64,000 nt of DNA from Halostella litorea (lineage in GTDB: Archaea > Halobacteriota > Halobacteria > Halobacteriales > Natronoarchaeaceae), in contig NZ_SJER01000007.1 of NCBI RefSeq assembly GCF_004785955.1, forward strand, positions 1 to 64,000, given 5' to 3'. Shown here one piece after another: positions 1-64,000 of the stretch. Each line of letters opens with the position of its first letter. Position 1 is the first letter of the stretch. The notes under the pieces were generated by a model. It worked only from the letters and a program-made list of their open reading frames with translations, ran no database searches and had not been told where the DNA came from. Position numbers and translations under genes: made by a program.

Positions 1-1
1 G

Positions 2-118
2 GTGGGCAGTCGCTCCAGCGTCCGAGAGTGGCTTGAACAGTTCATGCATTACTACAACCGCCACAGACCCCACCAAGCTCTCGATGGAAAAACGCCGATC
101 GAGAAACTCCAGAACTAG
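2..118 (+). CDS. transposase, C-terminal fragment (cut by window edge)
   Basis: The frame is open from the window edge to a TAG at 116-118 and gives 38 residues ending in YYNRHRPHQALDGKTPIEKL. This is the typical C-terminal end of rve-type (DDE integrase core) transposases of the IS3/IS481 groups. The catalytic residues lie outside the window. The element's right end should fall shortly after the stop, roughly 118-150, where the coding of the neighbouring nuclease gene breaks off. I could not define terminal inverted repeats or a target duplication because the left end is missing. Confidence 0.75.
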   Translation: MGSRSSVREWLEQFMHYYNRHRPHQALDGKTPIEKLQN

Positions 119-659
119 ACAGTGCCTCCTGGAGTTTTGTGTCAGTGAGATAGTCTGAACTAAACCAGAAATATATCCTACCTTTGTGTTTATTTTGACT
201 GAGAAATGTTAGAAGTTCTGAATGTCCCCAGAAAACAAACTCCACATCCATACCCTCTTCCTCAGCCCATTTCTCCCACTTTTCCTTCCGATCATTCCAT
301 TTCTCTAGGGCAGTTTTGATGCCCTCCCTCGGACTATGAGGTCTATCACAGGGAACGCAGACAAAGTAGCGACTTAGACTAGGGTAGTTCTCTAGGGCTT
401 GTTTCACAGAGCTGTCGATCTGAGACAGGCTCTCGTTGTTTATCCTATCAACATATTTCGCTTGCCAACCCCATATTTCCCCTTCTGGGGATTCCCACTT
501 ACACTCAATTCCTGCGTCAGGGTCGCCAATACGCGTATATTTCCAGGATGCCGGGATTTCTTCGTACTTATGAGCGACTTGGCTGCATAACTCCTCGAAC
601 CCTTTTCTCCGAGAGTCCTCAATGGGCCTAATGTTTCCAAAATCCACAGATACACTCAT
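42..659 (-). pseudogene. truncated defence gene: N-terminal PD-(D/E)XK-like nuclease domain
   Basis: The start at ATG 659 is preferred over 674 because it has a GAGG seven bases upstream. The first about 170 residues contain GIECKWESPEGEIWGWQAKY, an E-x-K plus Q-x-K pattern of restriction-endonuclease-like (Mrr/Cap4-like) domains. In bacterial and archaeal Avs/STAND-type defence NTPases such a domain precedes a large NTPase and repeat region. Here it stops near position 144, and the remaining frame to 42 is antisense transposon sequence. I infer that an insertion sequence removed the NTPase part, leaving a dead gene. The STAND assignment is inferred from the N-terminal domain alone. Confidence 0.6.
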
Positions 660-914
660 TGATAATCCTCTCATCAGGGAGCCATTTCTAATCTATGGTG
701 TTACTCCCTCTCAACCGCTGTTCAATCGAAGCGGTGAGAGTCGTTTCCAGAGATGGTGGTGCTTGACACACACCGTAATGAGATCGTCGAGTCGGTTGGC
801 CCGGTGGGTGAGGTTGTGGCTGCGCGCGCAGCGAAGCGAGCACGGAGCGGAGGGTGGGGCGGCGGGGTCAGGGTCGGTCCGGCACACACCAAAAAAGAAG
901 GGCGACGCGCTCGC

Positions 915-1781
915 CTACTCTTCCCACCACCGACCGCGCTCTGGGAATTCGATCCTGCTCCAGCCCGTGATGGCGATGCTGCACCGCCCCTGGTACCAGT
1001 TCTTCTTGACGGCCCGGAACCGGACCGTCTCACCTTCACTCACGACCGTCTTCCGAGAGGCCTCCCAGATGGTGAACTTGATCTTCCCGCTATCGTCCTC
1101 GATCAACCCGACCTGAGAAATCGAGGTATCACTCGGATCCCAGAGCTGCGTGATTTCACCTTCGACCGTCACCTCACCGACCGGGACGTCCGGCACGTCC
1201 GCGATGGGCACGATCGCCCCCGGCGCCGCCTTCAACTCCTCGAGGGTCTCCAGCACCGCCTTCGTGACGTCCCGACCGCGCTGCACCTTCTCGGCCAGCT
1301 GCTTCGCGACGACCGCTCTCGACCAGCCGCCCTGCACTTCGTCGCTGATCCGCATCGCCTGCTCGTTGACCGCCGCGAGTTCGTCTTGCGTCAGCATCTC
1401 TCGGGGATCCGTGCGCTCCGCCGGCGCCGGCTCGTCACGACCACACTGCTCGCTGACGACCTCTCGCGTGCGCTGCTCGCGACCCTCCTGCGTTCCGAGC
1501 TCGGCCTGGGCACTGATGCGCTCCAGTTCGGCTTCCCGCGCCCGAATGCGCTCTTCCTGTTCGAGGGTGACCCCGTGAATCCGGTCCTCGCTCGTGTCCG
1601 CGATCCCGTCCGGGTGGTTCGCATCCACCTTCGCCTGCGTCTCCTGCTCGACCGCCGCCTCGAACTCCGGCGTCTCGTCGACGACCGGGAAGCCGTCTTC
1701 ATCGACCGCCTGACCGCCCGCTTTCTCGAATGCCTGTTCATCGACCGAAACGACCTTTCCGCTAGCGTTGTTACTGGACAT
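915..1781 (-). CDS. RPA-like single-stranded DNA-binding protein (one OB fold)
   Basis: The protein has 288 residues. The ATG at 1781 is chosen because a GGAGAG lies just upstream and the residues before it in the longer frame are not protein-like. The N-terminal half (about 1-150) is acidic and Gln/Glu-rich, probably helical. Residues about 205-275 form an OB-fold block (VGEVTVEGEITQLWDPSDTS, then SGKIKFTIWEASRK and GETVRFRAVKKNWYQGR), as in haloarchaeal replication protein A homologues. It likely coats single-stranded DNA during plasmid replication or transfer. It stands alone, downstream of a 588-bp non-coding region containing two large hairpins. It lacks the zinc finger of full-length RPA. 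Confidence 0.75.
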   Translation of the reverse strand: MSSNNASGKVVSVDEQAFEKAGGQAVDEDGFPVVDETPEFEAAVEQETQAKVDANHPDGIADTSEDRIHGVTLEQEERIRAREAELERISAQAELGTQEGREQRTREVVSEQCGRDEPAPAERTDPREMLTQDELAAVNEQAMRISDEVQGGWSRAVVAKQLAEKVQRGRDVTKAVLETLEELKAAPGAIVPIADVPDVPVGEVTVEGEITQLWDPSDTSISQVGLIEDDSGKIKFTIWEASRKTVVSEGETVRFRAVKKNWYQGRCSIAITGWSRIEFPERGRWWEE

Positions 1782-1879
1782 TGGTATCTCTCCAAGGTAC
1801 CACTGAAGGCGCTCACGCGCCGACACCGCGATGCTACTACATCGCGGTTTTCCGACGACAACGACCGACAGAACCATCT

Positions 1880-1935
1880 GCGCGCTCTCGCTCGCGCCTT
1901 CGCGAGCGCCCTACCGGGCGCGAGCGAGAGCGCGC
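1880..1935. repeat. 19-bp perfect inverted repeat with an alternative inner hairpin
   Basis: Arms 1880-1898 and 1917-1935 are perfectly complementary (core CTCTCGCTCGCGCC / GGCGCGAGCGAGAG) around an 18-base loop. The left arm can instead pair locally as CGCTCGCG-CCTT-CGCGAGCG at 1889-1908, so two mutually exclusive folds exist. It lies about 100-155 bases upstream of the RPA-like start codon. Confidence 0.8.
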
Positions 1936-1989
1936 CTGCATGAGGTGGCCCCAACCAGCACCGCGCGCCGACCCGCCCGGAGCGAGCGG

Positions 1990-2052
1990 CCAGCGGAGTA
2001 AGCGTGGGGGGTGAGCAGCCACGCCGCGCAACCCCCCGCGCTTACCCGCTGG
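1990..2052. repeat. long imperfect inverted repeat (about 22-bp arms)
   Basis: Left arm 1990-2012 (CCAGCGG, then AGTAAGCG, then GGGGGGT) pairs with right arm 2031-2052 (ACCCCCC, then CGCTTAC, then CCGCTGG) with one bulge and one mismatch around an 18-base loop. It is the second strong hairpin in the same gene-free region. Confidence 0.7.
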
Positions 2053-2369
2053 CGTCGAGACCAGATTCATTTTAGCCCGGAACGGGCGCGGGCGGTGCGG
2101 AGAGCGCCCGCACGCCCGGAATGGTCGGTCGCGAGCGACGCAGAGGGCGGCAGCGGCGAGCGGGGCGGGCCGTCACGTACTCACCTGTCCAGCCGGCCAC
2201 GTCGCTCGGTGAGCCATTCACCGTCCTGGTGGACTCAGAAAGGGCGAGGCCGCCTCGGCCGTCCCCCGACCCCGCAAGCACCACAGGTACGAGGCGCGCA
2301 GCGGCGGTCGCGGGACGTCGAGCGGCCGAGGGCTTTCGAGAACACTCCCTGTCTCCGCAACGAACGTCG

Positions 2370-2630
2370 TTATTCGTTGACGCACCCGGACTCATCCTCG
2401 ACGATGACGTCGACACCGTCCGGTGAGACCTCGAGTGGAATCCCTTCGACAGTAAACTGGACGGCGATGTCCCCATCGGATGAGGCAAGCAACTGTTCGA
2501 GCGCATCGATGTCCACGTAATCGTGGAGTTGATAGCCGTCGTCTTCGAGCCCGCATGTCTCCAGTGTCTCGATGATCTCGACGACGAGGTCATTCGGTCC
2601 GCCCGAACTGTCCGCTGGAGGGGAATGCAT
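2370..2630 (-). CDS. HalOD1 domain protein
   Basis: This 86-residue protein is essentially one HalOD1 (halobacterial output domain 1) module. It opens with a helix VVEIIETLE, then YQLHDYVDIDALEQLL, then a beta pair ending IAVQFTVEGIPLEVSPDGVDV. HalOD1 is found alone or on response regulators in haloarchaea; its biochemical role is not settled, though a signalling-output role is suggested. A TTTAAAA box at 2661-2667 sits about 33 bases upstream of the start, fitting a nearly leaderless minus-strand transcript. Confidence 0.8.
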   Translation of the reverse strand: MHSPPADSSGGPNDLVVEIIETLETCGLEDDGYQLHDYVDIDALEQLLASSDGDIAVQFTVEGIPLEVSPDGVDVIVEDESGCVNE

Positions 2631-2684
2631 CTGAACACTCGGGGCTTTGGGTGACAGACGTTTAAAACGTTAGGAGTCAACCAC

Positions 2685-2701
2685 AGAAGCGATACGCTTC
2701 T
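2685..2701. promoter_or_regulatory. candidate operator 1, AGAAGCG-ATA-CGCTTCT
   Basis: This is a perfect 7-bp inverted repeat with a 3-bp centre in the intergenic region between the HalOD1 gene and the PhiH1-like regulator. It lies about 25 bases downstream of a TTTAAAA box, where a plus-strand transcript would start. A related half-palindrome recurs at 2742-2760. Confidence 0.55.
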
Positions 2702-2741
2702 CTATTTGACTTAGCGCGTTCGGGATAGTGTCGGCGCAACC

Positions 2742-2760
2742 AGAAGCGATTATGCGCTTT
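2742..2760. promoter_or_regulatory. candidate operator 2, overlapping the regulator start codon
   Basis: AGAAGCG-ATTATG-CGCTTT repeats the left arm of the 2685-2701 palindrome exactly and the right arm imperfectly. It spans the ATG at 2752. Binding there would block translation initiation or elongation, as expected for autoregulation. Confidence 0.4.
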
Positions 2761-3012
2761 GACGCCGACTGGATGTCTCGCGCCGATGACCGCATTCTGG
2801 AGCATCTCTCTGAGGACGGCCCTGATACCCCCAAGGAAATGGCTGATAGCGACCGCGTCCGGTTCTTCCGGCAACACATCAACGCCCGCTGCAAGACACT
2901 CGTCGAATATCGACTCCTCGTCCACCTCGGCAACGGTGTCTACGACATCACACGAGAGGGCGAGCAGTATCTCGCCGGCGACCTCGACGCTCGTGACCTC
3001 GACCCCGAATAG
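2752..3012 (+). CDS. PhiH1-like winged-helix repressor
   Basis: The protein has 86 residues if started at ATG 2752; a GTG at 2728 would add eight. ADWMSRADDRILEHLSEDGP followed by a wing (LVHLGNGVYDITREGEQYL) is the pattern of haloarchaeal proteins related to the repressor of phage PhiH1 (MarR/PadR-like winged helix). I infer that it represses its own promoter through the two related palindromes just upstream and over its start. There is no obvious Shine-Dalgarno sequence, so a leaderless or short-leader message is likely. Confidence 0.75.
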   Translation: MRFDADWMSRADDRILEHLSEDGPDTPKEMADSDRVRFFRQHINARCKTLVEYRLLVHLGNGVYDITREGEQYLAGDLDARDLDPE

Positions 3013-3014
3013 CG

Positions 3015-3524
3015 TCAGCTGTCGCCGGCGACTAGGTCCTCGATGAACCGGAAGCCGTTCACAAACGTCACCGAGTCACCGTACCCCTCACTTGCGAGTA
3101 CGGTTTCGGCGCCTTCGCCGGCCGCGATGTCGGTCGTGTAGATGTACACCTCGGTCGCCGTCCCCGCGCTGAGATGCTGGGCAGCCAGGGCGGCGAGGGC
3201 GGCGTCGGCACGCTCGACTTCGTCGGCAGGGCGATTATCGGCGTTCGCGATGTACCGCTGGACGCCATCCATCACTCGCGAGACGACCGGCTCGGAGAAC
3301 TCGAGCGGCGCCGCAACCGTCGCCCATCCCTCGTCGATCGCGGTGTCGACGGGTGGCGCCTCGACGTCGGACTCGTCGACAGTCAGCTCCTCGTACACCC
3401 GTTCCGGGAGGACGAAGGTGACGTCGTTCCGGCGAGCGAATCGCCGAACAGCCTTGTACCGGCTGTTCGACGGCTGTCCCATCGCGACGAACAGGCCGGT
3501 GTCAGCAATGTGGAGCCGGCTCAC
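3015..3524 (-). CDS. PIN-domain ribonuclease-like protein (toxin-like)
   Basis: The 169 residues have a PIN layout. It begins RLHIADTGLFVAMG with the first acidic residue at D8, a central glutamate block VYEELTVDESD, then ADEVERADAALAALA, and near the end IYTTDIAAGEG with a conserved Asp. PIN domains cleave RNA, often as toxins. The ATG overlaps the stop of the upstream winged-helix gene by four bases, so the two are co-translated as a regulator/nuclease pair. A toxin role is inferred from that pairing and not shown directly. Confidence 0.7.
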   Translation of the reverse strand: MSRLHIADTGLFVAMGQPSNSRYKAVRRFARRNDVTFVLPERVYEELTVDESDVEAPPVDTAIDEGWATVAAPLEFSEPVVSRVMDGVQRYIANADNRPADEVERADAALAALAAQHLSAGTATEVYIYTTDIAAGEGAETVLASEGYGDSVTFVNGFRFIEDLVAGDS

Positions 3525-4117
3525 GCGTCGTTTGCGCCGTCGCCGTCGATATCCAACTCGTCGAGTCCCGCCCCAGCTTCCTCGATGTCGTAGTGCTCGT
3601 GGACGACGGGCCGGAGCGCCTGGAGGATCATCTCTGCAGCCAGCGGCGAAATGTCGAGGTCTTCGGCCATCAGCCGGTGGGTCACTTCCCCACGCTCCCG
3701 AGCGACGGCGTAGGTGAGCGCCGTCGCGAGGCCGGCGACGCCGTGGCGGTCGATGTAGGTGTCGATGTCGGCGTCCGTCTCGCGGCGGCCGACGGCGTCG
3801 ATCAGCGCCGGCGTGATCGTGTACTCGCGGTCACTGGCGGCCGTCGTCACGGTCAGGTCGATCTCCCGAGCAGCGTACCGGCGCGGCTGCTCGTCGTCGG
3901 TGACGTCGACGACGCCGGCGTCGACGAGCCGGTTGACGTAGCTGTAGGCGGTTCCCTGTGCGAGCTCGAGGTCGTCCATCACGTCCTGGACGGTCGCCTC
4001 CCCCTCCCGGGCGAGGTACGCGTACAGCTGAGCCAGCTGTGGCTCCTCGAGGAGATCGGCGACCGAGAGGAAGTCCTGGACGATGTCGCCGTCGGCGCGA
4101 TTTGAAGTGCGTGACAC
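3521..4117 (-). CDS. winged-helix regulator paired with a PIN protein
   Basis: The 198 residues contain an N-terminal winged helix (about 15-85) with TVQDVMDDLELAQGTAYSYV as helix-turn-helix and a wing ending DDEQPRRYAAREI. A helical C-terminal domain (about 100-198) ends in an acidic Asp-rich tail. It is first in a two-gene operon with the PIN protein (ATGA overlap). By analogy with DNA-binding antitoxins it may repress the operon and neutralise the nuclease, but that is inference. Confidence 0.65.
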   Translation of the reverse strand: MSRTSNRADGDIVQDFLSVADLLEEPQLAQLYAYLAREGEATVQDVMDDLELAQGTAYSYVNRLVDAGVVDVTDDEQPRRYAAREIDLTVTTAASDREYTITPALIDAVGRRETDADIDTYIDRHGVAGLATALTYAVARERGEVTHRLMAEDLDISPLAAEMILQALRPVVHEHYDIEEAGAGLDELDIDGDGANDA

Positions 4118-4166
4118 GGGTCGTTCTTGATTACAGTTTACAGCGAATCAGTAAAGAGTGTTGGGG

Positions 4167-4505
4167 TCACTCCGCCGGCGCCGCGACGAGATGCTCCTCG
4201 AGGTCACGCGTCCAGTAGGTGGCTAGGCCACCGGGGTTACAGCGGGCGCAAAACTGCAACGGGCCTTCCAGATGCCCCAGTTCGACCCGGAATCGCGTGA
4301 GCGCTGCGAGCGTGTCGACGACCAGCCCACAGCCGTCACAGGCGACGTGATCGCGCTCGTCGGGATCCGGCTCCGTCTGAATCGCGCAGTCGACACAGAT
4401 TGGGTGGGTGACCCGCTCGTCCTGCCCCCAGGTGTGGGCCTCGCCAGTCTCGGTACCGGGCAGCGCGTCGCAAAACGCACAGCCGACAAGGGTCTGCTGC
4501 ATCAC
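4167..4505 (-). CDS. small zinc-ribbon protein, function unknown
   Basis: The 112 residues carry four C-x2-C knuckles (C9/C12, C38/C41, C56/C59 and C86/C89), enough for two zinc ribbons. Small proteins of this kind are common on haloarchaeal plasmids and may bind nucleic acid or protein. Its start overlaps the stop of the upstream 96-residue protein by four bases, so the two are translated together. Confidence 0.65.
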   Translation of the reverse strand: MMQQTLVGCAFCDALPGTETGEAHTWGQDERVTHPICVDCAIQTEPDPDERDHVACDGCGLVVDTLAALTRFRVELGHLEGPLQFCARCNPGGLATYWTRDLEEHLVAAPAE

Positions 4506-4792
4506 TCGCCCTCCGCGTCGGCGTCGCGGCCGGCCGTCCAGCCGCGATGGAAGACGGCCAGCTGCGTCGATGAGTCGAACGTGGTGCCGCTCGGCTCGTG
4601 AACCAGAACTTGGTCTTCAGGAACCGGAGTGACGATGTCCGCGTCGACGAGGTCGTTGATCAGGTTCTGGGCTGTCCTGTCGTCGACGTCCGCCGTGTCG
4701 ACGCTGGCGGCATCGCGGTCCTGGGCGAGCTGTTCCTTCTCGAACCGTTCGTAGTCGCGACTCGTGGCGTCGTGCGGATCGGGACCAGGCAT
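4502..4792 (-). CDS. conserved-looking small acidic protein
   Basis: These 96 residues are not recognised. A charged helical start is followed by TAQNLINDLVDADIVTPVPE, which resembles the end of a helix-turn-helix or wing, then a short beta segment. It is coupled by an ATGA overlap to the zinc-ribbon gene. About 50 bases upstream the box TTTATCGGCGC recurs almost identically in front of the restriction-endonuclease-like gene at 5411, suggesting similar promoters. Confidence 0.55.
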   Translation of the reverse strand: MPGPDPHDATSRDYERFEKEQLAQDRDAASVDTADVDDRTAQNLINDLVDADIVTPVPEDQVLVHEPSGTTFDSSTQLAVFHRGWTAGRDADAEGE

Positions 4793-4865
4793 GGTGAGTC
4801 ACGCAGCGCACGCTATTGCGCGCTGCACGCCTCCTGGCGCCGATAAACAGTCAGGGCCGACAGTA

Positions 4866-5411
4866 TCAGTCCGGTCGCGGGTCTCGATAGCCGATGACGG
4901 CGACGTCGTCGATGAACAGGACGCCCTTCATGAAGTCGAGCTTGGTCAGGCTGTGCTGGTAGAGGTTATGGCGGCCGAGATAGTTCACCGGCACTACCAG
5001 ACAGCCGAACTCGATCTTTGGCCGGCCGTCCTTCTGGGTGCGGTACCCCTTCTGGAACTTGAGAAGGTCGTCGCTGACGTTCTTCCGCTCGCTCTTCTCG
5101 ACCTCGATGGCGATGCGGGTGTCGGCGTCGTAGAGGTCGACGCTGTAATTAAACCCCTGATGCGACCAGAGCTTGCAGTTCGGGTTGTAACCGCCGGCGG
5201 CGTCCCCTTCGTACCCGTACTGCGAGAGCTTGTCGGCGATCGCGGCATCGAAGCCGCCGACCTCTGTGTGCTTCGTCGAGCCGTCGAAGACGCTTGCTGG
5301 GACGGCCTCGACGGCCGACCGAATCGACGCCAGCGCATCGTCCGGAAATACCTCGGACGAGGTTTGGGTGCGGCGCTCGCTCAGTTTGGTGACCTCCTCG
5401 ACGACGACCAT
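4866..5411 (-). CDS. orphan restriction-endonuclease-like protein (BglII/BstYI-like fold)
   Basis: The protein has 181 residues with the start at ATG 5411; the longer frame upstream is Pro/Arg-rich and not protein-like. The PD-(D/E)XK core is D92 followed by IAIEVEK (E103, E105, K106), with a downstream strand block FGCLVVPVNYL. Overall shape and length resemble BglII/BstYI-type endonucleases. No methyltransferase lies nearby; the only one in the window is 36 kb away. It may be a solitary nuclease, a modification-dependent enzyme or a DNA-processing factor. A TTTTAT box about 28 bases upstream of the ATG suggests a leaderless message. Confidence 0.6.
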   Translation of the reverse strand: MVVVEEVTKLSERRTQTSSEVFPDDALASIRSAVEAVPASVFDGSTKHTEVGGFDAAIADKLSQYGYEGDAAGGYNPNCKLWSHQGFNYSVDLYDADTRIAIEVEKSERKNVSDDLLKFQKGYRTQKDGRPKIEFGCLVVPVNYLGRHNLYQHSLTKLDFMKGVLFIDDVAVIGYRDPRPD

Positions 5412-5542
5412 ACTCGCACTCGACGAACAGTGCGCCGATAAAACCCGTCGCGACGGCCGTTCGTGCGGGCCAGCCGCCAGGATACACTCACTCGAGGGAC
5501 AGGGCGGTGGGTGGGGGCGAGGGAGTGGATCCACCCCCAGCG

Positions 5543-5584
5543 TTAACCAACACCGTGTCGGTATCGACCGAGAATGTTGGTTAA
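5543..5584. repeat. dispersed inverted element, copy 1
   Basis: TTAACCAACA (5543-5552) and TGTTGGTTAA (5575-5584) are perfect 10-bp inverted arms around a 22-bp spacer. It lies ten bases downstream of the stop of the 5594-6034 gene and about 130 bases upstream of the 5411 start. The same arms occur in four other intergenic places; the spacers share no sequence. Confidence 0.9.
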
Positions 5585-5593
5585 GTCTAGCTG

Positions 5594-6034
5594 CTACGGC
5601 GTTCGGAGCTCTCGAACTGGCTTCACGACGAAGGTGTCTGGCTCGCTGGTTGCTTTCTCACCTGACCGCTCCGTTGACGTCGAAGACGACCCCGTGAGCT
5701 GGGTGATGAGCTCGTCGCGAACGGTTCGTCGAGGGACGGTGGTCTCGTGCCAGCCCAGCCGGTCGTCGAAGTGCCGTTTCTGGAACTGCTCGCCGACGTC
5801 GTCGGCGGCGACGTACTGCGTCCGCGACGACCGTCCGACCTGCCGGGAGACGAAGACGGCGCCCACGGCCTCGTGCGTGAGTTCGACGAGAGCACACTCC
5901 ACGAGGGCGACGACCGACGCGTGATCCCGGTCGGTCGGAACCGCCATCTCGAGGTCCGCCCACGGCGCCTCATCGTCGGGGGTAGTTCCTGCGTGATCCG
6001 CTGCTCGTGTCTTGCTGCGTTGGTCCGAAGCCAT
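5594..6034 (-). CDS. hypothetical protein
   Basis: These 146 residues are not recognised. The centre (about 30-115) looks globular, alpha/beta, with ASVVALVECALVELTHEAVG and a basic segment ETTVPRRTVRDELI; the ends are disordered and Ser/Thr-rich. A GC-rich stem (CCCCC-TCGT-GGGGG) lies about 40 bases upstream. It ends ten bases before the dispersed inverted element, copy 1. It could be a plasmid accessory protein; no function is assigned. Confidence 0.5.
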   Translation of the reverse strand: MASDQRSKTRAADHAGTTPDDEAPWADLEMAVPTDRDHASVVALVECALVELTHEAVGAVFVSRQVGRSSRTQYVAADDVGEQFQKRHFDDRLGWHETTVPRRTVRDELITQLTGSSSTSTERSGEKATSEPDTFVVKPVRELRTP

Positions 6035-6936
6035 CGTCTATCGGGGCACGTGATGCGCCCCGCCACCCCCTCGTGGGGGCAACAGACCCCACCGAAACGC
6101 ACCCGCTCAACCTATGCGCAAAATCTGATACTTGTGTAGTTTCGCTACCTCCGTGACGGCCCCTCGGCCTGAGAGAGCCGGCGGCCTTCGCACATTGCAT
6201 ATCGCCTCTTTCTTTGGACGAAATCCGCGATATGCAAGGCGAAATAACGGACTCAAATTGCAGAAGAACCTCGTCGGGCTGATTTGAGGGCGTAGAAAGT
6301 GCCTCGACGAGTTCCGAGATGATGCTGTGAATTCAAAAATTGCTCGACGGCGGGGTAACGAAGGTGATCACGGGCGTATCTGAATTTCTTGGCGCTACTA
6401 CTCCACCTCATCTTAGTCTATCGAGGTTCCCCCAGACAGGACTTCAGGTCGTGAAACGCCCCGATTCTCCCGATTCTGGTCGTCATAGCCGCTGAAAATT
6501 GCTCGACGGGGATTCAATGAGATCTGTTTCTACTTTTGAGTGGAATTGTTGTAATTCTCAGATTATGATAGGTTGTAGCTGTCGTGCTGAACACGCGAGC
6601 ATCCGCGAGCGAAGTGAATACTAACCGCTCGAATGAATCGTCATCTCCGACGTTCTCGACTAGTGATGTCACCAAGGAGTATGAGGACACGGCAGAGTTG
6701 GTTGGCCAGGGTGAGCCAATTCAACACACTGTGTAAAGTAACACGGGTTTATGGGTCTATGGCGCGATGACGAGGTACGGAGCCCATCTGCACACTATGC
6801 GTTCGTGCCCCGATTATGAAGGGGTCGTTTGAGCCGGGTTACCGGACGAACAGGCAGTCTCCTCGTTCTCCTCGCGTGGCCGGCACGTGGGACGCATCAC
6901 ACACCACACGCGTTCCGCAACAGCCACTACCCACTA
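6035..6936. other. 900-bp region with no supported gene; repeats only
   Basis: I see a GC stem near 6060-6085, an 11-bp perfect inverted repeat (TTGCATATCGC at 6195-6205, GCGATATGCAA at 6237-6247), and a 15-bp direct repeat AAAATTGCTCGACGG at 6336-6350 and 6495-6509. A 50-codon frame at 6584-6736 starts with GTG, has no ribosome-binding site and resembles nothing I know. The lower GC and broken repeats suggest decayed mobile DNA. Confidence 0.45.
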
Positions 6937-7200
6937 ATGCCTGAGGCCGACGACGAGTTCCACGGAAATGAATGGTCGCAGACGATTATCGACTATCTAG
7001 CGGACTCAGACGACGGAACTGCATCGCTCGATGCTCTCATCGAGCACATCATCGACCAAGAGACGAACCCAGTCGCAGCTGACAGAGTTACCGTCAGCTA
7101 CGAAGTAGTCCACGTGTGTCTCCCGAAACTCGAAGAGAACGGGGTCGTCAAGTTTAACGAACGAACCGAGACAATCAAATACCAACGACCAACAGCGTGA
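6937..7200 (+). CDS. small winged-helix (DUF7344-type) protein
   Basis: The protein has 87 residues with the start at ATG 6937; upstream residues in the longer frame are not protein-like. SLDALIEHIIDQE ... VTVSYEVVHVCLPKLEENGVV is the helix-turn-helix plus recognition-helix pattern of a haloarchaeal ArsR-like winged-helix family, in which VxLxHxHLPxLxxxGVV is typical. It stands alone and convergent to the end of the conjugation operon. It probably binds DNA; its target is unknown. Confidence 0.65.
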   Translation: MPEADDEFHGNEWSQTIIDYLADSDDGTASLDALIEHIIDQETNPVAADRVTVSYEVVHVCLPKLEENGVVKFNERTETIKYQRPTA

Positions 7201-7285
7201 TAACCCTGCGATCCGCCTACCGGAGATCCCCCGCAGCGCGCAAGAAGCAATAACGATCTTCTCGAAAAGAAAGTAAATCTGTAGT

Positions 7286-8809
7286 TCAGAATTGCTCAGC
7301 GGGACCCGCGGATTCCTCTTCGACCTGCTCGTACATCTCATCCGGGAACGGGAGGCTGCCCCAGATCGAGTAGGGACACTGGTCCTGGCCGATACAGTAG
7401 CGCTGTAGATCGTCGTTATCGCAGTTCATCGGCAACGGCGTGTCGCCGTCGATCGTGTTCGAGAATTCGTAGCGAACCTGGTACTCGGTCTCCTGCTCGT
7501 CGTACCACGGCCACCGGGAGAAGACGTCCTTGAGGTCCGCGACGATCTCGTCGAGGCTGCTGTCCTGGTACTGCGGCAGCCACATCACCATCCGCGCGAA
7601 GTTATAGAGATCCTTCCGGACGGGCTTCTTCTCGTGTAGCCGCTCCTCCATATTCGCCATACAGGGGAGTTCGAAGAGGTCCTCGATCTCTCGCACTTCG
7701 ATCTGTTCGGCGCCGGTTCCGGCTCGCCCGATTCGGTACGTATTGACGCGCCCGTCGCGGTCGATCGTGACGGCCGAGTGGGACTCGTGGTCGGCCAGCG
7801 TCTTCGCGAGACTGCTCGGACTCGATATCCAGTCCGTTACAGAGGATTCCCACTCGTCCTCGGCGTCGTACGCCGTAACCGCTCGATAGAGCTCCTTCGC
7901 CGTGTGGAACTCACCCTTTTGCGCCACGTCATCGGGCGCATCACTAAGAGCCCGCCGGAGGACGCGAATCGTCCGTTCCCCACGGTCCCAGTTCCGCCAG
8001 ATGCGCTCGTGATGGCCGGTCTCGAGGAAGCGGTCGATCCGCTCCGTAATTGCCGACTCGTTCGTGGTCAGCCACGATAGCTGGTCGTCGGAGAGCCCGT
8101 CTTCTTGCACCCGCAGGAGCTTCTTGAACGCCCGCTCAGCGTAGTCCCGATACTTGCTGTCGAAATCACCGACCGGGACGTACAGATTGTTGTCCTTCAC
8201 TCGCGTCAGTATCTCCCCGCCATCGTCATTCCCTGTCGACGACTCGTCCTCCCGAACGAGACATTTGCGTGACGCCGCCGCCATCGGGATTTCGAGGTAC
8301 AGGCCATCCCCGAACTCCGGCATCTCCGTGATGCCCGTACAGACCCGACCCGGATGTGGGCCATCCTCACCGGGCTCCTTGCTGTACAGCACGTCGGCGA
8401 TGTCCTGCTGGAGTGATCCATCGCCGTGGGCGTGCATGAGGGAGGCGAGATTGTTGACGTACAGCTCCCGGATGTCGTAGAGCACCTGAATGTTCCGTGG
8501 TGACGCGTGCTCGAACTTCGGGTTTTCTTTCACACAGATCGCACTCAGCGTCGCGAGCACGGCGAGCGTCCCCGGTTCGTCGACGAACGGCTCTTCGGCG
8601 GCGTCGACACGGACCTGCTCTTTGAACGCCGCCGTCCCGAACCGCTCGACGTCGTTCACGAGGTCCTCTGGTTGGTCCTCGCCGTCGACGACGTATCGGT
8701 TGTAGCCACGCGTAAACAGCTGGTTGATGCGGGTCTCACCGTACTCCAGCGGGAGTGCCGCAACCCGATACGCCATGTCCTCGTCGTCGGTGGGGGTACT
8801 CGGACTCAT
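7286..8809 (-). CDS. PriL-like large primase subunit with Fe-S-type cysteines
   Basis: The protein has 507 residues and lies directly downstream of the PriS-like gene (ATGA overlap). The C-terminal third (about 375-490) has four cysteines at 383 (ELPCM), 463, 472 and 478 (QCPY), with the spacing of the [4Fe-4S] C-terminal domain of archaeal/eukaryotic PriL. The N-terminal part is helical. With the catalytic subunit it would form a heterodimeric RNA/DNA primase. It is the last gene of the conjugation operon, suggesting it primes the transferred strand or plasmid replication. Similarity to chromosomal PriL outside the cysteine domain is not obvious, so this is a diverged plasmid type. Confidence 0.7.
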   Translation of the reverse strand: MSPSTPTDDEDMAYRVAALPLEYGETRINQLFTRGYNRYVVDGEDQPEDLVNDVERFGTAAFKEQVRVDAAEEPFVDEPGTLAVLATLSAICVKENPKFEHASPRNIQVLYDIRELYVNNLASLMHAHGDGSLQQDIADVLYSKEPGEDGPHPGRVCTGITEMPEFGDGLYLEIPMAAASRKCLVREDESSTGNDDGGEILTRVKDNNLYVPVGDFDSKYRDYAERAFKKLLRVQEDGLSDDQLSWLTTNESAITERIDRFLETGHHERIWRNWDRGERTIRVLRRALSDAPDDVAQKGEFHTAKELYRAVTAYDAEDEWESSVTDWISSPSSLAKTLADHESHSAVTIDRDGRVNTYRIGRAGTGAEQIEVREIEDLFELPCMANMEERLHEKKPVRKDLYNFARMVMWLPQYQDSSLDEIVADLKDVFSRWPWYDEQETEYQVRYEFSNTIDGDTPLPMNCDNDDLQRYCIGQDQCPYSIWGSLPFPDEMYEQVEEESAGPAEQF

Positions 8810-9690
8810 TCGTCGATCACCTCGGGTGTCGCCGACCGAACGTCGAACGCCGGACTCTCGATTGGTTGAACGATGCTACAGACGTCGGCGTGCAGCGAGT
8901 AGGGCAGGCGAGCGACACGCCGGCGGTCGGCCGTCACGACGGGATCGATCGGGATGTCGTACGTCTCGAGGAGGAGGTCGTTCAACACTTCGCGACTCTG
9001 CTCGTCGTATCGGTGCGCCGGGTCGGTATCCAGCAGGTAGACGTGGACCCCCTGCCCGCTGTACACGACCATCGTCTCCTCGGCGTCGAAATCGTCCTCG
9101 AAGATGTCACGCACCTCGAACCCGTATTCGATGGCGCGGTCGATGTCTTCGAAGGCGTACGGATACCCCTCGGGAGCGGCATCGAGGATACCCGCAGCGT
9201 CGAGGAGCGCGTCGTCGCCCCGATCGTCGAGGTCCGTCGACACCATCTCGTCCGCTCGGTCTCGGGCGATCTCTTTCGCGTCGATGTCGACGAGGAGGAC
9301 CCAGGGTCGTTCCCAGTGATCCAGCGCGTAGTAGACGGCGTCGGGCCGTGGGTCCGGTTGCTCCAGCACCTCCGGATCAGCAAGCGCGAACTTGCTCCGC
9401 CCCAGCGGGTCGTTGCGAGCGGGGTGGCGTATGAACTCGACGACGTCCTCGAGGTCGTCGAACTCGGGCGTCGTTCGGTCGCCCGACGCATCTGTTTGCC
9501 AGGTATCCCGCCGGATGAAGTCCTTGTCCGGCACCTCGTCTTTGCGCACCGGGTGGGACTCGCGAAAGGCGACGGCGTACTGTTTCGGGCCGGTCGCCGT
9601 GATGAATTCCGGCAGGTCGTCCAGATAGCGGGGGAACTCCTCGGCATAGTAGGCGTAAATCTCCTCGCGGGTCGCCTGTCGCCAGGTCAT
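8806..9690 (-). CDS. PriS-like catalytic primase subunit (archaeo-eukaryotic primase)
   Basis: The protein has 294 residues. The archaeo-eukaryotic primase motifs are clear: VLLVDIDAKE gives the metal-binding D135-x-D137, YSGQGVHVYLLD gives the S-x-H nucleotide-binding motif (H216), and IDPVVTADRRRVARLPYSLH gives the third-motif Asp and the R-L-P signature. The N-terminal YYAEEFP is also typical of PriS. It overlaps the coupling ATPase gene upstream and the PriL-like gene downstream by four bases each. The role, priming DNA synthesis, is well supported; linkage to conjugation is inferred from the operon. Confidence 0.85.
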   Translation of the reverse strand: MTWRQATREEIYAYYAEEFPRYLDDLPEFITATGPKQYAVAFRESHPVRKDEVPDKDFIRRDTWQTDASGDRTTPEFDDLEDVVEFIRHPARNDPLGRSKFALADPEVLEQPDPRPDAVYYALDHWERPWVLLVDIDAKEIARDRADEMVSTDLDDRGDDALLDAAGILDAAPEGYPYAFEDIDRAIEYGFEVRDIFEDDFDAEETMVVYSGQGVHVYLLDTDPAHRYDEQSREVLNDLLLETYDIPIDPVVTADRRRVARLPYSLHADVCSIVQPIESPAFDVRSATPEVIDE

Positions 9691-12600
9691 TGGTTGAGTT
9701 CCTGATCGAGATTTTTGAAGCCCCGAACGGTGGTCAGGCCCGCAGCATCGAACTCGTTGACGGCGTCTCTGATGGTCGCGAACGACCGTGCCGCCCGCCC
9801 GCTGACCCGCTCGTCGATTCGATCTGCGTCGGCAAGGCTCTCCAGGACATTGAGCGCCGTCTCGCGATTGTTGAAGGCCCAGATCGCGTCGGCGTCCACC
9901 GCGCTGAGTTTGTCGTAATCCTCGACCGGGGCGTGCCGGTTGTTACTCGCGAGCTCTGCTTCGCCGGCCCAGACGAGATCGCCGCCCTCGTCGAAGCCGG
10001 CCACGTCCAATACCGTGCCGTCGTCGGTTTCGTAGTACGGTTCCACCCGACCGACGTCGTCCCGCTGGTGGAGCCACAGCTCGAGGAGCCGGACGCCAAC
10101 CTTGTGTGGCGTTTTCTCGCCGAGATCGCCCGCTCCTGGCCCCGCCTTCAATTCTCTCCCGAGGAGGTCTCGACCGTCCGGGAGGACGGTGTAGTACTTG
10201 CGCCCCGCCGCGGAGTCCGCTTCCAGGAGGTCCTGTTCTGTGAGCCGTTCCATATGGAGGTCGTCGTATTCGTCCCGGAGCTGGCTCATCCTGTCCAGTA
10301 GCGTGTACTCGTCGTCCTCTCGGTTCATCACGTCGAGGACCCGATTCAGGAATCGGACGTCGTCACGGCTGAGCCCGCGTTGTTGGAGTTCGTCATCGGG
10401 GACGGGTACGCTGCTTTCCTGGACGGGCGTTGCCCCGTTCTCCGTCTGCGCTGCTTGGTCACCAGCTGGGTCCTCGTCCGTTTCGGTGGCCTGCCCGAAC
10501 AGGGGGCTCATCGCTGCCTCGTCTGCATCTGGGTCGCTGTCCGTCTCGACCTGGGTGGTCGACGTCGATGCGTCCTCGGCCGTCGATTCGCTGATGAACG
10601 CGGATTGCGTCGGGTCGGTCGCTGCATCGCCGTCGGCAGCCGAGCCCGTCGTCTCACCCCCCGAACTCCCCCAGCCAGTCTCCTCTGGGGAAGTGGTCGA
10701 CTCAGTCGGCTCTCTCAGCCCGTACTGGGCCTGTGTCCGCTCGACCATCCGTGGCCGGGACACGGACTCGAAATGGTCTTCCTGGGGCTCTGTGAGCGGC
10801 TGGTCGCTTTCTGGATGGCCTGGCGCAATCGGGAGCGGCTTCAGCGAAAACGGCGGCGGCCCAGTCTCGCCGAACGACGGACTGGGGAGTTGGGCGATCC
10901 ACTCGCCGCTCGGCAACGTGTTGATTCGGTTGCGGAGTTCGGTCGGGCTGAGGTCCTCGTGGGCAAGCGACTCCGCGAGGTCGCGCTCGATCGAGATGTT
11001 GCCGATGAGCTTGGTCTTGATGTTGTTCAGCACCTCGTCGTAGGCCCGCTCGTTCCGGTTCCGCACCTGCTCGGGGAACTGCATCACGAGGCCCATACTC
11101 AGGCCGAACGACCGGCCCTGCGGCAGGAGTTGTTCGGAGACGAGCTTCGTCGACGCGACCGGCGCCGCCTCCTCGATGATGAGGTTCGTGAGCTTCTCGT
11201 AGTCGGTCTGGCCGTCGCGCCGGCGCACCTGGACGGCGTCCCAGAGATTGCTCAACAGTAGTAGGGTGATCGCTCGCTGGGCCTCCGGCCGCAGGTCGCC
11301 GAGGTCGAAGATGATGGTGGCGTCTTTATCGAGGAACTCGCGGAAGTCGAACCGGTTGTCGACGTACTCGCCGGCGTCATTCTGCTCGGGGACGTGGCTG
11401 AAGATTCGCCGGAGATGCGCGTCCTCTTTGAGCTTGTCGAGGCGGTTCCCGACGGCGTCCATCGACACCTGGAACTGGTGGTTGTCCTTCGCGAAGTGGC
11501 GCGTCAGCGATTCCTCGATGTTCTGGTTATCCGCTGAGACCGGGGGAATCGTCTGGTCGCGCTGCATCCGGAGCGCGGCGGCGAAGAGGTCGTCCAAGCC
11601 GAACACGTCGCTCCCGTACTCCTCGTCGAACAGCGCCTTAATCAGGTAGCTGAGGATCTCGTTCGCGACGAACGCCTGCCCGTACTGCTCGCGGCCCATA
11701 ATCATCCGGAGGATGTCGTGGAAGTGATCGACCTTGTCCTGAATCGCGTCCTCTCGGTTGCGACCGGCCTCGAGCGCAGGCCGGATGTCGAAGAAGGAGA
11801 ACGCGGGGATTGTCTCCGGGACGCGGAAGTGGTAGACGTCGTCGAGGCCACTGAACCGCTCGTAGTGGCAGCGCAGGTAGTTCTCACACATCCCGTCCCC
11901 CTTCGGGTCGACGAGGACGACGGGGCCACCAGTCGTATCACGGAGCGAGAGCGCGTCGTTGATGATGGCCTTCGACTTCCCGCCACCAGTCGACGCGAAC
12001 CGCCCGTAATGCGTCGGCAACAGGTCTGGCGGAATCCGAATGGGCTCCGGCCGTGGCTCACCGTTCTCGTCGAGCGCGTAGCCGATTGCCATCCCGTCTT
12101 GGAACTGCTGGATTAGATCCGGATTCGGCCACGGGAGCGGGTTCCGACTCTGCTGTTCGGCCCTGGTTCCTCGCGTCCCTTCGACGGTCAACTGTTCGGA
12201 GGAGGGAACGAGGACGAAGTTCGCGAGCTCCGTTCCACAGAGGACCAGCTCGGGGCGGGTCTTCCCCCGCCCCGTCATTAACTCGCGATTGAGGAGGCGC
12301 TGGAGAGCGGCCCGTGCCTTCTTCTCCTTCGTCTTCTCACGGAAGCCGCTGTCCCGGAGGCGTTGCCCCTCGACCTCGTAGAACGGACCATCAAGCGGGT
12401 CGAACACCGGGAGGAGCGAGTCCATCCGACCATCGAGGTCGTCGCGGATGGTGTCGGTGGGGACGCCGACGGCCCGGATGTTGACCGTGAACGACCGTTT
12501 GGCGTTCTTCGCGTCGATGTACTCGATCCGCTTCTCGACGGCCTCGCTGAGCTGCCGGTCGTCCTGGTCGCTCCGTTGCTCCTCGACCTCGAGCAACGAC

Positions 12601-13511
12601 CCGACGACTTCCTGGAAGAACGTATCCCGGCCGTCGACGAGGTCCTCTTTCCGTACCTCCGAGTCGGACTGCCAGCTAGCACGCCGTTGGAAGACGACTT
12701 GGAACGCGGTCGGCGCTGTCGCCTCCATCAAGTGGTCGATCAGCGACGCCAGCGCCGCGCCGGGCTCGTCGACGGACGAGAGATCGCCGTTCGTTTCCTC
12801 TGCCGTGAACGGCGTCAGCGAGGTCATCCAGTCCTGCTTCCGCGACGCGGAGCCACACCACCGGACACCGAGCGGCGAGACAGCATCCTGTGCCGGGCGA
12901 GCCAGAATCGTTCCCGCCGGTGTCATCGTCGGCTTCTCGATGGCCCGTCGCTCTTCCTCGTCGTCTGGAAGTGCATCGGGCGGCGCTAGTTCGAGGGCTG
13001 AGTCCCCGACAGTCACGTGATGATCGGGGACGCTCGTGGCTGCCGTACCGCCGTCGACAACGGGGTCCGCTTCGGCTGGCTCGGAGTCCTCTGATTCCTC
13101 GTCGACGATGTCGTACTGTTCTGCCGGGCCAAACTCGTACTGCAGCCGCCCGGCCTCGTAGTGGTCGACGAATTCCTGCGGTGTGAACTTGACTGGCTGA
13201 ATGAGCCGAGCGGCGACGTCGACGTCGACGCGCTCGATGTCGAACGTGCTTGGATAGATGGAGCGGAGGCGCTTCTCGAGCGTATCGAGGTGCGCATCGG
13301 CCCCGTAGAAGAACTCCACCGGGTCGTCCGGGCCATCACTGATTGCGAGGAACTCGAATCGGGGTGGTGTCTCGCTGTGGAGCGGGTTCAGCTTCGCCCC
13401 GAGACCCGACGAGCCGGGCGTGGTCAGCTTGTGGAGGCTGTCGAGGACTCGGGGGATGCTCTCCGGATCGAGTCGCTCGGATGTCGGCGTGACGCGCAGG
13501 TACTCAGCCAT
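9687..13511 (-). CDS. VirD4/TraG-like coupling ATPase with a C-terminal nuclease-like domain
   Basis: The protein has 1274 residues. Residues 1-460 form a large alpha/beta N-terminal region. The motor domain has Walker A STGGGKSK (about 507-514), the TraG/VirD4 block VVLVDPKGDG (531-540) and an acidic Walker B-like LIIEEAAP. A linker rich in Ser/Thr/Asp/Glu follows (about 900-1030). The C-terminal 240 residues hold a winged-helix-like part and a block LDVAGFDE ... WAGEAEL (D1169, E1184, E1186) resembling a PD-(D/E)XK core. It should bring DNA to the secretion channel. No membrane helices are evident, unlike classical VirD4. Overlaps tie it to VirB4 upstream and PriS downstream. Confidence 0.75.
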   Translation of the reverse strand: MAEYLRVTPTSERLDPESIPRVLDSLHKLTTPGSSGLGAKLNPLHSETPPRFEFLAISDGPDDPVEFFYGADAHLDTLEKRLRSIYPSTFDIERVDVDVAARLIQPVKFTPQEFVDHYEAGRLQYEFGPAEQYDIVDEESEDSEPAEADPVVDGGTAATSVPDHHVTVGDSALELAPPDALPDDEEERRAIEKPTMTPAGTILARPAQDAVSPLGVRWCGSASRKQDWMTSLTPFTAEETNGDLSSVDEPGAALASLIDHLMEATAPTAFQVVFQRRASWQSDSEVRKEDLVDGRDTFFQEVVGSLLEVEEQRSDQDDRQLSEAVEKRIEYIDAKNAKRSFTVNIRAVGVPTDTIRDDLDGRMDSLLPVFDPLDGPFYEVEGQRLRDSGFREKTKEKKARAALQRLLNRELMTGRGKTRPELVLCGTELANFVLVPSSEQLTVEGTRGTRAEQQSRNPLPWPNPDLIQQFQDGMAIGYALDENGEPRPEPIRIPPDLLPTHYGRFASTGGGKSKAIINDALSLRDTTGGPVVLVDPKGDGMCENYLRCHYERFSGLDDVYHFRVPETIPAFSFFDIRPALEAGRNREDAIQDKVDHFHDILRMIMGREQYGQAFVANEILSYLIKALFDEEYGSDVFGLDDLFAAALRMQRDQTIPPVSADNQNIEESLTRHFAKDNHQFQVSMDAVGNRLDKLKEDAHLRRIFSHVPEQNDAGEYVDNRFDFREFLDKDATIIFDLGDLRPEAQRAITLLLLSNLWDAVQVRRRDGQTDYEKLTNLIIEEAAPVASTKLVSEQLLPQGRSFGLSMGLVMQFPEQVRNRNERAYDEVLNNIKTKLIGNISIERDLAESLAHEDLSPTELRNRINTLPSGEWIAQLPSPSFGETGPPPFSLKPLPIAPGHPESDQPLTEPQEDHFESVSRPRMVERTQAQYGLREPTESTTSPEETGWGSSGGETTGSAADGDAATDPTQSAFISESTAEDASTSTTQVETDSDPDADEAAMSPLFGQATETDEDPAGDQAAQTENGATPVQESSVPVPDDELQQRGLSRDDVRFLNRVLDVMNREDDEYTLLDRMSQLRDEYDDLHMERLTEQDLLEADSAAGRKYYTVLPDGRDLLGRELKAGPGAGDLGEKTPHKVGVRLLELWLHQRDDVGRVEPYYETDDGTVLDVAGFDEGGDLVWAGEAELASNNRHAPVEDYDKLSAVDADAIWAFNNRETALNVLESLADADRIDERVSGRAARSFATIRDAVNEFDAAGLTTVRGFKNLDQELNQ

Positions 13512-15738
13512 CGTTGGTCCCCTCCGTCGACCCGCCGTCTGGCTCAGCTTCGACGGCGTCTGATTCCTCGTTCGGTTCGCTCGTTTCGTTCGTTCCGTTC
13601 GTTGCTCGATGCTCGAGCTCTTCTTGGAACTCCTCCATCTCGGTATCGACGGCGTCGTCGCCGGCGCCGGGCAATGAAGACCGGATCTGTGAGGTCGGAT
13701 CGAAGTCGATGACCTGCTTCTCCTTGGGCATCGCTTTGACCTGGATGCCGCGCCACTCGCCGTCGACGCCCACGAGTGCTTCGGAGAAGCCGGCGTCCTC
13801 GTTGCCGGGCACGGCGTCCTGGACGAACCGCATCTGTGCGTAGTTCAGGCCGAACTCATCAGCCCACTCCTCGTCCATCCCGTCGAGACGGTGGAACTGC
13901 TTGACCGCACACTGGTCCAGAATGGCCTCGCTCTCGGCGTGCTCGAAGAACTCGTCGACGGTCTGCGTGACCAAGCGGATTGAGAGGTCGTGGTGGCGGT
14001 GGTGCCGGAACACCGTTTCGAGGAACGCCAGGCTCGCGGCGTCCTGCATGATGTACCGCGCCTCGTCGATGTAGAACACGACCTCCTTCTCCGAGACTTT
14101 CGCCCGCTCGTAGACGAGCGAGATGAGCAACTGCATCGTCAGCGCCGTGCTGCTGTCGACGCTGCCCTCCTGCTGGGCGAGATCGAGGTAGATAACCTTC
14201 TCGTCCCGAATGTCGAAGTCGGACTCTTGGCCGAGGTTGGCGTGCCGACCGTCGTCCTCGAAGGGGCGGAGCTGGTCGAGTAGCCACGTCGCGTCTTCCT
14301 TGATCTTCCCCGCCTCCTCGTCGGACCGGACGACGAACTCCTCGGGGTCGTCAACCATGTCCTCGAAGACGTCCATCATATCCTGAATCGTCGGGCTCGG
14401 GTTGCCGTGCGTCGAGATGTCGTCGGTAATCCCGTTTCGCTTGTACGCCCGCTTGAGCCCGAGTTCGAGTGTCGTCCGGCGGTCGCCCAGCGAGATGCCG
14501 CGGAGGGCGAAGAAGTTCGTCAGGAAGCTCATCGCGTCGTCGAGCTTCTCGTTGAACGGGCTGGCGTCCTCGCCCATCGCCCGCTGGACGTGCTCGGGCG
14601 TCTCCCGAATCTCCAAGGGGTTCAGCCCGAGCGTCCCGCCGACCGTGATGCGTTTGGCGTCGAGTGCTTCGGCGACGCCGGCCCAGTTATTCAGCGGCTC
14701 GAGGATGATGCCGATACGGTCCTTGCTCTGCTCGATGGAGCGGATGAAGTTCTGCTTCGAACTGAACGACTTCCCCGAGCCGGTGTCGCCGACGGTGAAC
14801 ATCGCGTACCCGTTGTCCCTGGCGAACGGGTCGATGACCACCGGGCTCTGGTTGTCCTTGTGGATCCCGAACTCGACGCCGCCCTCCTCGAGGATCGTCG
14901 CGTTGTGCGGCGAGGAGAGCAACGCGCCGACGGCACCGCCGAGCGCAATCGACGTCCGCCCGAACTCGTTGTCGCCGATAGGTGCGGCGGACTGAAGGGC
15001 GAGATCCTGCCGACAGATCGCCGTCTTCGGCGTGAGGTTCGCCGGATCGTCGCGGAGCGCGCTCTTGACCTTCTGGACGGCGTCGCGGAGTTCCTCCTTC
15101 TCGTCGGCCCGGACCGTGATGAACATCCCCTGGTCGAAGACGTTCGCGCCGTTCTCGACGGCCTTGTACGTCGCTGCGGCCTCGTTGGCGCGTTCCTGCA
15201 GGTAGGCACTCCGGACACTCTGTTCGAGGTCGGCGTCCACTTGGAGGTCGTCAGCGATGTCCTGCAGTTCGTTCCGGGCCCGCTCCTGATTCTTCGGCGT
15301 GATGTGGGCTGTCAGATCGAACTGCACGTCCGTCATCTCGAAGAGCTCGGAGAGGTAGCCGTCGTTGGGGTAGTCCGGGTAGTCAGCGATGTACAGCGTC
15401 GTCGTCCACTGCTCGCCGACCCGTGCCGCGCGCGTCTCCCACTCGATCGCCGCCGGCGCCGTCACCGTCTTGTGTGACTCAGCGATGTCGTCGAGGAGTC
15501 GGCGTTCGGCCGCGCCCTGTTCGATGGTCTCCTCGTCGAGCAGATCCGAGAACTCGACCTCTTCCTCGTCGTCTTCGGTGTACCAGTCCCAGAGGAGTTT
15601 CCCGCCGATACCGACCAGTACCGCGAGCAGGATGTAGAGGGCCGCCCCTTCAGCTGAGGTTGGGTTCGTGAGCCACTCCGTGAGCTGGCCGACGGCTCCG
15701 CTGCCCGTCTGGAGGACGAGGTTACGCATCGTGGTCAT
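13504..15738 (-). CDS. VirB4/TraC-like type IV secretion ATPase
   Basis: The protein has 744 residues. A single N-terminal membrane helix (about 33-52) precedes a VirB4-type N-domain (about 90-280) and an ATPase domain with Walker A GDTGSGKS (317-324), followed by IGIILEPLNNWAGVA and GLNPLEI as in VirB4/TraC proteins. Walker B is VVFYIDEARYIM, and LVTQTVDEFFEH follows. It powers pilus assembly and substrate transfer at the membrane. It overlaps the VirB3-like gene upstream by 17 bases and the VirD4-like gene downstream by 8. The acidic, Thr/Glu-rich tail is typical of haloarchaea. Confidence 0.85.
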   Translation of the reverse strand: MTTMRNLVLQTGSGAVGQLTEWLTNPTSAEGAALYILLAVLVGIGGKLLWDWYTEDDEEEVEFSDLLDEETIEQGAAERRLLDDIAESHKTVTAPAAIEWETRAARVGEQWTTTLYIADYPDYPNDGYLSELFEMTDVQFDLTAHITPKNQERARNELQDIADDLQVDADLEQSVRSAYLQERANEAAATYKAVENGANVFDQGMFITVRADEKEELRDAVQKVKSALRDDPANLTPKTAICRQDLALQSAAPIGDNEFGRTSIALGGAVGALLSSPHNATILEEGGVEFGIHKDNQSPVVIDPFARDNGYAMFTVGDTGSGKSFSSKQNFIRSIEQSKDRIGIILEPLNNWAGVAEALDAKRITVGGTLGLNPLEIRETPEHVQRAMGEDASPFNEKLDDAMSFLTNFFALRGISLGDRRTTLELGLKRAYKRNGITDDISTHGNPSPTIQDMMDVFEDMVDDPEEFVVRSDEEAGKIKEDATWLLDQLRPFEDDGRHANLGQESDFDIRDEKVIYLDLAQQEGSVDSSTALTMQLLISLVYERAKVSEKEVVFYIDEARYIMQDAASLAFLETVFRHHRHHDLSIRLVTQTVDEFFEHAESEAILDQCAVKQFHRLDGMDEEWADEFGLNYAQMRFVQDAVPGNEDAGFSEALVGVDGEWRGIQVKAMPKEKQVIDFDPTSQIRSSLPGAGDDAVDTEMEEFQEELEHRATNGTNETSEPNEESDAVEAEPDGGSTEGTNDG

Positions 15739-16843
15739 CCTCCCGGCGCGAGTGGCCGATGATGGGTTGTTCGCGAACGACGCTCTCTGCGTCGTCGTAC
15801 TCGTGTTCGCGGCCGTTCCAGAAGTCCATATTCAACACGAAGAGCTCGACCGTGCTGAGCCGGCGTGCGGACCAGCCCGACGCCTGCTGGATGAACTCCG
15901 ACCGCACGTCGTTGACTCGGCTGTCCAGCTTCTCGAACATCTGGGCGCGGCGCTCGACGTCGGTGAGGTCCTCCCGGCGGGTCACGAACGGGTTGAACAG
16001 GAACCCGATGACGGGGAACTGCGTCAGCTTCTCGGCGGGCGTGCCCTCGTCGCGGAAGCGGTCGTAGACCTCCAGCGGGGTGACCTCGACGCCGATGTAG
16101 TACCGTACCTGCTGGATGCCCCGTTCGCGCATCTCCTTCGGCCGCGTCTCCCGATACTCCTCGAGGAGTTCCCGGAAGATGGGGTTTTCTTTGACGTCCT
16201 CGTCGTTCAGGCGGTCTTCGATGTTCTCGGTGATCTGTTCGACCGGGAACGAGCGGGTCGTGGCGTGGAGTTTGAGCTTCGAGTCCAGTTCCTTGTTGGC
16301 GAACTCCTCGCCGGCGTCTTGGAGCTGTGCCCAGTCGTCGGACATCGCGAAATCCATGTTGCCGGGGTTGATCTCGATGAACGCCTCCATCGTGCCGTCC
16401 GCGCGCTGGATCGCGCCAGCGCCCGGCCACGCCCGTTCGATGTTCGTGAGGTCCTGCGTCCGCTCGTCGGGCTTGAACGGCGTGTAGTTCGCGAGCCCGC
16501 CCTCGTTGCGCTCTGTCTCGTTGGTACTACTGTCGGCCTCCTCCGGGGCGCTGAACGTGATCTGGGGGCGCTTGACGTAGCGATAGACGTCTTTCGTCCA
16601 CGTCCACGCGTTGAGGTGGTCGGGCGAGACGTAGACGATCGCGACGCCGAACCCGAAGCCACCTGCGACGAACGGCAGGGCGAGTGATTCGATGCCGGTG
16701 AGACCGGCGATGAACAGGCCGACGATCGGGAAGGCGATCAGGACGCCGACGTCGCCTTCCTCGATGTTGAGGTAGGGGATGCGACTCTCCTCACCGAACT
16801 GGTCCATGATGCGCCGTGCGGCTGCGTCTTCGTCGATGGACAT
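15722..16843 (-). CDS. VirB3/PrgI-like membrane protein with a VirB4-type N-domain
   Basis: The protein has 373 residues. Two adjacent membrane helices (about 31-50 and 55-72) resemble the VirB3/PrgI inner-membrane subunit, followed by YVSPDHLNAWTW and a soluble alpha/beta region. The latter (ERAWPGAGAIQRADGTMEAF to the end) resembles the N-terminal domain that precedes the VirB4 motor. I infer a channel component that docks on VirB4; the two genes overlap by 17 bases. It is not an ATPase, having no Walker motifs. Confidence 0.65.
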   Translation of the reverse strand: MSIDEDAAARRIMDQFGEESRIPYLNIEEGDVGVLIAFPIVGLFIAGLTGIESLALPFVAGGFGFGVAIVYVSPDHLNAWTWTKDVYRYVKRPQITFSAPEEADSSTNETERNEGGLANYTPFKPDERTQDLTNIERAWPGAGAIQRADGTMEAFIEINPGNMDFAMSDDWAQLQDAGEEFANKELDSKLKLHATTRSFPVEQITENIEDRLNDEDVKENPIFRELLEEYRETRPKEMRERGIQQVRYYIGVEVTPLEVYDRFRDEGTPAEKLTQFPVIGFLFNPFVTRREDLTDVERRAQMFEKLDSRVNDVRSEFIQQASGWSARRLSTVELFVLNMDFWNGREHEYDDAESVVREQPIIGHSRREDDHDA

Positions 16844-16849
16844 GGATTG

Positions 16850-17911
16850 TTAGTAACCTCCAGGGTCGTTCTCGGTCCGCCGGTAGGACGGCGTCCCGCC
16901 GTCTTCGTCGCTGTTCGCGCCACGGGCTGCAGCTTTCTGCGCCACAGCGTGTCCCGCTGCGGCCTTCGGTCCCCATCGGGCCGCGGTCGTCGCGACGCCG
17001 GCGCCGCCGATGTAGGCTCCAGCGGCGACACCGCCGATGAGGGCCGCTCCTTTCGTCGCACCACCGAGAACCTTCGCCGTGAGTGGGGTCGCGTATTTGA
17101 ACGTCTTCCACGTGACATAGAGCGCGACGAGAGGAAGTGAAGACGCGACGAGGTACTTGAGGAACGCTGTTCCCGGCGTCAACGTCCCTCCAGAGTAGAG
17201 TAGGTCGTATCCTTTGAGGACTATCGCCGCAGGCAGGGGTAGGATGGCCAATGGGACGAACCGTTTGCTGAACCCCATCGCGACATCAGAGAGGACAGGA
17301 ATGTTGCCATAGGCGACGGCGAACGCGATGGGCATCCCGTACAGGTAGACGTAGAGGAGAATCTGCCGGATGTAGAACAGCGCCTCCAGTGCCCACATCG
17401 AAATTCCTCCCATAAGAGCAAAGAGGAGACCAAGACCGGGGTTGGTAATCGACCCCGTTATGAACTGCAACATAGCAGAGCCCAGCGAGGACAGCTCCGG
17501 CATCAGGGCAATCGTGAACCCATCAACAAGGTAGAGCGCGAGCGCTCCAATCCAGTACCAGGTAATAATCAGAAAGGCTCCGACCCAGGCAGTCTTCTTG
17601 GTCTTCCGAGCCTCGTACGCACTCCCGATATTGAAGATGCGGATAGTGTGTCGTCCCTGAACGCTCATCACAAGTAGCAGCAGAGAAATCAACATGATCT
17701 CGCCGCCGATGAGCCCTTCTTGGATTGCTGGCCAAGGGGCGTTACTTGGTTCTCCGAAAATGAACGTCCCGTCAGTCTGGGGAGTCGGAGTGCCAAACAT
17801 CTCTTCGGTCAGCGTCTGATACCCCGACCGAAGCCCGTCCATGAACAGACCGATGAACCAATCGACGACGTCTTTGAAGCCCTCGAGAACGACGTCTATC
17901 AGGTCCACCAT
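16850..17911 (-). CDS. VirB6/TrbL-like polytopic channel protein
   Basis: The protein has 353 residues with about six to eight membrane helices. These include the stretches near EIMLISLLLLVMSV, WVGAFLIITWYWIGALALYLV, LLFALMGGISMWAL, ILLYVYLYGMPIAFAVAY and FLKYLVASSLPLVALYVTW. The C-terminal 60 residues are Ala/Gly-rich and charged. Position and topology match VirB6/TrbL, the polytopic core of conjugative type IV channels. It sits between the lipoprotein and VirB3-like genes with gaps of two and six bases. Confidence 0.7.
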   Translation of the reverse strand: MVDLIDVVLEGFKDVVDWFIGLFMDGLRSGYQTLTEEMFGTPTPQTDGTFIFGEPSNAPWPAIQEGLIGGEIMLISLLLLVMSVQGRHTIRIFNIGSAYEARKTKKTAWVGAFLIITWYWIGALALYLVDGFTIALMPELSSLGSAMLQFITGSITNPGLGLLFALMGGISMWALEALFYIRQILLYVYLYGMPIAFAVAYGNIPVLSDVAMGFSKRFVPLAILPLPAAIVLKGYDLLYSGGTLTPGTAFLKYLVASSLPLVALYVTWKTFKYATPLTAKVLGGATKGAALIGGVAAGAYIGGAGVATTAARWGPKAAAGHAVAQKAAARGANSDEDGGTPSYRRTENDPGGY

Positions 17912-17913
17912 CG

Positions 17914-18744
17914 TTAGGCCTCCGTGATTGAAACCTCGCAGTCACTCATCTCCGTGGATCCGAAGTACTGTACATCGAAGGATTCCGACACCTGGTCGCC
18001 GCCAACCTGGGTTCGGACTGTGACAGTGAACTGGCCGCTGTTCCCGTCCGGGGAGCACCCCATTCCCTCCTCAGATTCGGACCCAAACGGGAACGAACCA
18101 CTGAACAAGTCGGTAGTTTCTCCCGGCGAGATCACCACCTGCTCGGTTTCATACATCCCGCTACCTCGGGGATCTTCAACCGGGTTTGGAACATCACCGG
18201 AGAAAATTAACTCAACAACCGCTTCTGGTCCGCTTCCGGTGTTTTCGACGGTGACGTACGCTTCCCCGTTCTTTAGCCGATCCGTCTCGGTATCTCCGTA
18301 GACTTCGTCCCACGGCTTCTCAGGGTTATTCCGGTAAAGACCGACCTCTTGAATTCCAATTTCCGGCTGAATCAGTGAGGAACTCTCAGCTAGCGTTTCT
18401 TCACCGCTGAGAGCCACAACAGTATACTCTCCAGGCTCGTAAGAAGTTCCGATCTCGAAAGAGACCTGCTGTGACCCAGCAGCGGTTTCTCGCTGACCGA
18501 ACAGTTCCCCATTCGGCTGGACGAGGTTGATCTGGTCGACTTCCTCCTCTGAGGAGTATTCAACGACGAGTTCTGTCCCCTCTACAGTGACTTGCTGGAT
18601 GACTCCTCCTTCATCAGACGGTGTTGAGTTCCCGTTACCCGGGGAATCGCCGTTGTTGAGGCATCCGGCCATGCTCACGAGAGAGGCGCCGGCGACTGTT
18701 CGGAGGGCGGTCCGTCTACTGAGGTGGGGATTGTCCTGAGTCAT
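17914..18744 (-). CDS. Tat-exported lipoprotein of the conjugation operon
   Basis: The protein has 276 residues with the start at ATG 18744, which overlaps the upstream stop (ATGA); the longer frame is not protein-like. A twin-arginine signal (SRRTALRTVAGASL) ends in a lipobox SMAGC with C28 as the likely lipid anchor. The mature part is beta-rich and includes GEYTVVALSGEET and EAYVTVENTGSGPEAVVELI, like CARDB/immunoglobulin-like folds. It is probably exposed on the outside of the cell membrane as part of, or stabilising, the conjugation apparatus. Confidence 0.75.
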   Translation of the reverse strand: MTQDNPHLSRRTALRTVAGASLVSMAGCLNNGDSPGNGNSTPSDEGGVIQQVTVEGTELVVEYSSEEEVDQINLVQPNGELFGQRETAAGSQQVSFEIGTSYEPGEYTVVALSGEETLAESSSLIQPEIGIQEVGLYRNNPEKPWDEVYGDTETDRLKNGEAYVTVENTGSGPEAVVELIFSGDVPNPVEDPRGSGMYETEQVVISPGETTDLFSGSFPFGSESEEGMGCSPDGNSGQFTVTVRTQVGGDQVSESFDVQYFGSTEMSDCEVSITEA

Positions 18745-20474
18745 GGTTTCTGTCCGAAGATGTCTTCTGGGCCGAGCATCCGCAAGAGGCGCTTGCCAGC
18801 GTAGAACATCACGAAGAACGGCAGGAGCTGCCAGCCGACCTCGAACACCAGCGCAAACCAGCCGTCGATCGTCCCGAGTGGGTGCCAGCGGGCCGTCGCG
18901 GTATCGCTCACGTACGCCGGGTCGTGACCGAGCCACGAGCCCGGATGGTACCGAGCCGTGTAGATGCCCGGTTCGTCGATGGTCACGATCGCCACCCCCG
19001 AGGCGTTGGTCTCGACGCGCTGATCCGCGACCGTGATGTACCCGTTCCGGGTGGTGCCGCCGATTGGATACTGACGGCTATCGTCGAGCGCAATCGGCGC
19101 ACCAGTTTGATTGTCCCGCAGTTCGACCCTGAGCGTGGCTTGCGACTGATTCTGTTGGATGACCTCGACAGTGAGATTACTGCGGCGGAGCTGTCGCTCG
19201 GAGCCGGCGTCCGGCTCGACGATTGACGCATTCACTCCCCGGACGATTCCCCCAACGTGCAGCGCCTCTCGATCGACGTTCTCAGCTCGAACGGCGACGC
19301 CGTACGTCGTCGTGTAGGACTGGTTGACGATGTCGATATTGATGTTCTCACCGATGGTGCCGACTGGTGACGGGCGGTCAGTCCCCCAGGTCTCGATGAG
19401 TTCCGGCCCGTCTCGAACCGGCTCGGCACGCGGCCCGATCCGCGAAGGATAGGCATGGACGTACACCGGAATCGCGTCTGACTCGACGGTGGCGCTATCC
19501 GTGCGATTCGACCGGACGAGCGTGTCCCAGTTGGTGTTCCGAGCGGTGTAGAACCGCCAGATGCCACGGACCCGTGCCTCACCGTCATCCGTGAGCGTGT
19601 ACCCCTGCCATGGCCGCGACTGGAAGATGGCCACGCCGGCGTCGCCGTTCGGATACTCGGCATAGTAGGGGTACGCCGAGAGGTCGTAGATCTCGACGGC
19701 GATCGAATCGGAGACGTTCCGTGTTTCCGTCCGATAGGTGACGTCGACGTCCGTCCGGTCACCCAGGTCGGTTCTGACGGTTTTCTTCAGCCGGACGCTA
19801 ATCTCCGCTTCCAGCGTGAGATTCGCACTCCAGTCGTCCTCGATCTGGTAGTCGAGGGCAGGCGTATGGGCCCCGTCACGCTCGGCGATGGTCTCGCCGT
19901 CCTTCTTCAACCGGACTTCTTCGATCTCGTGCTCCGTGAGCGACCACGAGATAGTCGTGTTGCCGGAGGAACTCCCGTTGGGCACACGAACGCGGTAATC
20001 AACCAACCCGCGCATCGTACCATTCGGTGCGATGTAGAGTGGGGTTTCACCGGACTCGAGGTGTCCACGAGTAGAGGGCTGGACCGCGAAGATCGTCGCG
20101 TGAGCATCCTCGATGAAGACGCCGTCTTCGAGGTCTGCGTGCGGTGGATGTACGGACGTATCTGGGCCGCCGGCGTCGAGGTCTTCGAAGTCGTTCCGCG
20201 TCCACGTCGCCGCAGTCGCCGGCGGTCGTTTGAACGTAACGTCCGTCCCGTTGGCGACCTGATGGACGGCGGAGCGGTTCTCGCCGTAGCGCTGGCGGTA
20301 CTCTTCTTGGCTGATGTAGTTGTCCGCATCACGTGACCACAGCGTTGCCGACTCGTTTTCCGTGAGCCCGTTCCCCTCCGTACCTGGTCGCGGCGGGTCA
20401 GCGGCGACGATACCCGTGACTAGGCTCGTCGCGAGCAAGCCGGCCATGAGCACGGAGAGCTCTCGGTGGTTCAT
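18741..20474 (-). CDS. large secreted, C-terminally membrane-anchored surface protein
   Basis: The protein has 577 residues. A Sec-type signal peptide (about 1-25, ending IVAADPP) precedes a long beta-rich extracellular region with many N-x-S/T sites (for example NGSSSGNTT), and a single C-terminal helix (about 545-565, ALVFEVGWQLLPFFVMFYAG) with a basic cytoplasmic tail. It is not recognised as a known family. Given its place between pilin and lipoprotein, it may be the surface adhesin or mating-contact protein of the transfer apparatus; that is inference. Confidence 0.65.
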   Translation of the reverse strand: MNHRELSVLMAGLLATSLVTGIVAADPPRPGTEGNGLTENESATLWSRDADNYISQEEYRQRYGENRSAVHQVANGTDVTFKRPPATAATWTRNDFEDLDAGGPDTSVHPPHADLEDGVFIEDAHATIFAVQPSTRGHLESGETPLYIAPNGTMRGLVDYRVRVPNGSSSGNTTISWSLTEHEIEEVRLKKDGETIAERDGAHTPALDYQIEDDWSANLTLEAEISVRLKKTVRTDLGDRTDVDVTYRTETRNVSDSIAVEIYDLSAYPYYAEYPNGDAGVAIFQSRPWQGYTLTDDGEARVRGIWRFYTARNTNWDTLVRSNRTDSATVESDAIPVYVHAYPSRIGPRAEPVRDGPELIETWGTDRPSPVGTIGENINIDIVNQSYTTTYGVAVRAENVDREALHVGGIVRGVNASIVEPDAGSERQLRRSNLTVEVIQQNQSQATLRVELRDNQTGAPIALDDSRQYPIGGTTRNGYITVADQRVETNASGVAIVTIDEPGIYTARYHPGSWLGHDPAYVSDTATARWHPLGTIDGWFALVFEVGWQLLPFFVMFYAGKRLLRMLGPEDIFGQKP

Positions 20475-20501
20475 AGGGCTCGCACGGGGGTTGCGTAGTG
20501 C

Positions 20502-20921
20502 TTACCAGGGGACGAGGTCGACGCACTGCGCCAGCGGGAGGCCCATCATCGACCCGGCGACGGTGTACAGCGGGCCGAGCACGACGAGGACGACCGCGGA
20601 CTTCATCGCCGACCGTTTGTGGCGCTTGAGGCCCTTCTTCTGCTCGGGATTGAGGGTGAACATCTCGATGAGGGAGTCAGCCTGCCAGACGATGGCGAGG
20701 CCGACGATTCCCAGCGCGGTGGTCAGCTGGAAGAACCCCTCAATCATGCTCGGGAGGTTGTCTGCGCTACAGACCGCGTTACTCTGGGCGGCGACCGGCT
20801 GGACAGCGAACAGGCTCAGGAGGACGACGGTGAGCGCTGCCTGCCGGGGTATCTTCCCGGTCAGCGGTGATTGGTTTTCGACGCTACGCTCAGGGTCGGA
20901 GGGAGTCTGATCGTGTGACAT
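20502..20921 (-). CDS. VirB2/TrbC-like pilin subunit
   Basis: The protein has 139 residues. Three hydrophobic segments are seen: a signal (about 28-45, cleavage after VAAQ), then about 62-80 and 107-125, separated by a basic loop KKGLKRHKRSAMK. This two-helix mature protein matches VirB2/TrbC pilins. Cysteines 51 and 133 could pair outside. It is second in the operon, six bases after the regulator gene. Confidence 0.65.
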   Translation of the reverse strand: MSHDQTPSDPERSVENQSPLTGKIPRQAALTVVLLSLFAVQPVAAQSNAVCSADNLPSMIEGFFQLTTALGIVGLAIVWQADSLIEMFTLNPEQKKGLKRHKRSAMKSAVVLVVLGPLYTVAGSMMGLPLAQCVDLVPW

Positions 20922-20927
20922 AGCGAG

Positions 20928-21206
20928 TCAATCATCTGTGGCGTCTCCAGCTGGTGGCTGGTTCTGCTGCTCTTCGACGAGCGACTGGAGGTCGTCGAAG
21001 CGGTTGGTGTCCTCTGCGATCTCGTCGACCGTGTAGCCCTGCTCGCGGGCCCGTTCGAGGAGGTCGCGGAGTTCATCGGGGTCAACACCGCGGACTTCCA
21101 TTTCCTCGCGGAGGGCGCGGCGATAGAGGGCGGAGGCGTTGATGTGGTCGTTCCACATCAGGTACAGGTCATCGATGTCCTCGATGGTGACTGACCTCGT
21201 AATCAT
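20928..21206 (-). CDS. ribbon-helix-helix-like regulator at the head of the conjugation operon
   Basis: The protein has 92 residues with the start at ATG 21206; the earlier in-frame part lacks protein character. MITRSVTIEDIDDLYLMW ... INASALYRRALREEM matches the strand-helix-helix pattern of CopG/CcdA-like ribbon-helix-helix proteins. A second helical part DELRDLLERAREQGYTVDEI and a Gln/Pro-rich tail follow. It could repress the operon or act as a relaxosome accessory protein like TraY or Arc-type factors. An inverted repeat lies 5-26 bases upstream of its start. Confidence 0.55.
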   Translation of the reverse strand: MITRSVTIEDIDDLYLMWNDHINASALYRRALREEMEVRGVDPDELRDLLERAREQGYTVDEIAEDTNRFDDLQSLVEEQQNQPPAGDATDD

Positions 21207-21210
21207 ACAT

Positions 21211-21232
21211 GCCGGTATGGGTATGCACCGGC
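21211..21232. promoter_or_regulatory. candidate operator of the conjugation operon, GCCGGT ... ACCGGC
   Basis: This is a perfect 6-bp inverted repeat with a 10-bp spacer immediately upstream of the first gene. It overlaps the region where transcription would start if the ATAT-rich box at 21243-21250 is the TATA element. A further CCGGT half-site lies at 21239-21243. Confidence 0.45.
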
Positions 21233-21353
21233 TCAGTCCCGGTACATATTGACGCGGTAGCTGGATGATACCTAAATGCTTTCTGGCCAGCAATGACTGC
21301 AAATTTGTTGGGTAAATTATAACCAAATTACTTGTTGCCCTCGTAGAAAAGAC

Positions 21354-21396
21354 TTAACCAACACATGCCGAGTGCGGTGGGGAGTCTGTTGGTTAA
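21354..21396. repeat. dispersed inverted element, copy 2
   Basis: TTAACCAACA (21354-21363) and TGTTGGTTAA (21387-21396) flank a 23-bp spacer. It lies 18 bases after the xseB stop and about 150 bases upstream of the conjugation operon's first gene. A degenerate reversed version (TTGGGTAA ... TAACCAA) lies nearby at about 21308-21326. Confidence 0.9.
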
Positions 21397-21414
21397 AGCT
21401 GAGAATCAGCTCGC

Positions 21415-21597
21415 TTACTCGAGCTCCACAACTTCGCCGCTCCCCTCGTCGAGGATCTCTCGCACTTCGGCCAAGAGTTCCTCACCTTCCTCGTGGAGTG
21501 CAGTACCTTCATCAAGGTCGCACTCATCCGCATCGAGCTGCTCAATAATCTCCTCGACGCGACTCAGTCGATCGTGGATTTCGGAGTCGTTTGCCAC
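21415..21597 (-). CDS. xseB: exonuclease VII small subunit
   Basis: The protein has 60 residues. GTG 21597 is chosen as the start because GGGGGTGATC, close to the archaeal anti-Shine-Dalgarno complement, lies five bases upstream; an ATG at 21618 is possible. IHDRLSRVEEIIEQLDADECDLDEGTALHEEGEELLAEV matches XseB, two helices with the L-D-E-(A/G)-x-x-L-x-E-G motif. It partners with XseA to degrade single-stranded DNA into short fragments. It directly follows xseA. Confidence 0.8.
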   Translation of the reverse strand: MANDSEIHDRLSRVEEIIEQLDADECDLDEGTALHEEGEELLAEVREILDEGSGEVVELE

Positions 21598-21599
21598 GG

Positions 21600-22652
21600 T
21601 TAGATCACCCCCAGCCAAAGTCCGGTGATGACCAACAACAGCAACAGCAGCACTACGATGGCGACCTTGTAGTAAATCGGTGGGAGGCCCTCGGGTGCGG
21701 TCGCTTCATCGACTGCTTCGGCGAGCTCCTGTTCGTGTTCGTGGTCCTGCTGGAAGGTCTCGTACGCGGCGTCGAGCTGTTGCTCCAGCGGCTCGATCTC
21801 ACTCGCCAGGAACTCTTGGCGGGAGTTCACGATATACTCGCCAGCGGCGGTCGGCGTGATCGTCGCGACGTCCGCCACCTGATCCGCGATAAGCCGGTCA
21901 TCGGTGTGTCCAATCGCGGTGACCACCGGGGTATTCGCGGTGAAAATCGCCTCCGCAACCCGCTCGGTGTTGAAGGCCTGGAGGTTCGAATCGCTCCCAC
22001 CGCCCCGACCGACGATGATGGCGTCGACGTCCTCCGAGCGGTCGAGATGGTGAATGCCGTTCGCGATGGACGTCGGCGCGTTCGACCCCTGGACGGTTGC
22101 GTCCTTCACCAGGATGTCGACGGTGGGGTCCTGTCCGTGGATCGCGTTCTGGATGTCGTACCGGGCGTCTCCTCGAAGGGACGTGACGACGCCGACCCGC
22201 TCCGGGAACGCCGGCGGTTGCTGTTTCTGCTCGTCGTCGAACCAGCCACGCTCTTCGAGTTCGCTTCGCAGTCGCTCGACGGCAGCCGCCTGGTCGCCGT
22301 CGCCGACGACGATCACCTCCCACGGTTTGAGGTCGATTTTCCCACCTTCGACCCAGTAGTCGATATCGCCCTCGAGGATGACTTCGGTCCCGTCCTCGAG
22401 GTCGGCGTCCATCTCCCGGTAACGGTTCGCCCAGATCATACAAGGGAGTTCGGCGTCGCCGTCGGTCAGCGTGAAGTAGAGCGCCGTACTGTTCTTGTGG
22501 AGGTCAGTGACCTCCCCGATACAGCGGACTCCGTTGAGGGCAGGCGTGTCTTGGACGACCGACGCGATCCGGTCGTTCAGCTGGGACACGCTAAGGACCT
22601 CTCTCCCATCGGGTTCGACCGCCTGCCGTTCGGTATCCGGTGCGTCCGCCAT
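21600..22652 (-). CDS. xseA: exonuclease VII large subunit with a C-terminal membrane helix
   Basis: The protein has 350 residues, shorter than the roughly 450 of bacterial XseA. The N-terminal OB fold (about 18-112) is followed by the catalytic domain, with motifs RVGVVTSLRGDARYDI, AIIVGRGGGSDSNLQAFN and VVTAIGHTDDRLIADQVAD, all characteristic of XseA. The usual long coiled coil is replaced by a short helix (about 285-315) and a final hydrophobic segment of about 25 residues (VAIVVLLLLLLVITGLWLGV), predicting a membrane-anchored nuclease. It forms an operon with xseB. It may process single-stranded DNA at the membrane, near the conjugation machinery; that is inference. Confidence 0.85.
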   Translation of the reverse strand: MADAPDTERQAVEPDGREVLSVSQLNDRIASVVQDTPALNGVRCIGEVTDLHKNSTALYFTLTDGDAELPCMIWANRYREMDADLEDGTEVILEGDIDYWVEGGKIDLKPWEVIVVGDGDQAAAVERLRSELEERGWFDDEQKQQPPAFPERVGVVTSLRGDARYDIQNAIHGQDPTVDILVKDATVQGSNAPTSIANGIHHLDRSEDVDAIIVGRGGGSDSNLQAFNTERVAEAIFTANTPVVTAIGHTDDRLIADQVADVATITPTAAGEYIVNSRQEFLASEIEPLEQQLDAAYETFQQDHEHEQELAEAVDEATAPEGLPPIYYKVAIVVLLLLLLVITGLWLGVI

Positions 22653-22727
22653 CTCCGTTTCCTAACTTCCGAGCAGGAACCTCAAAAAGCTACGTTCGAG
22701 TGACGGAGGTGGCTACGCTAAGTAGGC

Positions 22728-22895
22728 CTACAGGTCGCGGGGCTGGACAGTCTTCCGGTCGTTTGCCTCGGCACGCTCTGCCGCATCGTCGAGCAGTTCG
22801 GCGACCTCCTCGTTCAGAGTGTCGTAGAAATCTGCCGAGACGTTGTTGTCCGAGAGTGCGTCCTTCACGGCTGCTTTGACGATCAGGTCAGACAT
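22728..22895 (-). CDS. small histone-fold (DUF1931-like) protein
   Basis: This 55-residue frame starts at ATG 22895 and ends at TAG 22728. Its sequence begins MSDLIVKAAVKDAL, continues NNVSADFYDTLNEEVAELL and ends RAEANDRKTVQPRDL. This matches the short archaeal histone-fold proteins (DUF1931/HAP5-like): an N-terminal helix, a long central helix and a K-T-V-x-P-R-D loop. It may bind DNA or act in nucleoid organisation. It is divergent from the PadR gene. Confidence 0.8.
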   Translation of the reverse strand: MSDLIVKAAVKDALSDNNVSADFYDTLNEEVAELLDDAAERAEANDRKTVQPRDL

Positions 22896-23028
22896 TCCAT
22901 CGCGGAATTCACCTGTCCACTATATAAAGGTTCGAAGTTTTCACGCGAGATTCAGGCCCAGTCAAGCCAACATCGCCTCGGGGTACCAGAGAGAACATAT
23001 GCCACCCCTCAAAATAGAGAACAGACGG

Positions 23029-23322
23029 ATGCACGATCTAACTGGGTTCCAGCGGGACATCTTGTATGTAACCGCCGGGCTCGAGGAACCACACGGGCTC
23101 GCAATCAAAGACGAACTCGACGACTACTACGAACAGGAGATCAACCACGGCCGCCTCTATCCGAATCTCGACGACCTCGTCGACAAAGGACTGCTCGAGA
23201 AGGGTGAACTCGACAAGCGGACGAACGTATACACAGTCACTCAGCGCGGTCAGCGTGAAATAGAGGCACGTCGTGAGTGGGAAACCCAGTATCTCGAAAA
23301 CAAAGAAGCGATTCCTACGTAG
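23029..23322 (+). CDS. PadR-family transcriptional regulator
   Basis: The protein has 97 residues from ATG 23029 (MHDLTGFQRDILYVTAGLEE), the usual start of haloarchaeal PadR proteins; ATG 22999 would add ten. The winged helix includes GLAIKDELDDYYEQEINHGRLYPNLDDLV and the wing TNVYTVTQRGQREI. The PadR fold binds DNA as a dimer. It is convergent with the CopB ATPase gene; its target may be local metal-response genes, but no operator was identified. Confidence 0.8.
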   Translation: MHDLTGFQRDILYVTAGLEEPHGLAIKDELDDYYEQEINHGRLYPNLDDLVDKGLLEKGELDKRTNVYTVTQRGQREIEARREWETQYLENKEAIPT

Positions 23323-23390
23323 CACCCATAGGACTGTCCGAAGTGACGGTCAACACGGCGGAATTCTTCTTGAAGTAGCCAGAATAGGGC

Positions 23391-25673
23391 TCACTCAGCG
23401 GGCTGTGCCTCCGTAGCTGGTGTCCCGCTTGGAAGCTCAGGGATGGACAGGTCCACGCGGCGGAGGAGCTGTGCGTTGATTGCGACAATCACTGTACTCA
23501 ACGACATCAGAAGCGCACCCACAGCGGGGGAGAGCAGAATCCCAATCGGTGCCAACACGCCTGCTGCAAGCGGAATCGCGAAGATGTTGTAGCCGGCCGC
23601 CCAGACGATGTTCTCCTGCATCTTCCGGTAACTCGCCTTGCTCAGTTTTACCAGCCGAACGACGTCCATCGGGTTGTTCTGAACGAGGATGACGTCCGCC
23701 GACTGGACGGCGACGTCGGTACCGCTCCCAATCGCGATACCGACGTCGGCCCGCGTCAGCGCCGGCGCATCGTTCACCCCGTCGCCGACCATCCCCACGA
23801 GCTTCCCCTGGTCCTGGAGCTCCTGGACTTTCTTGTCCTTGTCTTCGGGGAGGACTTCCGCGAACACCGTATCGATGCCCAGTTCGTCGGCGACAGCGTT
23901 GGCGACGTCCTGCGAATCGCCGGTCAGCATTGCCACCTCGATGCCTAGATCGTGGAGCGCGTCGACGACGCGGAAACTCTCCTCGCGGATCACGTCGGCC
24001 ATCGCGAACGCGGCGATCAACTCTCCGTCGCGAACGAGATACACCACCGTCTGGGCGTTCTGTCCGGCCTTGTCAGCGAAGTGCTGGAGATGGTTGGGGA
24101 TCTCGCTATCGAGTTGTGAGAGCAGATTCGGACCGCCGACATACACCTCGCTTCCATCGATGTTCGCCCGGACCCCTCGCCCTTTGATTGCCTCGAAGCC
24201 GGACGCATCAGGGGCACTGAGATCACGCTCGTCAGCTGCCTCGCGGATGGCTCGCGCGATCATGTGCTCGGAGTCGCTCTCAACGGCCGCAGCCAGTGCG
24301 AGCGCGTCGTCCTCGTCGACGCCGTCGACGGTCGCCATATCGACGACGCCGTGCTCGCCTTCGGTGAGCGTCCCCGTCTTGTCGAAGATGATCGCGTCCA
24401 GCTTCCGTGCGTCCTCCATCGCGATGCGGTCGCGGACGAGCATCCCGTTGCGCGCAGCCAGGGAGGTGTTGATTGCGACGACGAGGGGGATGGCGAGACC
24501 GAGAGCGTGCGGACAGGCGATGACGAGCACCGTGACGACGCGCTCGATGACGGTCGCATCGAACGACACCGCTACCGTCCACGCGATTGCGGTCACGACT
24601 GCCGCCCCGAGCGCGACGTAGAACAGCCAGCCGGCCGCGCGGTCGGCCAGCACCTGCGTCTTGGACTTGCTCTGCTGAGCTTCCTCGACGAGACGCATGA
24701 TGCCAGCAAGCGTCGTCTCCTCGCCCGTCGCACCGACACGGACACGGAGACTGCCGTCACCGTTGATCGTCCCACCGATGACCTCGTCGCCGGGTTCCTT
24801 CGAGACGGGCTTGGACTCACCCGTGATCATCGACTCGTTGACGTCTGAATCTCCCTCCTCGACGACGCCGTCGGCGGGCACGCTCGCGCCCGGCCGGACG
24901 AGCACGAGGTCTCCCTCGGAGAGCTCACTAACAGGGACCTCTTCGGTCTCGCCGTCCTCGGTGAGTCGTTCCGCTGTGTCCGGCATCAGCTTCGCCAGTT
25001 CGTCGACGGCGCTCGAGGCCCGGCGTACCGACCGCATCTCGATCCAGTGGCCGAGGAGCATGATGTCGATCAGTGTGACGAGCTCCCAGAAGAACGCCGA
25101 CTGCGTCGGGAACACCACGCTCGCGAGGCTGTAGACGAACGCGACGGTGATCGCCATCGAGATGAGCGTCATCATCCCCGGTGCCCGGTCTTTCAGCTCC
25201 GGCGCCGCCATCTGGAGGAACGGCACCCCACCGTACGCGAAGACGATGACGGCGAACACCGGGTTGATCCACTCGCTCCCCGGGAACGTTGGGACGGAGA
25301 ACCCGAGCCACTCCTGGAGCATTTCGCTGTACAGGAGGACGGGAATCGACAGGAGCGTCGAGACGAAGAAGCGCCGGCGGAACATCTGCTCGTGGCCTTC
25401 GTGCATCCCGCCATGGCCCTCACCGTGGCCCTCGTGGGAACCGTGGTCGTGCCCTTCGCCCTCGTGTCCGGCGTGCTCGTGCTGCTCGTGAGATGCCATT
25501 TCATTCGCCGCAGCAGGGTGAGCCTCGTCCTCCAGTAGCTCCTGTTCTACCCCTTCTTCGTCAGATTCACCGACCGCTTCATCGTGGTCGCCGTGTTCGT
25601 GCTGGTGACTGCTGGTGTCCTGCTGATCCTCTCCTCCCTGGGAATTCTCAGTTGTATCTTTGTGGTCATCCAT
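23391..25673 (-). CDS. copB: CopB-type P1B-3 copper-transporting ATPase
   Basis: The protein has 760 residues. The N-terminal about 95 residues are rich in His, Glu and Gly ([20 protein letters not shown]), a metal-binding tail. The P-type core has actuator TGES (about 283-286), the transmembrane metal motif C-P-H (387-389), phosphorylation site DKTGT (431-435), hinge GDGVND, and late membrane motifs YNIFAIPLA and MSLST. C-P-H with a His-rich tail marks subclass P1B-3 (CopB), which exports copper. The chaperone gene at 25821-26018 lies upstream on the same strand. Confidence 0.9.
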
Positions 25674-25820
25674 AGATCATGTTCTCTGTAGAGGTGGATT
25701 CGCTGGCTTCCTGAATCTTCGCCCCCTGAAACCGTACAGCAGGACCATCGTAGGCAAACTCCAAAGGCAACTGTAGACCGTCGTCTCGAAGCGGTCCGTG
25801 CTATCCGTTAATTCCTATAC

Positions 25821-26018
25821 TCAGGCGTGAGCGGTGTACCCTGCGCCTTCGACGGCCTCCACAAGGGCCGTGACCTCTGCCTCACCCTCGACACTTGCCT
25901 GTTCGCTTTCCCTGTCGACGGTCACGGAAGTCACGCCAGAGACCTCTTCAAGGGCCTCTTCGACCGTCTGCTCACAGTGACCGCACGACATTCCTTCCAC
26001 GGTGATGGTCGTCGTCAT
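25821..26018 (-). CDS. heavy-metal-associated domain copper chaperone
   Basis: The protein has 65 residues from ATG 26018. TITVEGMSCGHCEQTVEEAL contains the metal-binding M-x-C-x2-C (C12, C15 in the mature frame), followed by the beta-alpha-beta fold and C-terminal GAGYTAHA, as in CopZ/Atx1. It would carry Cu(I) to the ATPase encoded downstream. The gap of about 150 bases to copB means it may be a separate transcript. Confidence 0.9.
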   Translation of the reverse strand: MTTTITVEGMSCGHCEQTVEEALEEVSGVTSVTVDRESEQASVEGEAEVTALVEAVEGAGYTAHA

Positions 26019-26164
26019 ACAGAGGTACATACGTCTCCCTCTCTTTAGCGGATTTCCCCTTCGATCATACTGGTCTCTTGGGGGTCAAACTTTAGAATCC
26101 AAGTAACACCAGCGGGCGCAACGAACCAAATCACAGATTCACCAGCTGTCGATGGCGGGAAGAT

Positions 26165-26587
26165 TCAGGTCTCGTTGTGGCGCTCCCTGTACGTCTTCGC
26201 TGCTAAAAAGACATATAGTGCGCCGATAGCCCGAATACCCGAGCGGAATCGCTCATTCCATTCTATCGACTCCGGACGCTCGTACAGGAACGCGGTGGCA
26301 AATCTCCGATACAGATCGGGAAACAGGAGGACGATCGCGCCGAACAGGCCGGTAAGATTCATCAGCCACGCGTATGCTCGCCCGTTACGGAGGGAAATCG
26401 CAGCTATCAGAACGCCCTCCGACCGGATAGCTGGACGGACCCACCCTCTCACAGTTCCCTCACTTGGGTTCGCAATCGCGAGTTTCTCGAAGAGCCCGAC
26501 GATCTTGTCCGGGAACAGTGCTGAGATAGCGCCGAGGACACCCACGAGTGTTCGAATCATACGATATTGTACGACTGGTGCGGACAT
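26165..26587 (-). CDS. small membrane protein, function unknown
   Basis: The protein has 140 residues; the start may instead be ATG 26560 (MIRTLVGVL). Three hydrophobic segments are visible, around MIRTLVGVLGAISALF, AYAWLMNLTGLFGAIVLLF and IRAIGALYVFLA, separated by short basic loops. No family is recognised. It lies within the metal/stress island. Confidence 0.55.
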   Translation of the reverse strand: MSAPVVQYRMIRTLVGVLGAISALFPDKIVGLFEKLAIANPSEGTVRGWVRPAIRSEGVLIAAISLRNGRAYAWLMNLTGLFGAIVLLFPDLYRRFATAFLYERPESIEWNERFRSGIRAIGALYVFLAAKTYRERHNET

Positions 26588-26696
26588 AATTCCCGCTGCG
26601 ACCCTACACTAGCGAGAATAAGGGAATCCGAACAATAGCGACTTCGAATAAGGAACGACGCCCAGAGGACGCTTCTCGAATGAACGTCCCGAATAC

Positions 26697-26972
26697 TCAG
26701 GGGTTCGGGGCATACAGGGCGTAGAGAATTGACAGCATCCCGGCTGCGGTGACAACTGCTGCGACGAATCCTGCTTGGAAGATCGACACCTGGAGTATCT
26801 CGAAGAGAACTCCTTCCAGAAGTCCGCCGAGCCCGACCAGTGCGAAGCCAGCGGCGACGTACAGGAGCAACTGCGTGTGATGCCGTTGGTACCCACGATA
26901 GGCTTGGTACGCGATGACCAGCGCCAGCGCGGTCGTGAACAGCTTGCCGATGACGAATAACGTGTGTTCCAT
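26697..26972 (-). CDS. three-helix membrane protein paired with a winged-helix regulator
   Basis: The protein has 91 residues with three predicted membrane helices (about 3-25, 33-52 and 60-85; for example LFTTALALVIAYQAYRGY and LLYVAAGFALVGLGGLLEG). Its start is three bases after the stop of the winged-helix gene upstream. Such two-gene units (regulator plus small membrane protein, DUF7521-type) are common in haloarchaea. It may sense the envelope state; the function is unknown. Confidence 0.65.
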   Translation of the reverse strand: MEHTLFVIGKLFTTALALVIAYQAYRGYQRHHTQLLLYVAAGFALVGLGGLLEGVLFEILQVSIFQAGFVAAVVTAAGMLSILYALYAPNP

Positions 26973-26975
26973 GAG

Positions 26976-27326
26976 TCAGTCTCCCCGCATCTCCTCGAAG
27001 ATGGACGTGATCCGGTCGGCGGGGTCCGGCCGGACATCGATCTGGACGTCGAACCCCTCCGCTCGGAGGAGTACTTCGATGCGTTCGAGTCGTGCCTCGT
27101 ACTCGCTGTAATGTCGTCCGCCGGGATCAACGTGCGTGTACTCCTCGAGGAGGCCCTGCTCGACGAGGCGCGTGACACGGCGTGAGACGGTCGGCCGTGA
27201 CATGTCGCATTCCTCGCTGAGTTCTTTCGCGGACAGTCGGTCGGTCTTCGTAGCCACGAGGATGTCGCGGGCGTACTCGTCGTCAAGCGTGGCGAAGATG
27301 TCCGACGGGTCGGCCTCCTCAGTCAC
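26976..27326 (-). CDS. ArsR-like winged-helix regulator
   Basis: The protein has 116 residues. DIFATLDDEYARDILVATK, LSAKELSEECDMSRPTVSRRV and a wing (THVDPGGRHYSEYEARLERI) form a classic ArsR/HTH_20 winged helix. The C-terminal part repeats Arg/Asp-rich residues and ends IFEEMRGD. A TAATATA box about 26 bases upstream of the ATG implies a leaderless transcript. It is divergent from doxX, so it may control both. Confidence 0.8.
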   Translation of the reverse strand: MTEEADPSDIFATLDDEYARDILVATKTDRLSAKELSEECDMSRPTVSRRVTRLVEQGLLEEYTHVDPGGRHYSEYEARLERIEVLLRAEGFDVQIDVRPDPADRITSIFEEMRGD

Positions 27327-27349
27327 ACGTCCGTACTCGCGACAGGAGC

Positions 27350-27400
27350 GTAATATAGCCCCCCGGTTTTCTGACTCAGAACGCCGGCTCGCTATTATAT
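27350..27400. promoter_or_regulatory. divergent promoters between the ArsR-like gene and doxX
   Basis: TAATATA at about 27351-27357 reads as a minus-strand TATA box about 26 bases from the ArsR-like ATG (27326). TATTATAT at 27393-27400 is placed for a plus-strand start near 27425, 15 bases before doxX. A C-run lies between. Confidence 0.5.
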
Positions 27401-27440
27401 CGTCTTACTCCGCCTACTGATAGTTGAAGGTGCAATAATT

Positions 27441-28001
27441 ATGTCCACACTCGACTCCGGCATGAACCAGCTCGAGAGCAGAGTCGGCGGCCTGACCGTC
27501 GGCGGGAAAGTCCACAGCCTCAGCGCGTGGTTCGTACTCGCGCTCCGCCTCATGATGGGCTACGCGTTCGCGTACTCCGGGTTCACGAAGATCACCGGCG
27601 AGTTCGCCGCCGGCGGCTACCTGTCGAACGTCGCGGCGACGAACGGCAACCCGCTCGCGGGCATGTTCGCGTGGATGGGTAGCACGCCGTGGTTCGTCGA
27701 GTTCGCGAACGTCGCCGTGCCGTGGGGCGAGCTGTTCATCGGCCTCGGCCTGCTCGTCGGCGCGTTCGTCCGCCTCGCGGCGTTCTTCGGCGCGCTCATG
27801 ATGCTCATGTTCTACTTCGGGAACTGGGACATGGGTCACGGGTTCATCAACGGGGACTTCGCGTACATGCTCGTGTTCCTCGCGGTCGCCGCGTTCGCCG
27901 CGGGCCGCATCCTGGGCCTCGACCAGTACATCGAGAACTACGACGTCGGCGGCGAGACGCTCGTCGAGCGCTACCCCGCCCTCGAATACATCCTCGGCTA
28001 A
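27441..28001 (+). CDS. DoxX-family membrane protein
   Basis: The protein has 186 residues. Four membrane helices (about 28-45, 90-108, 115-132 and 140-158) carry the DoxX pattern LRLMMGYAFAYSGFTKITGEF and ELFIGLGLLVGAFVRLAAFFGALMML. DoxX/DoxD relatives act in thiosulfate oxidation or redox stress at the membrane; the role here is not fixed. Codon choice is noticeably more GC3-extreme than its neighbours, suggesting a different origin. The SHOCT gene follows 28 bases downstream. Confidence 0.8.
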   Translation: MSTLDSGMNQLESRVGGLTVGGKVHSLSAWFVLALRLMMGYAFAYSGFTKITGEFAAGGYLSNVAATNGNPLAGMFAWMGSTPWFVEFANVAVPWGELFIGLGLLVGAFVRLAAFFGALMMLMFYFGNWDMGHGFINGDFAYMLVFLAVAAFAAGRILGLDQYIENYDVGGETLVERYPALEYILG

Positions 28002-28029
28002 CCACGCCGAGACCTTTGGGAGTACAACA

Positions 28030-28425
28030 ATGCAAAATCCAATTCAAGCACGCGGGATTCGTTCTCTGGGACTCATCGTCGTCGGAGCGCTGGCTCTGGC
28101 CGTCGTCGCCGGAATGGCGCTAACACACGCGACTGTCCCAGATGCAATGATGTGGGGCTGGCACGACGGGATGTGGAACGACGGCCACATGGCCGGATGG
28201 GGTAGCTGGGGCTGGGGGATGATGCTGTTCGGTCTCCTGTGGATGGCACTCCTCGTCGCCGTCCCCCTCGGTTTCATCTACTGGCTGGGAACGCGGTCGC
28301 AATCGAACGGCCCCACTGAGGATAGCGCACTCGCCGTCCTCCAAGAGCGGTACGCCCGTGGCGAGATCGACGACGAGGAGTTTGACCGCCGTCGCGCCCG
28401 TCTCACATCAGATGATGGACGGTAA
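28030..28425 (+). CDS. SHOCT-domain membrane protein
   Basis: The protein has 131 residues. The N-terminal helix (GLIVVGALALAVVAGMAL) and a second one (MMLFGLLWMALLVAVPLGF) flank a Met/Trp/His/Gly-rich loop (WGWHDGMWNDGHMAGWGSWG), a possible copper-binding patch. The C-terminal SHOCT motif (LQERYARGEIDDEEFDRR) is a short oligomerisation-type helix pair. It resembles the 30612-30983 gene in layout. Confidence 0.75.
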   Translation: MQNPIQARGIRSLGLIVVGALALAVVAGMALTHATVPDAMMWGWHDGMWNDGHMAGWGSWGWGMMLFGLLWMALLVAVPLGFIYWLGTRSQSNGPTEDSALAVLQERYARGEIDDEEFDRRRARLTSDDGR

Positions 28426-28439
28426 CGGACGGTCGTTCC

Positions 28440-28889
28440 CTACTCGCTGACTTCGGTTTTCACGACGGTTGCCGGACGCGTCGTCAGCCGAAGGACGCGG
28501 TCGGTGACACTTCCGAGCAACGCACGATATTCGTCCGGCCGGCGTTTGGTACCGAGCACGAGGAGATCGGCGTCACAGTCGTCTGCGTGGTCCACGATGG
28601 TCTCAGCGGGGCGGCCATGTTGCATTGCCGTCTCGACATCGACATCGGTTTCTGCGGCTCGACGTCGGAGTTCGGAAAGCGTCTCCTCGCCGTGTTCTTC
28701 GAGACCGTGTTCGGGACCTTCGGCTTCGTCGACGTACTCGTCCCCGCTGTACGCAGTTACGACATCCTCGTCAACGACGTAGAGCACATAGAGGACTGCG
28801 TTGTGAGCGGCTGCGAGCTCGAGTGCATGCGTTTCAGCATCTTCAGACGCAACAGTTCCATCGGTCGACAGGAGAATTCGGTCGTACAT
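28440..28889 (-). CDS. UspA universal stress protein
   Basis: The protein has 149 residues of one UspA fold. MYDRILLSTDGT gives the first strand and ligand loop, LYVLYVVDEDVV follows, and ADLLVLGTKRR ... LLGSVTDRVLRLTTRPATVV includes the G-x2-G-x9-G-(S/T)-like nucleotide region in a weakened form. Cytoplasmic and ATP-binding in some relatives. It is convergent with the SHOCT gene. Confidence 0.85.
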   Translation of the reverse strand: MYDRILLSTDGTVASEDAETHALELAAAHNAVLYVLYVVDEDVVTAYSGDEYVDEAEGPEHGLEEHGEETLSELRRRAAETDVDVETAMQHGRPAETIVDHADDCDADLLVLGTKRRPDEYRALLGSVTDRVLRLTTRPATVVKTEVSE

Positions 28890-29044
28890 TCAGTCAGAAT
28901 TCAAAGGCGGGTATCATAAATTCGGCTTCCAATTCTCTGCGCTCAAGAGTCACGGTAGCGTGTTCAGTATGGCCGCGTCAGCGGATGTGTCCAAGCACGA
29001 CTGACGTACTCAATCGAGACTGTGAACCATCAACGAGCTGTCCG

Positions 29045-30430
29045 TCAGTGGTCGTGCCCCTCCATCACCATCGGATGCCCGGTGGCGTATTCGTCCGGGT
29101 TTTCTCCGAAGGTCTCCTTGCAGGTCTGCGAGCAGAAGTAGTACGTCTCGCCGTCGTGCGTCGCCGATGGCTCGCTGTCGTCAGTCCGCATCCCACAGAC
29201 GGGATCGCGGTACTGGCCGGGAGCACCGAGACCGCGACGATAAACATACAGCAGGAACCCGGAGAGCGCGAACGCGATGAGGTTGAGATAGAACGTGTAG
29301 TTGAGTTTGAAGTACGTCTGCTCGGTCGCCGTCTCGCCGCCCGCCAGATCCGGAACGATTCCCAGCGCGTCGAACAGCAGCTCCATGAGGAAGCCGGTGA
29401 ACGCCATCGTCACGAAAAAGACGCCGAGGATGTACAGCATGATCTTCCAGCCGTAGTACTTCCGGTAGACGTTCAGCACGGGGATCGTGATGAGGTCGGC
29501 GTAGACGAACGCGATGATCCCGGCGAAGCTGACGCCACCGCCCCACAGCGCGACGGCGAACGGGACGTTGCCCATACTGCCAACGAAACTGAGGACGGCT
29601 ATGGTGACACCCATAATTGCGTTCTCGGCGGTCACGAGCAGGCCGTCGCCCTGAATGAACAGCGTGTTCCACACCCACTGGGGGACGAAGACGATGACGA
29701 ACCCCGAGATGAGGAAGCCAGCGACGATGTCCTTCCAGATCATCGACCACTCCTTGCGGTACTGATTCCCGATTTTGTACCAGCCACCCCACGACAGCAA
29801 CTCGTCACGCCACCCGCCGCGACTCGACGTCTCCTGGCGGTAGGTCTCCATACAGCCCTCCGAGCAGAATTTGAGCGTCTCCCCACCGTCGGTCGTGAGC
29901 GTGTACTCGTCTTTGCCTTCCATCCCGCAGGTGGGGTCTTCGGTGACGCCCGCCTCACGGTCGCGCTCGTTGAGCGTCTCCCGGACCTGGTCGAAGAGAT
30001 TCTCGGGGAGCGTGAGGTGGACGATCACCGCCATCACGGCGATGAGGATGAGGCCGCCCAGCAGTTCCGCCAGGAGGAACTCCCAGCCGAGCAGAATCAG
30101 AATCATCAGCCCGAGTTCGACGATGAGATTCGTCGACGCGAACATGAACGCGAGAAAGTTGACCGCGTGCGCTCCCTTCTTGAACAGGCCCTTCCCGATA
30201 GCGACAGCGCCGAAACTGCAGCCGCTGCTCGCCGCGCCGAACGCGGTCGCCTTGGTGAGCCCACTCAGATCACCGTCGCCCAGCACCTGTGCCATTCGCT
30301 CCTTGGAGACGTAGACCTGGACGAGACTCGTGATCGTGAGACCCATAATGATCGCCCACGCCGCCGTCCAGAGGAAGCCGACACCGATTCGGAGGGCTTC
30401 GAAGATGCCCTCGACCATCGTCACCTGCAT
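29045..30430 (-). CDS. ArsP/DUF318-type permease with two YHS/TRASH metal modules
   Basis: The protein has 461 residues; ATG 30418 is an alternative start. Eight or more membrane helices are split into two halves (about 10-140 and 235-400). SGCSFGAVAIGKGLFKKGAHAVN is the Cys-containing signature of the DUF318/ArsP permease family, which exports metal(loid)s or organoarsenicals. Between the halves lies a YHS/TRASH-like block (DPTCGMEGKDEY ... KFCSEGCMETY), and a second at the C terminus (DPVCGMRTDD ... YFCSQTCKETF). Two internal metal modules are unusual. The likely function is metal efflux at the cell membrane. Confidence 0.8.
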   Translation of the reverse strand: MQVTMVEGIFEALRIGVGFLWTAAWAIIMGLTITSLVQVYVSKERMAQVLGDGDLSGLTKATAFGAASSGCSFGAVAIGKGLFKKGAHAVNFLAFMFASTNLIVELGLMILILLGWEFLLAELLGGLILIAVMAVIVHLTLPENLFDQVRETLNERDREAGVTEDPTCGMEGKDEYTLTTDGGETLKFCSEGCMETYRQETSSRGGWRDELLSWGGWYKIGNQYRKEWSMIWKDIVAGFLISGFVIVFVPQWVWNTLFIQGDGLLVTAENAIMGVTIAVLSFVGSMGNVPFAVALWGGGVSFAGIIAFVYADLITIPVLNVYRKYYGWKIMLYILGVFFVTMAFTGFLMELLFDALGIVPDLAGGETATEQTYFKLNYTFYLNLIAFALSGFLLYVYRRGLGAPGQYRDPVCGMRTDDSEPSATHDGETYYFCSQTCKETFGENPDEYATGHPMVMEGHDH

Positions 30431-30611
30431 AGATGTATCATCGTGCGGATCATCTTTTGCAGTTTTCCTTCAGATAGTTCGGGTTAGAGCCGCGGTAAGT
30501 ATGAATTCAAAAGATTAGCGGTGGGTAGAACACGCAGGTCGAAGGCACAACCGCATTGAATAGTTAGGACGTAGTATTACTTGAGACCCAAACTCACGGA
30601 GGGATTACAAT

Positions 30612-30983
30612 ATGCCGACAAATTCAGACGACACGCGACTTGTTACGCTCCTCCTCGTTATCATCGGCGCCGTATTCATCGTCCCACTGTTCTTCATGGG
30701 CTTCGGGATGATGGGGTTCGGCCCAATGATGGGCGGGATGTGGGGCGGTCACATGTGGGGTGACGGGACGATGCCTGGCTGGATGTTCATCGTCGGCATC
30801 GTGATGCAGTTACTGTTCCTCGCTGCCCTCCTCGGCGGTGGCTACCTCATCTACCGTGCGATTACGGGAAGTGAGAGTAGCTCAGACCAAGCCCTCGAGG
30901 AGCTCCGGGTCGCCTACGCCCGCGGAGAGCTGACCGACGAGGAATACGAACAGCGACGCGAGGCACTCGAACGAGATACCTGA
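30612..30983 (+). CDS. SHOCT-domain, Met/Gly-rich membrane protein
   Basis: The protein has 123 residues. Two membrane helices (about 10-28 and 60-80) flank a Met/Gly/Trp-rich loop (MMGFGPMMGGMWGGHMWGDG), reminiscent of copper-binding loops. C-terminal LEELRVAYARGELTDEEYEQRREAL is a SHOCT motif. It is a paralogue-like partner of the 28030-28425 gene, within the copper/stress island. Confidence 0.75.
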   Translation: MPTNSDDTRLVTLLLVIIGAVFIVPLFFMGFGMMGFGPMMGGMWGGHMWGDGTMPGWMFIVGIVMQLLFLAALLGGGYLIYRAITGSESSSDQALEELRVAYARGELTDEEYEQRREALERDT

Positions 30984-31003
30984 TTTCCACCCGGGAAACT
31001 TGA

Positions 31004-31648
31004 ATGATGACCGGATTCTCCGACCGCCGTCAAGAGCCAAGGCATCTGCAGCTTCCACCGTGGCTCGACCGATACACGAGGCTGGGGCTGTACGGACTAC
31101 TCGTCGGGACGGGGCTCTGTCTGGTCGCGTTCCTCACGAACCCCGTTCCTGACCCCTCGTTCCCGTGGGCGACGCTGCCCGAGGCAGTACGGCTGCCGGT
31201 TGTACAGCCCCGCATCGAGCACTGGCCAGTGACCTACACTATCGGCATCTGGCTGTGGGTTTTCTGCTTCCCCGCACTCTTCCTCGCCGGATACCGGCGA
31301 TACGGCGACAGGAGCCGTGGGGCAGCAGTATGGCTCGTCGGGTTGCCGACCCTGGCGATGCTGGGCTGGACCACGTACTGCCGGTTCTTCTGGCCGAAAC
31401 TTCATCCTCCGACTTGGAACGCCCCAGCCTACACGTTCGTTTGCTGGCTGTACTGTTCGACCTACGACGTGCTCTGGAGCAACACGGCATACACAATTGC
31501 GCTATTCGGCATCGTCACGACGCTCCTCGTCGTGCGACACCAGGATAGAGACCGATATGCCCTTCTCGGGTTCGGGTTCCTCGCACTTCCGCTCGGATTA
31601 CCAGCCCTGTACGAAGGATATCGACGGGTGACGCGAACCAGGAGCTGA
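31004..31648 (+). CDS. polytopic membrane protein, function unknown
   Basis: The protein has 214 residues with about five membrane helices, including LGLYGLLVGTGLCLVAFL, YTIGIWLWVFCFPALFLA, AVWLVGLPTLAMLGW and NTAYTIALFGIVTTLLVV. It includes several Trp/Cys/His residues (TTYCRFFWPKLHPPTWN) that might bind metal or haem. It follows the SHOCT gene by 20 bases and is probably co-transcribed. No family is recognised. Confidence 0.6.
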   Translation: MMTGFSDRRQEPRHLQLPPWLDRYTRLGLYGLLVGTGLCLVAFLTNPVPDPSFPWATLPEAVRLPVVQPRIEHWPVTYTIGIWLWVFCFPALFLAGYRRYGDRSRGAAVWLVGLPTLAMLGWTTYCRFFWPKLHPPTWNAPAYTFVCWLYCSTYDVLWSNTAYTIALFGIVTTLLVVRHQDRDRYALLGFGFLALPLGLPALYEGYRRVTRTRS

Positions 31649-31774
31649 GGGACTGTGACGGGCGGCTTTACAGCTCTGCGGGGGACATCTGTGGGTGATA
31701 ATGCGGACTGGTGATTGGCATCACTCAGTACAGCCCGAGGAAACGTTATCCGTGAGAGCCTCCTCAACACGAGT

Positions 31775-31996
31775 ATGTCGACGACCGTCTCAACACCCGA
31801 ACCAGACGAGACGTGTGCGTACTGTGAATCTCGAATCTTCGACCACGACCCCATCTGCGTCCGCGACTGCGATGATGACTGTGGCTCGCCCAAGTACTTC
31901 TGTAACTACGCCTGCCTCTCCGCATATATCGACGAAAACAACCTTACTACCGGCAATGCGTGTGAGTGGACTCCCGACGACACCAGCTGTTGCTGA
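31775..31996 (+). CDS. small cysteine-rich metal-binding protein
   Basis: The protein has 73 residues from ATG 31775. Ten cysteines are arranged as CAYC, CVRDCDDDC, FCNYAC, then a final NAC and SCC. The C-x2-C and FCxxxC pattern resembles TRASH/YHS-like zinc or copper-binding fingers. It may buffer or sense metal inside the cell. The island context supports a metal role, but the identity of the metal is unknown. Confidence 0.7.
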   Translation: MSTTVSTPEPDETCAYCESRIFDHDPICVRDCDDDCGSPKYFCNYACLSAYIDENNLTTGNACEWTPDDTSCC

Positions 31997-32024
31997 TCGG
32001 TCCGTTCGAAGCCTTCAGCGACCG

Positions 32025-34265
32025 TTATTCACGGAATCCGAGTAACCGAAGCCCGTTCAGTGAAACGAGGACGGTGGACCCCTCGTGGCCGACCACGGCC
32101 AGCGGCAGGGGGATGCCTCGCAACAGAATCGTCCCAACCATCACGGCGATCGCACCGAAGGCGATTGCGAGATTGACCGTCAACGTCCGGCGCGTCCTGC
32201 GACCGAGTCCGAGCACGTAGGGGATCTTCCCGATGTCGTCGCCCATCAAGACGACGTCAGCCGTTTCGAGGGCAACGTCGGTCCCGGCGCCACCCATCGC
32301 GATCCCGAGCGTCGCCGTCGCCAGTGCCGGTGCGTCGTTCACGCCGTCACCCACCATCGCGACGTTCTCGTATCGCTCAACCAGGTCTTCGATAGTTGCC
32401 ACCTTCTCTTCCGGCAGCAGTTCCGCCTGTACCTCGTCGATACCGACTTCGTCGGCGATCTGCTGGGCGACGCGTTCGTTGTCGCCGGTCAGCATGACGA
32501 TGTGCTCCACGCCGAGCGACCGGAGCTCATCGATCATCTCTGCAGCCCCCGGCCGGACCGTGTCGGTGAACGCAAGCCATCCCAGTACCGTGGCGTTGCC
32601 GGCGTGCTCGCGGACGACGAGGACGCTGGTCTTCCCCTCCGCCTCCAGGGTCCGAAGCCTGTCGAGACCGGGTTCGAGTCCCTCGATCGCAGCGTCTTCG
32701 AGAACCGTCTCGACGTAACTCCGATTCCCGATGTGGATGGTTCCGTCGTCGACGTCGGCGCGCACGCCTTTCCCGGCCGCCGACTGAAACCGTCGCGCGT
32801 CGGGGACGTCGAGGGCGCGGGCTTCGGCTTCCGAGACGGTCGCACGAGCCAAGTGATGCTCCGAGCGGGCCTGGACGGAGGCTACGAGCGAGAGCAGCTC
32901 GTCGGCAGTCAGCGACTCGTTCGCGAGGCCGTCCCGGACGAACACGTCCGTCAGCTGTGTCTCGCCCCGCGTGAGTGTGCCCGTCTTGTCGAACGCGACC
33001 GCGTCGATGTTCGCCGCCGCCTCAACGTGTTCGCCACCCTTGAACAGAACGCCCTGCCTCCCACCGGAGGCGATCGCCGACAGCACCGCCGCCGGCGTGG
33101 AAATGATGACCGCACACGGCGAGGCGGCGACCATCAGGGTCATCGCGCGGTAGAACGTGCTAGTGAACTCGCTTCCGAGCGCGAGCGGGATCGCGATCGC
33201 CGCAATTGTGAGCCCGAACACACCGAGGACGTACGGCTGCTCAAGGCGGTCGATGAGCCGCTGTGTCGGCGCCTTCTCGCTCTGAGCACGCTCGACCATG
33301 TGGATGAGCCGGCTGATCGCCGACTCGTGAGCCTGCCGTGTGACCTCAATCTCCAGGCTGCCACTCTCGTTGATTGTCCCGCCGAAAACTTCGTCGCCGG
33401 GCTCTTTCGGCACGGGCACTGATTCGCCAGTGAGCGACGCCTGATCGACCGTTCCCTCACCAGATGCGACGACGCCGTCGAGCGGAATCCTGTCGCCGGG
33501 ACGGACGACGAACACGTCACCCACGGCGACCTCGTCGATTGGGACGGTGACCTCCTCCCCGTCGCGTAGCACCTGCGCTTCGTCCGGTCGCATCTCGACG
33601 AGGGATTTGATCGCTCGGCGTGAGCGGCCGATCGCGTAGTGCTGGAGCGTATTCGAGAGCGAAAACAGGAAGAGGAGCATCGCGCCCTCGAACGGGGCGC
33701 CAATCGAGAGAGCACCGAGGGCAGCGACGATCATCAACAGGTCGATGTCGACCGCACGGTGGCGGAGCGTCTCGACCGCGCCTTTGAGTCCGTACCAGCC
33801 ACCGAAGACGTATGCGACGCCGTACCCTGCCCACACGAGAAGCGGTGGTCCTTCGAGCCACCCCGTCACCAAGCCGACGGCCATCCCGAGGAGGGTCAAG
33901 CCGACGAACACGACCTCCTGCCTGAGTTCCGAGCGGGTACTTACGTCATCCGTTGCTGTCTCAGATTCGTCCTGAATCGACACGTGGCGGTCGCGGACAG
34001 CGTCTCGAATCGTTTCTTCTGAGATGACGCCCCCGTCGTAGGTGATCCGGGCGTCCCCTGTTCGAAACGAGACGTCAACATCGTGGACGCCGGAGAGACG
34101 CCTGAGATGTCGTTCAAGTGCCCGTGCTCCCGCGTCGCCACGACCACCTCGTCGTTCAATATGGATCGTACACGTCGAGAGAGATGGAGATTCAGTAACA
34201 GCCACGTTCTCGGTACCTATGAGTTGGTTTGATTTCACGTTTGAGGTGGGCCCACGAGCATTCAT
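32025..34265 (-). CDS. P1B-4-type heavy-metal ATPase
   Basis: The protein has 746 residues. A degenerate HMA-like N-domain (about 30-95) lacks the C-x2-C motif. The core has SLTGES, the membrane metal motif S-P-C (382-384), DKTGT (426-430), MVGDGVND, and near the C terminus VVGHEGSTVLVSLNGLRLL. The S-P-C plus H-E-G-(G/S)-T combination marks subclass P1B-4, whose members export Co(II), Zn(II), Fe(II) or similar. It is adjacent to a UspA gene upstream and convergent with the Cys-rich protein gene. Confidence 0.9.
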   Translation of the reverse strand: MNARGPTSNVKSNQLIGTENVAVTESPSLSTCTIHIERRGGRGDAGARALERHLRRLSGVHDVDVSFRTGDARITYDGGVISEETIRDAVRDRHVSIQDESETATDDVSTRSELRQEVVFVGLTLLGMAVGLVTGWLEGPPLLVWAGYGVAYVFGGWYGLKGAVETLRHRAVDIDLLMIVAALGALSIGAPFEGAMLLFLFSLSNTLQHYAIGRSRRAIKSLVEMRPDEAQVLRDGEEVTVPIDEVAVGDVFVVRPGDRIPLDGVVASGEGTVDQASLTGESVPVPKEPGDEVFGGTINESGSLEIEVTRQAHESAISRLIHMVERAQSEKAPTQRLIDRLEQPYVLGVFGLTIAAIAIPLALGSEFTSTFYRAMTLMVAASPCAVIISTPAAVLSAIASGGRQGVLFKGGEHVEAAANIDAVAFDKTGTLTRGETQLTDVFVRDGLANESLTADELLSLVASVQARSEHHLARATVSEAEARALDVPDARRFQSAAGKGVRADVDDGTIHIGNRSYVETVLEDAAIEGLEPGLDRLRTLEAEGKTSVLVVREHAGNATVLGWLAFTDTVRPGAAEMIDELRSLGVEHIVMLTGDNERVAQQIADEVGIDEVQAELLPEEKVATIEDLVERYENVAMVGDGVNDAPALATATLGIAMGGAGTDVALETADVVLMGDDIGKIPYVLGLGRRTRRTLTVNLAIAFGAIAVMVGTILLRGIPLPLAVVGHEGSTVLVSLNGLRLLGFRE

Positions 34266-34298
34266 CCGGTCTTAATCCCGGCACACGAGTCGAGGGTT

Positions 34299-34727
34299 TC
34301 ATCCAATGATGGTTACCGGGATCTGTGCTCGGCGAGTGACTGTCTCGGCAACACTTCCGAGGAACGTCCGGTCTAGGCCTGACCGACCGTGGCTCCCCAT
34401 AACGATCTGGTCGATGCCGTTGTCGGCAGCGTAGTCGAGAATCTCACGCGCTGGTTTCCCGACTTCAGTGACAGTATCGAGCACAATATCGTGGTCCGCC
34501 GCGAGATCCGTCGCAGTCGTGTGAATCGCGGTCGCCCGCTCTTGGGCGGTATCGTACCAGTCCTCTGCGACTGGCAAGCCACCGGCCTCTACATCGATTA
34601 CCGAATCGATCGGGTTGATGACGTAAATGGTGGTAATCGTGGCGTTCGGAAAGGTCTCGAGTGCGTACATGAGTGCACGCTCGGCAAGCGGGGAGCCGTC
34701 CAAGGCGACGAGAACGTTGTCAGGCAT
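34299..34727 (-). CDS. UspA universal stress protein
   Basis: The protein has 142 residues. MPDNVLVALDGSPLAERAL, ATITTIYVINP and DQIVMGSHGRSGLDRTFLGSVAETVTRRAQIPVTII carry the full UspA ATP-binding motif G-x2-G-x9-G-(S/T). Unlike the 28440-28889 paralogue, the nucleotide motif is intact. It lies 33 bases upstream of the P1B-4 ATPase gene on the same strand. Confidence 0.9.
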   Translation of the reverse strand: MPDNVLVALDGSPLAERALMYALETFPNATITTIYVINPIDSVIDVEAGGLPVAEDWYDTAQERATAIHTTATDLAADHDIVLDTVTEVGKPAREILDYAADNGIDQIVMGSHGRSGLDRTFLGSVAETVTRRAQIPVTIIG

Positions 34728-34795
34728 ACGATAGAGTTCGAGAGATGTTGAGAAGAGTGTAGTGCCGAAAACTCGGCACCTGGGAGTACCGTTAA

Positions 34796-36037
34796 TTACC
34801 CATCAATTTCTGAGAGCGCCTCTGTTGCAACGTCACCGAGTTCTCCGGCCTCGATGTGCGAATATCGCTCCCGAACCATCTCCTCTGAGTTATCGAGATA
34901 CCGGGCCGCCACCGTGTACCCGAACGCCCGGACAAGCACCTCTCCCATCCCTCGGCGACCGCCGTGCGGAGCGAGGTAATCGTGTTTTGGGTGGTCTATG
35001 TCGATCTCTGCGGTCTCGGAGAGGCGTTGGAGAATCGACCGTGCGCCGTCCGTCGTGATCGACGGCGGCCGAATGTCCTCATCGAGCGCCAGCAGGAGGT
35101 CGCGAGCGTACTCATCACGCCCCTCAACAATTGCCTCTGGGCGTTCCCCTCGGTCGGCTAACTCTTCCCGGACGAGCTCCGCGAGCGTCCGTTGATCGAA
35201 CGTCGGAAACACCGGCCATCGATCCGTGGGTGGGTCCATCAGCTGGCGGTAGCTCCGGAGCGGCGAGATCACCGGGTCGGGAAGACTGGCGGCGTCCCAC
35301 TGCTGTTTCTTCCGGTAGACGTCCATACTCCCGTCGTCGAGGGAGAGGTCCTCCCAGCGAACACCGCGGCGGCGCGGATCGTTTGGGTCTCGGAGTAGTT
35401 CCCCGACGCGAACAGCGGTGTAGGCGAGGACGTACACGAGAGCCCGGTCACGAGCCGTTTTCAGCGCCGCGTAGTGCGCTCGTTGGTTGTCCATGGGGTC
35501 AGTATCCTGCGGGAGTGTCGTGTATGTCTCGACGGCATCGCGAGTCCGTTCGTCGACGTGGCGGGTGAGGGCGTGGCGCTGGTCGGATGTCCAAGCCTGC
35601 TGGTCGCCCGGCTTGCGGCCGTCGTCCTCGGGCAGTGGCGCCATCGCACTCGCCCTCTGCGCGTAGTGGGCCTCGAGATACCCTTCGTTGACACACCACC
35701 CGCACCACGCAGAGATATAGCGGTAATAGGTTTGTACCGTGTTCTGCTTGAGTCCCCGATCTCCACTGAGATGCCGGGCGTACTCCCGGAACACGCGTTC
35801 GTCGAGATCGTCGAAGGTCGGCTTGCGGTCGACGTCGTCGGGGACGATCCCGGTCCAGTCGTCGGCGCCGCGGTCGCCGGCGGCCCACTCAGCGAATCGC
35901 TTGAGCTCCCGTGCAGCATTACGTCGGTAGTTCCCGCCGTTGCCACCGCGGCCCTTCCCCTTGTCCTGGAGGTAGCGCTCGAAGCTGTCGTCGAGCGGCG
36001 TCGAAAGCGCTCGATCAGGCATCCACCGGCCCTCCAC
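34796..36037 (-). CDS. tyrosine recombinase/integrase (XerC/D-like)
   Basis: The protein has 413 residues; ATG 36022 is an alternative start. The N-terminal SAM-like core-binding domain (about 15-135) is followed by a catalytic domain with R210 (YTAVRVGELL), a KK pair near 243, H358-G-G-R361 (LAPHGGRRGMGE) and nucleophile Y392 (RERYSHIEAG). The R-K-H-R-Y set is complete enough for activity. It probably integrates or resolves the replicon. The promoter side contains an unusually palindrome-rich region (36139-36276) that may hold its recombination site. Confidence 0.8.
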   Translation of the reverse strand: MEGRWMPDRALSTPLDDSFERYLQDKGKGRGGNGGNYRRNAARELKRFAEWAAGDRGADDWTGIVPDDVDRKPTFDDLDERVFREYARHLSGDRGLKQNTVQTYYRYISAWCGWCVNEGYLEAHYAQRASAMAPLPEDDGRKPGDQQAWTSDQRHALTRHVDERTRDAVETYTTLPQDTDPMDNQRAHYAALKTARDRALVYVLAYTAVRVGELLRDPNDPRRRGVRWEDLSLDDGSMDVYRKKQQWDAASLPDPVISPLRSYRQLMDPPTDRWPVFPTFDQRTLAELVREELADRGERPEAIVEGRDEYARDLLLALDEDIRPPSITTDGARSILQRLSETAEIDIDHPKHDYLAPHGGRRGMGEVLVRAFGYTVAARYLDNSEEMVRERYSHIEAGELGDVATEALSEIDG

Positions 36038-36138
36038 CGTCCTGCGGACCCGGTCTCGGTGCCTCTACCCTGGGGGAAGCGCCGTTGTGAGGCGTTTGGA
36101 GCATTCGTGCTTCACCGACGGCGTCGGGGTACTTCAAA

Positions 36139-36170
36139 GTGGTCGTGATTACCAGTGTAATCAGGACCAC
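36139..36170. repeat. 32-bp near-perfect palindrome upstream of the recombinase
   Basis: Arms GTGGTC-G-TGATTAC and GTAATCA-G-GACCAC surround a 4-bp centre CAGT; only the G/G pair at 36145/36164 mismatches. It lies about 100 bases upstream of the recombinase start. Arm length and symmetry suit a recombinase or regulator site; a hairpin in RNA or cruciform DNA is also possible. Confidence 0.8.
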
Positions 36171-36337
36171 CGGTGACAGAAGTCTTATAACCATTTTTCC
36201 TATGATAGAAGGGTTCTATCCCCCGAAATTCGGTTTTGGCCAACGTTATAAATCATATACCGCTATATCAAAACCGCGACCGCCGTTCGGACCCGGTTCC
36301 GTGAATAATCGCGAGACTGCAAGCAGATGGCTTGCTA

Positions 36338-36362
36338 CACAATCTGCATTATGTACAATGCG
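36338..36362. repeat. partition-type iteron downstream of the par operon
   Basis: This 25-bp stretch (CACAATCTGCATT, then ATGTACAATGCG) matches 21 of 25 positions of 37929-37953 in the array upstream of parA (CACAATCTACATT, then TTGTACATTACG). A copy on each side of the ParA/partner operon supports a common binding protein. Confidence 0.65.
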
Positions 36363-36403
36363 CACGAAATCTGAATGATGGGGAAAATCACCCAAATCTA
36401 ATA

Positions 36404-36889
36404 TTAGTCGTTCGTAGCTTGCTCGCTCAGCATCTCCACAACTTCCTGAACACGTTCCTCATCGGCTTCGATACCACGCTCCCGGAGGATCTGGAGGGCG
36501 ACCTCATCACCGTGGTCCGCAATTACCCGGAGACACGCATCTTGAAACTCTCTTCCTTCAAATTCGGGAACATCAAACATAGAGCACGCAGCAGTTACCG
36601 ATGATCGCATCCGGGTGACGCCATTCCACGTGTCCTCCCGGACATAGAAGCCGTGCATATCGGTCTTATCAAAGGAGAAGGCCGGTCCACCGGTGGATTC
36701 GTCCACATCCTCCTCATCCTGCTCAGGAATAGACTCAGTCTCCGACTCTGTGTCCTCAGGAATTATCTCTTCATCCGGTTGCGGTTCATCCTGGGTGTCA
36801 GTACGTTCGTCGTCATCCGATTCGGCTCCTTCCTCCGTTTGTTTGAGCTGTTCAGCGACGTCCCCGAAACGGTCGTCCTCATTAGGCAT
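36404..36889 (-). CDS. ParA partner: candidate centromere-binding protein
   Basis: The protein has 161 residues. The N-terminal 70 residues are acidic and disordered (many Asp/Glu); the C-terminal part (about 75-161) is folded and helical (FYVREDTWNGVTRMRSSV, FQDACLRVIADHGDEVALQILRERG). It overlaps the end of parA by eight bases and is co-translated. Size, order and flanking iterons suit a small ParB-like DNA-binding partner, but the sequence is not a classical ParB or a clear ribbon-helix-helix. Confidence 0.5.
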   Translation of the reverse strand: MPNEDDRFGDVAEQLKQTEEGAESDDDERTDTQDEPQPDEEIIPEDTESETESIPEQDEEDVDESTGGPAFSFDKTDMHGFYVREDTWNGVTRMRSSVTAACSMFDVPEFEGREFQDACLRVIADHGDEVALQILRERGIEADEERVQEVVEMLSEQATND

Positions 36890-37754
36890 GGCTGTGTTCC
36901 TCCACGAGGTCCGCTAAGTGGTCGAAATTCGGGATCTGGTCGCAATCTTCGTCGAACTCCGAGACCGGCATTCCTTGCTTGAACGCGCGAGAAATCGCGG
37001 TCCGTTCGCGAATCCCTGGCTTTGGAATACTATCGATGGTGCGTCCCGAATCATCGAGGGCATCGAAGACCTCCGGGTCCACACGAGCGTACTCGGGGAC
37101 GAATGAACCGAACTCCCGGTTGAGATTTTCAACGAGAGTCCGATGCTCGTTGCGTTGTCCCATTGTTTCGCGAATCATATTCGGAGTGACTGCGAGGATA
37201 TCCAACCCGATATTCTGCCGGATTGGGGAGATCTGGCGTTCAATCATCTTATTGAGGCCGTTGATCGAGCCAGCACGCGGGATTAGCGGGATTATGACGC
37301 GCTGGACGGCGATGAGGGCGTTGTCGGAGAGTTTCCCACGGCCGCCTGCGGCATCAATTATCACGTAGTCGTATCCGTTTTGAATGAGTGGATCGACAAC
37401 GTTCCGTCGAAGCTTCACGTCTGCGAACCGTTCGTCCTTCAGCCTCGTCTCGACGTTCTCGAGCTCGTTACTCGACGGGAGTAAGTGAACGCCGAAGTCC
37501 GTCTCGATAAGCAGGTCTTCAGGGTCCTCACCATCGATAAGGGCGTCACCGAGGTTCGCATCTCGGTCGTACGCATCGTCGTATCCCAACTGGGTCGTCA
37601 TATGCCCGTCCTTATCCAGATCCAATAGTACCGTCTCATGGCCACGAGCAGCGAGTCGATCAGCGATGTTGAGCGCGATCGTGGATTTCCCTACCCCTCC
37701 CTTGAGCAACGAGACAGCTGCTCCGGGGAGCCCTTCAAACTCGTCAGCACTCAT
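36882..37754 (-). CDS. parA: ParA-family partition ATPase
   Basis: The protein has 290 residues. The deviant Walker A KGGVGKST (18-25), VLLDLDKDGHMTTQLGYDD as the A'-motif, and YVIIDAAGGRGKLSDNALIA as Walker B identify ParA/MinD-type ATPases of plasmid partition. It lacks the N-terminal helix-turn-helix of type Ia ParA, so regulation must come from its partner. An array of AT-rich repeats lies directly upstream. It would segregate plasmid copies by ATP-driven movement on the nucleoid. Confidence 0.85.
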   Translation of the reverse strand: MSADEFEGLPGAAVSLLKGGVGKSTIALNIADRLAARGHETVLLDLDKDGHMTTQLGYDDAYDRDANLGDALIDGEDPEDLLIETDFGVHLLPSSNELENVETRLKDERFADVKLRRNVVDPLIQNGYDYVIIDAAGGRGKLSDNALIAVQRVIIPLIPRAGSINGLNKMIERQISPIRQNIGLDILAVTPNMIRETMGQRNEHRTLVENLNREFGSFVPEYARVDPEVFDALDDSGRTIDSIPKPGIRERTAISRAFKQGMPVSEFDEDCDQIPNFDHLADLVEEHSHA

Positions 37755-37779
37755 AGCTCAGCACCCCCGTAAGCAGCGG

Positions 37780-38140
37780 ATTTTGTACATTTTGTAGGTA
37801 ATGTACATTGGGTAGATGTTGAAGGTTGCGCGAGTTTTGTCGATAATGTAAGTTTCGTACTGGTCATACGCGGTCAATGAAGCTCGTCCATCTTAATTCT
37901 GTGTCAGACAGATTGCGGACGCCATCCACACAATCTACATTTTGTACATTACGTAGATTGTTGGCACAATCTCAATTGTCAAAGTCACCGTCGACTCTAC
38001 GCAATCTACATAATTTAGATTATCAGCATTTCATACGTATTCATCGCAATCTTTGCCACCCACACGAACCAATTGAAGAAGCCCAATTTGCATTATCTAC
38101 ATTATCCACATTATGCAGATTGGCTATGAGATCTACATTC
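37780..38140. repeat. AT-rich iteron array upstream of parA (candidate centromere/operator)
   Basis: The words TACATT or CTACAT/GTACAT recur at about 37785, 37803, 37936, 37945, 38006, 38097 and 38133, often as CAATCTACAT or inverted ATGTAGATTG-like units. The clearest unit is 37929-37960. Spacing is irregular. It resembles plasmid parS/parC regions bound by a small partner protein that also regulates the operon. Confidence 0.65.
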
Positions 38141-38222
38141 TTCAGTCATTCAATAGGAGAGTCCTGAGTAATAGAACTCAGACAGAACCGTTCTACCCCG
38201 TCCTCTAGTAAGACTTTTAACT

Positions 38223-38242
38223 GTTACCGGATTATTGGTAAC
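38223..38242. promoter_or_regulatory. candidate operator GTTACC-GGATTATT-GGTAAC
   Basis: This perfect 6-bp inverted repeat with an 8-bp centre lies seven bases upstream of the winged-helix gene's ATG. A TTTTAA box is just upstream at about 38214-38219. This suits autoregulation by the winged-helix protein. Confidence 0.5.
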
Positions 38243-38248
38243 TACCAG

Positions 38249-38923
38249 ATGTACGAGGTTCTCGACGACACCGCGGCGCAGGTCATCCTCGCTATCGAGA
38301 GTGGTGACTCCATCCGCCGTGTCGCCCAACACCTCCACACACCGTACGAGACGGTGAGACAGGCCGTCAACCGACTCGAAGACGCAGGTTACGTCCGCTA
38401 TGACGACGGCCTCTCAGTCGTCGACGAGCGCGTGAGGGACGCAGCACGAGAGCTCGTCGCTGCCAGTGCCGGCGTCAGTCCACCATCCATCGAGGAGGCC
38501 TACGTCATCCCGCAGTTCGGTGACTGGCCGTTCGCATTCACACGGATCGACGCCGTCTACGTGTGGACCCAGGGCGGCTATCAGGTCGGTCGCGAGCCCA
38601 ACGACTATCCACTGTTTCTGGCCGTCCGTGAGGAGGACGTCGACGCTTGGGAGGCGTTTTTCGAGTCGTTCGACCTCCCGACCGCATTCGAACGACAGCC
38701 CCGTCACGAGCTGGACGGAGCGCTACAGATCGTCATCGAGCCAGGGCCGTCCCTCGACATCGAGCACGTCGAGGGCTACCCGGTGATACCGAGAGCAGAG
38801 ACAATCGAGTATATGCGTGAGAACTACGCCCAGTTCCAGTCGGCGCTCGCGATGCTCGACCGGATGTACGAGGACCTCGACCTCGGCGTCACGTATCGAG
38901 AGACCGAACGGGCACAGCCATGA
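38249..38923 (+). CDS. winged-helix regulator of a nucleotidyltransferase pair (AbiEi-like role)
   Basis: The protein has 224 residues. The N-terminal winged helix (about 1-65) includes SIRRVAQHLHTPYETVRQAVNRL and VRYDDGLSVVDERV. A longer C-terminal domain (about 85-224) of mixed alpha/beta character has no clear match. The stop overlaps the start of the nucleotidyltransferase gene (ATGA). Gene order and partner type match type IV toxin-antitoxin systems of the AbiE kind: DNA-binding antitoxin first, nucleotidyltransferase second. Confidence 0.65.
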   Translation: MYEVLDDTAAQVILAIESGDSIRRVAQHLHTPYETVRQAVNRLEDAGYVRYDDGLSVVDERVRDAARELVAASAGVSPPSIEEAYVIPQFGDWPFAFTRIDAVYVWTQGGYQVGREPNDYPLFLAVREEDVDAWEAFFESFDLPTAFERQPRHELDGALQIVIEPGPSLDIEHVEGYPVIPRAETIEYMRENYAQFQSALAMLDRMYEDLDLGVTYRETERAQP

Positions 38924-39615
38924 GCTTCAACAACCGAAGTGACGCGCTCATAGAACTGCTCGAGGAGCTCACCCAAGAGGGCCACGAGTACGTTCTCGTC
39001 GGCGGGTACGCTGTCTCAGCGTTCAATGCTCGCTTCTCCACGGATCTCGATATCGTCGTCGCGCCGGACTCCAAAGCTGACTTCGTCGAATTCCTCGAAC
39101 GTCGGAACTTCGAGGAAACGGACAGCCACGCCAAGGAGTGGTTCTACGATACAGAGGTGATCGAGTACGAAAAGCGGCTCACGCCGCAACAGCCGATCGG
39201 CTTCGACCTCTTGGTGAACGGACTCGGGTGTCGTCAGACCGAGGCACAGTGGTCGTTCGACTACCTGTACGACCACAGCCACCAACAGGAGGTGAGCGGG
39301 GGCACAGTGACGACGACGGCTAGAGTCATCGATGGGGCAGTCCTCGTGGCTGCAAAGCTCCACAGCGGCCGAGAAACGGACCTTCGGGACGTCTTGGCAG
39401 TGGCTGAAGAGATCGACCTCGACGCTGTCACACCCCACCTGCGGCGAGGAGGCGACGATGGGCTCCGGGAGCAACTTGAGCGTGGTCTGGAGATCTTGGA
39501 GAGTGACGAACTCAAACACGGATTTCGGAGTGACTTCGGGGCCTCAGCTGTCTCAGAAGAAACGGTCACCGCTCTCCAAGAGTATCTGTCTGCACAGATT
39601 GACTACCTGAGCTGA
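38920..39615 (+). CDS. nucleotidyltransferase-fold protein (AbiEii/MenT-like candidate toxin)
   Basis: The protein has 231 residues. The nucleotidyltransferase signature is YVLVGGYAVSAF (27-36) with FSTDLDIVVAP (D42-x-D44) providing two metal-binding aspartates; a third acidic strand is IGFDLLVNG. C-terminal helices follow (about 130-231). AbiEii-type enzymes transfer nucleotides to tRNA or protein and inhibit growth. The pair is paralogous in organisation to 56687-58413. The substrate is unknown. Confidence 0.7.
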   Translation: MSFNNRSDALIELLEELTQEGHEYVLVGGYAVSAFNARFSTDLDIVVAPDSKADFVEFLERRNFEETDSHAKEWFYDTEVIEYEKRLTPQQPIGFDLLVNGLGCRQTEAQWSFDYLYDHSHQQEVSGGTVTTTARVIDGAVLVAAKLHSGRETDLRDVLAVAEEIDLDAVTPHLRRGGDDGLREQLERGLEILESDELKHGFRSDFGASAVSEETVTALQEYLSAQIDYLS

Positions 39616-39698
39616 AGCGGTCGGGGCCCCCTTGATCGGAAGTGAAGATAGGGCCTTCAGCGGTGCTTACACTCAGCCAAAAAATTGGAGGGGCGGTA

Positions 39699-40004
39699 TC
39701 AGTCGACCGTCGCTAACACACGGACATCCGTAGCTGAGTGTCGTTCCCGTTCAGTACGAGCACCATGCTCGCGGAGGAACTCCTCAATACGGTCGGCAAG
39801 GGATTCCGCATCTTCCCTATCGACGTGGACGATCAGCGTCGGACGCTCCTCGTCGCTGTTCTCGATCACGAGCGAGACATCCTTGAACTCGTCCGGCTGT
39901 CTATACGCCTCGAACTCATCGGCGACCTGGTTGGCCAGGTCGTCGAGTACCTCAATCGGTTCCTTTGTCATAGATTGAATATCGGCCTTGGAAGGTTGTG
40001 CCAT
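39699..40004 (-). CDS. small acidic hypothetical protein
   Basis: The protein has 101 residues from ATG 40004; ATG 39971 is an alternative. The middle has strand-helix patterning (VSLVIENSDEERPTLIVHVD, then REDAESLADRIEEFLREHG), suggesting a small alpha/beta fold. No family is recognised. It lies between the nucleotidyltransferase pair and the TRAM protein. Confidence 0.45.
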   Translation of the reverse strand: MAQPSKADIQSMTKEPIEVLDDLANQVADEFEAYRQPDEFKDVSLVIENSDEERPTLIVHVDREDAESLADRIEEFLREHGARTERERHSATDVRVLATVD

Positions 40005-40128
40005 CGCGAACGCGTGAAGAAAACGTGACGTGACTTTCAGAACCACCTCCATCAGACAAACGCGAACGGAGCCTTCTCACACCGATGGTTTACCGAGAAG
40101 AAGACCGATTCACAGAAGGGGCAATGGG

Positions 40129-40563
40129 TTAGAGTGCTCGCGGATCGCTATCGGCGATGCTCGCAAACGCGACGTTCTCCTGAACTTGTTCGATTTCGAC
40201 TGTTGGCTCGTCGCCGGGTTGAGCGCCGGGAACGATCACGACGTACCCCCGTTCGACTTTCGCAATACCGTCTCCCTGATCGCCGACAGTTTCGATTGTT
40301 ACGTCGCGCACTTCGCCCTCATCCACGGGCGGTTCCGAGGAGGATTGGTTCATAATCTCCCGGGAAGGAGGCTGTTGTGACTCCGGTTCCATCGACGACG
40401 CTGTCGAGACTTGGGACTCTAGAATGGCCACTCGATACGTTTCGTTTGCTGACAAAGCCTCATGATCGACTTCACTCGAGGGGACTTCTACTACGTACCT
40501 TCCATCCTCTTCTTCGATCGGAGCACTAAACAGGGAACAAAGGGAGCTGGGGATCTCGACCAT
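40129..40563 (-). CDS. TRAM-domain protein
   Basis: The protein has 144 residues. The C-terminal part (about 85-140), with VRDVTIETVGDQGDGIAKVE, YVVIVPGAQPGD and VEIEQVQENVAFA, is a TRAM domain, a small beta-barrel that binds RNA and often acts as an RNA chaperone in archaea. The N-terminal half is a short beta segment with a Ser/Gln-rich linker. GC is lower than in the backbone, like the cassette to its right. Confidence 0.8.
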   Translation of the reverse strand: MVEIPSSLCSLFSAPIEEEDGRYVVEVPSSEVDHEALSANETYRVAILESQVSTASSMEPESQQPPSREIMNQSSSEPPVDEGEVRDVTIETVGDQGDGIAKVERGYVVIVPGAQPGDEPTVEIEQVQENVAFASIADSDPRAL

Positions 40564-40639
40564 TTCTAGTTAGATGAGCTCCCACGGTAATAATTAGCTT
40601 CTGTGATGACCACCGCCTCCTAGTCGAGATTGGGAGACA

Positions 40640-41101
40640 TTAGGGAAGTAAATCGGTGAGAGCGGTCTCCTCGACCTGCTCACCATCAGTAATGTGGATA
40701 ATCACTTCGTCTTCAGACGAATAATCTTTGAGAACCTGAAGACAGCGTCCACAAGGGGATGACATCTCTTCATCCGCGACTGCCACACCTACAATTGGTT
40801 GCTTAGTGCTGTCAAACCCTTTCCAGACTGCAAGTTCGAGAGGATGTACATCATGAGACATCCCTTTCGTTAATCGAGTTCCAGCCCAGACAGAGCCATC
40901 CTCAGTTCGGACTGCTACCCCAACATCTGATTCATCTTTGGCCTCAAACGCTTTTTCCCGCAGAGACTCCCAGCGTGTTTCTTCATCTTGATCATCCCCA
41001 CTTGAAGGAATACCGAGCTGATCAGGGGTTAGTCGTCGTATTTTAGTCGGTGTACGGTGGGTGTTTCTGATTCCCAGCTGTGTTTGGGTGTGCTCAGTCA
41101 T
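40640..41101 (-). CDS. cytidine-deaminase-like protein in a defence-like cassette
   Basis: The protein has 153 residues from ATG 41101. The C-terminal zinc motif SPCGRCLQVL is typical of cytidine deaminases (P-C-x2-C). The expected (H/C)-x-E motif appears as VHPLELAVWK, with His and Glu separated by two residues instead of one, so catalysis is uncertain. GVAVRTEDGSVWAGTRL supplies the first strands of the fold. It is the last gene of the cassette and overlaps the upstream stop by eight bases. Nucleotide depletion or base editing during infection would be a plausible role. Confidence 0.65.
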   Translation of the reverse strand: MTEHTQTQLGIRNTHRTPTKIRRLTPDQLGIPSSGDDQDEETRWESLREKAFEAKDESDVGVAVRTEDGSVWAGTRLTKGMSHDVHPLELAVWKGFDSTKQPIVGVAVADEEMSSPCGRCLQVLKDYSSEDEVIIHITDGEQVEETALTDLLP

Positions 41102-41702
41102 AGGTGACAAATGACTCCTCCGTTATTTCTGAATCACTAGTTCTGTACAAGTGGGAGAAAGCTTCTCCGCCAAATTCGTAGCCAAATTCTTCAATGAATG
41201 TCTCAACAAGAGTATAAGCAGAAGGATCGTCCACCTCAAATCCATAGTCGCGGAACAGATACGCAGACAAAGATTCTGCGGGGATTTGGTTGTCATCACA
41301 AAGATGGTGTCGGGCAAGCTGCCAATGACGATCTTCAATTCCCCATTTCGAATTATGTCCTCCTTCCTCAACTTCGGCGATTTGCATAAGTGGGGCAGTT
41401 GATCGAAGGGAGGAAGGAGCATATGTACCGGCGACGTTCTTATTATACCAGAGAGAACTCAGCGACGGGTTTGTTGATTGATTAAAGGGGACAAAATAGG
41501 GCTTGTCTGAATCATCCTCCCCGACACGGAGGTAATCGTCGAAAAATTCGTTATAGGGAAAGGAGAGTCCAGTGTTCCGATTATCGAGCCCAGATTGTTG
41601 CTGGAGACAAAGATATCCAGGAAACATCCGGTGGATAGGGGCATCGATTAACCGGTGGAGACAATCTCGTACGACTTCAGGTTTCAGGACGTATCTCGTC
41701 AT
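41094..41702 (-). CDS. unknown protein coupled to a DNA methyltransferase
   Basis: These 202 residues are not recognised. It begins MTRYVLKPEVVRDCLHRLID, has an aromatic-rich middle (GLSFPYNEFFDDYLRV, LSSLWYNKNVAGTYAPSS) and a helical end. The start overlaps the methyltransferase stop (ATGA), so it is translated with it. A role as specificity, nuclease or effector partner is possible, but no catalytic motif stands out. It belongs to the lower-GC cassette. Confidence 0.5.
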   Translation of the reverse strand: MTRYVLKPEVVRDCLHRLIDAPIHRMFPGYLCLQQQSGLDNRNTGLSFPYNEFFDDYLRVGEDDSDKPYFVPFNQSTNPSLSSLWYNKNVAGTYAPSSLRSTAPLMQIAEVEEGGHNSKWGIEDRHWQLARHHLCDDNQIPAESLSAYLFRDYGFEVDDPSAYTLVETFIEEFGYEFGGEAFSHLYRTSDSEITEESFVTYD

Positions 41703-43063
41703 TTGTATGTGGACAGTGCTTGGTCCTGTTGGAAGTTGGAAGTATCTAAGTCTGTCCCAAACCCATTATATCCAAGACTGTTCGCAACTTGGATGGTGGT
41801 TCCAGAGCCAGCAAACGGGTCAAAGACAGTTCCCCTAGTCCAATCAGGATCCTCACACTCACAGCTCGTCCACCCGACAGTAGTCCACTCAGGGAAAGTG
41901 AATTCACGGAAATAACCACCTAGAATTTCTTTTGCCTTCTTAGCACGACGCTGAACATCTTCATCGTTTGCTCCTGCACCAACTTGGAATTCCTCTGCTT
42001 TCCCCACGTCAGAAATCCCGACGGCCTGAATGGCTCGAATATGGTCCTCTGTCAATTCGTCGTGGTTATGGTAAATTTCCAATGCCCGCTCTGCCTGCGG
42101 ACGATCCGTATTGAGCTCTGTTAATCCTCGCTTCGTATCCCGACGTCGAGGCTCATTACACTCGGAACAGATTGAAGGGGGACATGCAAGCGTGATTGCC
42201 CTCCGCACTAGGTCGCGTGGGAAAGGAGCAAGGTGATCTCCAGTATTCCGATCATGAGAGATGCGCCATACGTCTCCCGGGTTCGATCCATTTCCGTATA
42301 ACTCTGAGTAGCCGTGCAAGTCGTAGAAATAATTATCTTTGTCTTGAACTAGATGGAATATTGGCTCATGCCGTGGAACAAGCCGGTCTTGGGCTGAAGA
42401 CGGGATTCCATTATCCTTAGCCCACTGAATTTCGTTCCGGATAGTCCATCCCGCCTCTTGAGCAGCTCTTGCAAACCGACCAGGGATTCCCTGAAGGCTT
42501 TTATTATGGTATGTGTCCCCGATGTTAAGGAACACAGACCCAGTAGGCCGAAGAAACACTTTCCAGTGCTCTAGTGCATCGATCAGGTTCTCGATATAGG
42601 TATCCGGATCAGGCTCCTGTCCCAGCTGGTCTTCGGTCCCATAGTCCCTCTTTTGCCAATAAGGGGGAGAAGTGACGATGAGATCTACTGAATTCTTACT
42701 GAGATCGATCGCATTCTCTTGGTTTTCACTGCCACCGTCTTTGGGATGGATTTTCGCTGCGTCGGCCTCAACGACATTCCACCAAGGCTCAGTATCAGCG
42801 GGGAATTCGCCTTGTCCTTCTTTCAGTTTCTCCAAGTCAGGAGCAGGGTGATCAAAGTACTCCTCTAGGTCACCGACTAGATTGACCGCAGCTTTCGGGT
42901 TGTCAAGGAGGTAATCATATAGGTCATCAATATTACGAGCCTCCCCGACTTCGTCCACGAAGTCCGTAAGAGAGGTAGAATTGTTTTGATGACTGATGTG
43001 CTGAGCTATAATTTCTATGACACCTCGAACTTCCTCATCAACCTCAGATAGATTCTCATCCAT
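41699..43063 (-). CDS. DNA methyltransferase, beta class (probably N4-cytosine)
   Basis: The protein has 454 residues. The catalytic motif IV is VTSPPYW (130-136), typical of N4-cytosine enzymes, and precedes the SAM-binding motif FDPFAGSGTT (about 414-423) near the C terminus; this order defines the beta class. A Cys cluster (CPPSICSECNEPRR) lies in the middle and an ECED segment near 403. It would mark host DNA for the cassette. The 100 N-terminal residues are helical and unlike standard enzymes. The gap to the upstream gene is 96 bases. Confidence 0.85.
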   Translation of the reverse strand: MDENLSEVDEEVRGVIEIIAQHISHQNNSTSLTDFVDEVGEARNIDDLYDYLLDNPKAAVNLVGDLEEYFDHPAPDLEKLKEGQGEFPADTEPWWNVVEADAAKIHPKDGGSENQENAIDLSKNSVDLIVTSPPYWQKRDYGTEDQLGQEPDPDTYIENLIDALEHWKVFLRPTGSVFLNIGDTYHNKSLQGIPGRFARAAQEAGWTIRNEIQWAKDNGIPSSAQDRLVPRHEPIFHLVQDKDNYFYDLHGYSELYGNGSNPGDVWRISHDRNTGDHLAPFPRDLVRRAITLACPPSICSECNEPRRRDTKRGLTELNTDRPQAERALEIYHNHDELTEDHIRAIQAVGISDVGKAEEFQVGAGANDEDVQRRAKKAKEILGGYFREFTFPEWTTVGWTSCECEDPDWTRGTVFDPFAGSGTTIQVANSLGYNGFGTDLDTSNFQQDQALSTYK

Positions 43064-43159
43064 GAATCAGATCCCTCCGACAGAGTGGGGGTTGCATCGT
43101 TGTTACGCTTGTTTCTCGGGGTACTACTAGTGGACTTCGCAATAATATTCGACGACGAC

Positions 43160-43618
43160 TCACGGTTCATCGTCCTCCTCTGGCTGATACTGTTCCTTGA
43201 CCTCGAGAGCCAGTTCCCGCCGTGGTTCGTCATCTGCCGGGCCAAATACTCGACCGTGTAGCAATTCGATTCCCGCATTAGCGTACTCTTCTGCAATCTC
43301 ATAGACCATCCGCTGGTCACGAAGAACGCGAACATCTCTCTCTTCACTCACTGCCACAGCCTCGATAACAGCCTGCTGGCGTTCCGAGAGACTCGCACGC
43401 CCGAAAAACGCGCCTTTTTCATTCTTTATCGTTTCAGGCATTGTGTTCTCTCTCCCATATCCAAGGGCGAACATGAACAGGTCGTGATTCTCAGCCTGAT
43501 AGAAGGGAGAATCTTCAGATTCCTGCAACGCCTCAAACATTTCTCGCCGTTCGCTATCTATATGGACGTCACGCCGGGGTTCACGTTCCTCGTAGCTGTC
43601 TTCGGTATCTTGACTCAT
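43160..43618 (-). CDS. small cassette protein between an SMC-like ATPase and a methyltransferase
   Basis: The protein has 152 residues. It contains YQAENHDLFMFALGYGRENT, then a helical block LSERQQAVIEAVAVSEERD and VYEIAEEYANAGIELLHGRVF. Its position directly after a DndD-like ATPase, with an ATGA overlap, suggests a DndE-like or regulatory role, but I do not see the DndE motif. Ends are acidic and disordered. Function is unknown. Confidence 0.5.
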   Translation of the reverse strand: MSQDTEDSYEEREPRRDVHIDSERREMFEALQESEDSPFYQAENHDLFMFALGYGRENTMPETIKNEKGAFFGRASLSERQQAVIEAVAVSEERDVRVLRDQRMVYEIAEEYANAGIELLHGRVFGPADDEPRRELALEVKEQYQPEEDDEP

Positions 43619-45615
43619 CGGTCGGTCACCTGTGTTACACCGTTTTGGAATTCAAGATGGTACTCATTCGCAACCTCGTTGGAAATGTACGCCCTGACGT
43701 CTTCACTATACTCGACGTCAGTCATGAGGAACGTGACCTGGGTATCATTCAGGTAGTCAGGTACGTTCTGCGCGATAAGCTGTTTCGGCTCGCTAGATAT
43801 CCGTCCCAAGGGTGTATCGATGACAACAGGGGCGGAGAATCCGCTGATTTTGGAAAGTGCAGCCATGAACGAGAGAGCAAGCACTTGTCGTTCGCCAGCA
43901 GATAGTGAACCTAGATTCTTTCGACCGTCCGGACCGTAGAGACGGACCTCATACTCTTCAGTGAGGACGACCTCATAATCTTCATCTTTCCAAATTAGAT
44001 CGTTATAGTACCGTTCGAGCCGTTGTTCAGTTTCCGTTCGAACCTGCTCCAGAATCTCTCCTTTAATCTCAGTGAGTTTGCCAGTGGCACTGTCGATGAA
44101 CTCACTCTGTCTCACAAGGAGGTCATGTTCGTCCTGCTCGCGCATTGCCTGTTTCCACTCCTCCCGACGCTCATCAACGACATCTTCCTGTTGTTCAATT
44201 TTCCCGTTCAGTTCCCCAACTTCACGTTCCATCTTACTGATTCTACCTTGGATATCCCGACGGCGTTGCTCTAGTTCCTGAGCGCGTTCATTATCGATGA
44301 TATCTTCATCTTCAAGCTGAGCAGAGATGTTTGCCAGTTCTGTCTCGTTCTCGTCGATAGCTGTCCGTGTATCCTCTAGCTCGCGGAGGTCAGCCAGGAG
44401 ATCTTCAATAAGCGATTCGCCATCACGGAGTGCTCGCTCCATCCGGAGCCGCCCCTCAATTGCATCTTGACTTTCACTAGTTTGCTCTTCCAACAGGTCC
44501 TCAATGTGTTCTCGTGAAGAGTCACATTCGGCCAAGTCAGTCCCACAAACACACGTATCCCGAGAAAGAATCCCTCGAAGTAATTCCTCTGTTAGCCCAG
44601 GGACACCATTTTGTGACGATTCGTACTCTTCCAATTCAGAAACAGCATATCGGAGGGCATCAGCGTTGTATGCAATCCCGCCCGCTCGGGCGAGTGATGC
44701 CCCTACAGCCTCTTTCGCCTCTACAAGCTCCTCTTCCTGTTCATCCAGGCGTTCTTCCAGATAGACACGCCGCTGCTGCATCTCCCGAACGTCATCGTCT
44801 GCACTACCCGCAAGCTCATCATAGATGTCATCTATTTTGCCCTCAGCGGTGTCAATCTCGTCCTCTAAGTCATCCCGCTTTTGTTTCAGGCGTTCCAGCT
44901 CTTGTGAGGCTTCTTCCTTCCGTTCCTGGAGTTCTTGTATATCACCGCCGAGCTCGGAGGATTCACTCTCAAAGTCCCGCTGTACCTTCCCTAAATGACT
45001 AACAGCACTATTCAGAAGTTCAATATGAGATACATCGAGCACAGCTGCCCGTACATGGTCGGTGTATCCAGTTTGGAAGAACTCATCCAGCTGTTCACCA
45101 TCGAACAGGAAATATTCATGGACGTGAGTTGGGAGAATCTCGCGAAGAATATTTTCAGGGTTCGGGTTCGGTCGCCAGTCATTCCCCCCAAACCGCTGGC
45201 GTAACCGAAGGTCACCTATAGAGCTGTTAAATTGTCGTTCCTCGCGGTCTCCTTCTGCAGCATCTTCTTGACGAGCTGTCGAGAAAGTTCGTCGGAAGGC
45301 GTACTCGGGTTCGCCTTTACCCAGCTTGATCTCGATGTGCCCTTGAATCGATTCACCAGGTTCCAATTCCTTCAGCCGCTTCTTGTTAACAAGCGGGTCC
45401 GACTCGAGGCCCTCGTCATCGTTCGAATCAGTATGGGTTTCTTCCCCGTAGAAACACAGCGTAATCGCGTTCAGAATGTTTGACTTGCCAGATCCATTCT
45501 GCCCCTCAATCACGTTGATGTGCTTCTCTGACGTGGTCTCTAAGGGGATCGTTTGATTTCCTTCATATTGCCGGTAATCCTCTATTTCGAGTTCGAATAT
45601 CTGAACGTTATTCAT
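43615..45615 (-). CDS. SMC/Rad50-like ATPase resembling DndD
   Basis: The protein has 666 residues from ATG 45615, which overlaps the upstream stop by eight bases. Walker A GQNGSGKS (38-45) near the N terminus, a long coiled coil (about 210-330 and 400-560), a zinc-hook-like TCVCGTDLAEC between the coils, ABC signature LSAGERQVLALSF and Walker B VVIDTPLGRISSE near the C terminus. The DTPLGR-x-S-S block is typical of DndD and related defence ATPases. It may open DNA or sense foreign DNA for the helicase. No dndA, dndB or dndC lies in the window. Confidence 0.75.
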   Translation of the reverse strand: MNNVQIFELEIEDYRQYEGNQTIPLETTSEKHINVIEGQNGSGKSNILNAITLCFYGEETHTDSNDDEGLESDPLVNKKRLKELEPGESIQGHIEIKLGKGEPEYAFRRTFSTARQEDAAEGDREERQFNSSIGDLRLRQRFGGNDWRPNPNPENILREILPTHVHEYFLFDGEQLDEFFQTGYTDHVRAAVLDVSHIELLNSAVSHLGKVQRDFESESSELGGDIQELQERKEEASQELERLKQKRDDLEDEIDTAEGKIDDIYDELAGSADDDVREMQQRRVYLEERLDEQEEELVEAKEAVGASLARAGGIAYNADALRYAVSELEEYESSQNGVPGLTEELLRGILSRDTCVCGTDLAECDSSREHIEDLLEEQTSESQDAIEGRLRMERALRDGESLIEDLLADLRELEDTRTAIDENETELANISAQLEDEDIIDNERAQELEQRRRDIQGRISKMEREVGELNGKIEQQEDVVDERREEWKQAMREQDEHDLLVRQSEFIDSATGKLTEIKGEILEQVRTETEQRLERYYNDLIWKDEDYEVVLTEEYEVRLYGPDGRKNLGSLSAGERQVLALSFMAALSKISGFSAPVVIDTPLGRISSEPKQLIAQNVPDYLNDTQVTFLMTDVEYSEDVRAYISNEVANEYHLEFQNGVTQVTDR

Positions 45616-45823
45616 TGTCGAATTCCTGCAGTGATTCGTTCCCGACAAAGTTGTCCACGAGCTCTTTATACTGCTCAGCGTACTCGGCTCGCGGCTCTTT
45701 CAGAATGTCCCGTTCATGCTCCAAAACCCCGCGTAAGAAGGCCCGAAGATCGTCATCCTCAACCTCGTCAACACGGTCAAGGATTAACGAATGTACCTCG
45801 GAGTCATTCATGCGATACTGCAA
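45608..45823 (-). CDS. small acidic helical protein of the defence-like cassette
   Basis: The protein has 71 residues; ATG 45811 is an alternative start (MNDSEVHSL). It is almost all helix (VHSLILDRVDEVEDDDLRAF, then GVLEHERDILK and EYAEQYKELVDNF). It overlaps the SMC-like gene and follows the helicase by 32 bases. Probably a small subunit or adaptor. Not recognised. Confidence 0.55.
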   Translation of the reverse strand: MQYRMNDSEVHSLILDRVDEVEDDDLRAFLRGVLEHERDILKEPRAEYAEQYKELVDNFVGNESLQEFDNE

Positions 45824-45855
45824 CCATATCTACAAACGCATATCAATGTATCTTC

Positions 45856-47877
45856 TCAGATACCATATGCGATACGAACGTCTTCGATCTTGTTGCGGGC
45901 TTCATATTCATTTTCGGCTGTTTCAGCGAATTCCTCGAAGCGACGTAGTTCCTTCTCGAGAATGTATTGTTCAGACATCGCAATATCATCATCTGGTTCA
46001 AGAGTTGGAACAACGAGTAAGTCATAGATATCCGCACGATCCTTACCGGGGGCTTGACGAAGAACCCTACCTCGGCGCTGGATAAATTGCATCGGGTTCC
46101 CGGTATTAGCCATCAGGATTGCTGTCCTAGTAGCGGGAACGTCAACACCTTCGTCTAGACACCGCATTGCCACAAGGGCCTCGTATTCACCCTCCCCAAA
46201 CCGGGTGAGTAACTCCTCGCGCAAGTCATCACCCTCCTCATGAGTAAACCGATGATGCATAACCCCAAATTCATTCAGAATCGACCCGACTGTGTCTATC
46301 TGTTCTGAGTTAGTATAGACTAGAAGGTGCTTGATATCATCTAAACCTCGAAGGATATCCCGGAGGACATCGTACTTGTTGATCGCTTCTTTAACGATTT
46401 CTGCGCGTTGTGATTGGAGAATATTTGTTGTCTCTTCATCCGCATCTTCAGAGTATCTTGATGCGACTACAGACTGAGTCATTTGACGATAGTTCTCCAA
46501 CTCGTCTTCATCCATTTCTACAATAATGGGATGATACCGATATGGGGTCAGATACTGCGGAATGGCGTCTTCTAACGGGTATTCGTATATGACCCCGTCA
46601 AAATAGTCAAGCAGGTGGTTAGAACCTTCTTCATCATAATAGCGCTCCGGAGTCGCTGATAGCCCTATCCTCGCATCATAGGAATCAAGAAGGCCTTTTC
46701 GCCTACCCTCGGAACCCAGGCCGTGTACTTCGTCCCCGATGAGGATTGTATCCCGAGAAAGCTGACTCACTTTCTCTCGAAAGTGCTCTCCGGAGAATGT
46801 TTGATGAGTTGTAATCAGGCATTCGTAATTCTTGATTCCGAGTTCTAAATTTGAAACCGCCCGGGAGAGATCGTTTTTCCAGTCCGGATTAGCTGAGTGA
46901 TAGACAAATTTTGGTTGGTCAAGCCCGAACGTTTCCATCTCCTGGGCCCACTGCCGAGCGAGGTGTTTCTGAGGGACAGCAATTACACAAAGAAGTGGAT
47001 CATCTACGGTATCTGTGTATTCATCAAGTGCCGCTAGAGCTGTGAACGTCTTGCCTGTTCCAGTTGCCATCTGGAATAGGCCCCTGTTGTCATTCTCGAA
47101 CCAGGAATCAACAGCGTCCCGTTGATAATCTCGGAGAACAATTTCAGATTCGGTGGTAGCAACTGATTCTGGTGGTTCATAAGGTCGATTGTTATTATCC
47201 CGGAGTTCAGCGATTCCCTCCTTAACCCCCTCTGGGATTGTATGGACCCCGACATTCTCATCTCGGCCTTCCCAAAGGTTCTCAAACCGCTTTTCTTGCA
47301 TATTCACCCCCTCATTATCGCGGTCGCTTATCCAATCACAGTCGATAGTATATGCTTCGTAATTCCGGAGAGCCTGTTCGCTATCGTTCTGGGAGCCATG
47401 GAAAGCAACACGATTCCCATTCCAGTCATAGAATACCCCAAATTTATCGTGGAAGTCCCCCGACAGCTTCTTCGAAGGAACAGCTAGCTTGATTTCGAGT
47501 AGACCATCGGCGATCATCCACGCGATCGCATTGCGAGTTTCATACTCCAGATCATACCGCAGATCAGAAATCGTGCTATCTAGCGATTCTCGGAGGACCT
47601 CATCCGTTTTAGCACGGTTCCCCTTCTTAAGAGCCTCCCAGTCATCTTCTTCCAAAATAGGACTCATTATCCACTGCGCTGTACCGCCATTTTCAGCAAG
47701 TTCCGCTATTCCTCGTGCTGCAGACCGGACCCAATTTGTAGTGAAGTATCCGACACCGCGTCGATAGACCTTAGCTCGTGAGAGAAGGGGGATATAGAAA
47801 TCCTGCATTAGGTCATCAGAAGAGGTATCGATGACCCTAGGGAGTTCCAAATCTGTGAAATCGCTCTCGGGCTCCAT
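45856..47877 (-). CDS. superfamily 2 helicase with N-terminal PLD-like nuclease domain
   Basis: The protein has 673 residues from ATG 47877. The N-terminal part (about 1-200) holds one phospholipase-D-type motif, FHDKFGVFYD (H-x-K-x4-D), followed by HGSQN. The helicase core has motif I MATGTGKTFT, motif II DEVH, motif III GLSATPER and motif VI QRRGRVLRQAPGK. Such PLD-DEAD helicases occur in restriction and defence systems. It is the first gene of the cassette and likely acts on invading DNA with the SMC-like ATPase. The C-terminal 40 residues are Glu-rich helix. Confidence 0.85.
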   Translation of the reverse strand: MEPESDFTDLELPRVIDTSSDDLMQDFYIPLLSRAKVYRRGVGYFTTNWVRSAARGIAELAENGGTAQWIMSPILEEDDWEALKKGNRAKTDEVLRESLDSTISDLRYDLEYETRNAIAWMIADGLLEIKLAVPSKKLSGDFHDKFGVFYDWNGNRVAFHGSQNDSEQALRNYEAYTIDCDWISDRDNEGVNMQEKRFENLWEGRDENVGVHTIPEGVKEGIAELRDNNNRPYEPPESVATTESEIVLRDYQRDAVDSWFENDNRGLFQMATGTGKTFTALAALDEYTDTVDDPLLCVIAVPQKHLARQWAQEMETFGLDQPKFVYHSANPDWKNDLSRAVSNLELGIKNYECLITTHQTFSGEHFREKVSQLSRDTILIGDEVHGLGSEGRRKGLLDSYDARIGLSATPERYYDEEGSNHLLDYFDGVIYEYPLEDAIPQYLTPYRYHPIIVEMDEDELENYRQMTQSVVASRYSEDADEETTNILQSQRAEIVKEAINKYDVLRDILRGLDDIKHLLVYTNSEQIDTVGSILNEFGVMHHRFTHEEGDDLREELLTRFGEGEYEALVAMRCLDEGVDVPATRTAILMANTGNPMQFIQRRGRVLRQAPGKDRADIYDLLVVPTLEPDDDIAMSEQYILEKELRRFEEFAETAENEYEARNKIEDVRIAYGI

Positions 47878-47983
47878 CTTAAAACAGATAATGTGGCAGA
47901 GGTTCAAAAGCGTATATACCGTCTTTCCCGGATTCGGACTTGAATTATGAACACCAAGATCGACCACCTTTGAGAATGAATGG

Positions 47984-48086
47984 CGTTTCCGGAAATGAGG
48001 AGTTAGCTAAAGAAACAGCACGGAACCACCCGACATGAGCCAATTTATACAGTTCTCAGAGATGTCCGAAACACTTCCCGGAAACG
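47984..48086. promoter_or_regulatory. inverted ORB-like pair upstream of the first Orc1/Cdc6 gene
   Basis: CGTTTCCGGAAATG (47984-47997) and CTTCCCGGAAACG (48074-48086) are inverted copies of a TTCCGGAAACG-like word, separated by AT-rich DNA, within 150 bases of the orc start. They share the GTTTCC core of the ORBs at 54-56 kb but lack the TCGT tail. A minor origin or an autoregulatory site is plausible. Confidence 0.4.
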
Positions 48087-48098
48087 ACCCAGTTATTC

Positions 48099-48106
48099 TT
48101 TTTATA
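48099..48106 (+). promoter_or_regulatory. TATA box of the first orc gene
   Basis: TTTTATAG lies about 35 bases upstream of ATG 48137. With the usual archaeal spacing, transcription would start about 8 bases before the ATG. Confidence 0.5.
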
Positions 48107-48136
48107 GCTGGTTGTGAATCACTCCAGTAGAACCAA

Positions 48137-49165
48137 ATGATCCGCGATGCTCGCGTCCTCCGGGCCGGATTCGTCCCTCGAGAAGTAGAGCATCGCGACG
48201 CTGAAGTCAACCACCTCTCCAGCGTCCTCGAGCCCATCACGAACGGAGAACCAGCCGACACAGCCATCGTCACCGGACCCAGCGGCGTCGGCAAGACGTG
48301 CATCTCGCAATTCGTCACCGAACGCCTACGTGAGGAGGTGCTCGACGTCGAGGCCACCTACGTCAACTGCTGGCGCAACTACACCCGATTTCGGACGCTC
48401 TACCAGATCCTCGACGATCTCGGCGCCACCATCGACATCCACCGCCAGTCGACGCCCCACGACGAACTCGTCGACCGCCTCCAGCAGCATGACGGCCCGC
48501 GAACCGTCGTCATCCTCGACGAGGTCGACCAACTGGAGGACCCCAGCGTCATCTACGACCTCCACAGCCTCCCGCAGTTCGCGATCATCTGCATCGCGAA
48601 CAAGGAAGAGGAGCTGTTCAGCCGCGTCGACGATCGCCTCGTGAGTCGGCTGCGCTCCAGCGAACACGTCCGGATGGACAAGTACCACGATGAGCAGCTG
48701 TACGATATCCTGAGTGCGCGGGCGAAGTGGGGACTCGATGAAGACGTCATCACCGACGACCAGCTCTACCGGATCGCCGACGCGGCCGCCGGCGACGCCC
48801 GCCTCGCAATCGGCATCCTCCGAACGGCCGCCGGCAAGGCCGATCGCGAGAACCACGAGCGCATCACCGACGATATTCTCCTGGACGCCGCCGAGGATGC
48901 TCGGGCCCAGATCAAGCAGAAGAGCCTCGACTCGCTCACGCCGCACCAGCGCGTCGTCTACGACATCGTTCGCGAGCACGGCCCGGTCGGGCCGAGCGAG
49001 ATCCACGAGCGCTATTCCGAGGACGTCGATGATCCGCGGACGAAGCGGACAATCCGCACGTACCTCTCGAAAATGGAGCAGTACAACCTCCTCGAGGCGG
49101 AAGGGACGAGTCGGGACCGAGAGTACTCGCTCGTCGATTCGGCGGCGGCGTCGCCGATGCAGTAA
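48137..49165 (+). CDS. Orc1/Cdc6-family replication initiator
   Basis: The protein has 342 residues. Walker A GPSGVGKTC (about 48-56), Walker B VVILDEVDQLED (about 123-134), sensor IICIANKEEE and the winged-helix C-terminal domain (about 260-342, LTPHQRVVYDIVREHGPVG) are standard for Orc1/Cdc6. The protein is somewhat short, with a compact N terminus. It binds ORB-type repeats and loads MCM. The inverted repeats just upstream may be its site. Confidence 0.9.
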   Translation: MIRDARVLRAGFVPREVEHRDAEVNHLSSVLEPITNGEPADTAIVTGPSGVGKTCISQFVTERLREEVLDVEATYVNCWRNYTRFRTLYQILDDLGATIDIHRQSTPHDELVDRLQQHDGPRTVVILDEVDQLEDPSVIYDLHSLPQFAIICIANKEEELFSRVDDRLVSRLRSSEHVRMDKYHDEQLYDILSARAKWGLDEDVITDDQLYRIADAAAGDARLAIGILRTAAGKADRENHERITDDILLDAAEDARAQIKQKSLDSLTPHQRVVYDIVREHGPVGPSEIHERYSEDVDDPRTKRTIRTYLSKMEQYNLLEAEGTSRDREYSLVDSAAASPMQ

Positions 49166-49183
49166 CGGTGACCCCGTCAGCTA

Positions 49184-49870
49184 TCAGGAACTGAACTCGC
49201 CGAGGCCCGATTGCTCGTGGTCCAGTGGCTCGATGACCTGAGGATCGTCGTTGCCGGGGTTGTTGACTCGCGTCGAAATCTCGTAGGCGTCCAGATCGTC
49301 CTTCGGATACGGCTGGCACAGTTCCTTGCGGGTGTCCGGGTCTGCGGCGAGCCAGTCGGACTCAGCGTCCTTTGGGAGGACGACCGGCATCCGGTCGTGG
49401 ATTGAGTTCATCAGGTCGTTCGGCTCCGTCGTGAGAATCGTGACGCACGAGATCGTCTCGTCGTCGCCTTCCCAGACGTCCCAGATCCCGGCCATCGCGA
49501 ATACGGGGTCGTCCTCCCGGTAAATCCGATAGGGATGTTTCGACCCGCCGTTCGGCGATTTCCATTCGTAGAACCCTGACGAGGGGACGAGGCAGGGACG
49601 TGATTCCCACGCCCGCTCGAAGACGCGTTTCTCGTCGGCAGTCTCGGAGCGAGCGTTGATCATGCCCTCCTCGGGTTCGTCCGCCCAGAACGTAATCAGC
49701 CCCCAGTGGTAGGCATCGATCTCATCGGAAGCCTCGTTCGTGATGATGTGGAGGTCGTCACCAGGTGCGATGTTGTATCGGGGTGTGTACCCGCCGTCCG
49801 CGACGACCTCGGCATCGAAGCGGGCCTCGAGGTCTGCTTGGTCGATGAAGAGCGAGTTCCGGCCACACAT
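49184..49870 (-). CDS. SRAP/HMCES (YedK-like) DNA-protein crosslink peptidase
   Basis: The protein has 228 residues from ATG 49870, which places the catalytic cysteine at position 2 (MCGRNSLF). Further SRAP motifs are RYNIAPG, WGLITFWADEPEEGMINARSE, CLVPSSGFYEWK and IHDRMPVVLP. SRAP proteins crosslink to abasic sites in single-stranded DNA and protect them. On a replicon with single-stranded DNA stages (conjugation) this fits. It is convergent with the orc gene, 18 bases apart. Confidence 0.92.
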   Translation of the reverse strand: MCGRNSLFIDQADLEARFDAEVVADGGYTPRYNIAPGDDLHIITNEASDEIDAYHWGLITFWADEPEEGMINARSETADEKRVFERAWESRPCLVPSSGFYEWKSPNGGSKHPYRIYREDDPVFAMAGIWDVWEGDDETISCVTILTTEPNDLMNSIHDRMPVVLPKDAESDWLAADPDTRKELCQPYPKDDLDAYEISTRVNNPGNDDPQVIEPLDHEQSGLGEFSS

Positions 49871-49935
49871 ACATCCGGGTCCGGCCGGGAGAGTCTTCAA
49901 CGTATCTGGAAATGTGAACGGCTCTGAATCGTCGA

Positions 49936-50526
49936 TTAGAGCTCGGTCGGCGGCAGAAGCTCACAGAGAACAGCTGCTTGTTCAAGAAGTGCGTCGAAGA
50001 GCCGTTCAGTCGGTCGATATAGCGCGTGGTGTTCATCAACAGAGTATGGGGTTTTCTCATCATCTGTGTGTGAGAGAAATCCACACTCAAGAAGCGGAGC
50101 AAGGGTAGTATCCAGCGCAGTTCCGGAACGGCCGGATTCGGCTTCAAGAGTGTGTCGAGGGAACTCAGAAAGGAACCGCGTACAGCAACTCAGGACGTGA
50201 GCACGTCGATCAGCGAATAGTTCGTTGAGCGCAGTACGATGGGTGCGTGTCCAATACTCATCGAGTTTGACGTATGTGCGAACGATCGGGGATAGCTCGT
50301 TCAAGGAACCAGTAGCATGGACGATGCCAAGGTCGTTGAGCGCATGTTGGTCTTTGGTGTCCAAAGACTCGCCGAGGGGATGGAGAACAGTTTGAAGCGC
50401 CTCGTGGTACCGCGAAGTGAGGAATTCCCCGGCAACAACGTGGGCGTTCACGATATTTCGAGTTGGGTGCATTGACTCGTGGTGGTCGGGGTTTCGGTGG
50501 TCGACTTGGGTTCGTGGATAGCTCAT
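49936..50526 (-). CDS. hypothetical helical protein
   Basis: These 196 residues are not recognised. They are mostly helical (LTSRYHEALQTVLHPLGESL, TRTHRTALNELFADRRAHVL), and the C-terminal part has GTALDTTLAPLLECGFLSH followed by TPYSVDEHHALYRPTERLF, which could be a winged helix. Dispersed element copy 3 lies 75-116 bases upstream. Confidence 0.5.
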   Translation of the reverse strand: MSYPRTQVDHRNPDHHESMHPTRNIVNAHVVAGEFLTSRYHEALQTVLHPLGESLDTKDQHALNDLGIVHATGSLNELSPIVRTYVKLDEYWTRTHRTALNELFADRRAHVLSCCTRFLSEFPRHTLEAESGRSGTALDTTLAPLLECGFLSHTDDEKTPYSVDEHHALYRPTERLFDALLEQAAVLCELLPPTEL

Positions 50527-50600
50527 AGAGCACCTCTTCCAACGTGGCGTTGAGCATTAACATTCCGAGCAGTCAGGCTCGAGACTGCAGCTGGGTAGGT

Positions 50601-50642
50601 TTAACCAACACACCGCCGTCAATACGGCCGGGTGTTGGTTAA
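50601..50642. repeat. dispersed inverted element, copy 3
   Basis: TTAACCAACA (50601-50610) and TGTTGGTTAA (50633-50642) flank a 22-bp spacer; arms extend to 11 bp in this copy. It lies in the divergent intergenic region between the 50526 minus-strand start and the 50799 plus-strand start, with no gene end nearby. Confidence 0.9.
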
Positions 50643-50798
50643 CACGAAGTACGATCGATTCAGGAACTATTCTCGGAAACAGGATCCAAACGGAGACTAC
50701 TCGGGACTGTACCGGGATTGGAGGGGATCACATCGAGTTTCCTGAAACGCGGAAGCGACACGCCGCGGCTTATCGGGAACGTAGACAACTAATCGAGT

Positions 50799-51743
50799 AT
50801 GGGAGAACACTCAACGTCGAACCGATTGGCGGTGGACCAGCCGACACGGGGCGCTGACCGCAATCGGTCCCTTGCTGACCAGGCCGATCCGACTACGGAC
50901 GAGATGTTGTTGCCGTCACTCGGCGACGGCATCACGCTGCTCGACGTCGAGGGAGGCCGCGGCGTCCCGATCCTGCAGTCGCTCGTACTCGACCATCTCC
51001 TCCTGCACGACGGGCCCGCCTTCTGGGTCGACGCAAATGGTCACGCGACGACGACGACACTCGCCCAGATCGCGCCCAGTCAACGGTTGCTCAACCGAAT
51101 TCACGTCGCCCGCGGATTCACCGCCTACCAGCACTACGGCGCCGTCTGTGATCTCCCGTCAGCGGTGAACAAAGTAATCCAGACGTCCACCGCCAACGCC
51201 CGGGCAGCCGGTCGAGGGGCGCCAGGTCGCGACGAGGACACGTCGCCCCACACGCCCGCCCTCATCGTCGCGCCGGCCGTCGACGCCCAGTACCGCGCCG
51301 ACGATACCCTCGGCGAAACCCACGCGGGAACCCTTCAGGCTCGAACTCTCGCTCGGTTGGCAACCTACGCCGAGGGGTACGACATCCCGGTGCTCGTTAC
51401 GCGAAACGAACGAAACGAATTCACCGAATCAGTCGCGACGGTCGCCGACCACCATCTGGAGTGCGAGCAAACTCGGATGGGGCCACGGGTCGTCGGCGAA
51501 GACTTCGAGACGCTCGTCTATCCCGTCGACGACGGCGCGTACTACCAGACGACATTCGCGTACTGGCGGCAGCTGCTCGCGGCACGCGCCACGCAGGTCG
51601 GCGTGGAACCGACGACGCCGGCGCCGTCGACACCGACCCCGGAGGGCGTCGGAACGGGTGTCACCGCTGACGGTGAGGCGGTGGCGGCCACCACGGATCC
51701 CTTGCTCGATGCGTGGACGGCAAGCGGTACAGGAGGCCGATAG
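50799..51743 (+). CDS. RecA-fold protein without a Walker A motif
   Basis: The protein has 314 residues. The layout follows RadA/RadB-like RecA cores: GITLLDVEGGRGVPILQSLV where the P-loop should be (no G-K-T), PAFWVDANGHATTTTLAQI, ALIVAPAVDAQYRADD in the Walker B region and VLVTRNERNEF after it. It is probably not an ATPase; it may be a paralogue or assembly factor acting with PolB, which follows in the same operon. The C-terminal 60 residues are Pro/Thr-rich and disordered. Confidence 0.6.
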   Translation: MGEHSTSNRLAVDQPTRGADRNRSLADQADPTTDEMLLPSLGDGITLLDVEGGRGVPILQSLVLDHLLLHDGPAFWVDANGHATTTTLAQIAPSQRLLNRIHVARGFTAYQHYGAVCDLPSAVNKVIQTSTANARAAGRGAPGRDEDTSPHTPALIVAPAVDAQYRADDTLGETHAGTLQARTLARLATYAEGYDIPVLVTRNERNEFTESVATVADHHLECEQTRMGPRVVGEDFETLVYPVDDGAYYQTTFAYWRQLLAARATQVGVEPTTPAPSTPTPEGVGTGVTADGEAVAATTDPLLDAWTASGTGGR

Positions 51744-51745
51744 CG

Positions 51746-52051
51746 ATGGGGCGTACGAACCCAACCTACCGAGATGCGTTGCGGGCCATCGAAGAGCGCT
51801 GGGCAGAGTTCCGGCGGGCACTGCGGCGTCGCGACCAGCCGCGCTTCGACCGGCTGTTCGAGTACGCCCGCAAGCACGCCGACGCGAGTGGGCTGTTGAA
51901 CCACCAGAACCCGCTGCTGCCGACGCTGCTCAGCATCGATCTCGAACAGGAGGCCCGCCTCGACGACCACGAGGAACGCCTCGAAGAACTCGAAGCCGCG
52001 GTCGCAGCACGCGATGATCAAGAGAGTGCCCCACCGGACTCGAACCCGTGA
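51746..52051 (+). CDS. small helical protein between the RecA-fold gene and polB
   Basis: The protein has 101 residues from ATG 51746, with an AGGAGG sequence upstream and the previous stop just before. Helical (YRDALRAIEERWAEFRRALR, DHEERLEELEAAVAAR). It overlaps polB (GTG 52048). Possibly an accessory of the polymerase; unknown function. The end of the frame contains a stretch resembling a tRNA T-arm on the minus strand. Confidence 0.6.
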   Translation: MGRTNPTYRDALRAIEERWAEFRRALRRRDQPRFDRLFEYARKHADASGLLNHQNPLLPTLLSIDLEQEARLDDHEERLEELEAAVAARDDQESAPPDSNP

Positions 52052-54222
52052 CGATGCCGTTCAGTATCGACTTTCTGGACGACGGCCGCGTCCTGGAGTG
52101 GGAGGCAACCGCCGACGGCGCCGTCGCAACCGAGCGCGGTGACTACACCCCACGCTTCTACGTCGCCGCTCGCGACCCAGCGTCCGACCTCGACCTCACG
52201 ACGCTCCAGTCGGTGTACGACCAGCACCCGGACGTCGTCGCGACCGAGATGGTTGCGCGACGGCCGGGCTTTCGACGAGACGAGGAGACCGTTCTCGCTG
52301 TCGACGTCGCCCACATCGACCGCGTCACCCCACTCGCCCGGCAGGCGCGTCAACTGTCGGACTATCCAGTCGGGGATCTCGCCTGCTTCAACGTCGACTT
52401 CTCGCGAGAGTTTCGGTACTGTCTGGAGACCGGCGCCGATCCGACGCCGGCGAGCGAGCTGTCGACGCTCCGGCTCAGCGTTCCGGTGACCGAAACGAGC
52501 AACGACGTCTACGGGGAGCTGTCCGTCGCCGGCGACACCGTCACCGGCTCGCCGACGGATATTCTGACCGCCGTCCAAGGGGCACTCGACGCGCACGATC
52601 CGGACGTCCTGGTCTGCTCAACCAGCGAGATCATCCCGACCCTGTACGAGATGGCGACGGACGCCGGCGTCGACGACTTCTCGCTGAGTCGGTGGCCGGG
52701 CGTCGACTACCAGCAGCTCGCGAGCCGGTCGACGTACTCGAGCTACGGCCGCGTCGGCCACTCGCCGGCGCGGTACAACGTGCCCGGCCGGGCGATTATC
52801 GACGAGTCGAACACGTTCTTCTACGGAGAGACGAACCTCGACGGCGTCCTCGACCTCGTGTCGCGCTCAAAGAAGCCCGTCCAGGAACTTGCGTGGGCGT
52901 CGATCGGGAACGTGCTGACGGCGATCCAGATCTGCGAGGCCCACGACCGCGGCGTCCTCGTGCCATGGAACTCCTGGCGCCACGAGTTCTACAAGCCGAT
53001 GGGGACGCTCCACGACGCCGACCGCGGCGGCTTCATCTTCGCGCCCGAGGTCGGCCTCCACGAGAACGTCCACGAACTCGACTTCTCCTCGTTGTATCCG
53101 AACATCATCTGTACCCGGAACGTCTCGCCGGACGTCATCCGGTGTAGCTGCCACAGCGACCGCGACGACGTCCCCGGCCTCGGGTACTCGATCTGCGACG
53201 ACCGGGGCTACCTCGTCGACGTGCTACAGCCGATCATCGACGCTCGCGACGAGATCAAGGCGGCCATCCGTCGCGAGAAGGAACGAGACGACCCCGATGA
53301 GGACCGGCTGGCGGAGCTCGAGGGACGGTCGGGAGCGCTAAAGTGGATTCTCGTCGCCTGCTTCGGCTATCAGGGGTTCAGCAACGCGAAATTCGGCCGT
53401 ATCGAGTGCCACGAGGCAATCAATGCATTCGCTCGCGAGATTCTGCTGACGGCGAAACAGCGGCTGGAAACTGGCGGCTGGCGCGTCGTCCACGGCATCG
53501 TCGACTCCATCTGGGTGACGCCGGCCCCCGACGTCGACGACGATGACCGTGAGGACCTCGAGACGCTCGCGACGGCAATCACGGAAGAGGTCGAAATCTG
53601 GCTCGAACACGAAGCTCAGTACGACTGGGTCGCGTTCGTACCGCAGCGCGAGAGCGATGCCGGCGCGCTGACGAAGTACTTCGGAAAGGTCGCCGGCGAC
53701 GACGACTTCAAGGTCAGAGGCATCGAAGCCCGGCAGCGCTCGACCCCGCCGTTCATCGAGGACATCCAGCGGGACTGTCTCGACCAGCTCGATGCCACGC
53801 GGTCACCGGACGCGGTGCTCGGACGGCTCGAACGAGCAATCGGCGAACTACAGGCGGGCAACGTAGCAGTAGAGCGGCTCGTCGAGCGGAACCGTGTCTC
53901 CAAGCCCCTGGAAGGCTACTCACAGAATACACAGAACGTGGCCGCCTTGAAACGGGCTCGCGAGCAGGACCTGGCAGTCCACCCGGGCCAAGATATCGAG
54001 TACGTGGTCGTCGACGACGAGAAATCCTCGCGAGACCGGGTCGCCCTCGCCCACGAGGAGATCGAGACCTACGACGCCTCGTACTACGAGACGCAGCTGG
54101 TCAGAGCGGTCGAAAGCGTGCTTTCACCGCTCGGGTGGGACCGATCCGACATTCGCCGAGAGCTCTCCGGTGAGAGGGACGCCGTTTTGAGCTCGTTCGG
54201 AGCCACCAACGAACTGTCGTAG
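52048..54222 (+). CDS. family B DNA polymerase, plasmid type
   Basis: The protein has 724 residues. The start is GTG 52048 or ATG 52054. A weakly conserved exonuclease-like domain (about 95-330) precedes the polymerase domain with motif A ELDFSSLYPNIIC, motif B LKWILVACFGYQGFSNAKFG and motif C HGIVDSIWV, where the usual D-T-D-S is I-V-D-S. The second catalytic Asp of motif C is kept. It would replicate the plasmid, following RecA-fold and helical partner genes. A polymerase role is likely, but its activity may be altered. Confidence 0.85.
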   Translation: MTMPFSIDFLDDGRVLEWEATADGAVATERGDYTPRFYVAARDPASDLDLTTLQSVYDQHPDVVATEMVARRPGFRRDEETVLAVDVAHIDRVTPLARQARQLSDYPVGDLACFNVDFSREFRYCLETGADPTPASELSTLRLSVPVTETSNDVYGELSVAGDTVTGSPTDILTAVQGALDAHDPDVLVCSTSEIIPTLYEMATDAGVDDFSLSRWPGVDYQQLASRSTYSSYGRVGHSPARYNVPGRAIIDESNTFFYGETNLDGVLDLVSRSKKPVQELAWASIGNVLTAIQICEAHDRGVLVPWNSWRHEFYKPMGTLHDADRGGFIFAPEVGLHENVHELDFSSLYPNIICTRNVSPDVIRCSCHSDRDDVPGLGYSICDDRGYLVDVLQPIIDARDEIKAAIRREKERDDPDEDRLAELEGRSGALKWILVACFGYQGFSNAKFGRIECHEAINAFAREILLTAKQRLETGGWRVVHGIVDSIWVTPAPDVDDDDREDLETLATAITEEVEIWLEHEAQYDWVAFVPQRESDAGALTKYFGKVAGDDDFKVRGIEARQRSTPPFIEDIQRDCLDQLDATRSPDAVLGRLERAIGELQAGNVAVERLVERNRVSKPLEGYSQNTQNVAALKRAREQDLAVHPGQDIEYVVVDDEKSSRDRVALAHEEIETYDASYYETQLVRAVESVLSPLGWDRSDIRRELSGERDAVLSSFGATNELS

Positions 54223-54231
54223 TGGACCCCA

Positions 54232-54334
54232 CCCCTGGTTTCCGTCGTTTCGATCCAACCCCACGTTTCCGACGTAATTTTCGACCCCCCTCGTTTCCGT
54301 CGTTTCCTCACGCCCCACCCCAGATTTCCGTCGT
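54232..54334 (+). promoter_or_regulatory. four ORB repeats between polB and orc
   Basis: Copies at 54232-54248, 54259-54275, 54287-54303 and 54318-54334 share CCCC-N3-TTTCC(G)-(T/A)CGT in the same orientation, with the sequences CCCCTGGTTTCCGTCGT, CCCCACGTTTCCGACGT, CCCCTCGTTTCCGTCGT and CCCCAGATTTCCGTCGT. Spacing is 27-31 bp. They fill the 139-bp gap between the convergent polB and orc genes. Confidence 0.85.
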
Positions 54335-54361
54335 CCGCACCCACTCAGTAGTAGGGGGGCA

Positions 54362-55594
54362 CTACTCGCGAGTCCAGTCCTGCATCCGGCTGTCCTCGAG
54401 GATCGTTTCGCGGACGACCTGGGGATCTTCGATGAGTCGGTTCTGGAGATGGATGCCGCCCGCACTCCCCTTGTTGATCTTCTCGATTTCGACAACCCCG
54501 AGGAAGGCTTGCTCTTTCAGGATGTCGCGAAACCGACGGACGGAGAGGATATCCATATCGAGATGGTTGCAGATGCGTTCGTACTGGTCGTACACCCGGC
54601 TCGTGAGGAACGCATCGTCATTGCTGTTGACACTCAGCTCCGTGAGCGCCAGCAACGCCGCCTTCGCCTGCGTGGGTGCGCCGTTCACGAGTTCTCTAAA
54701 CCGGTCCTTTTCGGCGTGCTGCTGTGCCTGGCGGACGTGTTCCTCCGTCACTTGCTCTGCTCCGGCCTCGTAGGCGACCTCCCCGGCGTGACGAAGAATG
54801 TCGATCGCCTTCCGAGCGTCGCCGTGTTCCTGCGCGGCGAAGGCCGCCGAGAGCGGAATCACGTCCTCGGAAAGGACGCCGTCCTGGAAGGCGTCCTCAC
54901 GGTTGAACATGATCTCCCGGAGCTGGTTGGCGTCGTATGGCTTGAAGAACAGCTCCTTGTGCTGGAAGCTGCTTTTCACGCGCTCGTTCACGTTGTCGAC
55001 GTACTGGATCTTGTTGCTGATCGCGATGACGCCGACGCTACAGTCGATTTTCCCCGCCTCCTCAGCGCGCGAGAGCTTCATCAGCACGCTGTCGTCGTTC
55101 ATCAGATCGATCTCGTCGAGGATGATGATCACAGAATCGAATTGAGCGTCGAGCGTCTTCCAGAGGAGTTTGTAGTATTTCGACGTACTGAGGCCGGTAT
55201 GTGGGACGGAGATTCCAGTCGAAGATTCATCGTTCAGCTTCGCGGCAAGTGAGGAAATCGCCTGAGTCTCCGTGTTGTCTTCAGCACAGTCGATATACGC
55301 TGTTCCAATCTCGACGCCATCCTGAGCGGCATTTTGAGCTCGCTGGCAGACGTGTTTTGAAACGAGAGATTTTCCGGTCCCTGTTTTCCCGTAGATCATC
55401 ACGTTCTCCGGGGAGTACCCGTGGACAGCACCGTTGAGACGTTTCGCGAGCTTCGAGATTTCCTCGTCGCGACCGACGATCCGGTCAGCCTCCGGAACGT
55501 GGCCGATTTTCAGGAGATCCTTGTTCGCGAAAATGCGATGCCCGGATTCAAAGAGTGGATCGTCGACAGAACTGGGTGAAGAGTCGGGCGTCAT
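54362..55594 (-). CDS. Orc1/Cdc6-family replication initiator
   Basis: The protein has 410 residues. Walker A IYGKTGTGKSL (about 68-77), Walker B IIILDEIDLMND, sensor VGVIAISNK and the C-terminal winged helix (about 330-410) identify Orc1/Cdc6. It is flanked by ORB repeats on both sides, four downstream and five upstream, so it is almost certainly the cognate initiator of this origin. A TATA box GTATAAAT at 55623-55630 lies about 30 bases upstream of the ATG, giving a nearly leaderless message. Confidence 0.95.
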   Translation of the reverse strand: MTPDSSPSSVDDPLFESGHRIFANKDLLKIGHVPEADRIVGRDEEISKLAKRLNGAVHGYSPENVMIYGKTGTGKSLVSKHVCQRAQNAAQDGVEIGTAYIDCAEDNTETQAISSLAAKLNDESSTGISVPHTGLSTSKYYKLLWKTLDAQFDSVIIILDEIDLMNDDSVLMKLSRAEEAGKIDCSVGVIAISNKIQYVDNVNERVKSSFQHKELFFKPYDANQLREIMFNREDAFQDGVLSEDVIPLSAAFAAQEHGDARKAIDILRHAGEVAYEAGAEQVTEEHVRQAQQHAEKDRFRELVNGAPTQAKAALLALTELSVNSNDDAFLTSRVYDQYERICNHLDMDILSVRRFRDILKEQAFLGVVEIEKINKGSAGGIHLQNRLIEDPQVVRETILEDSRMQDWTRE

Positions 55595-56224
55595 TGAATA
55601 TCACACGGTGTGAGCGGGGGGAGTATAAATCTAGTGGAGAACGCCACCCCACGTTTCCGACGTTCCTTGTCCGATATCAGCCGGAAAATGCCGTCATTCG
55701 GTGGAATTGGATTGCTGACAATATAGCCGCGTTTCCGACGTGAGAGAGGAAACCCGTAGACGGAAGCGTCGCCTCGATGTCGAATCCCGAACCCACACAC
55801 CCCACGTTTCTGTCGTAATCACCGAACAGGTGGGGAGGGGACTCGAAGAAGACGTCCACGACGAGATACCAAAGACGAGAGCGGCCTAGCCGTCCAATAC
55901 TGGCCGTCTACAGACGCAGCTGGAAAGGATTGTTTCAGCTGAGGGGGCGAAGTACTTCGCCCCCTCCTTGGTCGAAGTACACTTAATGAACGTTTCTCAG
56001 CTATGCCACTTTAATCTATGTGTTGCGGAAGTTAGTTCATCTCTAGATTAGTTCTAGGTCAACAGAATGAGTGGCTGTATAACATTATGGTAGCCTCTCC
56101 CTACGCCGTCGTGGAGAAACGACGGAAACTCGGGGGGTGTGGTTCCTTCGAAATCAGCGCCACCCCCTCCACCAACATCCAGTTACGACGGAAACGTGGG
56201 GTGGGTGCCCTCCATCATCGAGTT
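55595..56224. other. replication origin (ORB repeats and AT-rich unwinding region)
   Basis: Five ORB-like repeats lie here: plus orientation at 55647-55663, 55725-55741 (degenerate 5' end) and 55800-55816, minus orientation at 56119-56135 and 56185-56201. Between the oppositely oriented sets is an AT-rich stretch (about 55977-56095), the probable unwinding element. The layout, orc gene plus AT-rich core flanked by inverted ORBs, is the standard haloarchaeal origin plan. Confidence 0.9.
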
Positions 56225-56548
56225 TTACTCGTCCGGGTTGACCGGACCTTTGTACTTCGACTTCACTGAATCACCCTCCCGCCACTGCCAGTAGTAGTAG
56301 CGATTGTCGTTGATTTCCTTGATCGTGATCGTCGCTTTGGCAGGGACGTCGTCCGGGAGATCGTCCGGTCCCTCTTCGACCTCTTCTTGATCTGCCGACT
56401 CCTCGAGACGGGCCTCTCGTTCCTTGTGCTCGGCGAGCGCTTCAGCGTACGTCGCAACGTCTCGGAGCTGCTCCGGGTCCGACTCGTTGAGCGTGTTGAC
56501 GATCTCCGTCGGGAGGTTCGCCGGTGGGGTCGGGGGTTCGTAGGACAT
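56225..56548 (-). CDS. small protein beside the origin (DUF6788-like)
   Basis: The protein has 107 residues. A helical N-terminal half (LPTEIVNTLNESDPEQLRDV, AEALAEHKEREARLEESAD) is followed by a strand-rich end IKEINDNRYYYWQWREGDSV and KSKYKGP, resembling a haloarchaeal DUF in which Y-x-Y-x-Q-x-R-x-G is typical. Dispersed inverted element copy 4 begins 15 bases upstream of its ATG. Possibly DNA-binding; unknown role. Confidence 0.6.
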   Translation of the reverse strand: MSYEPPTPPANLPTEIVNTLNESDPEQLRDVATYAEALAEHKEREARLEESADQEEVEEGPDDLPDDVPAKATITIKEINDNRYYYWQWREGDSVKSKYKGPVNPDE

Positions 56549-56562
56549 CGGCTACTCTCGTG

Positions 56563-56603
56563 TTAACCAACACGAGCCACGAATCCATAGTTTTGTTGGT
56601 TAA
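56563..56603. repeat. dispersed inverted element, copy 4
   Basis: TTAACCAACA (56563-56572) and TGTTGGTTAA (56594-56603) flank a 21-bp spacer. It lies between the start of the 56548 minus-strand gene and the 56687 plus-strand gene. Confidence 0.9.
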
Positions 56604-56646
56604 GACGATGGAGACGACTCTCGTGCCTGCTGACTGTAACACTACT

Positions 56647-56672
56647 CGAAACTTCTTTATATACAAGTTTCG
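56647..56672. promoter_or_regulatory. inverted repeat framing a TATA box (operator of the wHTH-NTase pair)
   Basis: CGAAACTT (56647-56654) and AAGTTTCG (56665-56672) are perfect 8-bp arms around CTTTATATAC, which contains the TATA box. A regulator bound to both arms would block promoter access. The gene start GTG is at 56687. Confidence 0.6.
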
Positions 56673-56686
56673 TACTATGTTACACC

Positions 56687-57613
56687 GTGCTCCGGCGTAT
56701 CGAACTCGAGGTCCTCGCCACGGTCGACCGCGGCGACACGATCTCTGAGCTCGCGACGAAGCTCGACCACAGCGAGAGTTACCTCTCTCGTGCTGTCGCC
56801 GACCTCGTCGAGAAGGGGCTCGTCTACACGGAACGCGACGGGCGGCGAAAACGAGTCGTCCCGTCGGACGCTCGTGCCGTCGAGCTCTACCAGGACCTCG
56901 TCCGCCAGCACTCCCACATCGACTTCCCCGAGCTACTAACCGGGAAGGCACTCGAGGTGCTGTACTACCTCGACCAGCCGCGAACCGTCTCCGAGATCGC
57001 CGACCGGAGCGACAATTACCGCAACACGGTCAACCGCGTCCTCAAGCGGTTTCGCGACCGCGGGCTTGTCGGGACGGCCGACGGCCGCTACGAGTTCAAC
57101 GCCGACTTCGACCGTCTCCACGAGTTCGCCCGTGAACTCGCACACCATCTACATCGTCAACGCCTCGAGGCCGTCGCCCCGAAGGGCACGATTCTCTGGG
57201 AGGACTACGACGAATTCCTCGCCCAGGCTGAGACGGAGATCGAGGCAGAGGGGTTCCACGAAACCGGCCTCGCTCGGTTCGCGGCCTTCGACCTCCAATT
57301 CCTGCTCACCGGCCATCGCTACTACGTCTACTCCGAGGATCCCGACGCAGTCTCGCCGGCGGAACTTTGCTGTCACACGCTACTGATCGACGACGGCAGC
57401 CGCCACCGCTCGTACTGTCTCCTCCTGCTCAGCCACGTCGACGTCGACGAGGCGGACCTCCGAGAGCAGGCGGCGAAGTATGGTCTCGAAGACGAAATCG
57501 ACGCCCTGCTCCGCTACCTCGAGACGCACGGCGAGGTTGACGACGACCGGCTCCCGGAGTGGGACGAGTTTCAGGAACTGGCGGCTGACTACGAGGTGCC
57601 ACTACCACAATGA
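56687..57613 (+). CDS. winged-helix regulator of a nucleotidyltransferase pair (second copy)
   Basis: The protein has 308 residues with a GTG start; no in-frame ATG precedes it. Two winged-helix-like domains are visible: TISELATKLDHSESYLSRAV (about 18-37) and TVSEIADRSDNYRNTVNRVL (about 98-117), followed by an alpha/beta domain (about 150-308). It overlaps the nucleotidyltransferase start (ATGA). Same arrangement as 38249-39615: DNA-binding protein first, nucleotidyltransferase second. Likely autorepressor. Confidence 0.7.
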   Translation: MLRRIELEVLATVDRGDTISELATKLDHSESYLSRAVADLVEKGLVYTERDGRRKRVVPSDARAVELYQDLVRQHSHIDFPELLTGKALEVLYYLDQPRTVSEIADRSDNYRNTVNRVLKRFRDRGLVGTADGRYEFNADFDRLHEFARELAHHLHRQRLEAVAPKGTILWEDYDEFLAQAETEIEAEGFHETGLARFAAFDLQFLLTGHRYYVYSEDPDAVSPAELCCHTLLIDDGSRHRSYCLLLLSHVDVDEADLREQAAKYGLEDEIDALLRYLETHGEVDDDRLPEWDEFQELAADYEVPLPQ

Positions 57614-58413
57614 GACCAACATTCGGACGCGAGTACATCGAGAACGAATTCCAGCGAATCGGGAACGGGCTATCTGAACCGCTCACGGTCTACCTGATCG
57701 GTGGTGGCGCGATGTCGCTGCGCGACCTCAAGGGGGCGACGAAAGATATCGACCTGGTCGTCCCAGATGGCGACGCGTACGGTCAGCTGTGGGCGGTCCT
57801 GATGGACCTCGGGTATACGGAGGTCCAGTCGCTGGATGCAGATTACCGGGCGCTTGGCGCGACGAGCTGCGTCGAGAACGAAGACGGGTGTCGCCTCGAC
57901 GTCTTCAACCAGCAGGTCGCGAACAAGCTCGTGCTCACCGACGGGATGCAAGAGCGCAGCGAGCCGTTCCTCGACACAGATCGACTGACGGTCCGGCTGG
58001 TCAGCAACGAGGATATCTTCCTGTTCAAGGCGATCGCCGGCCGCGACGACGACATCGAGGACATGAATATGCTCGTGCAGGCCGGCCTCGATTACGACGT
58101 CGTCCGGGCTGAACTCGAAGCCCAGATCGAACGCCTGGGGGACGATCAGTTCGCCACGTTCGCGAACGAGGCCCTGGTCGAACTCGAGGAGCGGTACGGA
58201 GTGACCACACCGATCGAGGACCGCGTCCAGAAGCTCACGAACAGGTACTACCGGGGGCTCGAAGTCCTCCAGGCACTCGACGAGCCGATGACCGTCGACG
58301 AACTGGCCGCCGAACTGGAGTTGGATACTGACAAGGTTCACGACCGGATCGCGTATCTCTCAACGTTCGACCGGGTCCGTCGGGATGGCGACACGATCCG
58401 TCCTGTGGAGTAG
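57610..58413 (+). CDS. DUF6036-like nucleotidyltransferase (candidate toxin)
   Basis: The protein has 267 residues. The nucleotidyltransferase motifs are YLIGGGAMSLRDLKGATKDIDLVV (GG at 31-33, D46-x-D48) and CRLDVFNQQ. The core ends near residue 190 and is followed by a C-terminal winged helix (about 215-267, PMTVDELAAELELDTDKVHD). The extra winged helix is not in the first copy. It may modify RNA or protein in a type IV-like toxin-antitoxin pair; the substrate is unknown. Confidence 0.7.
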   Translation: MRPTFGREYIENEFQRIGNGLSEPLTVYLIGGGAMSLRDLKGATKDIDLVVPDGDAYGQLWAVLMDLGYTEVQSLDADYRALGATSCVENEDGCRLDVFNQQVANKLVLTDGMQERSEPFLDTDRLTVRLVSNEDIFLFKAIAGRDDDIEDMNMLVQAGLDYDVVRAELEAQIERLGDDQFATFANEALVELEERYGVTTPIEDRVQKLTNRYYRGLEVLQALDEPMTVDELAAELELDTDKVHDRIAYLSTFDRVRRDGDTIRPVE

Positions 58414-58426
58414 CTCAATCGTCGCC

Positions 58427-59242
58427 CTACGTGGAAGGAAGGCGGCCGTCTGGTCGGGGCACGCGGCCCCGTTTGATCTCGTGATCGACGCGGCGCAGGT
58501 GCTTGCAGCCGCCTTCGGGTGAACGTTGCTGCCAGTCTGGACAGGTACACGATTCGTCGATGACGTCGACTTCGTACCTGTTGCCGGACGCGGACTGTAC
58601 CTCGTAGCGGCCACCCTTCGAGAGGAGTGAGACGTCCATCGCTTCGGCGACGGCACGCTTCGTGCGGGGCTCGAGATCGTCCTGTGACTCTGCGTTCTCG
58701 TCGACGACCAGTCGGTCGCGAACGTCGCCCGTTCGGCCGCCGTCGGGAGCGACGGCTTCCGCAGGGCCACTGAGCCGCTCGTGGAGCACTCCCTCCACCG
58801 GATGGCCTTCCGGCCACAGGTAGTGCACTTCGCGGCGCTCTCGATGATCGTAGGACCCGCACGCCGCTGCGCTCCCGGTCCAGACGCGCCAGGCCCCGAG
58901 CGCGGCCATCACGTCGACGATGTCGCGGGGAACCGTCTGGTGGTCGTCCGGGAAGAACACCCGGAAGCGGGTACACGCCTCCTGCGGCGGGACGGTCTCC
59001 CACCAGTCTTCGCTGGAGCCCCAGCTGTCGTACATCGCGTCGTCGCTCCCGTAGCCGACGGTCACGCCGTCGATCGGCGTCCAGTCTGCTGGGAGGTGGT
59101 CCGCCTCGCCTTCGAGCACCCGGAGGACGGCGTAGCGGAGGTATTCGTGGGCTTGGTTGTCTGTCGTTCGAGCGACCTGGTCGTGCTGCTCGGCAACGTG
59201 CTCGGCTTCCTTGAGGACCGTCGTGAGATAGGGTTCAGTCAT
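58427..59242 (-). CDS. SWIM zinc-finger protein
   Basis: The protein has 271 residues from ATG 59242. The C-terminal SWIM motif is SCTCPDWQQRSPEGGCKHLR (C-x-C-x(n)-C-x-H). The upstream part (about 30-180) is an alpha/beta domain, DGVTVGYGSDDAMYDSWGSS and FRVFFPDDHQ. SWIM domains bind DNA or protein in recombination-related factors. It is convergent with the nucleotidyltransferase gene. Upstream is a T-run plus GC stem leader similar to those of two nearby genes. Confidence 0.8.
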   Translation of the reverse strand: MTEPYLTTVLKEAEHVAEQHDQVARTTDNQAHEYLRYAVLRVLEGEADHLPADWTPIDGVTVGYGSDDAMYDSWGSSEDWWETVPPQEACTRFRVFFPDDHQTVPRDIVDVMAALGAWRVWTGSAAACGSYDHRERREVHYLWPEGHPVEGVLHERLSGPAEAVAPDGGRTGDVRDRLVVDENAESQDDLEPRTKRAVAEAMDVSLLSKGGRYEVQSASGNRYEVDVIDESCTCPDWQQRSPEGGCKHLRRVDHEIKRGRVPRPDGRLPST

Positions 59243-59269
59243 TATTCGACGGAGGTCAGAACGCGCCTC

Positions 59270-59294
59270 CGCCCCTCCGCGGGCGCAGAAAAAA
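59270..59294 (-). promoter_or_regulatory. T6 tract followed by GC stem in the SWIM gene leader
   Basis: On the minus strand, TTTTTT (59289-59294) is followed by a stem CGCCC/GGGCG (59281-59285 with 59270-59274) before the ATG at 59242. The same order, T6 then GC stem, occurs upstream of the 61661 and 61226 starts. Confidence 0.4.
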
Positions 59295-59406
59295 TTCCGT
59301 GTAGCTGATGGACTGGTTTTCACTCAGAATGACTGCTTATAGACACGAAGGGTGTAGCGTTCGCGTCGGCGGTGCAATTTACAGATATGCGAACGCTCCA
59401 CTAGGT

Positions 59407-60165
59407 ATGGTTGCCACGTACTCAATACTGTCACTACTGATCATCTTCGCGCTGTCGTTGTTGATTGTTCGTACCGGCTCGATTGCGCTGGAGATGACGG
59501 GCCTTTCACCAGATGTGGCCTCCTTCCAAGCCACGTCTGCGTTCTCTGGAGCCGGATATACGACCGAAGAGGCAGAACAGGCTATCACCACCGTCGGCCG
59601 CCGCAAAACCGTGAAGGCGCTCATTCGGCTCGGCAGTATTGGACTCCTCGGTGCAATTTCGTCACTTATCCTTTCGTTCACGCGAACTGGTGGCGACGAC
59701 CTGTTGAACTTGCTGTATATTCTCGGTGGCGCCGGTGTGATCATTCTGTTCGCACGAAGTCGGTGGTTCAACCGCCTCGTGACGCCGCTTATTGAGTGGC
59801 CGCTGAGTGAGACGACAGAGTTGGAGATCTCGGATTATGCCCAGTTACTCGGATTGCAACGTGAATATCGTGTGGCGGAGGTGGAAATCAGCGAGGGGGA
59901 TTGGCTGGCAGGGGGGTCGATTTCGGAGCTGGATTTACCACGCGAAGGGGTGTTGATACTCGGCATCCGTCGTGATGATTCATATATTGGTGCCCCACAA
60001 CCAGATACGGAGACAAAACCGGACGACACGCTTGTCCTCTATGGGAAACAAGACCGTCTCAAAGAATTGTCAGACCGGCTCAGTGGTGATGCAGAGGCTC
60101 GGGAAGATGCTGTTGAAGACCACGAGGGAACGCTCGAAGAGCAACAACAACTCATTGACCAATAA
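59407..60165 (+). CDS. membrane protein with a TrkA-C (RCK_C) domain
   Basis: The protein has 252 residues from ATG 59407; the earlier in-frame start region is not protein-like. Hydrophobic helices are at about 1-22, 70-90 and 97-112, with AFSGAGYTTEEAEQAITTVGRR between them, resembling Trk/Ktr transport subunits. The C-terminal part (about 150-225, YRVAEVEISEGDWLAGGSIS, DTLVLYGKQDRLKEL) is a TrkA-C domain. May regulate potassium or another ion transporter. The final 25 residues are Glu/Gln-rich. Confidence 0.75.
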   Translation: MVATYSILSLLIIFALSLLIVRTGSIALEMTGLSPDVASFQATSAFSGAGYTTEEAEQAITTVGRRKTVKALIRLGSIGLLGAISSLILSFTRTGGDDLLNLLYILGGAGVIILFARSRWFNRLVTPLIEWPLSETTELEISDYAQLLGLQREYRVAEVEISEGDWLAGGSISELDLPREGVLILGIRRDDSYIGAPQPDTETKPDDTLVLYGKQDRLKELSDRLSGDAEAREDAVEDHEGTLEEQQQLIDQ

Positions 60166-60241
60166 CAGGAGCCACTCACCGAATTTGACCTCCTGATTAG
60201 AAATTAGAATTGACTGAAAGAATGGCGACATCACGTATGGA

Positions 60242-60282
60242 TTAACCAACAATACAAAACTACACATCCCTCTGTTGGTTAA
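60242..60282. repeat. dispersed inverted element, copy 5
   Basis: TTAACCAACA (60242-60251) and TGTTGGTTAA (60273-60282) flank a 21-bp spacer; the outer A/T adds an eleventh base pair. It lies between two convergent genes (ends 60165 and 60300), so it is not upstream of any gene. Confidence 0.9.
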
Positions 60283-60299
60283 TCAAATTGGAGAGAGAA

Positions 60300-61226
60300 T
60301 TATTCCTCGAGAACGTCGATGAGTTCTTCTGCCGTTCGACTAATCCGGCCGAGGCGCTCGCGAACGACCTCGGGATCGTCCGACTCCCACGCAGCGAGGT
60401 AGAACGCTGACCCGCTAGTGTCGAGCCCGCAGTAGCGACCGACAACGTACGCGACGGCTTCAGCCTCGACCTCGCGTTTTGCCCGTTCGGTGTCGTCGTC
60501 GACGTCGAAGTGGAGCAGGGCGTGGGCATACTCGTGAATCAGCGTCCGCGCAAGGTCGGCCTCGTTCTCCCGATCGCGCACCTCGACGAGCGGTTGGACG
60601 TCGACGAGGCTCAGCTGCTCGCAGATGCCCTTCGCCTCGCCGTGGGTCCAGTCTTCGTCGGGAACGATTCGCACTGTCACGCCGAGCTCATCAGCGGCGG
60701 CAGTTAGCTGTTCGACGAGGTCACCGGCGTCGCCGGTCGCTTCCGTGTCTAGGTCGGGAAGCGGCTCGCCCTCGGTCTGGGAGACGTCGAACACCGGCGC
60801 GGGCTTGAACCCGACCAGGCCCTCGGACCACTCCTCGGGCGGCGTCTCGTCGTAGTCACAGTCGCTGTCCTCGTGGTAGCTCGGCGAGTTCTCGCACTCC
60901 GGGCACTGCTTCGTGATGATTGGCGCCCAGATCCAGATGGCCGACTCACCCTCCGTGACGTGACGGTCGAACTCCTCCTGCCACGTCCGGTAGCCAGCCA
61001 CGCGGGTTGCCTCGGGACACTGCCGCTTGATGAGGAGCGTGTTCCGATACGAGTAGTCGTGGAAGCGACTCTGGACGTCCAGCCACTCCTGGAACTCCGC
61101 GCTGGCCTGCGCGTCGTCGACGCCGGCGACGAGGTCGTCGATCCACTGTTCGATCGTACTGTTCATCTCGTCTGATCGCGTGTCGGTCTGGTCGAAGGAG
61201 ACCGACGAGTCTCTGGTCGTAGCCAT
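60300..61226 (-). CDS. ArdC-like antirestriction protein (ssDNA-binding plus metallopeptidase)
   Basis: The protein has 308 residues from ATG 61226. The ArdC N-terminal domain (about 20-150) includes HDYSYRNTLLIKRQCPEATR and AGYRTWQEEFDRHV, with an inserted Cys group (C108, C111, C123) that could bind zinc. The C-terminal metallopeptidase domain has H-E-Y-A-H (231-235) and a downstream Glu-rich helix (EVEAEAVAYVV). ArdC-type proteins protect incoming single-stranded plasmid DNA from host restriction. This fits the conjugation operon. Confidence 0.85.
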   Translation of the reverse strand: MATTRDSSVSFDQTDTRSDEMNSTIEQWIDDLVAGVDDAQASAEFQEWLDVQSRFHDYSYRNTLLIKRQCPEATRVAGYRTWQEEFDRHVTEGESAIWIWAPIITKQCPECENSPSYHEDSDCDYDETPPEEWSEGLVGFKPAPVFDVSQTEGEPLPDLDTEATGDAGDLVEQLTAAADELGVTVRIVPDEDWTHGEAKGICEQLSLVDVQPLVEVRDRENEADLARTLIHEYAHALLHFDVDDDTERAKREVEAEAVAYVVGRYCGLDTSGSAFYLAAWESDDPEVVRERLGRISRTAEELIDVLEE

Positions 61227-61277
61227 TGTGTGCACGGAATCGAGTTCACGGCGACTGCATCAGTTCAGACCGCGCCG

Positions 61278-61313
61278 CGCCCCTCAGGGGCGTTCAAAAA
61301 ACCGCTCTGGCGG
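61278..61313 (-). terminator. terminator of the 61314-61661 gene followed by an ArdC leader stem
   Basis: On the minus strand, ACCGC-CAGA-GCGGT followed by TTTTTT (61296-61301) ends just past the upstream gene's stop and looks like an intrinsic terminator. Five bases further, CGCCCC-TGA-GGGGCG (61278-61292) forms a second stem in the ArdC leader. Confidence 0.55.
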
Positions 61314-61661
61314 TTAGCGGAGCTCGTGACGTTCGTCCGCAAAGCCGACCGTAACGAGGTACTCGAGGAACTCGTCGAACCGCTCAACGTCGCTGGGCGT
61401 GTCGGTCGCAAGGTGACGCGCCCACTCGATGGCCCACTGGAAGGCGGGATCCGTGCCGCCCTTGCCGTGAATGTACCACCACCGGGCCGCTTTCAGCACG
61501 ACCAGCGGATTCGTCGGCGGCTGCTCGCCAGCAAGCCCACGGGTGATGGATTCGATTTCGTCGGGGACGTCGGCGGAATCGACCTCCGCTGATTGCGTGT
61601 TGTCGATATCGACCGGGATCTCGTCGATCGAGACGGTGTCAGGACGCTGTTGTTGACTCAC
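61314..61661 (-). CDS. small plasmid protein, function unknown
   Basis: The protein has 115 residues with a GTG start at 61661 and GGTGATT upstream. The C-terminal half is folded and Trp/Arg-rich (VVLKAARWWYIHGKGGTDPA, FQWAIEWARHLA, FDEFLEYLVTVGF); the N-terminal half is acidic and disordered. It precedes ArdC on the same strand. Leader has T6 (61715-61720) then a GCCC/GGGC stem, as for the SWIM gene. Confidence 0.5.
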   Translation of the reverse strand: MSQQQRPDTVSIDEIPVDIDNTQSAEVDSADVPDEIESITRGLAGEQPPTNPLVVLKAARWWYIHGKGGTDPAFQWAIEWARHLATDTPSDVERFDEFLEYLVTVGFADERHELR

Positions 61662-61802
61662 TGGAAATCACCTCTGAGAGCTTTCGAAGGAGCCCTCGCC
61701 CTCTCTGGGGGCACAAAAAACAGGTCGCGACGTCATGCCGGCGGGAGGTAGACGCTCTGTTCGCCGGCAGATACCTTTGTGCTGAACGTGGGACTTCGCT
61801 TG

Positions 61803-63020
61803 TTAGTCAACTACTGGTTGGACTGGCAGCCGTTCGAGTCGGCGATGGCACGGGATACAGAGAGTCAGCAGGTTACTCGGTACATCTGCATCGTCGACCG
61901 ACTGGTCTGGGTCGTTGTAGAACCGGCGTCGAGGAATCCGGTGGTGAACCGGGAGATCACGACCGAATTTCTCGCGGTGAGCTTCACGGCCCATACCGCA
62001 GCGCAGGCAGGACTCGTTGTCACGGGTGATGATCTCCTCACGAATCTGTGGCCAGTTCGAGCCAAACGGAACTATCTCAGTATCTGACTGACGGTAGTTT
62101 TCTAGATAGTCCGGGTCGGCCGCTTGAAGGGCCGTTCGCCACGTTCCGAATTCACGCTGATACGGATCGATGGTAAACTTCCCGTGTTCGTTCATTTCCG
62201 TTGTTGTCGGTGGGTGGCCCAGCTCATTCGCAACAGCCCGCAGTTCGGCTAATAACTCCTCCCGTGGAATTCGCCACCGCTCATTCGGCTCGAAGCCGGC
62301 AGCTCGGAGAGCTTCATTCCACGAACCGAATCGCTCCTGATAGACTGCTGCACTCCATTTCCCTTGGTTTCGCATTTCATCCTTCCGAGGGACATGGCCT
62401 AGCTCTTCGGCGAGACGGTTGAGTTCGGATATCAGATCCTCCTCGCTCACATCCCATACGGAGTGGACTTCCAACTCAGCCTGTCGAAGAGCACGATTCC
62501 AGGTTCCAAACGCTCGCTTGTACGAATCCGAGGTGTAGGGGCCACTCCGGTCCATTTCATCTGTTGTGGGCGGTCGACCCAGTTTCTCAGCGAACCCCTG
62601 TAAGGCAGTAATGAGTCTCTCTTCGGAGAGATTCATTTCAACGTTCGGCTCAAAATCGGCCGCCCGTAGTGCTGCATTCCATCCTCCAAATCGCTTGCAG
62701 TATGTCTTCACCGAATACTTTCCGTGAGCACTGTATTCACGCTCTGACGGGGTTCCTCCCACGATGTCGGCAACCGATTTGAGATCAGTAAGGAGGTCCT
62801 CTTCGGACGTCGATGGTCGTCCGTCTGGATCATTCGTTCCGGTTTGAAGTCCGGCAGCCTCGAGTGCGTTATTCCACGACTCGAACCGATTCCCGTACGT
62901 CTTCGAAGCATGAGGTCCTGAATCGTCCATCTCACTCTGCGATGGGGGACGACCGAGTTCCTCAGCGAACTTCTGGAGCCGATTGAGGAGTTCATCGTCT
63001 GAGTACAGCTTCTTGCCCAT
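61803..63020 (-). CDS. HNH endonuclease with five homing-type DNA-binding repeats
   Basis: The protein has 405 residues from ATG 63020. Five repeats of about 62-65 residues share (E/D)ELLxxLxxxAxELGxxPxxxEM, then a G-x-(Y/F) turn and FGSWNxALRAAG, the homing-endonuclease-associated repeat pattern. The C terminus is an HNH domain: CLRCGM, LPVHHRIPRR, LLTLCIPCHRRLE. It may cut DNA at a long recognition site or act on mobile DNA. No intron or intein boundary is visible here. Confidence 0.8.
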   Translation of the reverse strand: MGKKLYSDDELLNRLQKFAEELGRPPSQSEMDDSGPHASKTYGNRFESWNNALEAAGLQTGTNDPDGRPSTSEEDLLTDLKSVADIVGGTPSEREYSAHGKYSVKTYCKRFGGWNAALRAADFEPNVEMNLSEERLITALQGFAEKLGRPPTTDEMDRSGPYTSDSYKRAFGTWNRALRQAELEVHSVWDVSEEDLISELNRLAEELGHVPRKDEMRNQGKWSAAVYQERFGSWNEALRAAGFEPNERWRIPREELLAELRAVANELGHPPTTTEMNEHGKFTIDPYQREFGTWRTALQAADPDYLENYRQSDTEIVPFGSNWPQIREEIITRDNESCLRCGMGREAHREKFGRDLPVHHRIPRRRFYNDPDQSVDDADVPSNLLTLCIPCHRRLERLPVQPVVD

Positions 63021-63202
63021 GATTTCTGAGGGGATTGAGTCACTCAGTTTGGTCCCGACTCGGTATTTGAATGTCCGCACTCACTCATTCCGGATATTGA
63101 TCGGAACGGCGACTCAAGGGGCGATCCTCGCGAGTCGTATGGCAGCCACCCCCACTTTTTGGAAGCGACGGCTCGCCGACTAGGATATACTGAAATTCAG
63201 TA

Positions 63203-64000
63203 CTAAGACGTCTTATTCGACGGTTTATGGATAGGCAGTTCGACGACGAAGACTGAACCAGTTGGGTCGTTGTCCTCGACCCATACGTCACCACCGAATT
63301 GGTCCGTCAGGAGATGGACGAGATATAGACCAATCCCTGATCCTGGACTGTCCAATCCTTTCTCCCCTTTCCCGAAGATTTGTTCTTTCTGTTGGTCAGG
63401 AATGCCAGGTCCATTATCTGCAATCCGGTACCGGACAGTCTCTGAGTTCTCTTCACAGGAGACGGTGATCTCAGGGGTCTCTTTGTCGTTGTGTCGGACC
63501 GCATTCTCGAGGATATTCCGGAAAACCGAAGAAAGCATCTCGTTTGCCTGTACCGACACGTCGCAGAGTTCACCCGATACGTGAAACTGCGCGTTCGGGA
63601 ACGAATCACGTACTGCAGCGAGCTCAGCGTCAAGAAGTGGCTGAAGCTGGATTTCTTCTAATTCAGCTGTTCCTTCTTCTGAGAGTGATTCAACGAACTC
63701 ACGTGCGACCTCTGTGAACTGAATTACGTGCCGGGACTTCTGTAACACTCGGTCCAGAGCGTCTTCCCCATCTTCATCGATATGGTCTTTGAGGATCTCG
63801 GCCCATCCGAGAATCACGGTCATATCGTTCCGGATATCGTGTCGAACCACGCGATTTAACGCCTCGAGTTGTTCGGTTTTCTCTTCGAGTCGCTGTCGAT
63901 ATGACTCGCGTTCAGTTACGTCGGTAACCGTCACTAATTGGCCGGTCGTTACCTCACCTGCTAAGAATGGCGTGCTCGACACGTCATAATACCGTGTTTC
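63203..64000 (-). CDS. sensor histidine kinase, C-terminal part (cut by window edge)
   Basis: The frame is open to the window edge (residues ETRYYD precede the first in-frame GTG at 63982). The visible 265 residues hold a PAS end (TTGQLVTVTDVTER), the H-box RVVRHDIRNDMTVILGWAEI, N-box FRNILENAVRHND, G1 DNGPGIP and G2 GSGIGLYLVHLL. It is a haloarchaeal HisKA-type kinase. No membrane helix is in view; the sensing domain lies beyond the window. Confidence 0.9.
   Translation of the reverse strand, partial: ETRYYDVSSTPFLAGEVTTGQLVTVTDVTERESYRQRLEEKTEQLEALNRVVRHDIRNDMTVILGWAEILKDHIDEDGEDALDRVLQKSRHVIQFTEVAREFVESLSEEGTAELEEIQLQPLLDAELAAVRDSFPNAQFHVSGELCDVSVQANEMLSSVFRNILENAVRHNDKETPEITVSCEENSETVRYRIADNGPGIPDQQKEQIFGKGEKGLDSPGSGIGLYLVHLLTDQFGGDVWVEDNDPTGSVFVVELPIHKPSNKTS

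Follow-up and report, generated by a model that had tools for sequence, protein, structure and literature searches.

A paired DNA site dispersed over haloarchaeal plasmids and viruses, and a small protein that probably binds it

The motif TTAACCAACA-N21..23-TGTTGGTTAA occurs five times in the window, our term for the whole 64,000-nucleotide stretch analyzed here, the start of contig C6 of Halostella litorea. This raises the question of what recognizes such a pair of inverted arms, and what purpose so many scattered copies could serve. All five pairs placed by the sequence-only reading of this DNA are there, and are listed with the gene and the AT-rich element that bear on our answer.

5543..5584, unstranded: copy 1 of the pair (22-bp spacer), in the tandem gap that separates minus-strand genes 5594-6034 and 4866-5411
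21354..21396, unstranded: copy 2 of the pair (23-bp spacer), with an exonuclease VII small-subunit gene on one side and a conjugation-type operon on the other
50601..50642, unstranded: copy 3 of the pair (22-bp spacer), in a divergent gap by the DNA polymerase B / Orc1-Cdc6 region
56225..56548, minus strand: A1 gene, encoding the proposed binder; 107 aa, no curated family
56563..56603, unstranded: copy 4 of the pair (21-bp spacer), in a divergent gap, 14 bp before the start codon of the 107-aa gene
56586..56593, minus strand: AAACTATG, an AT-rich stretch flanked by the two arms of copy 4; likely TATA element of the A1 gene
60242..60282, unstranded: copy 5 of the pair (21-bp spacer), with convergent genes on either side

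All ten arms are perfect, and every measured spacer falls within the 21-23 bp first reported. With up to one mismatch allowed, the window contains 11 arms against 0.67 expected, and five pairs against 0.00 in 100 dinucleotide shuffles. The proposed spacing of about three helical turns is closely matched, with a mean arm distance of 31.48 bp, or 3.00 turns. Gene context is varied, as had been described, with copy 5 between convergent genes; the description of copies 1-4 needs small corrections, copies 1 and 2 each lying past the stop of one minus-strand gene and before the next minus-strand gene. Copy 2 and the homologous positions on contigs C8 and C9 share both arms, around spacers of unlike sequence and of 23, 21 and 22 bp, a pattern of conserved arms and drifting spacers that holds at homologous places.

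The pairs extend well past the window. A sixth lies just beyond it, at C6:65038-65079, and the host genome holds 17 perfect pairs in total, on contigs C3 and C6-C9. Of 39 exact arms in this genome, 34 belong to perfect pairs and four of the other five have a one-mismatch partner, the fifth being C2:268687. Across the class Halobacteria, at least one canonical pair is present in 260/391 genomes spanning 67 of 86 genera, and the spacing is nearly fixed, with spacers of 20-24 bp in 244/246 pairs; neither flanks nor spacers of the pairs have a sequence in common. We also found 50 site-bearing stretches in 42 IMG/VR virus records, and three sites in the isolate virus ChaoS9. The earlier description of the site as plasmid-specific is therefore too narrow. 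Searches of the literature for the arm sequences or their 8-mers together with haloarchaea or archaea returned nothing relevant among the matches listed, and titles and abstract openings on haloarchaeal plasmid motifs and partition do not describe the site. The available portions of the ChaoS9 and PhiH1 papers make no mention of it, the sole 'inverted repeat' in that part of the PhiH1 paper being a tail-fibre inversion.

The sequence-only reading envisaged a cis site for a two-armed protein. We now have a candidate for that protein, the product of the A1 gene next to copy 4. A1 is predicted to have a helical N-terminal half, a weakly predicted linker and a three-stranded beta sheet, in an AlphaFold model of moderate confidence (pLDDT 75, sheet about 73; a second model is of like quality). 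Neither Foldseek nor VIA-align, both run with the first of the two models, nor sequence comparison gave a convincing match to a solved DNA-binding fold: Foldseek paired the model with the integrase arm-binding domains 3rmp and 3jtz at E-values of only 0.87 and 1.8, and VIA-align returned no Z of at least 5. The two Pfam matches are at chance level (E 0.07 and 0.22) and neither is ParB-like, and no NCBIfam or PHROG match was found at E 0.01. A distant relative in another locus (L119) is hit both by the A1 profile (35 bits) and by DUF6788 (PF20586; 37.7 bits), a family annotated as of function unknown; the A1 of the window does not match DUF6788 even at E up to 1. In ChaoS9, the gene of an A1 homologue (56% identity over 105 aa) is directly preceded by a pair, in different surroundings.

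Protein and site are linked across the class. Among the 30 best-scoring loci of the A1 profile, which was built from proteins found beside sites, all 30 have a canonical pair upstream. A diverged subfamily, A2, instead has a variant pair, TTACCCCACA-N17..21-TGTGGGGTAA, upstream in 29/30 best-scoring loci of its own profile; both sets of loci were fetched by protein profile and not by site. By comparison, an inverted repeat with arms of at least 8 and spacers of 14-28 is found at 86/1786 control genes, and one with arms of at least 10 at 10/1786, in a control set that omits genes with an arm-like 7-mer upstream. At the level of whole genomes, with strong and weak E-value cuts that were chosen after the lists were seen, the canonical site is present in 213/216 A1-strong genomes vs 47/175 others (p 2e-58), and the variant site, which is likewise dispersed (23/391 genomes), in 19/38 A2-strong genomes vs 4/353 others (p 3e-18). 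There is no cross-association of either site with the other subfamily (p 0.59 and 1.0). Excluding A2-adjacent variant sites leaves 15 genomes with a dispersed variant site, of which 11 encode A2 (p 2e-9; this genome list was made by hand, and two sites in one genome, G158, could not be classed). A quick tree of 88 proteins, built on few columns, leaves 46 of its 85 inner branches drawn open and gives its main split a support of 99. In it, the arm types fall into two separate clades without cross-over among 58 labelled rows. These are 25 variant-type rows plus one intermediate, and 29 canonical rows plus three CTAACCAAC rows, the last grouped with canonical in the upstream-pair scan and kept separate in the tree. 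Arm type changes 14 times on this tree, against a shuffled mean of 43.8. Together, this linkage and the matched change of clade and arm make it highly probable, on sequence evidence, that A1-type proteins, presumably as dimers, bind the pairs.

Several observations count against this assignment. In 30 genomes picked for having A1-type genes without a perfect canonical pair, 23 best loci have no known pair type upstream, the remainder being two canonical (at most one mismatch), three variant and two CTAACCAAC. Sixteen pairless A1-type proteins form a clade of one family, and some of them are on single-contig genomes and are therefore chromosomal. Sites without a strong A1 are found in 47 genomes (85 sites; median 1, maximum 5). 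Contigs C7 and C3 of the host have sites and no A1 gene, and most site-bearing virus records have no A1 match. For the variant system, a perfect variant pair is missing from 19/38 A2-strong genomes, and a strong A2 from 4/23 variant-site genomes.

What the pairs do is suggested by where they lie. Only 7/154 dispersed sites are inside genes, vs 3941/5000 random places, and 59/144 intergenic ones fall at -12..+20 of a stop codon, vs 18.3 expected; the significance of these figures is optimistic because homologous sites are not independent, and distances to stops and starts depend on our simple, purpose-written gene caller. At 14 sites, the site itself supplies the TAA stop codon of the gene. Divergent gaps are under-represented (24 dispersed sites vs 34.7 expected), and the stop-codon clustering may be mere promoter avoidance. 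T-tracts are commoner behind site-bearing genes (20/74 vs 74/694), which fits transcript ends, and AT-richness too. On this placement we reject a promoter-operator role common to all copies. The earlier argument that promoter or terminator function cannot explain all copies fits these findings overall. Copy 4 is the exception, being the probable site of autoregulation of the A1 gene and likely to have a promoter role.

We propose that the mobile elements encode their own small DNA-binding protein, A1, and that it binds the pairs as a dimer. The dimer would read both 10-bp arms on the same helix face, three turns apart, with one beta-sheet domain per arm and the spacer unread. A TATA-like element lies in the spacers of many A1- and A2-adjacent sites. 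Since the pair at the A1 gene brackets the probable TATA region, A1 would repress its own synthesis at copy 4. The other copies, spread over plasmids and some viruses, would serve at gene ends as roadblocks or insulators that halt transcription or keep neighboring units apart, much as phage stoperators do. These dispersed copies could be served in trans by the A1 of another replicon. The roadblock role is the weakest step of this proposal, and we advance it tentatively, giving it somewhat less than an even chance. The placement of sites just behind stops nevertheless makes it at least as likely as the partition, nucleoid, replication-control or recombination roles first put forward.

The main rival keeps the same binder and treats the dispersed pairs as partition or plasmid-organizing sites, with A1 bridging pairs on one or several replicons for compaction, pairing or segregation; in this reading, a position behind stop codons would simply be where a site does least harm. 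We regard it as a serious possibility, if not a probable one. The sites are spread over whole replicons, with a perfect pair roughly every 15-50 kb on C6-C9, are common to plasmids and viruses, do not favor promoters, and reach as many genera as might be expected of sites for a basic machinery. The A1 gene is also about 0.3-1.4 kb from an orc gene on C6, C8, C9 and pNRC200, and in ChaoS9 its homologue is 1.6 kb from parA. However, a ParA gene does not adjoin A1 in the window or in ChaoS9: three genes intervene in ChaoS9, and the ParA-type gene of the window (36882-37754) is about 18 kb away. Both the stop-codon preference and the TATA-bracketing autoregulatory copy point to transcription, and if the identical sites of co-resident plasmids were centromeres, those plasmids should be incompatible with one another.

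Alternatively, some other plasmid or host protein could bind the pairs, with the A1 gene merely its most constant target, as the absence of an A1 match from 40 of the 42 site-bearing virus records (which may be fragments) would allow. One such candidate is the SWIM-zinc-finger protein encoded at 58427-59242, matched at E <1e-80 in 35/40 site-rich vs 0/40 site-less genomes, a cut set after matches at E 1e-10, mostly partial, had been found in 39/40 and 25/40. In the same panel, strong A1 is present in 40/40 site-rich vs 0/40 site-less genomes, and near-full SWIM matches are missing from five site-rich genomes, each of which has 11-15 sites. The SWIM protein thus comes close behind A1 without being universal. 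A PadR-like protein common to C6-C9 is uninformative, being present in all 80 panel genomes, and a 308-aa double winged-helix protein beside copy 4 occurs in 16 fetched loci vs 41 for A1, a count biased by the loci having been fetched by site. As clade and arm change together without cross-association, an A1-type binder is the simplest account, and we consider a different binder unlikely.

It is very improbable that the pair acts as an RNA hairpin, whether in termination or in processing, or as a DNA cruciform that needs no protein, as its perfect inverted arms and frequent position right behind stop codons might suggest: 30 of 33 imperfect pairs have no position altered in both arms (the other three carry an identical change in both), the narrow spacer range comes without loop conservation, pairs also lie upstream of starts and in divergent gaps, and the window has no Rfam family at gathering scores. 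It is just as improbable that the pairs are mobile or take part in recombination, as REP sequences, attachment sites or transposon ends do, for all that the copies are many, intergenic and just past stop codons, since spacers drift between kept arms, flanks and spacers have no shared sequence, and the arms vary with A1 clade; REP/BIME elements have a conserved palindrome body and an association with RAYT-type transposases; the spacers here are unconserved.

These findings tie a nameless plasmid protein to an exact signature of 20 bp that two thirds of the genomes sampled from a whole class carry. Haloarchaeal plasmid control thereby becomes directly testable, including in Halobacterium salinarum, which has an A1 protein 99% identical to that of the window (WP_010904196.1) as well as six pairs on pNRC200 and eight on pHS2. 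The specificity variants and their matching operators are a natural set for a protein-DNA recognition code in a domain without a curated family, and could be of use as orthogonal regulators for haloarchaeal genetics. That many virus records have sites and no A1 raises the question of cross-control among mobile elements. More speculatively, haloarchaeal plasmids and viruses might share a common-pool control network, in which small beta-sheet proteins of several arm-specificity groups (TTAACCAACA, CTAACCAACA, TTACCCCACA and others) would each serve two-armed sites, with arms about three turns apart, on every co-resident element that has the matching arms, and the protein of one element would thus act on the genes of another.

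Parts of this proposal have counterparts in known systems. The three strands of the A1 model might suggest a relation to the three-stranded sheet of integrase arm-type and AP2-like domains, for which structure comparison gave the weak results cited above. In the portions of the literature available to us, KorB of the IncP plasmid RK2 is, as we propose in part for A1, a plasmid-encoded global regulator, and also a partition protein, whose operators act at a distance; KorB is a ParB protein, whereas none of the Pfam matches of A1 is ParB-like or convincing, and a ParABS binder adjoins its ParA ATPase, unlike A1 in the window or ChaoS9. For haloarchaea, the parts available of PMC6471424 and PMC6210493 report extrachromosomal elements that are regulated by a repressor of their own, as with RepR in halovirus PhiH1, and point to a repressor-operator system in phiCh1. 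There, RepR is coliphage-repressor-like, no RepR homologue was detected in ChaoS9, and the A1 homologue ChaoS9_240 is annotated as uncharacterised; on that account, ChaoS9 still has its three pairs and A1 homologue without a RepR homologue. A further parallel is with the stoperators of Cluster A mycobacteriophages, bound by the L5 repressor (Gp71) and its relatives, which the consulted part of the source describes as many near-identical 13-bp sites, most of them off promoters and predominantly oriented with transcription, whose motif and repressor diverge together (PMC6550527). Stoperators are asymmetric. The pairs are similarly dispersed in many copies mostly away from promoters, and their arm motif diverges together with A1/A2 sequence. 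Unlike stoperators, the pair is symmetric and two-armed over three turns and is also found in convergent and divergent gaps; unlike stoperator repressors, A1 belongs to no curated family, and a block to elongation is here a proposal. A stoperator set belongs to one phage genome, whereas the pairs are common to plasmids and viruses across an archaeal class.

The five pairs of identical 10-bp inverted arms that the sequence-only reading had reported were recovered position for position, with all arms perfect and spacers of 22, 23, 22, 21 and 21 bp, where chance would give none in the window. Across the 3.75 Mb and 13 contigs of the host genome we found 17 perfect pairs: six on the contig that holds the window (C6), two on C7, four each on C8 and C9, one on C3 and none elsewhere. 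Perfect pairs take up 34 of the 39 exact arms in this genome, four more have a one-mismatch partner, and the remaining one is on C2.

The pair has a rigid anatomy. Spacers measure 20-24 bp in 244 of 246 distinct pairs from the fetched loci, most commonly 21 or 22, and neither spacer nor flanks are conserved beyond weak preferences adjoining the arms. After removal of duplicate sequences (207 pairs), the mean arm distance is 31.48 bp, or 3.00 turns at 10.5 bp. Three replicons share one homologous position at which the arms are retained while the spacers vary in sequence and length. Thirty-three pairs deviate by one to three mismatches, and an A to G change at the innermost arm base accounts for 30 of their 42 changed bases. 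An RNA hairpin is disfavored, because in 30 of these 33 pairs no position is altered in both arms.

This site family is real, class-wide and dispersed. In 391 genomes drawn evenly across the class, the host's own among them, at least one perfect pair occurs in 260, representing 67 of 86 genera; a reversed-pattern control occurred in none of the 391. A scan of named genome contigs returned at least 119 stretches, and among the matches listed all but one were titled as haloarchaea or uncultured archaea. The odd one out is a MAG under the label Candidatus Tritonobacter lacicola (L111:5870-5987, GC 49%), which has two pairs with 38 bp between them and is perhaps mis-binned or a carrier outside the haloarchaea. 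Named carriers include the Halobacterium salinarum plasmids pNRC200 (six pairs) and pHS2 (eight) and the virus ChaoS9 (three). In IMG/VR, 50 stretches across 42 virus records carry the pair. Six virus contigs with common gene families (L165, L174, L180, L198, L200 and L214) have pairs between same-direction genes, several with only about 4-55 bp on either side.

Clustering of site-near proteins yielded a candidate binder, A1, the family of a 107-aa window protein (gene 56225-56548, minus strand), at 41 loci, themselves fetched by the site; 39 members lie within 400 bp of a pair, and the start codon is mostly 12-16 bp behind it. Searches with the window protein in NCBIfam and PHROG found nothing, and its Pfam matches are all at chance level. 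It matches 227 PLSDB records, the best 40 of which are all haloarchaeal and name it 'hypothetical protein'. In the structure model the N-terminal part is helical and is joined by a linker of weak prediction to a sheet of three strands; fold searches with the model found no convincing relative. Pairs ahead of genes for A1 or its diverged subfamily A2 differ from dispersed ones in that the spacer is frequently semi-conserved and holds elements resembling AAACTATG or ATTGATAT. From their start-codon distance, which suits one, we infer that these are TATA boxes; a dimer occupying the two arms would lie over the element.

With a cut of E below 1e-28, picked after viewing the bimodal match list, strong A1 occurs in 216 of 391 genomes. 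Pairs are present in 213 of these 216 against 47 of the 175 others (p 2e-58), totalling 1730 versus 85, although co-occurrence alone is no proof because an A1 gene usually comes with a pair of its own. Host contigs C7 and C3 have pairs and no A1 gene, and A1 was not seen in 40 of the 42 pair-bearing virus records, so A1 would need to act in trans there, or those pairs serve otherwise. A SWIM zinc-finger protein (E below 1e-80) may be a partner at the sites: it is found in 35 of 40 site-rich and 0 of 40 site-less genomes, nearly as good as A1 (40/40 and 0/40).

We inspected the best locus in each of 30 genomes picked for A1-type genes without a perfect canonical pair: three have arms TTACCCCACA (two changes, both arms) in the same upstream place, two have CTAACCAACA, two have the canonical pair with one mismatch, and 23 have no pair upstream. 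The TTACCCCACA pair, here called the variant pair and linked to the subfamily A2, is likewise a dispersed family (23/391 genomes; spacers 17-21). Strong A2 (E below 1e-26, a cut also picked after viewing the list; 38 genomes) is present in 19 of these 23 (p 3e-18) and missing from four; 19 of the 38 have no perfect variant pair. Excluding variant sites adjoining A2 genes, A2 is still in 11 of 15 genomes (p 2e-9). No cross-association was seen: p is 0.59 for canonical sites against A2 and 1.0 for variant sites against A1. The canonical pair lies upstream in 30/30 best-scoring A1-profile loci, and the variant pair in 29/30 best-scoring A2-profile loci. A quick tree built from 88 proteins places the arm types in separate clades, with no cross-over. 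Thirty rows lack a pair, 16 of them forming one clade of a single family, f4: A1 paralogues (L286-L308) of the C-terminal ..RSKTVQR type, some chromosomal, since they are on single-contig genomes. The pNRC200 A1 copy (L266) has lost the left arm and kept spacer and right arm, hence no pair was scored. Binding of the pair by A1 is well supported but unproven.

Other genes of the window include the following.

23391-25673 and 32025-34265: two P-type ATPase genes
29045-30430: ArsP/YHS permease
41699-43063, minus strand: DNA methylase (N6_N4_Mtase)
43615-45615, minus strand: SMC/RecN-type ATPase
45856-47877, minus strand: ResIII/DEAD helicase

The ATPases and permease are probably metal-handling cargo. 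Small genes are interspersed through 41699-47877, possibly a restriction or defence system. A long minus-strand row (7286-21326), with a strong TrbL/VirB6 match and weak VirB4/TraG-type matches, is conjugation-type machinery with copy 2 of the site at its head; adjoining copy 2 is a lone arm-like TTACCCAACA (21306-21315, minus strand), between the two arm families in sequence. At 56687-58413 a double winged-helix protein (HVO_2833 C-terminal domain) precedes a DUF6036 nucleotidyltransferase, an arrangement that resembles AbiE-type pairs.

With A1-adjacent copies kept, classed intergenic sites (115 tandem, 48 divergent, 36 convergent) approximate the intergenic background. With them excluded (n=154, 144 intergenic), only seven of 154 dispersed sites lie inside called genes, versus 3941 of 5000 random places. 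Of the 144, 59 fall at -12 to +20 of a stop codon (expected 18.3; p below 2e-4), 28 in convergent gaps (21.5; p 0.08), 24 in divergent gaps (34.7; p 0.02) and 21 no more than 60 bp upstream of a start (32; p 0.015). In 14 sites the arm itself furnishes the TAA stop, and T5 tracts behind genes are commoner when a site follows (20/74 versus 74/694). Roadblocks or insulators at gene ends would fit this placement, and we tentatively favor that role for the dispersed copies. Somewhat more doubtfully, they could be partition or organization sites, as structural anchors at the least harmful places would give similar placement. A general role as promoter operator is disfavored by the placement together with the T5 tracts. 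The pair system would work much as phage stoperators and KorB-type plasmid operators do, and it departs from each of them in one tested defining feature.
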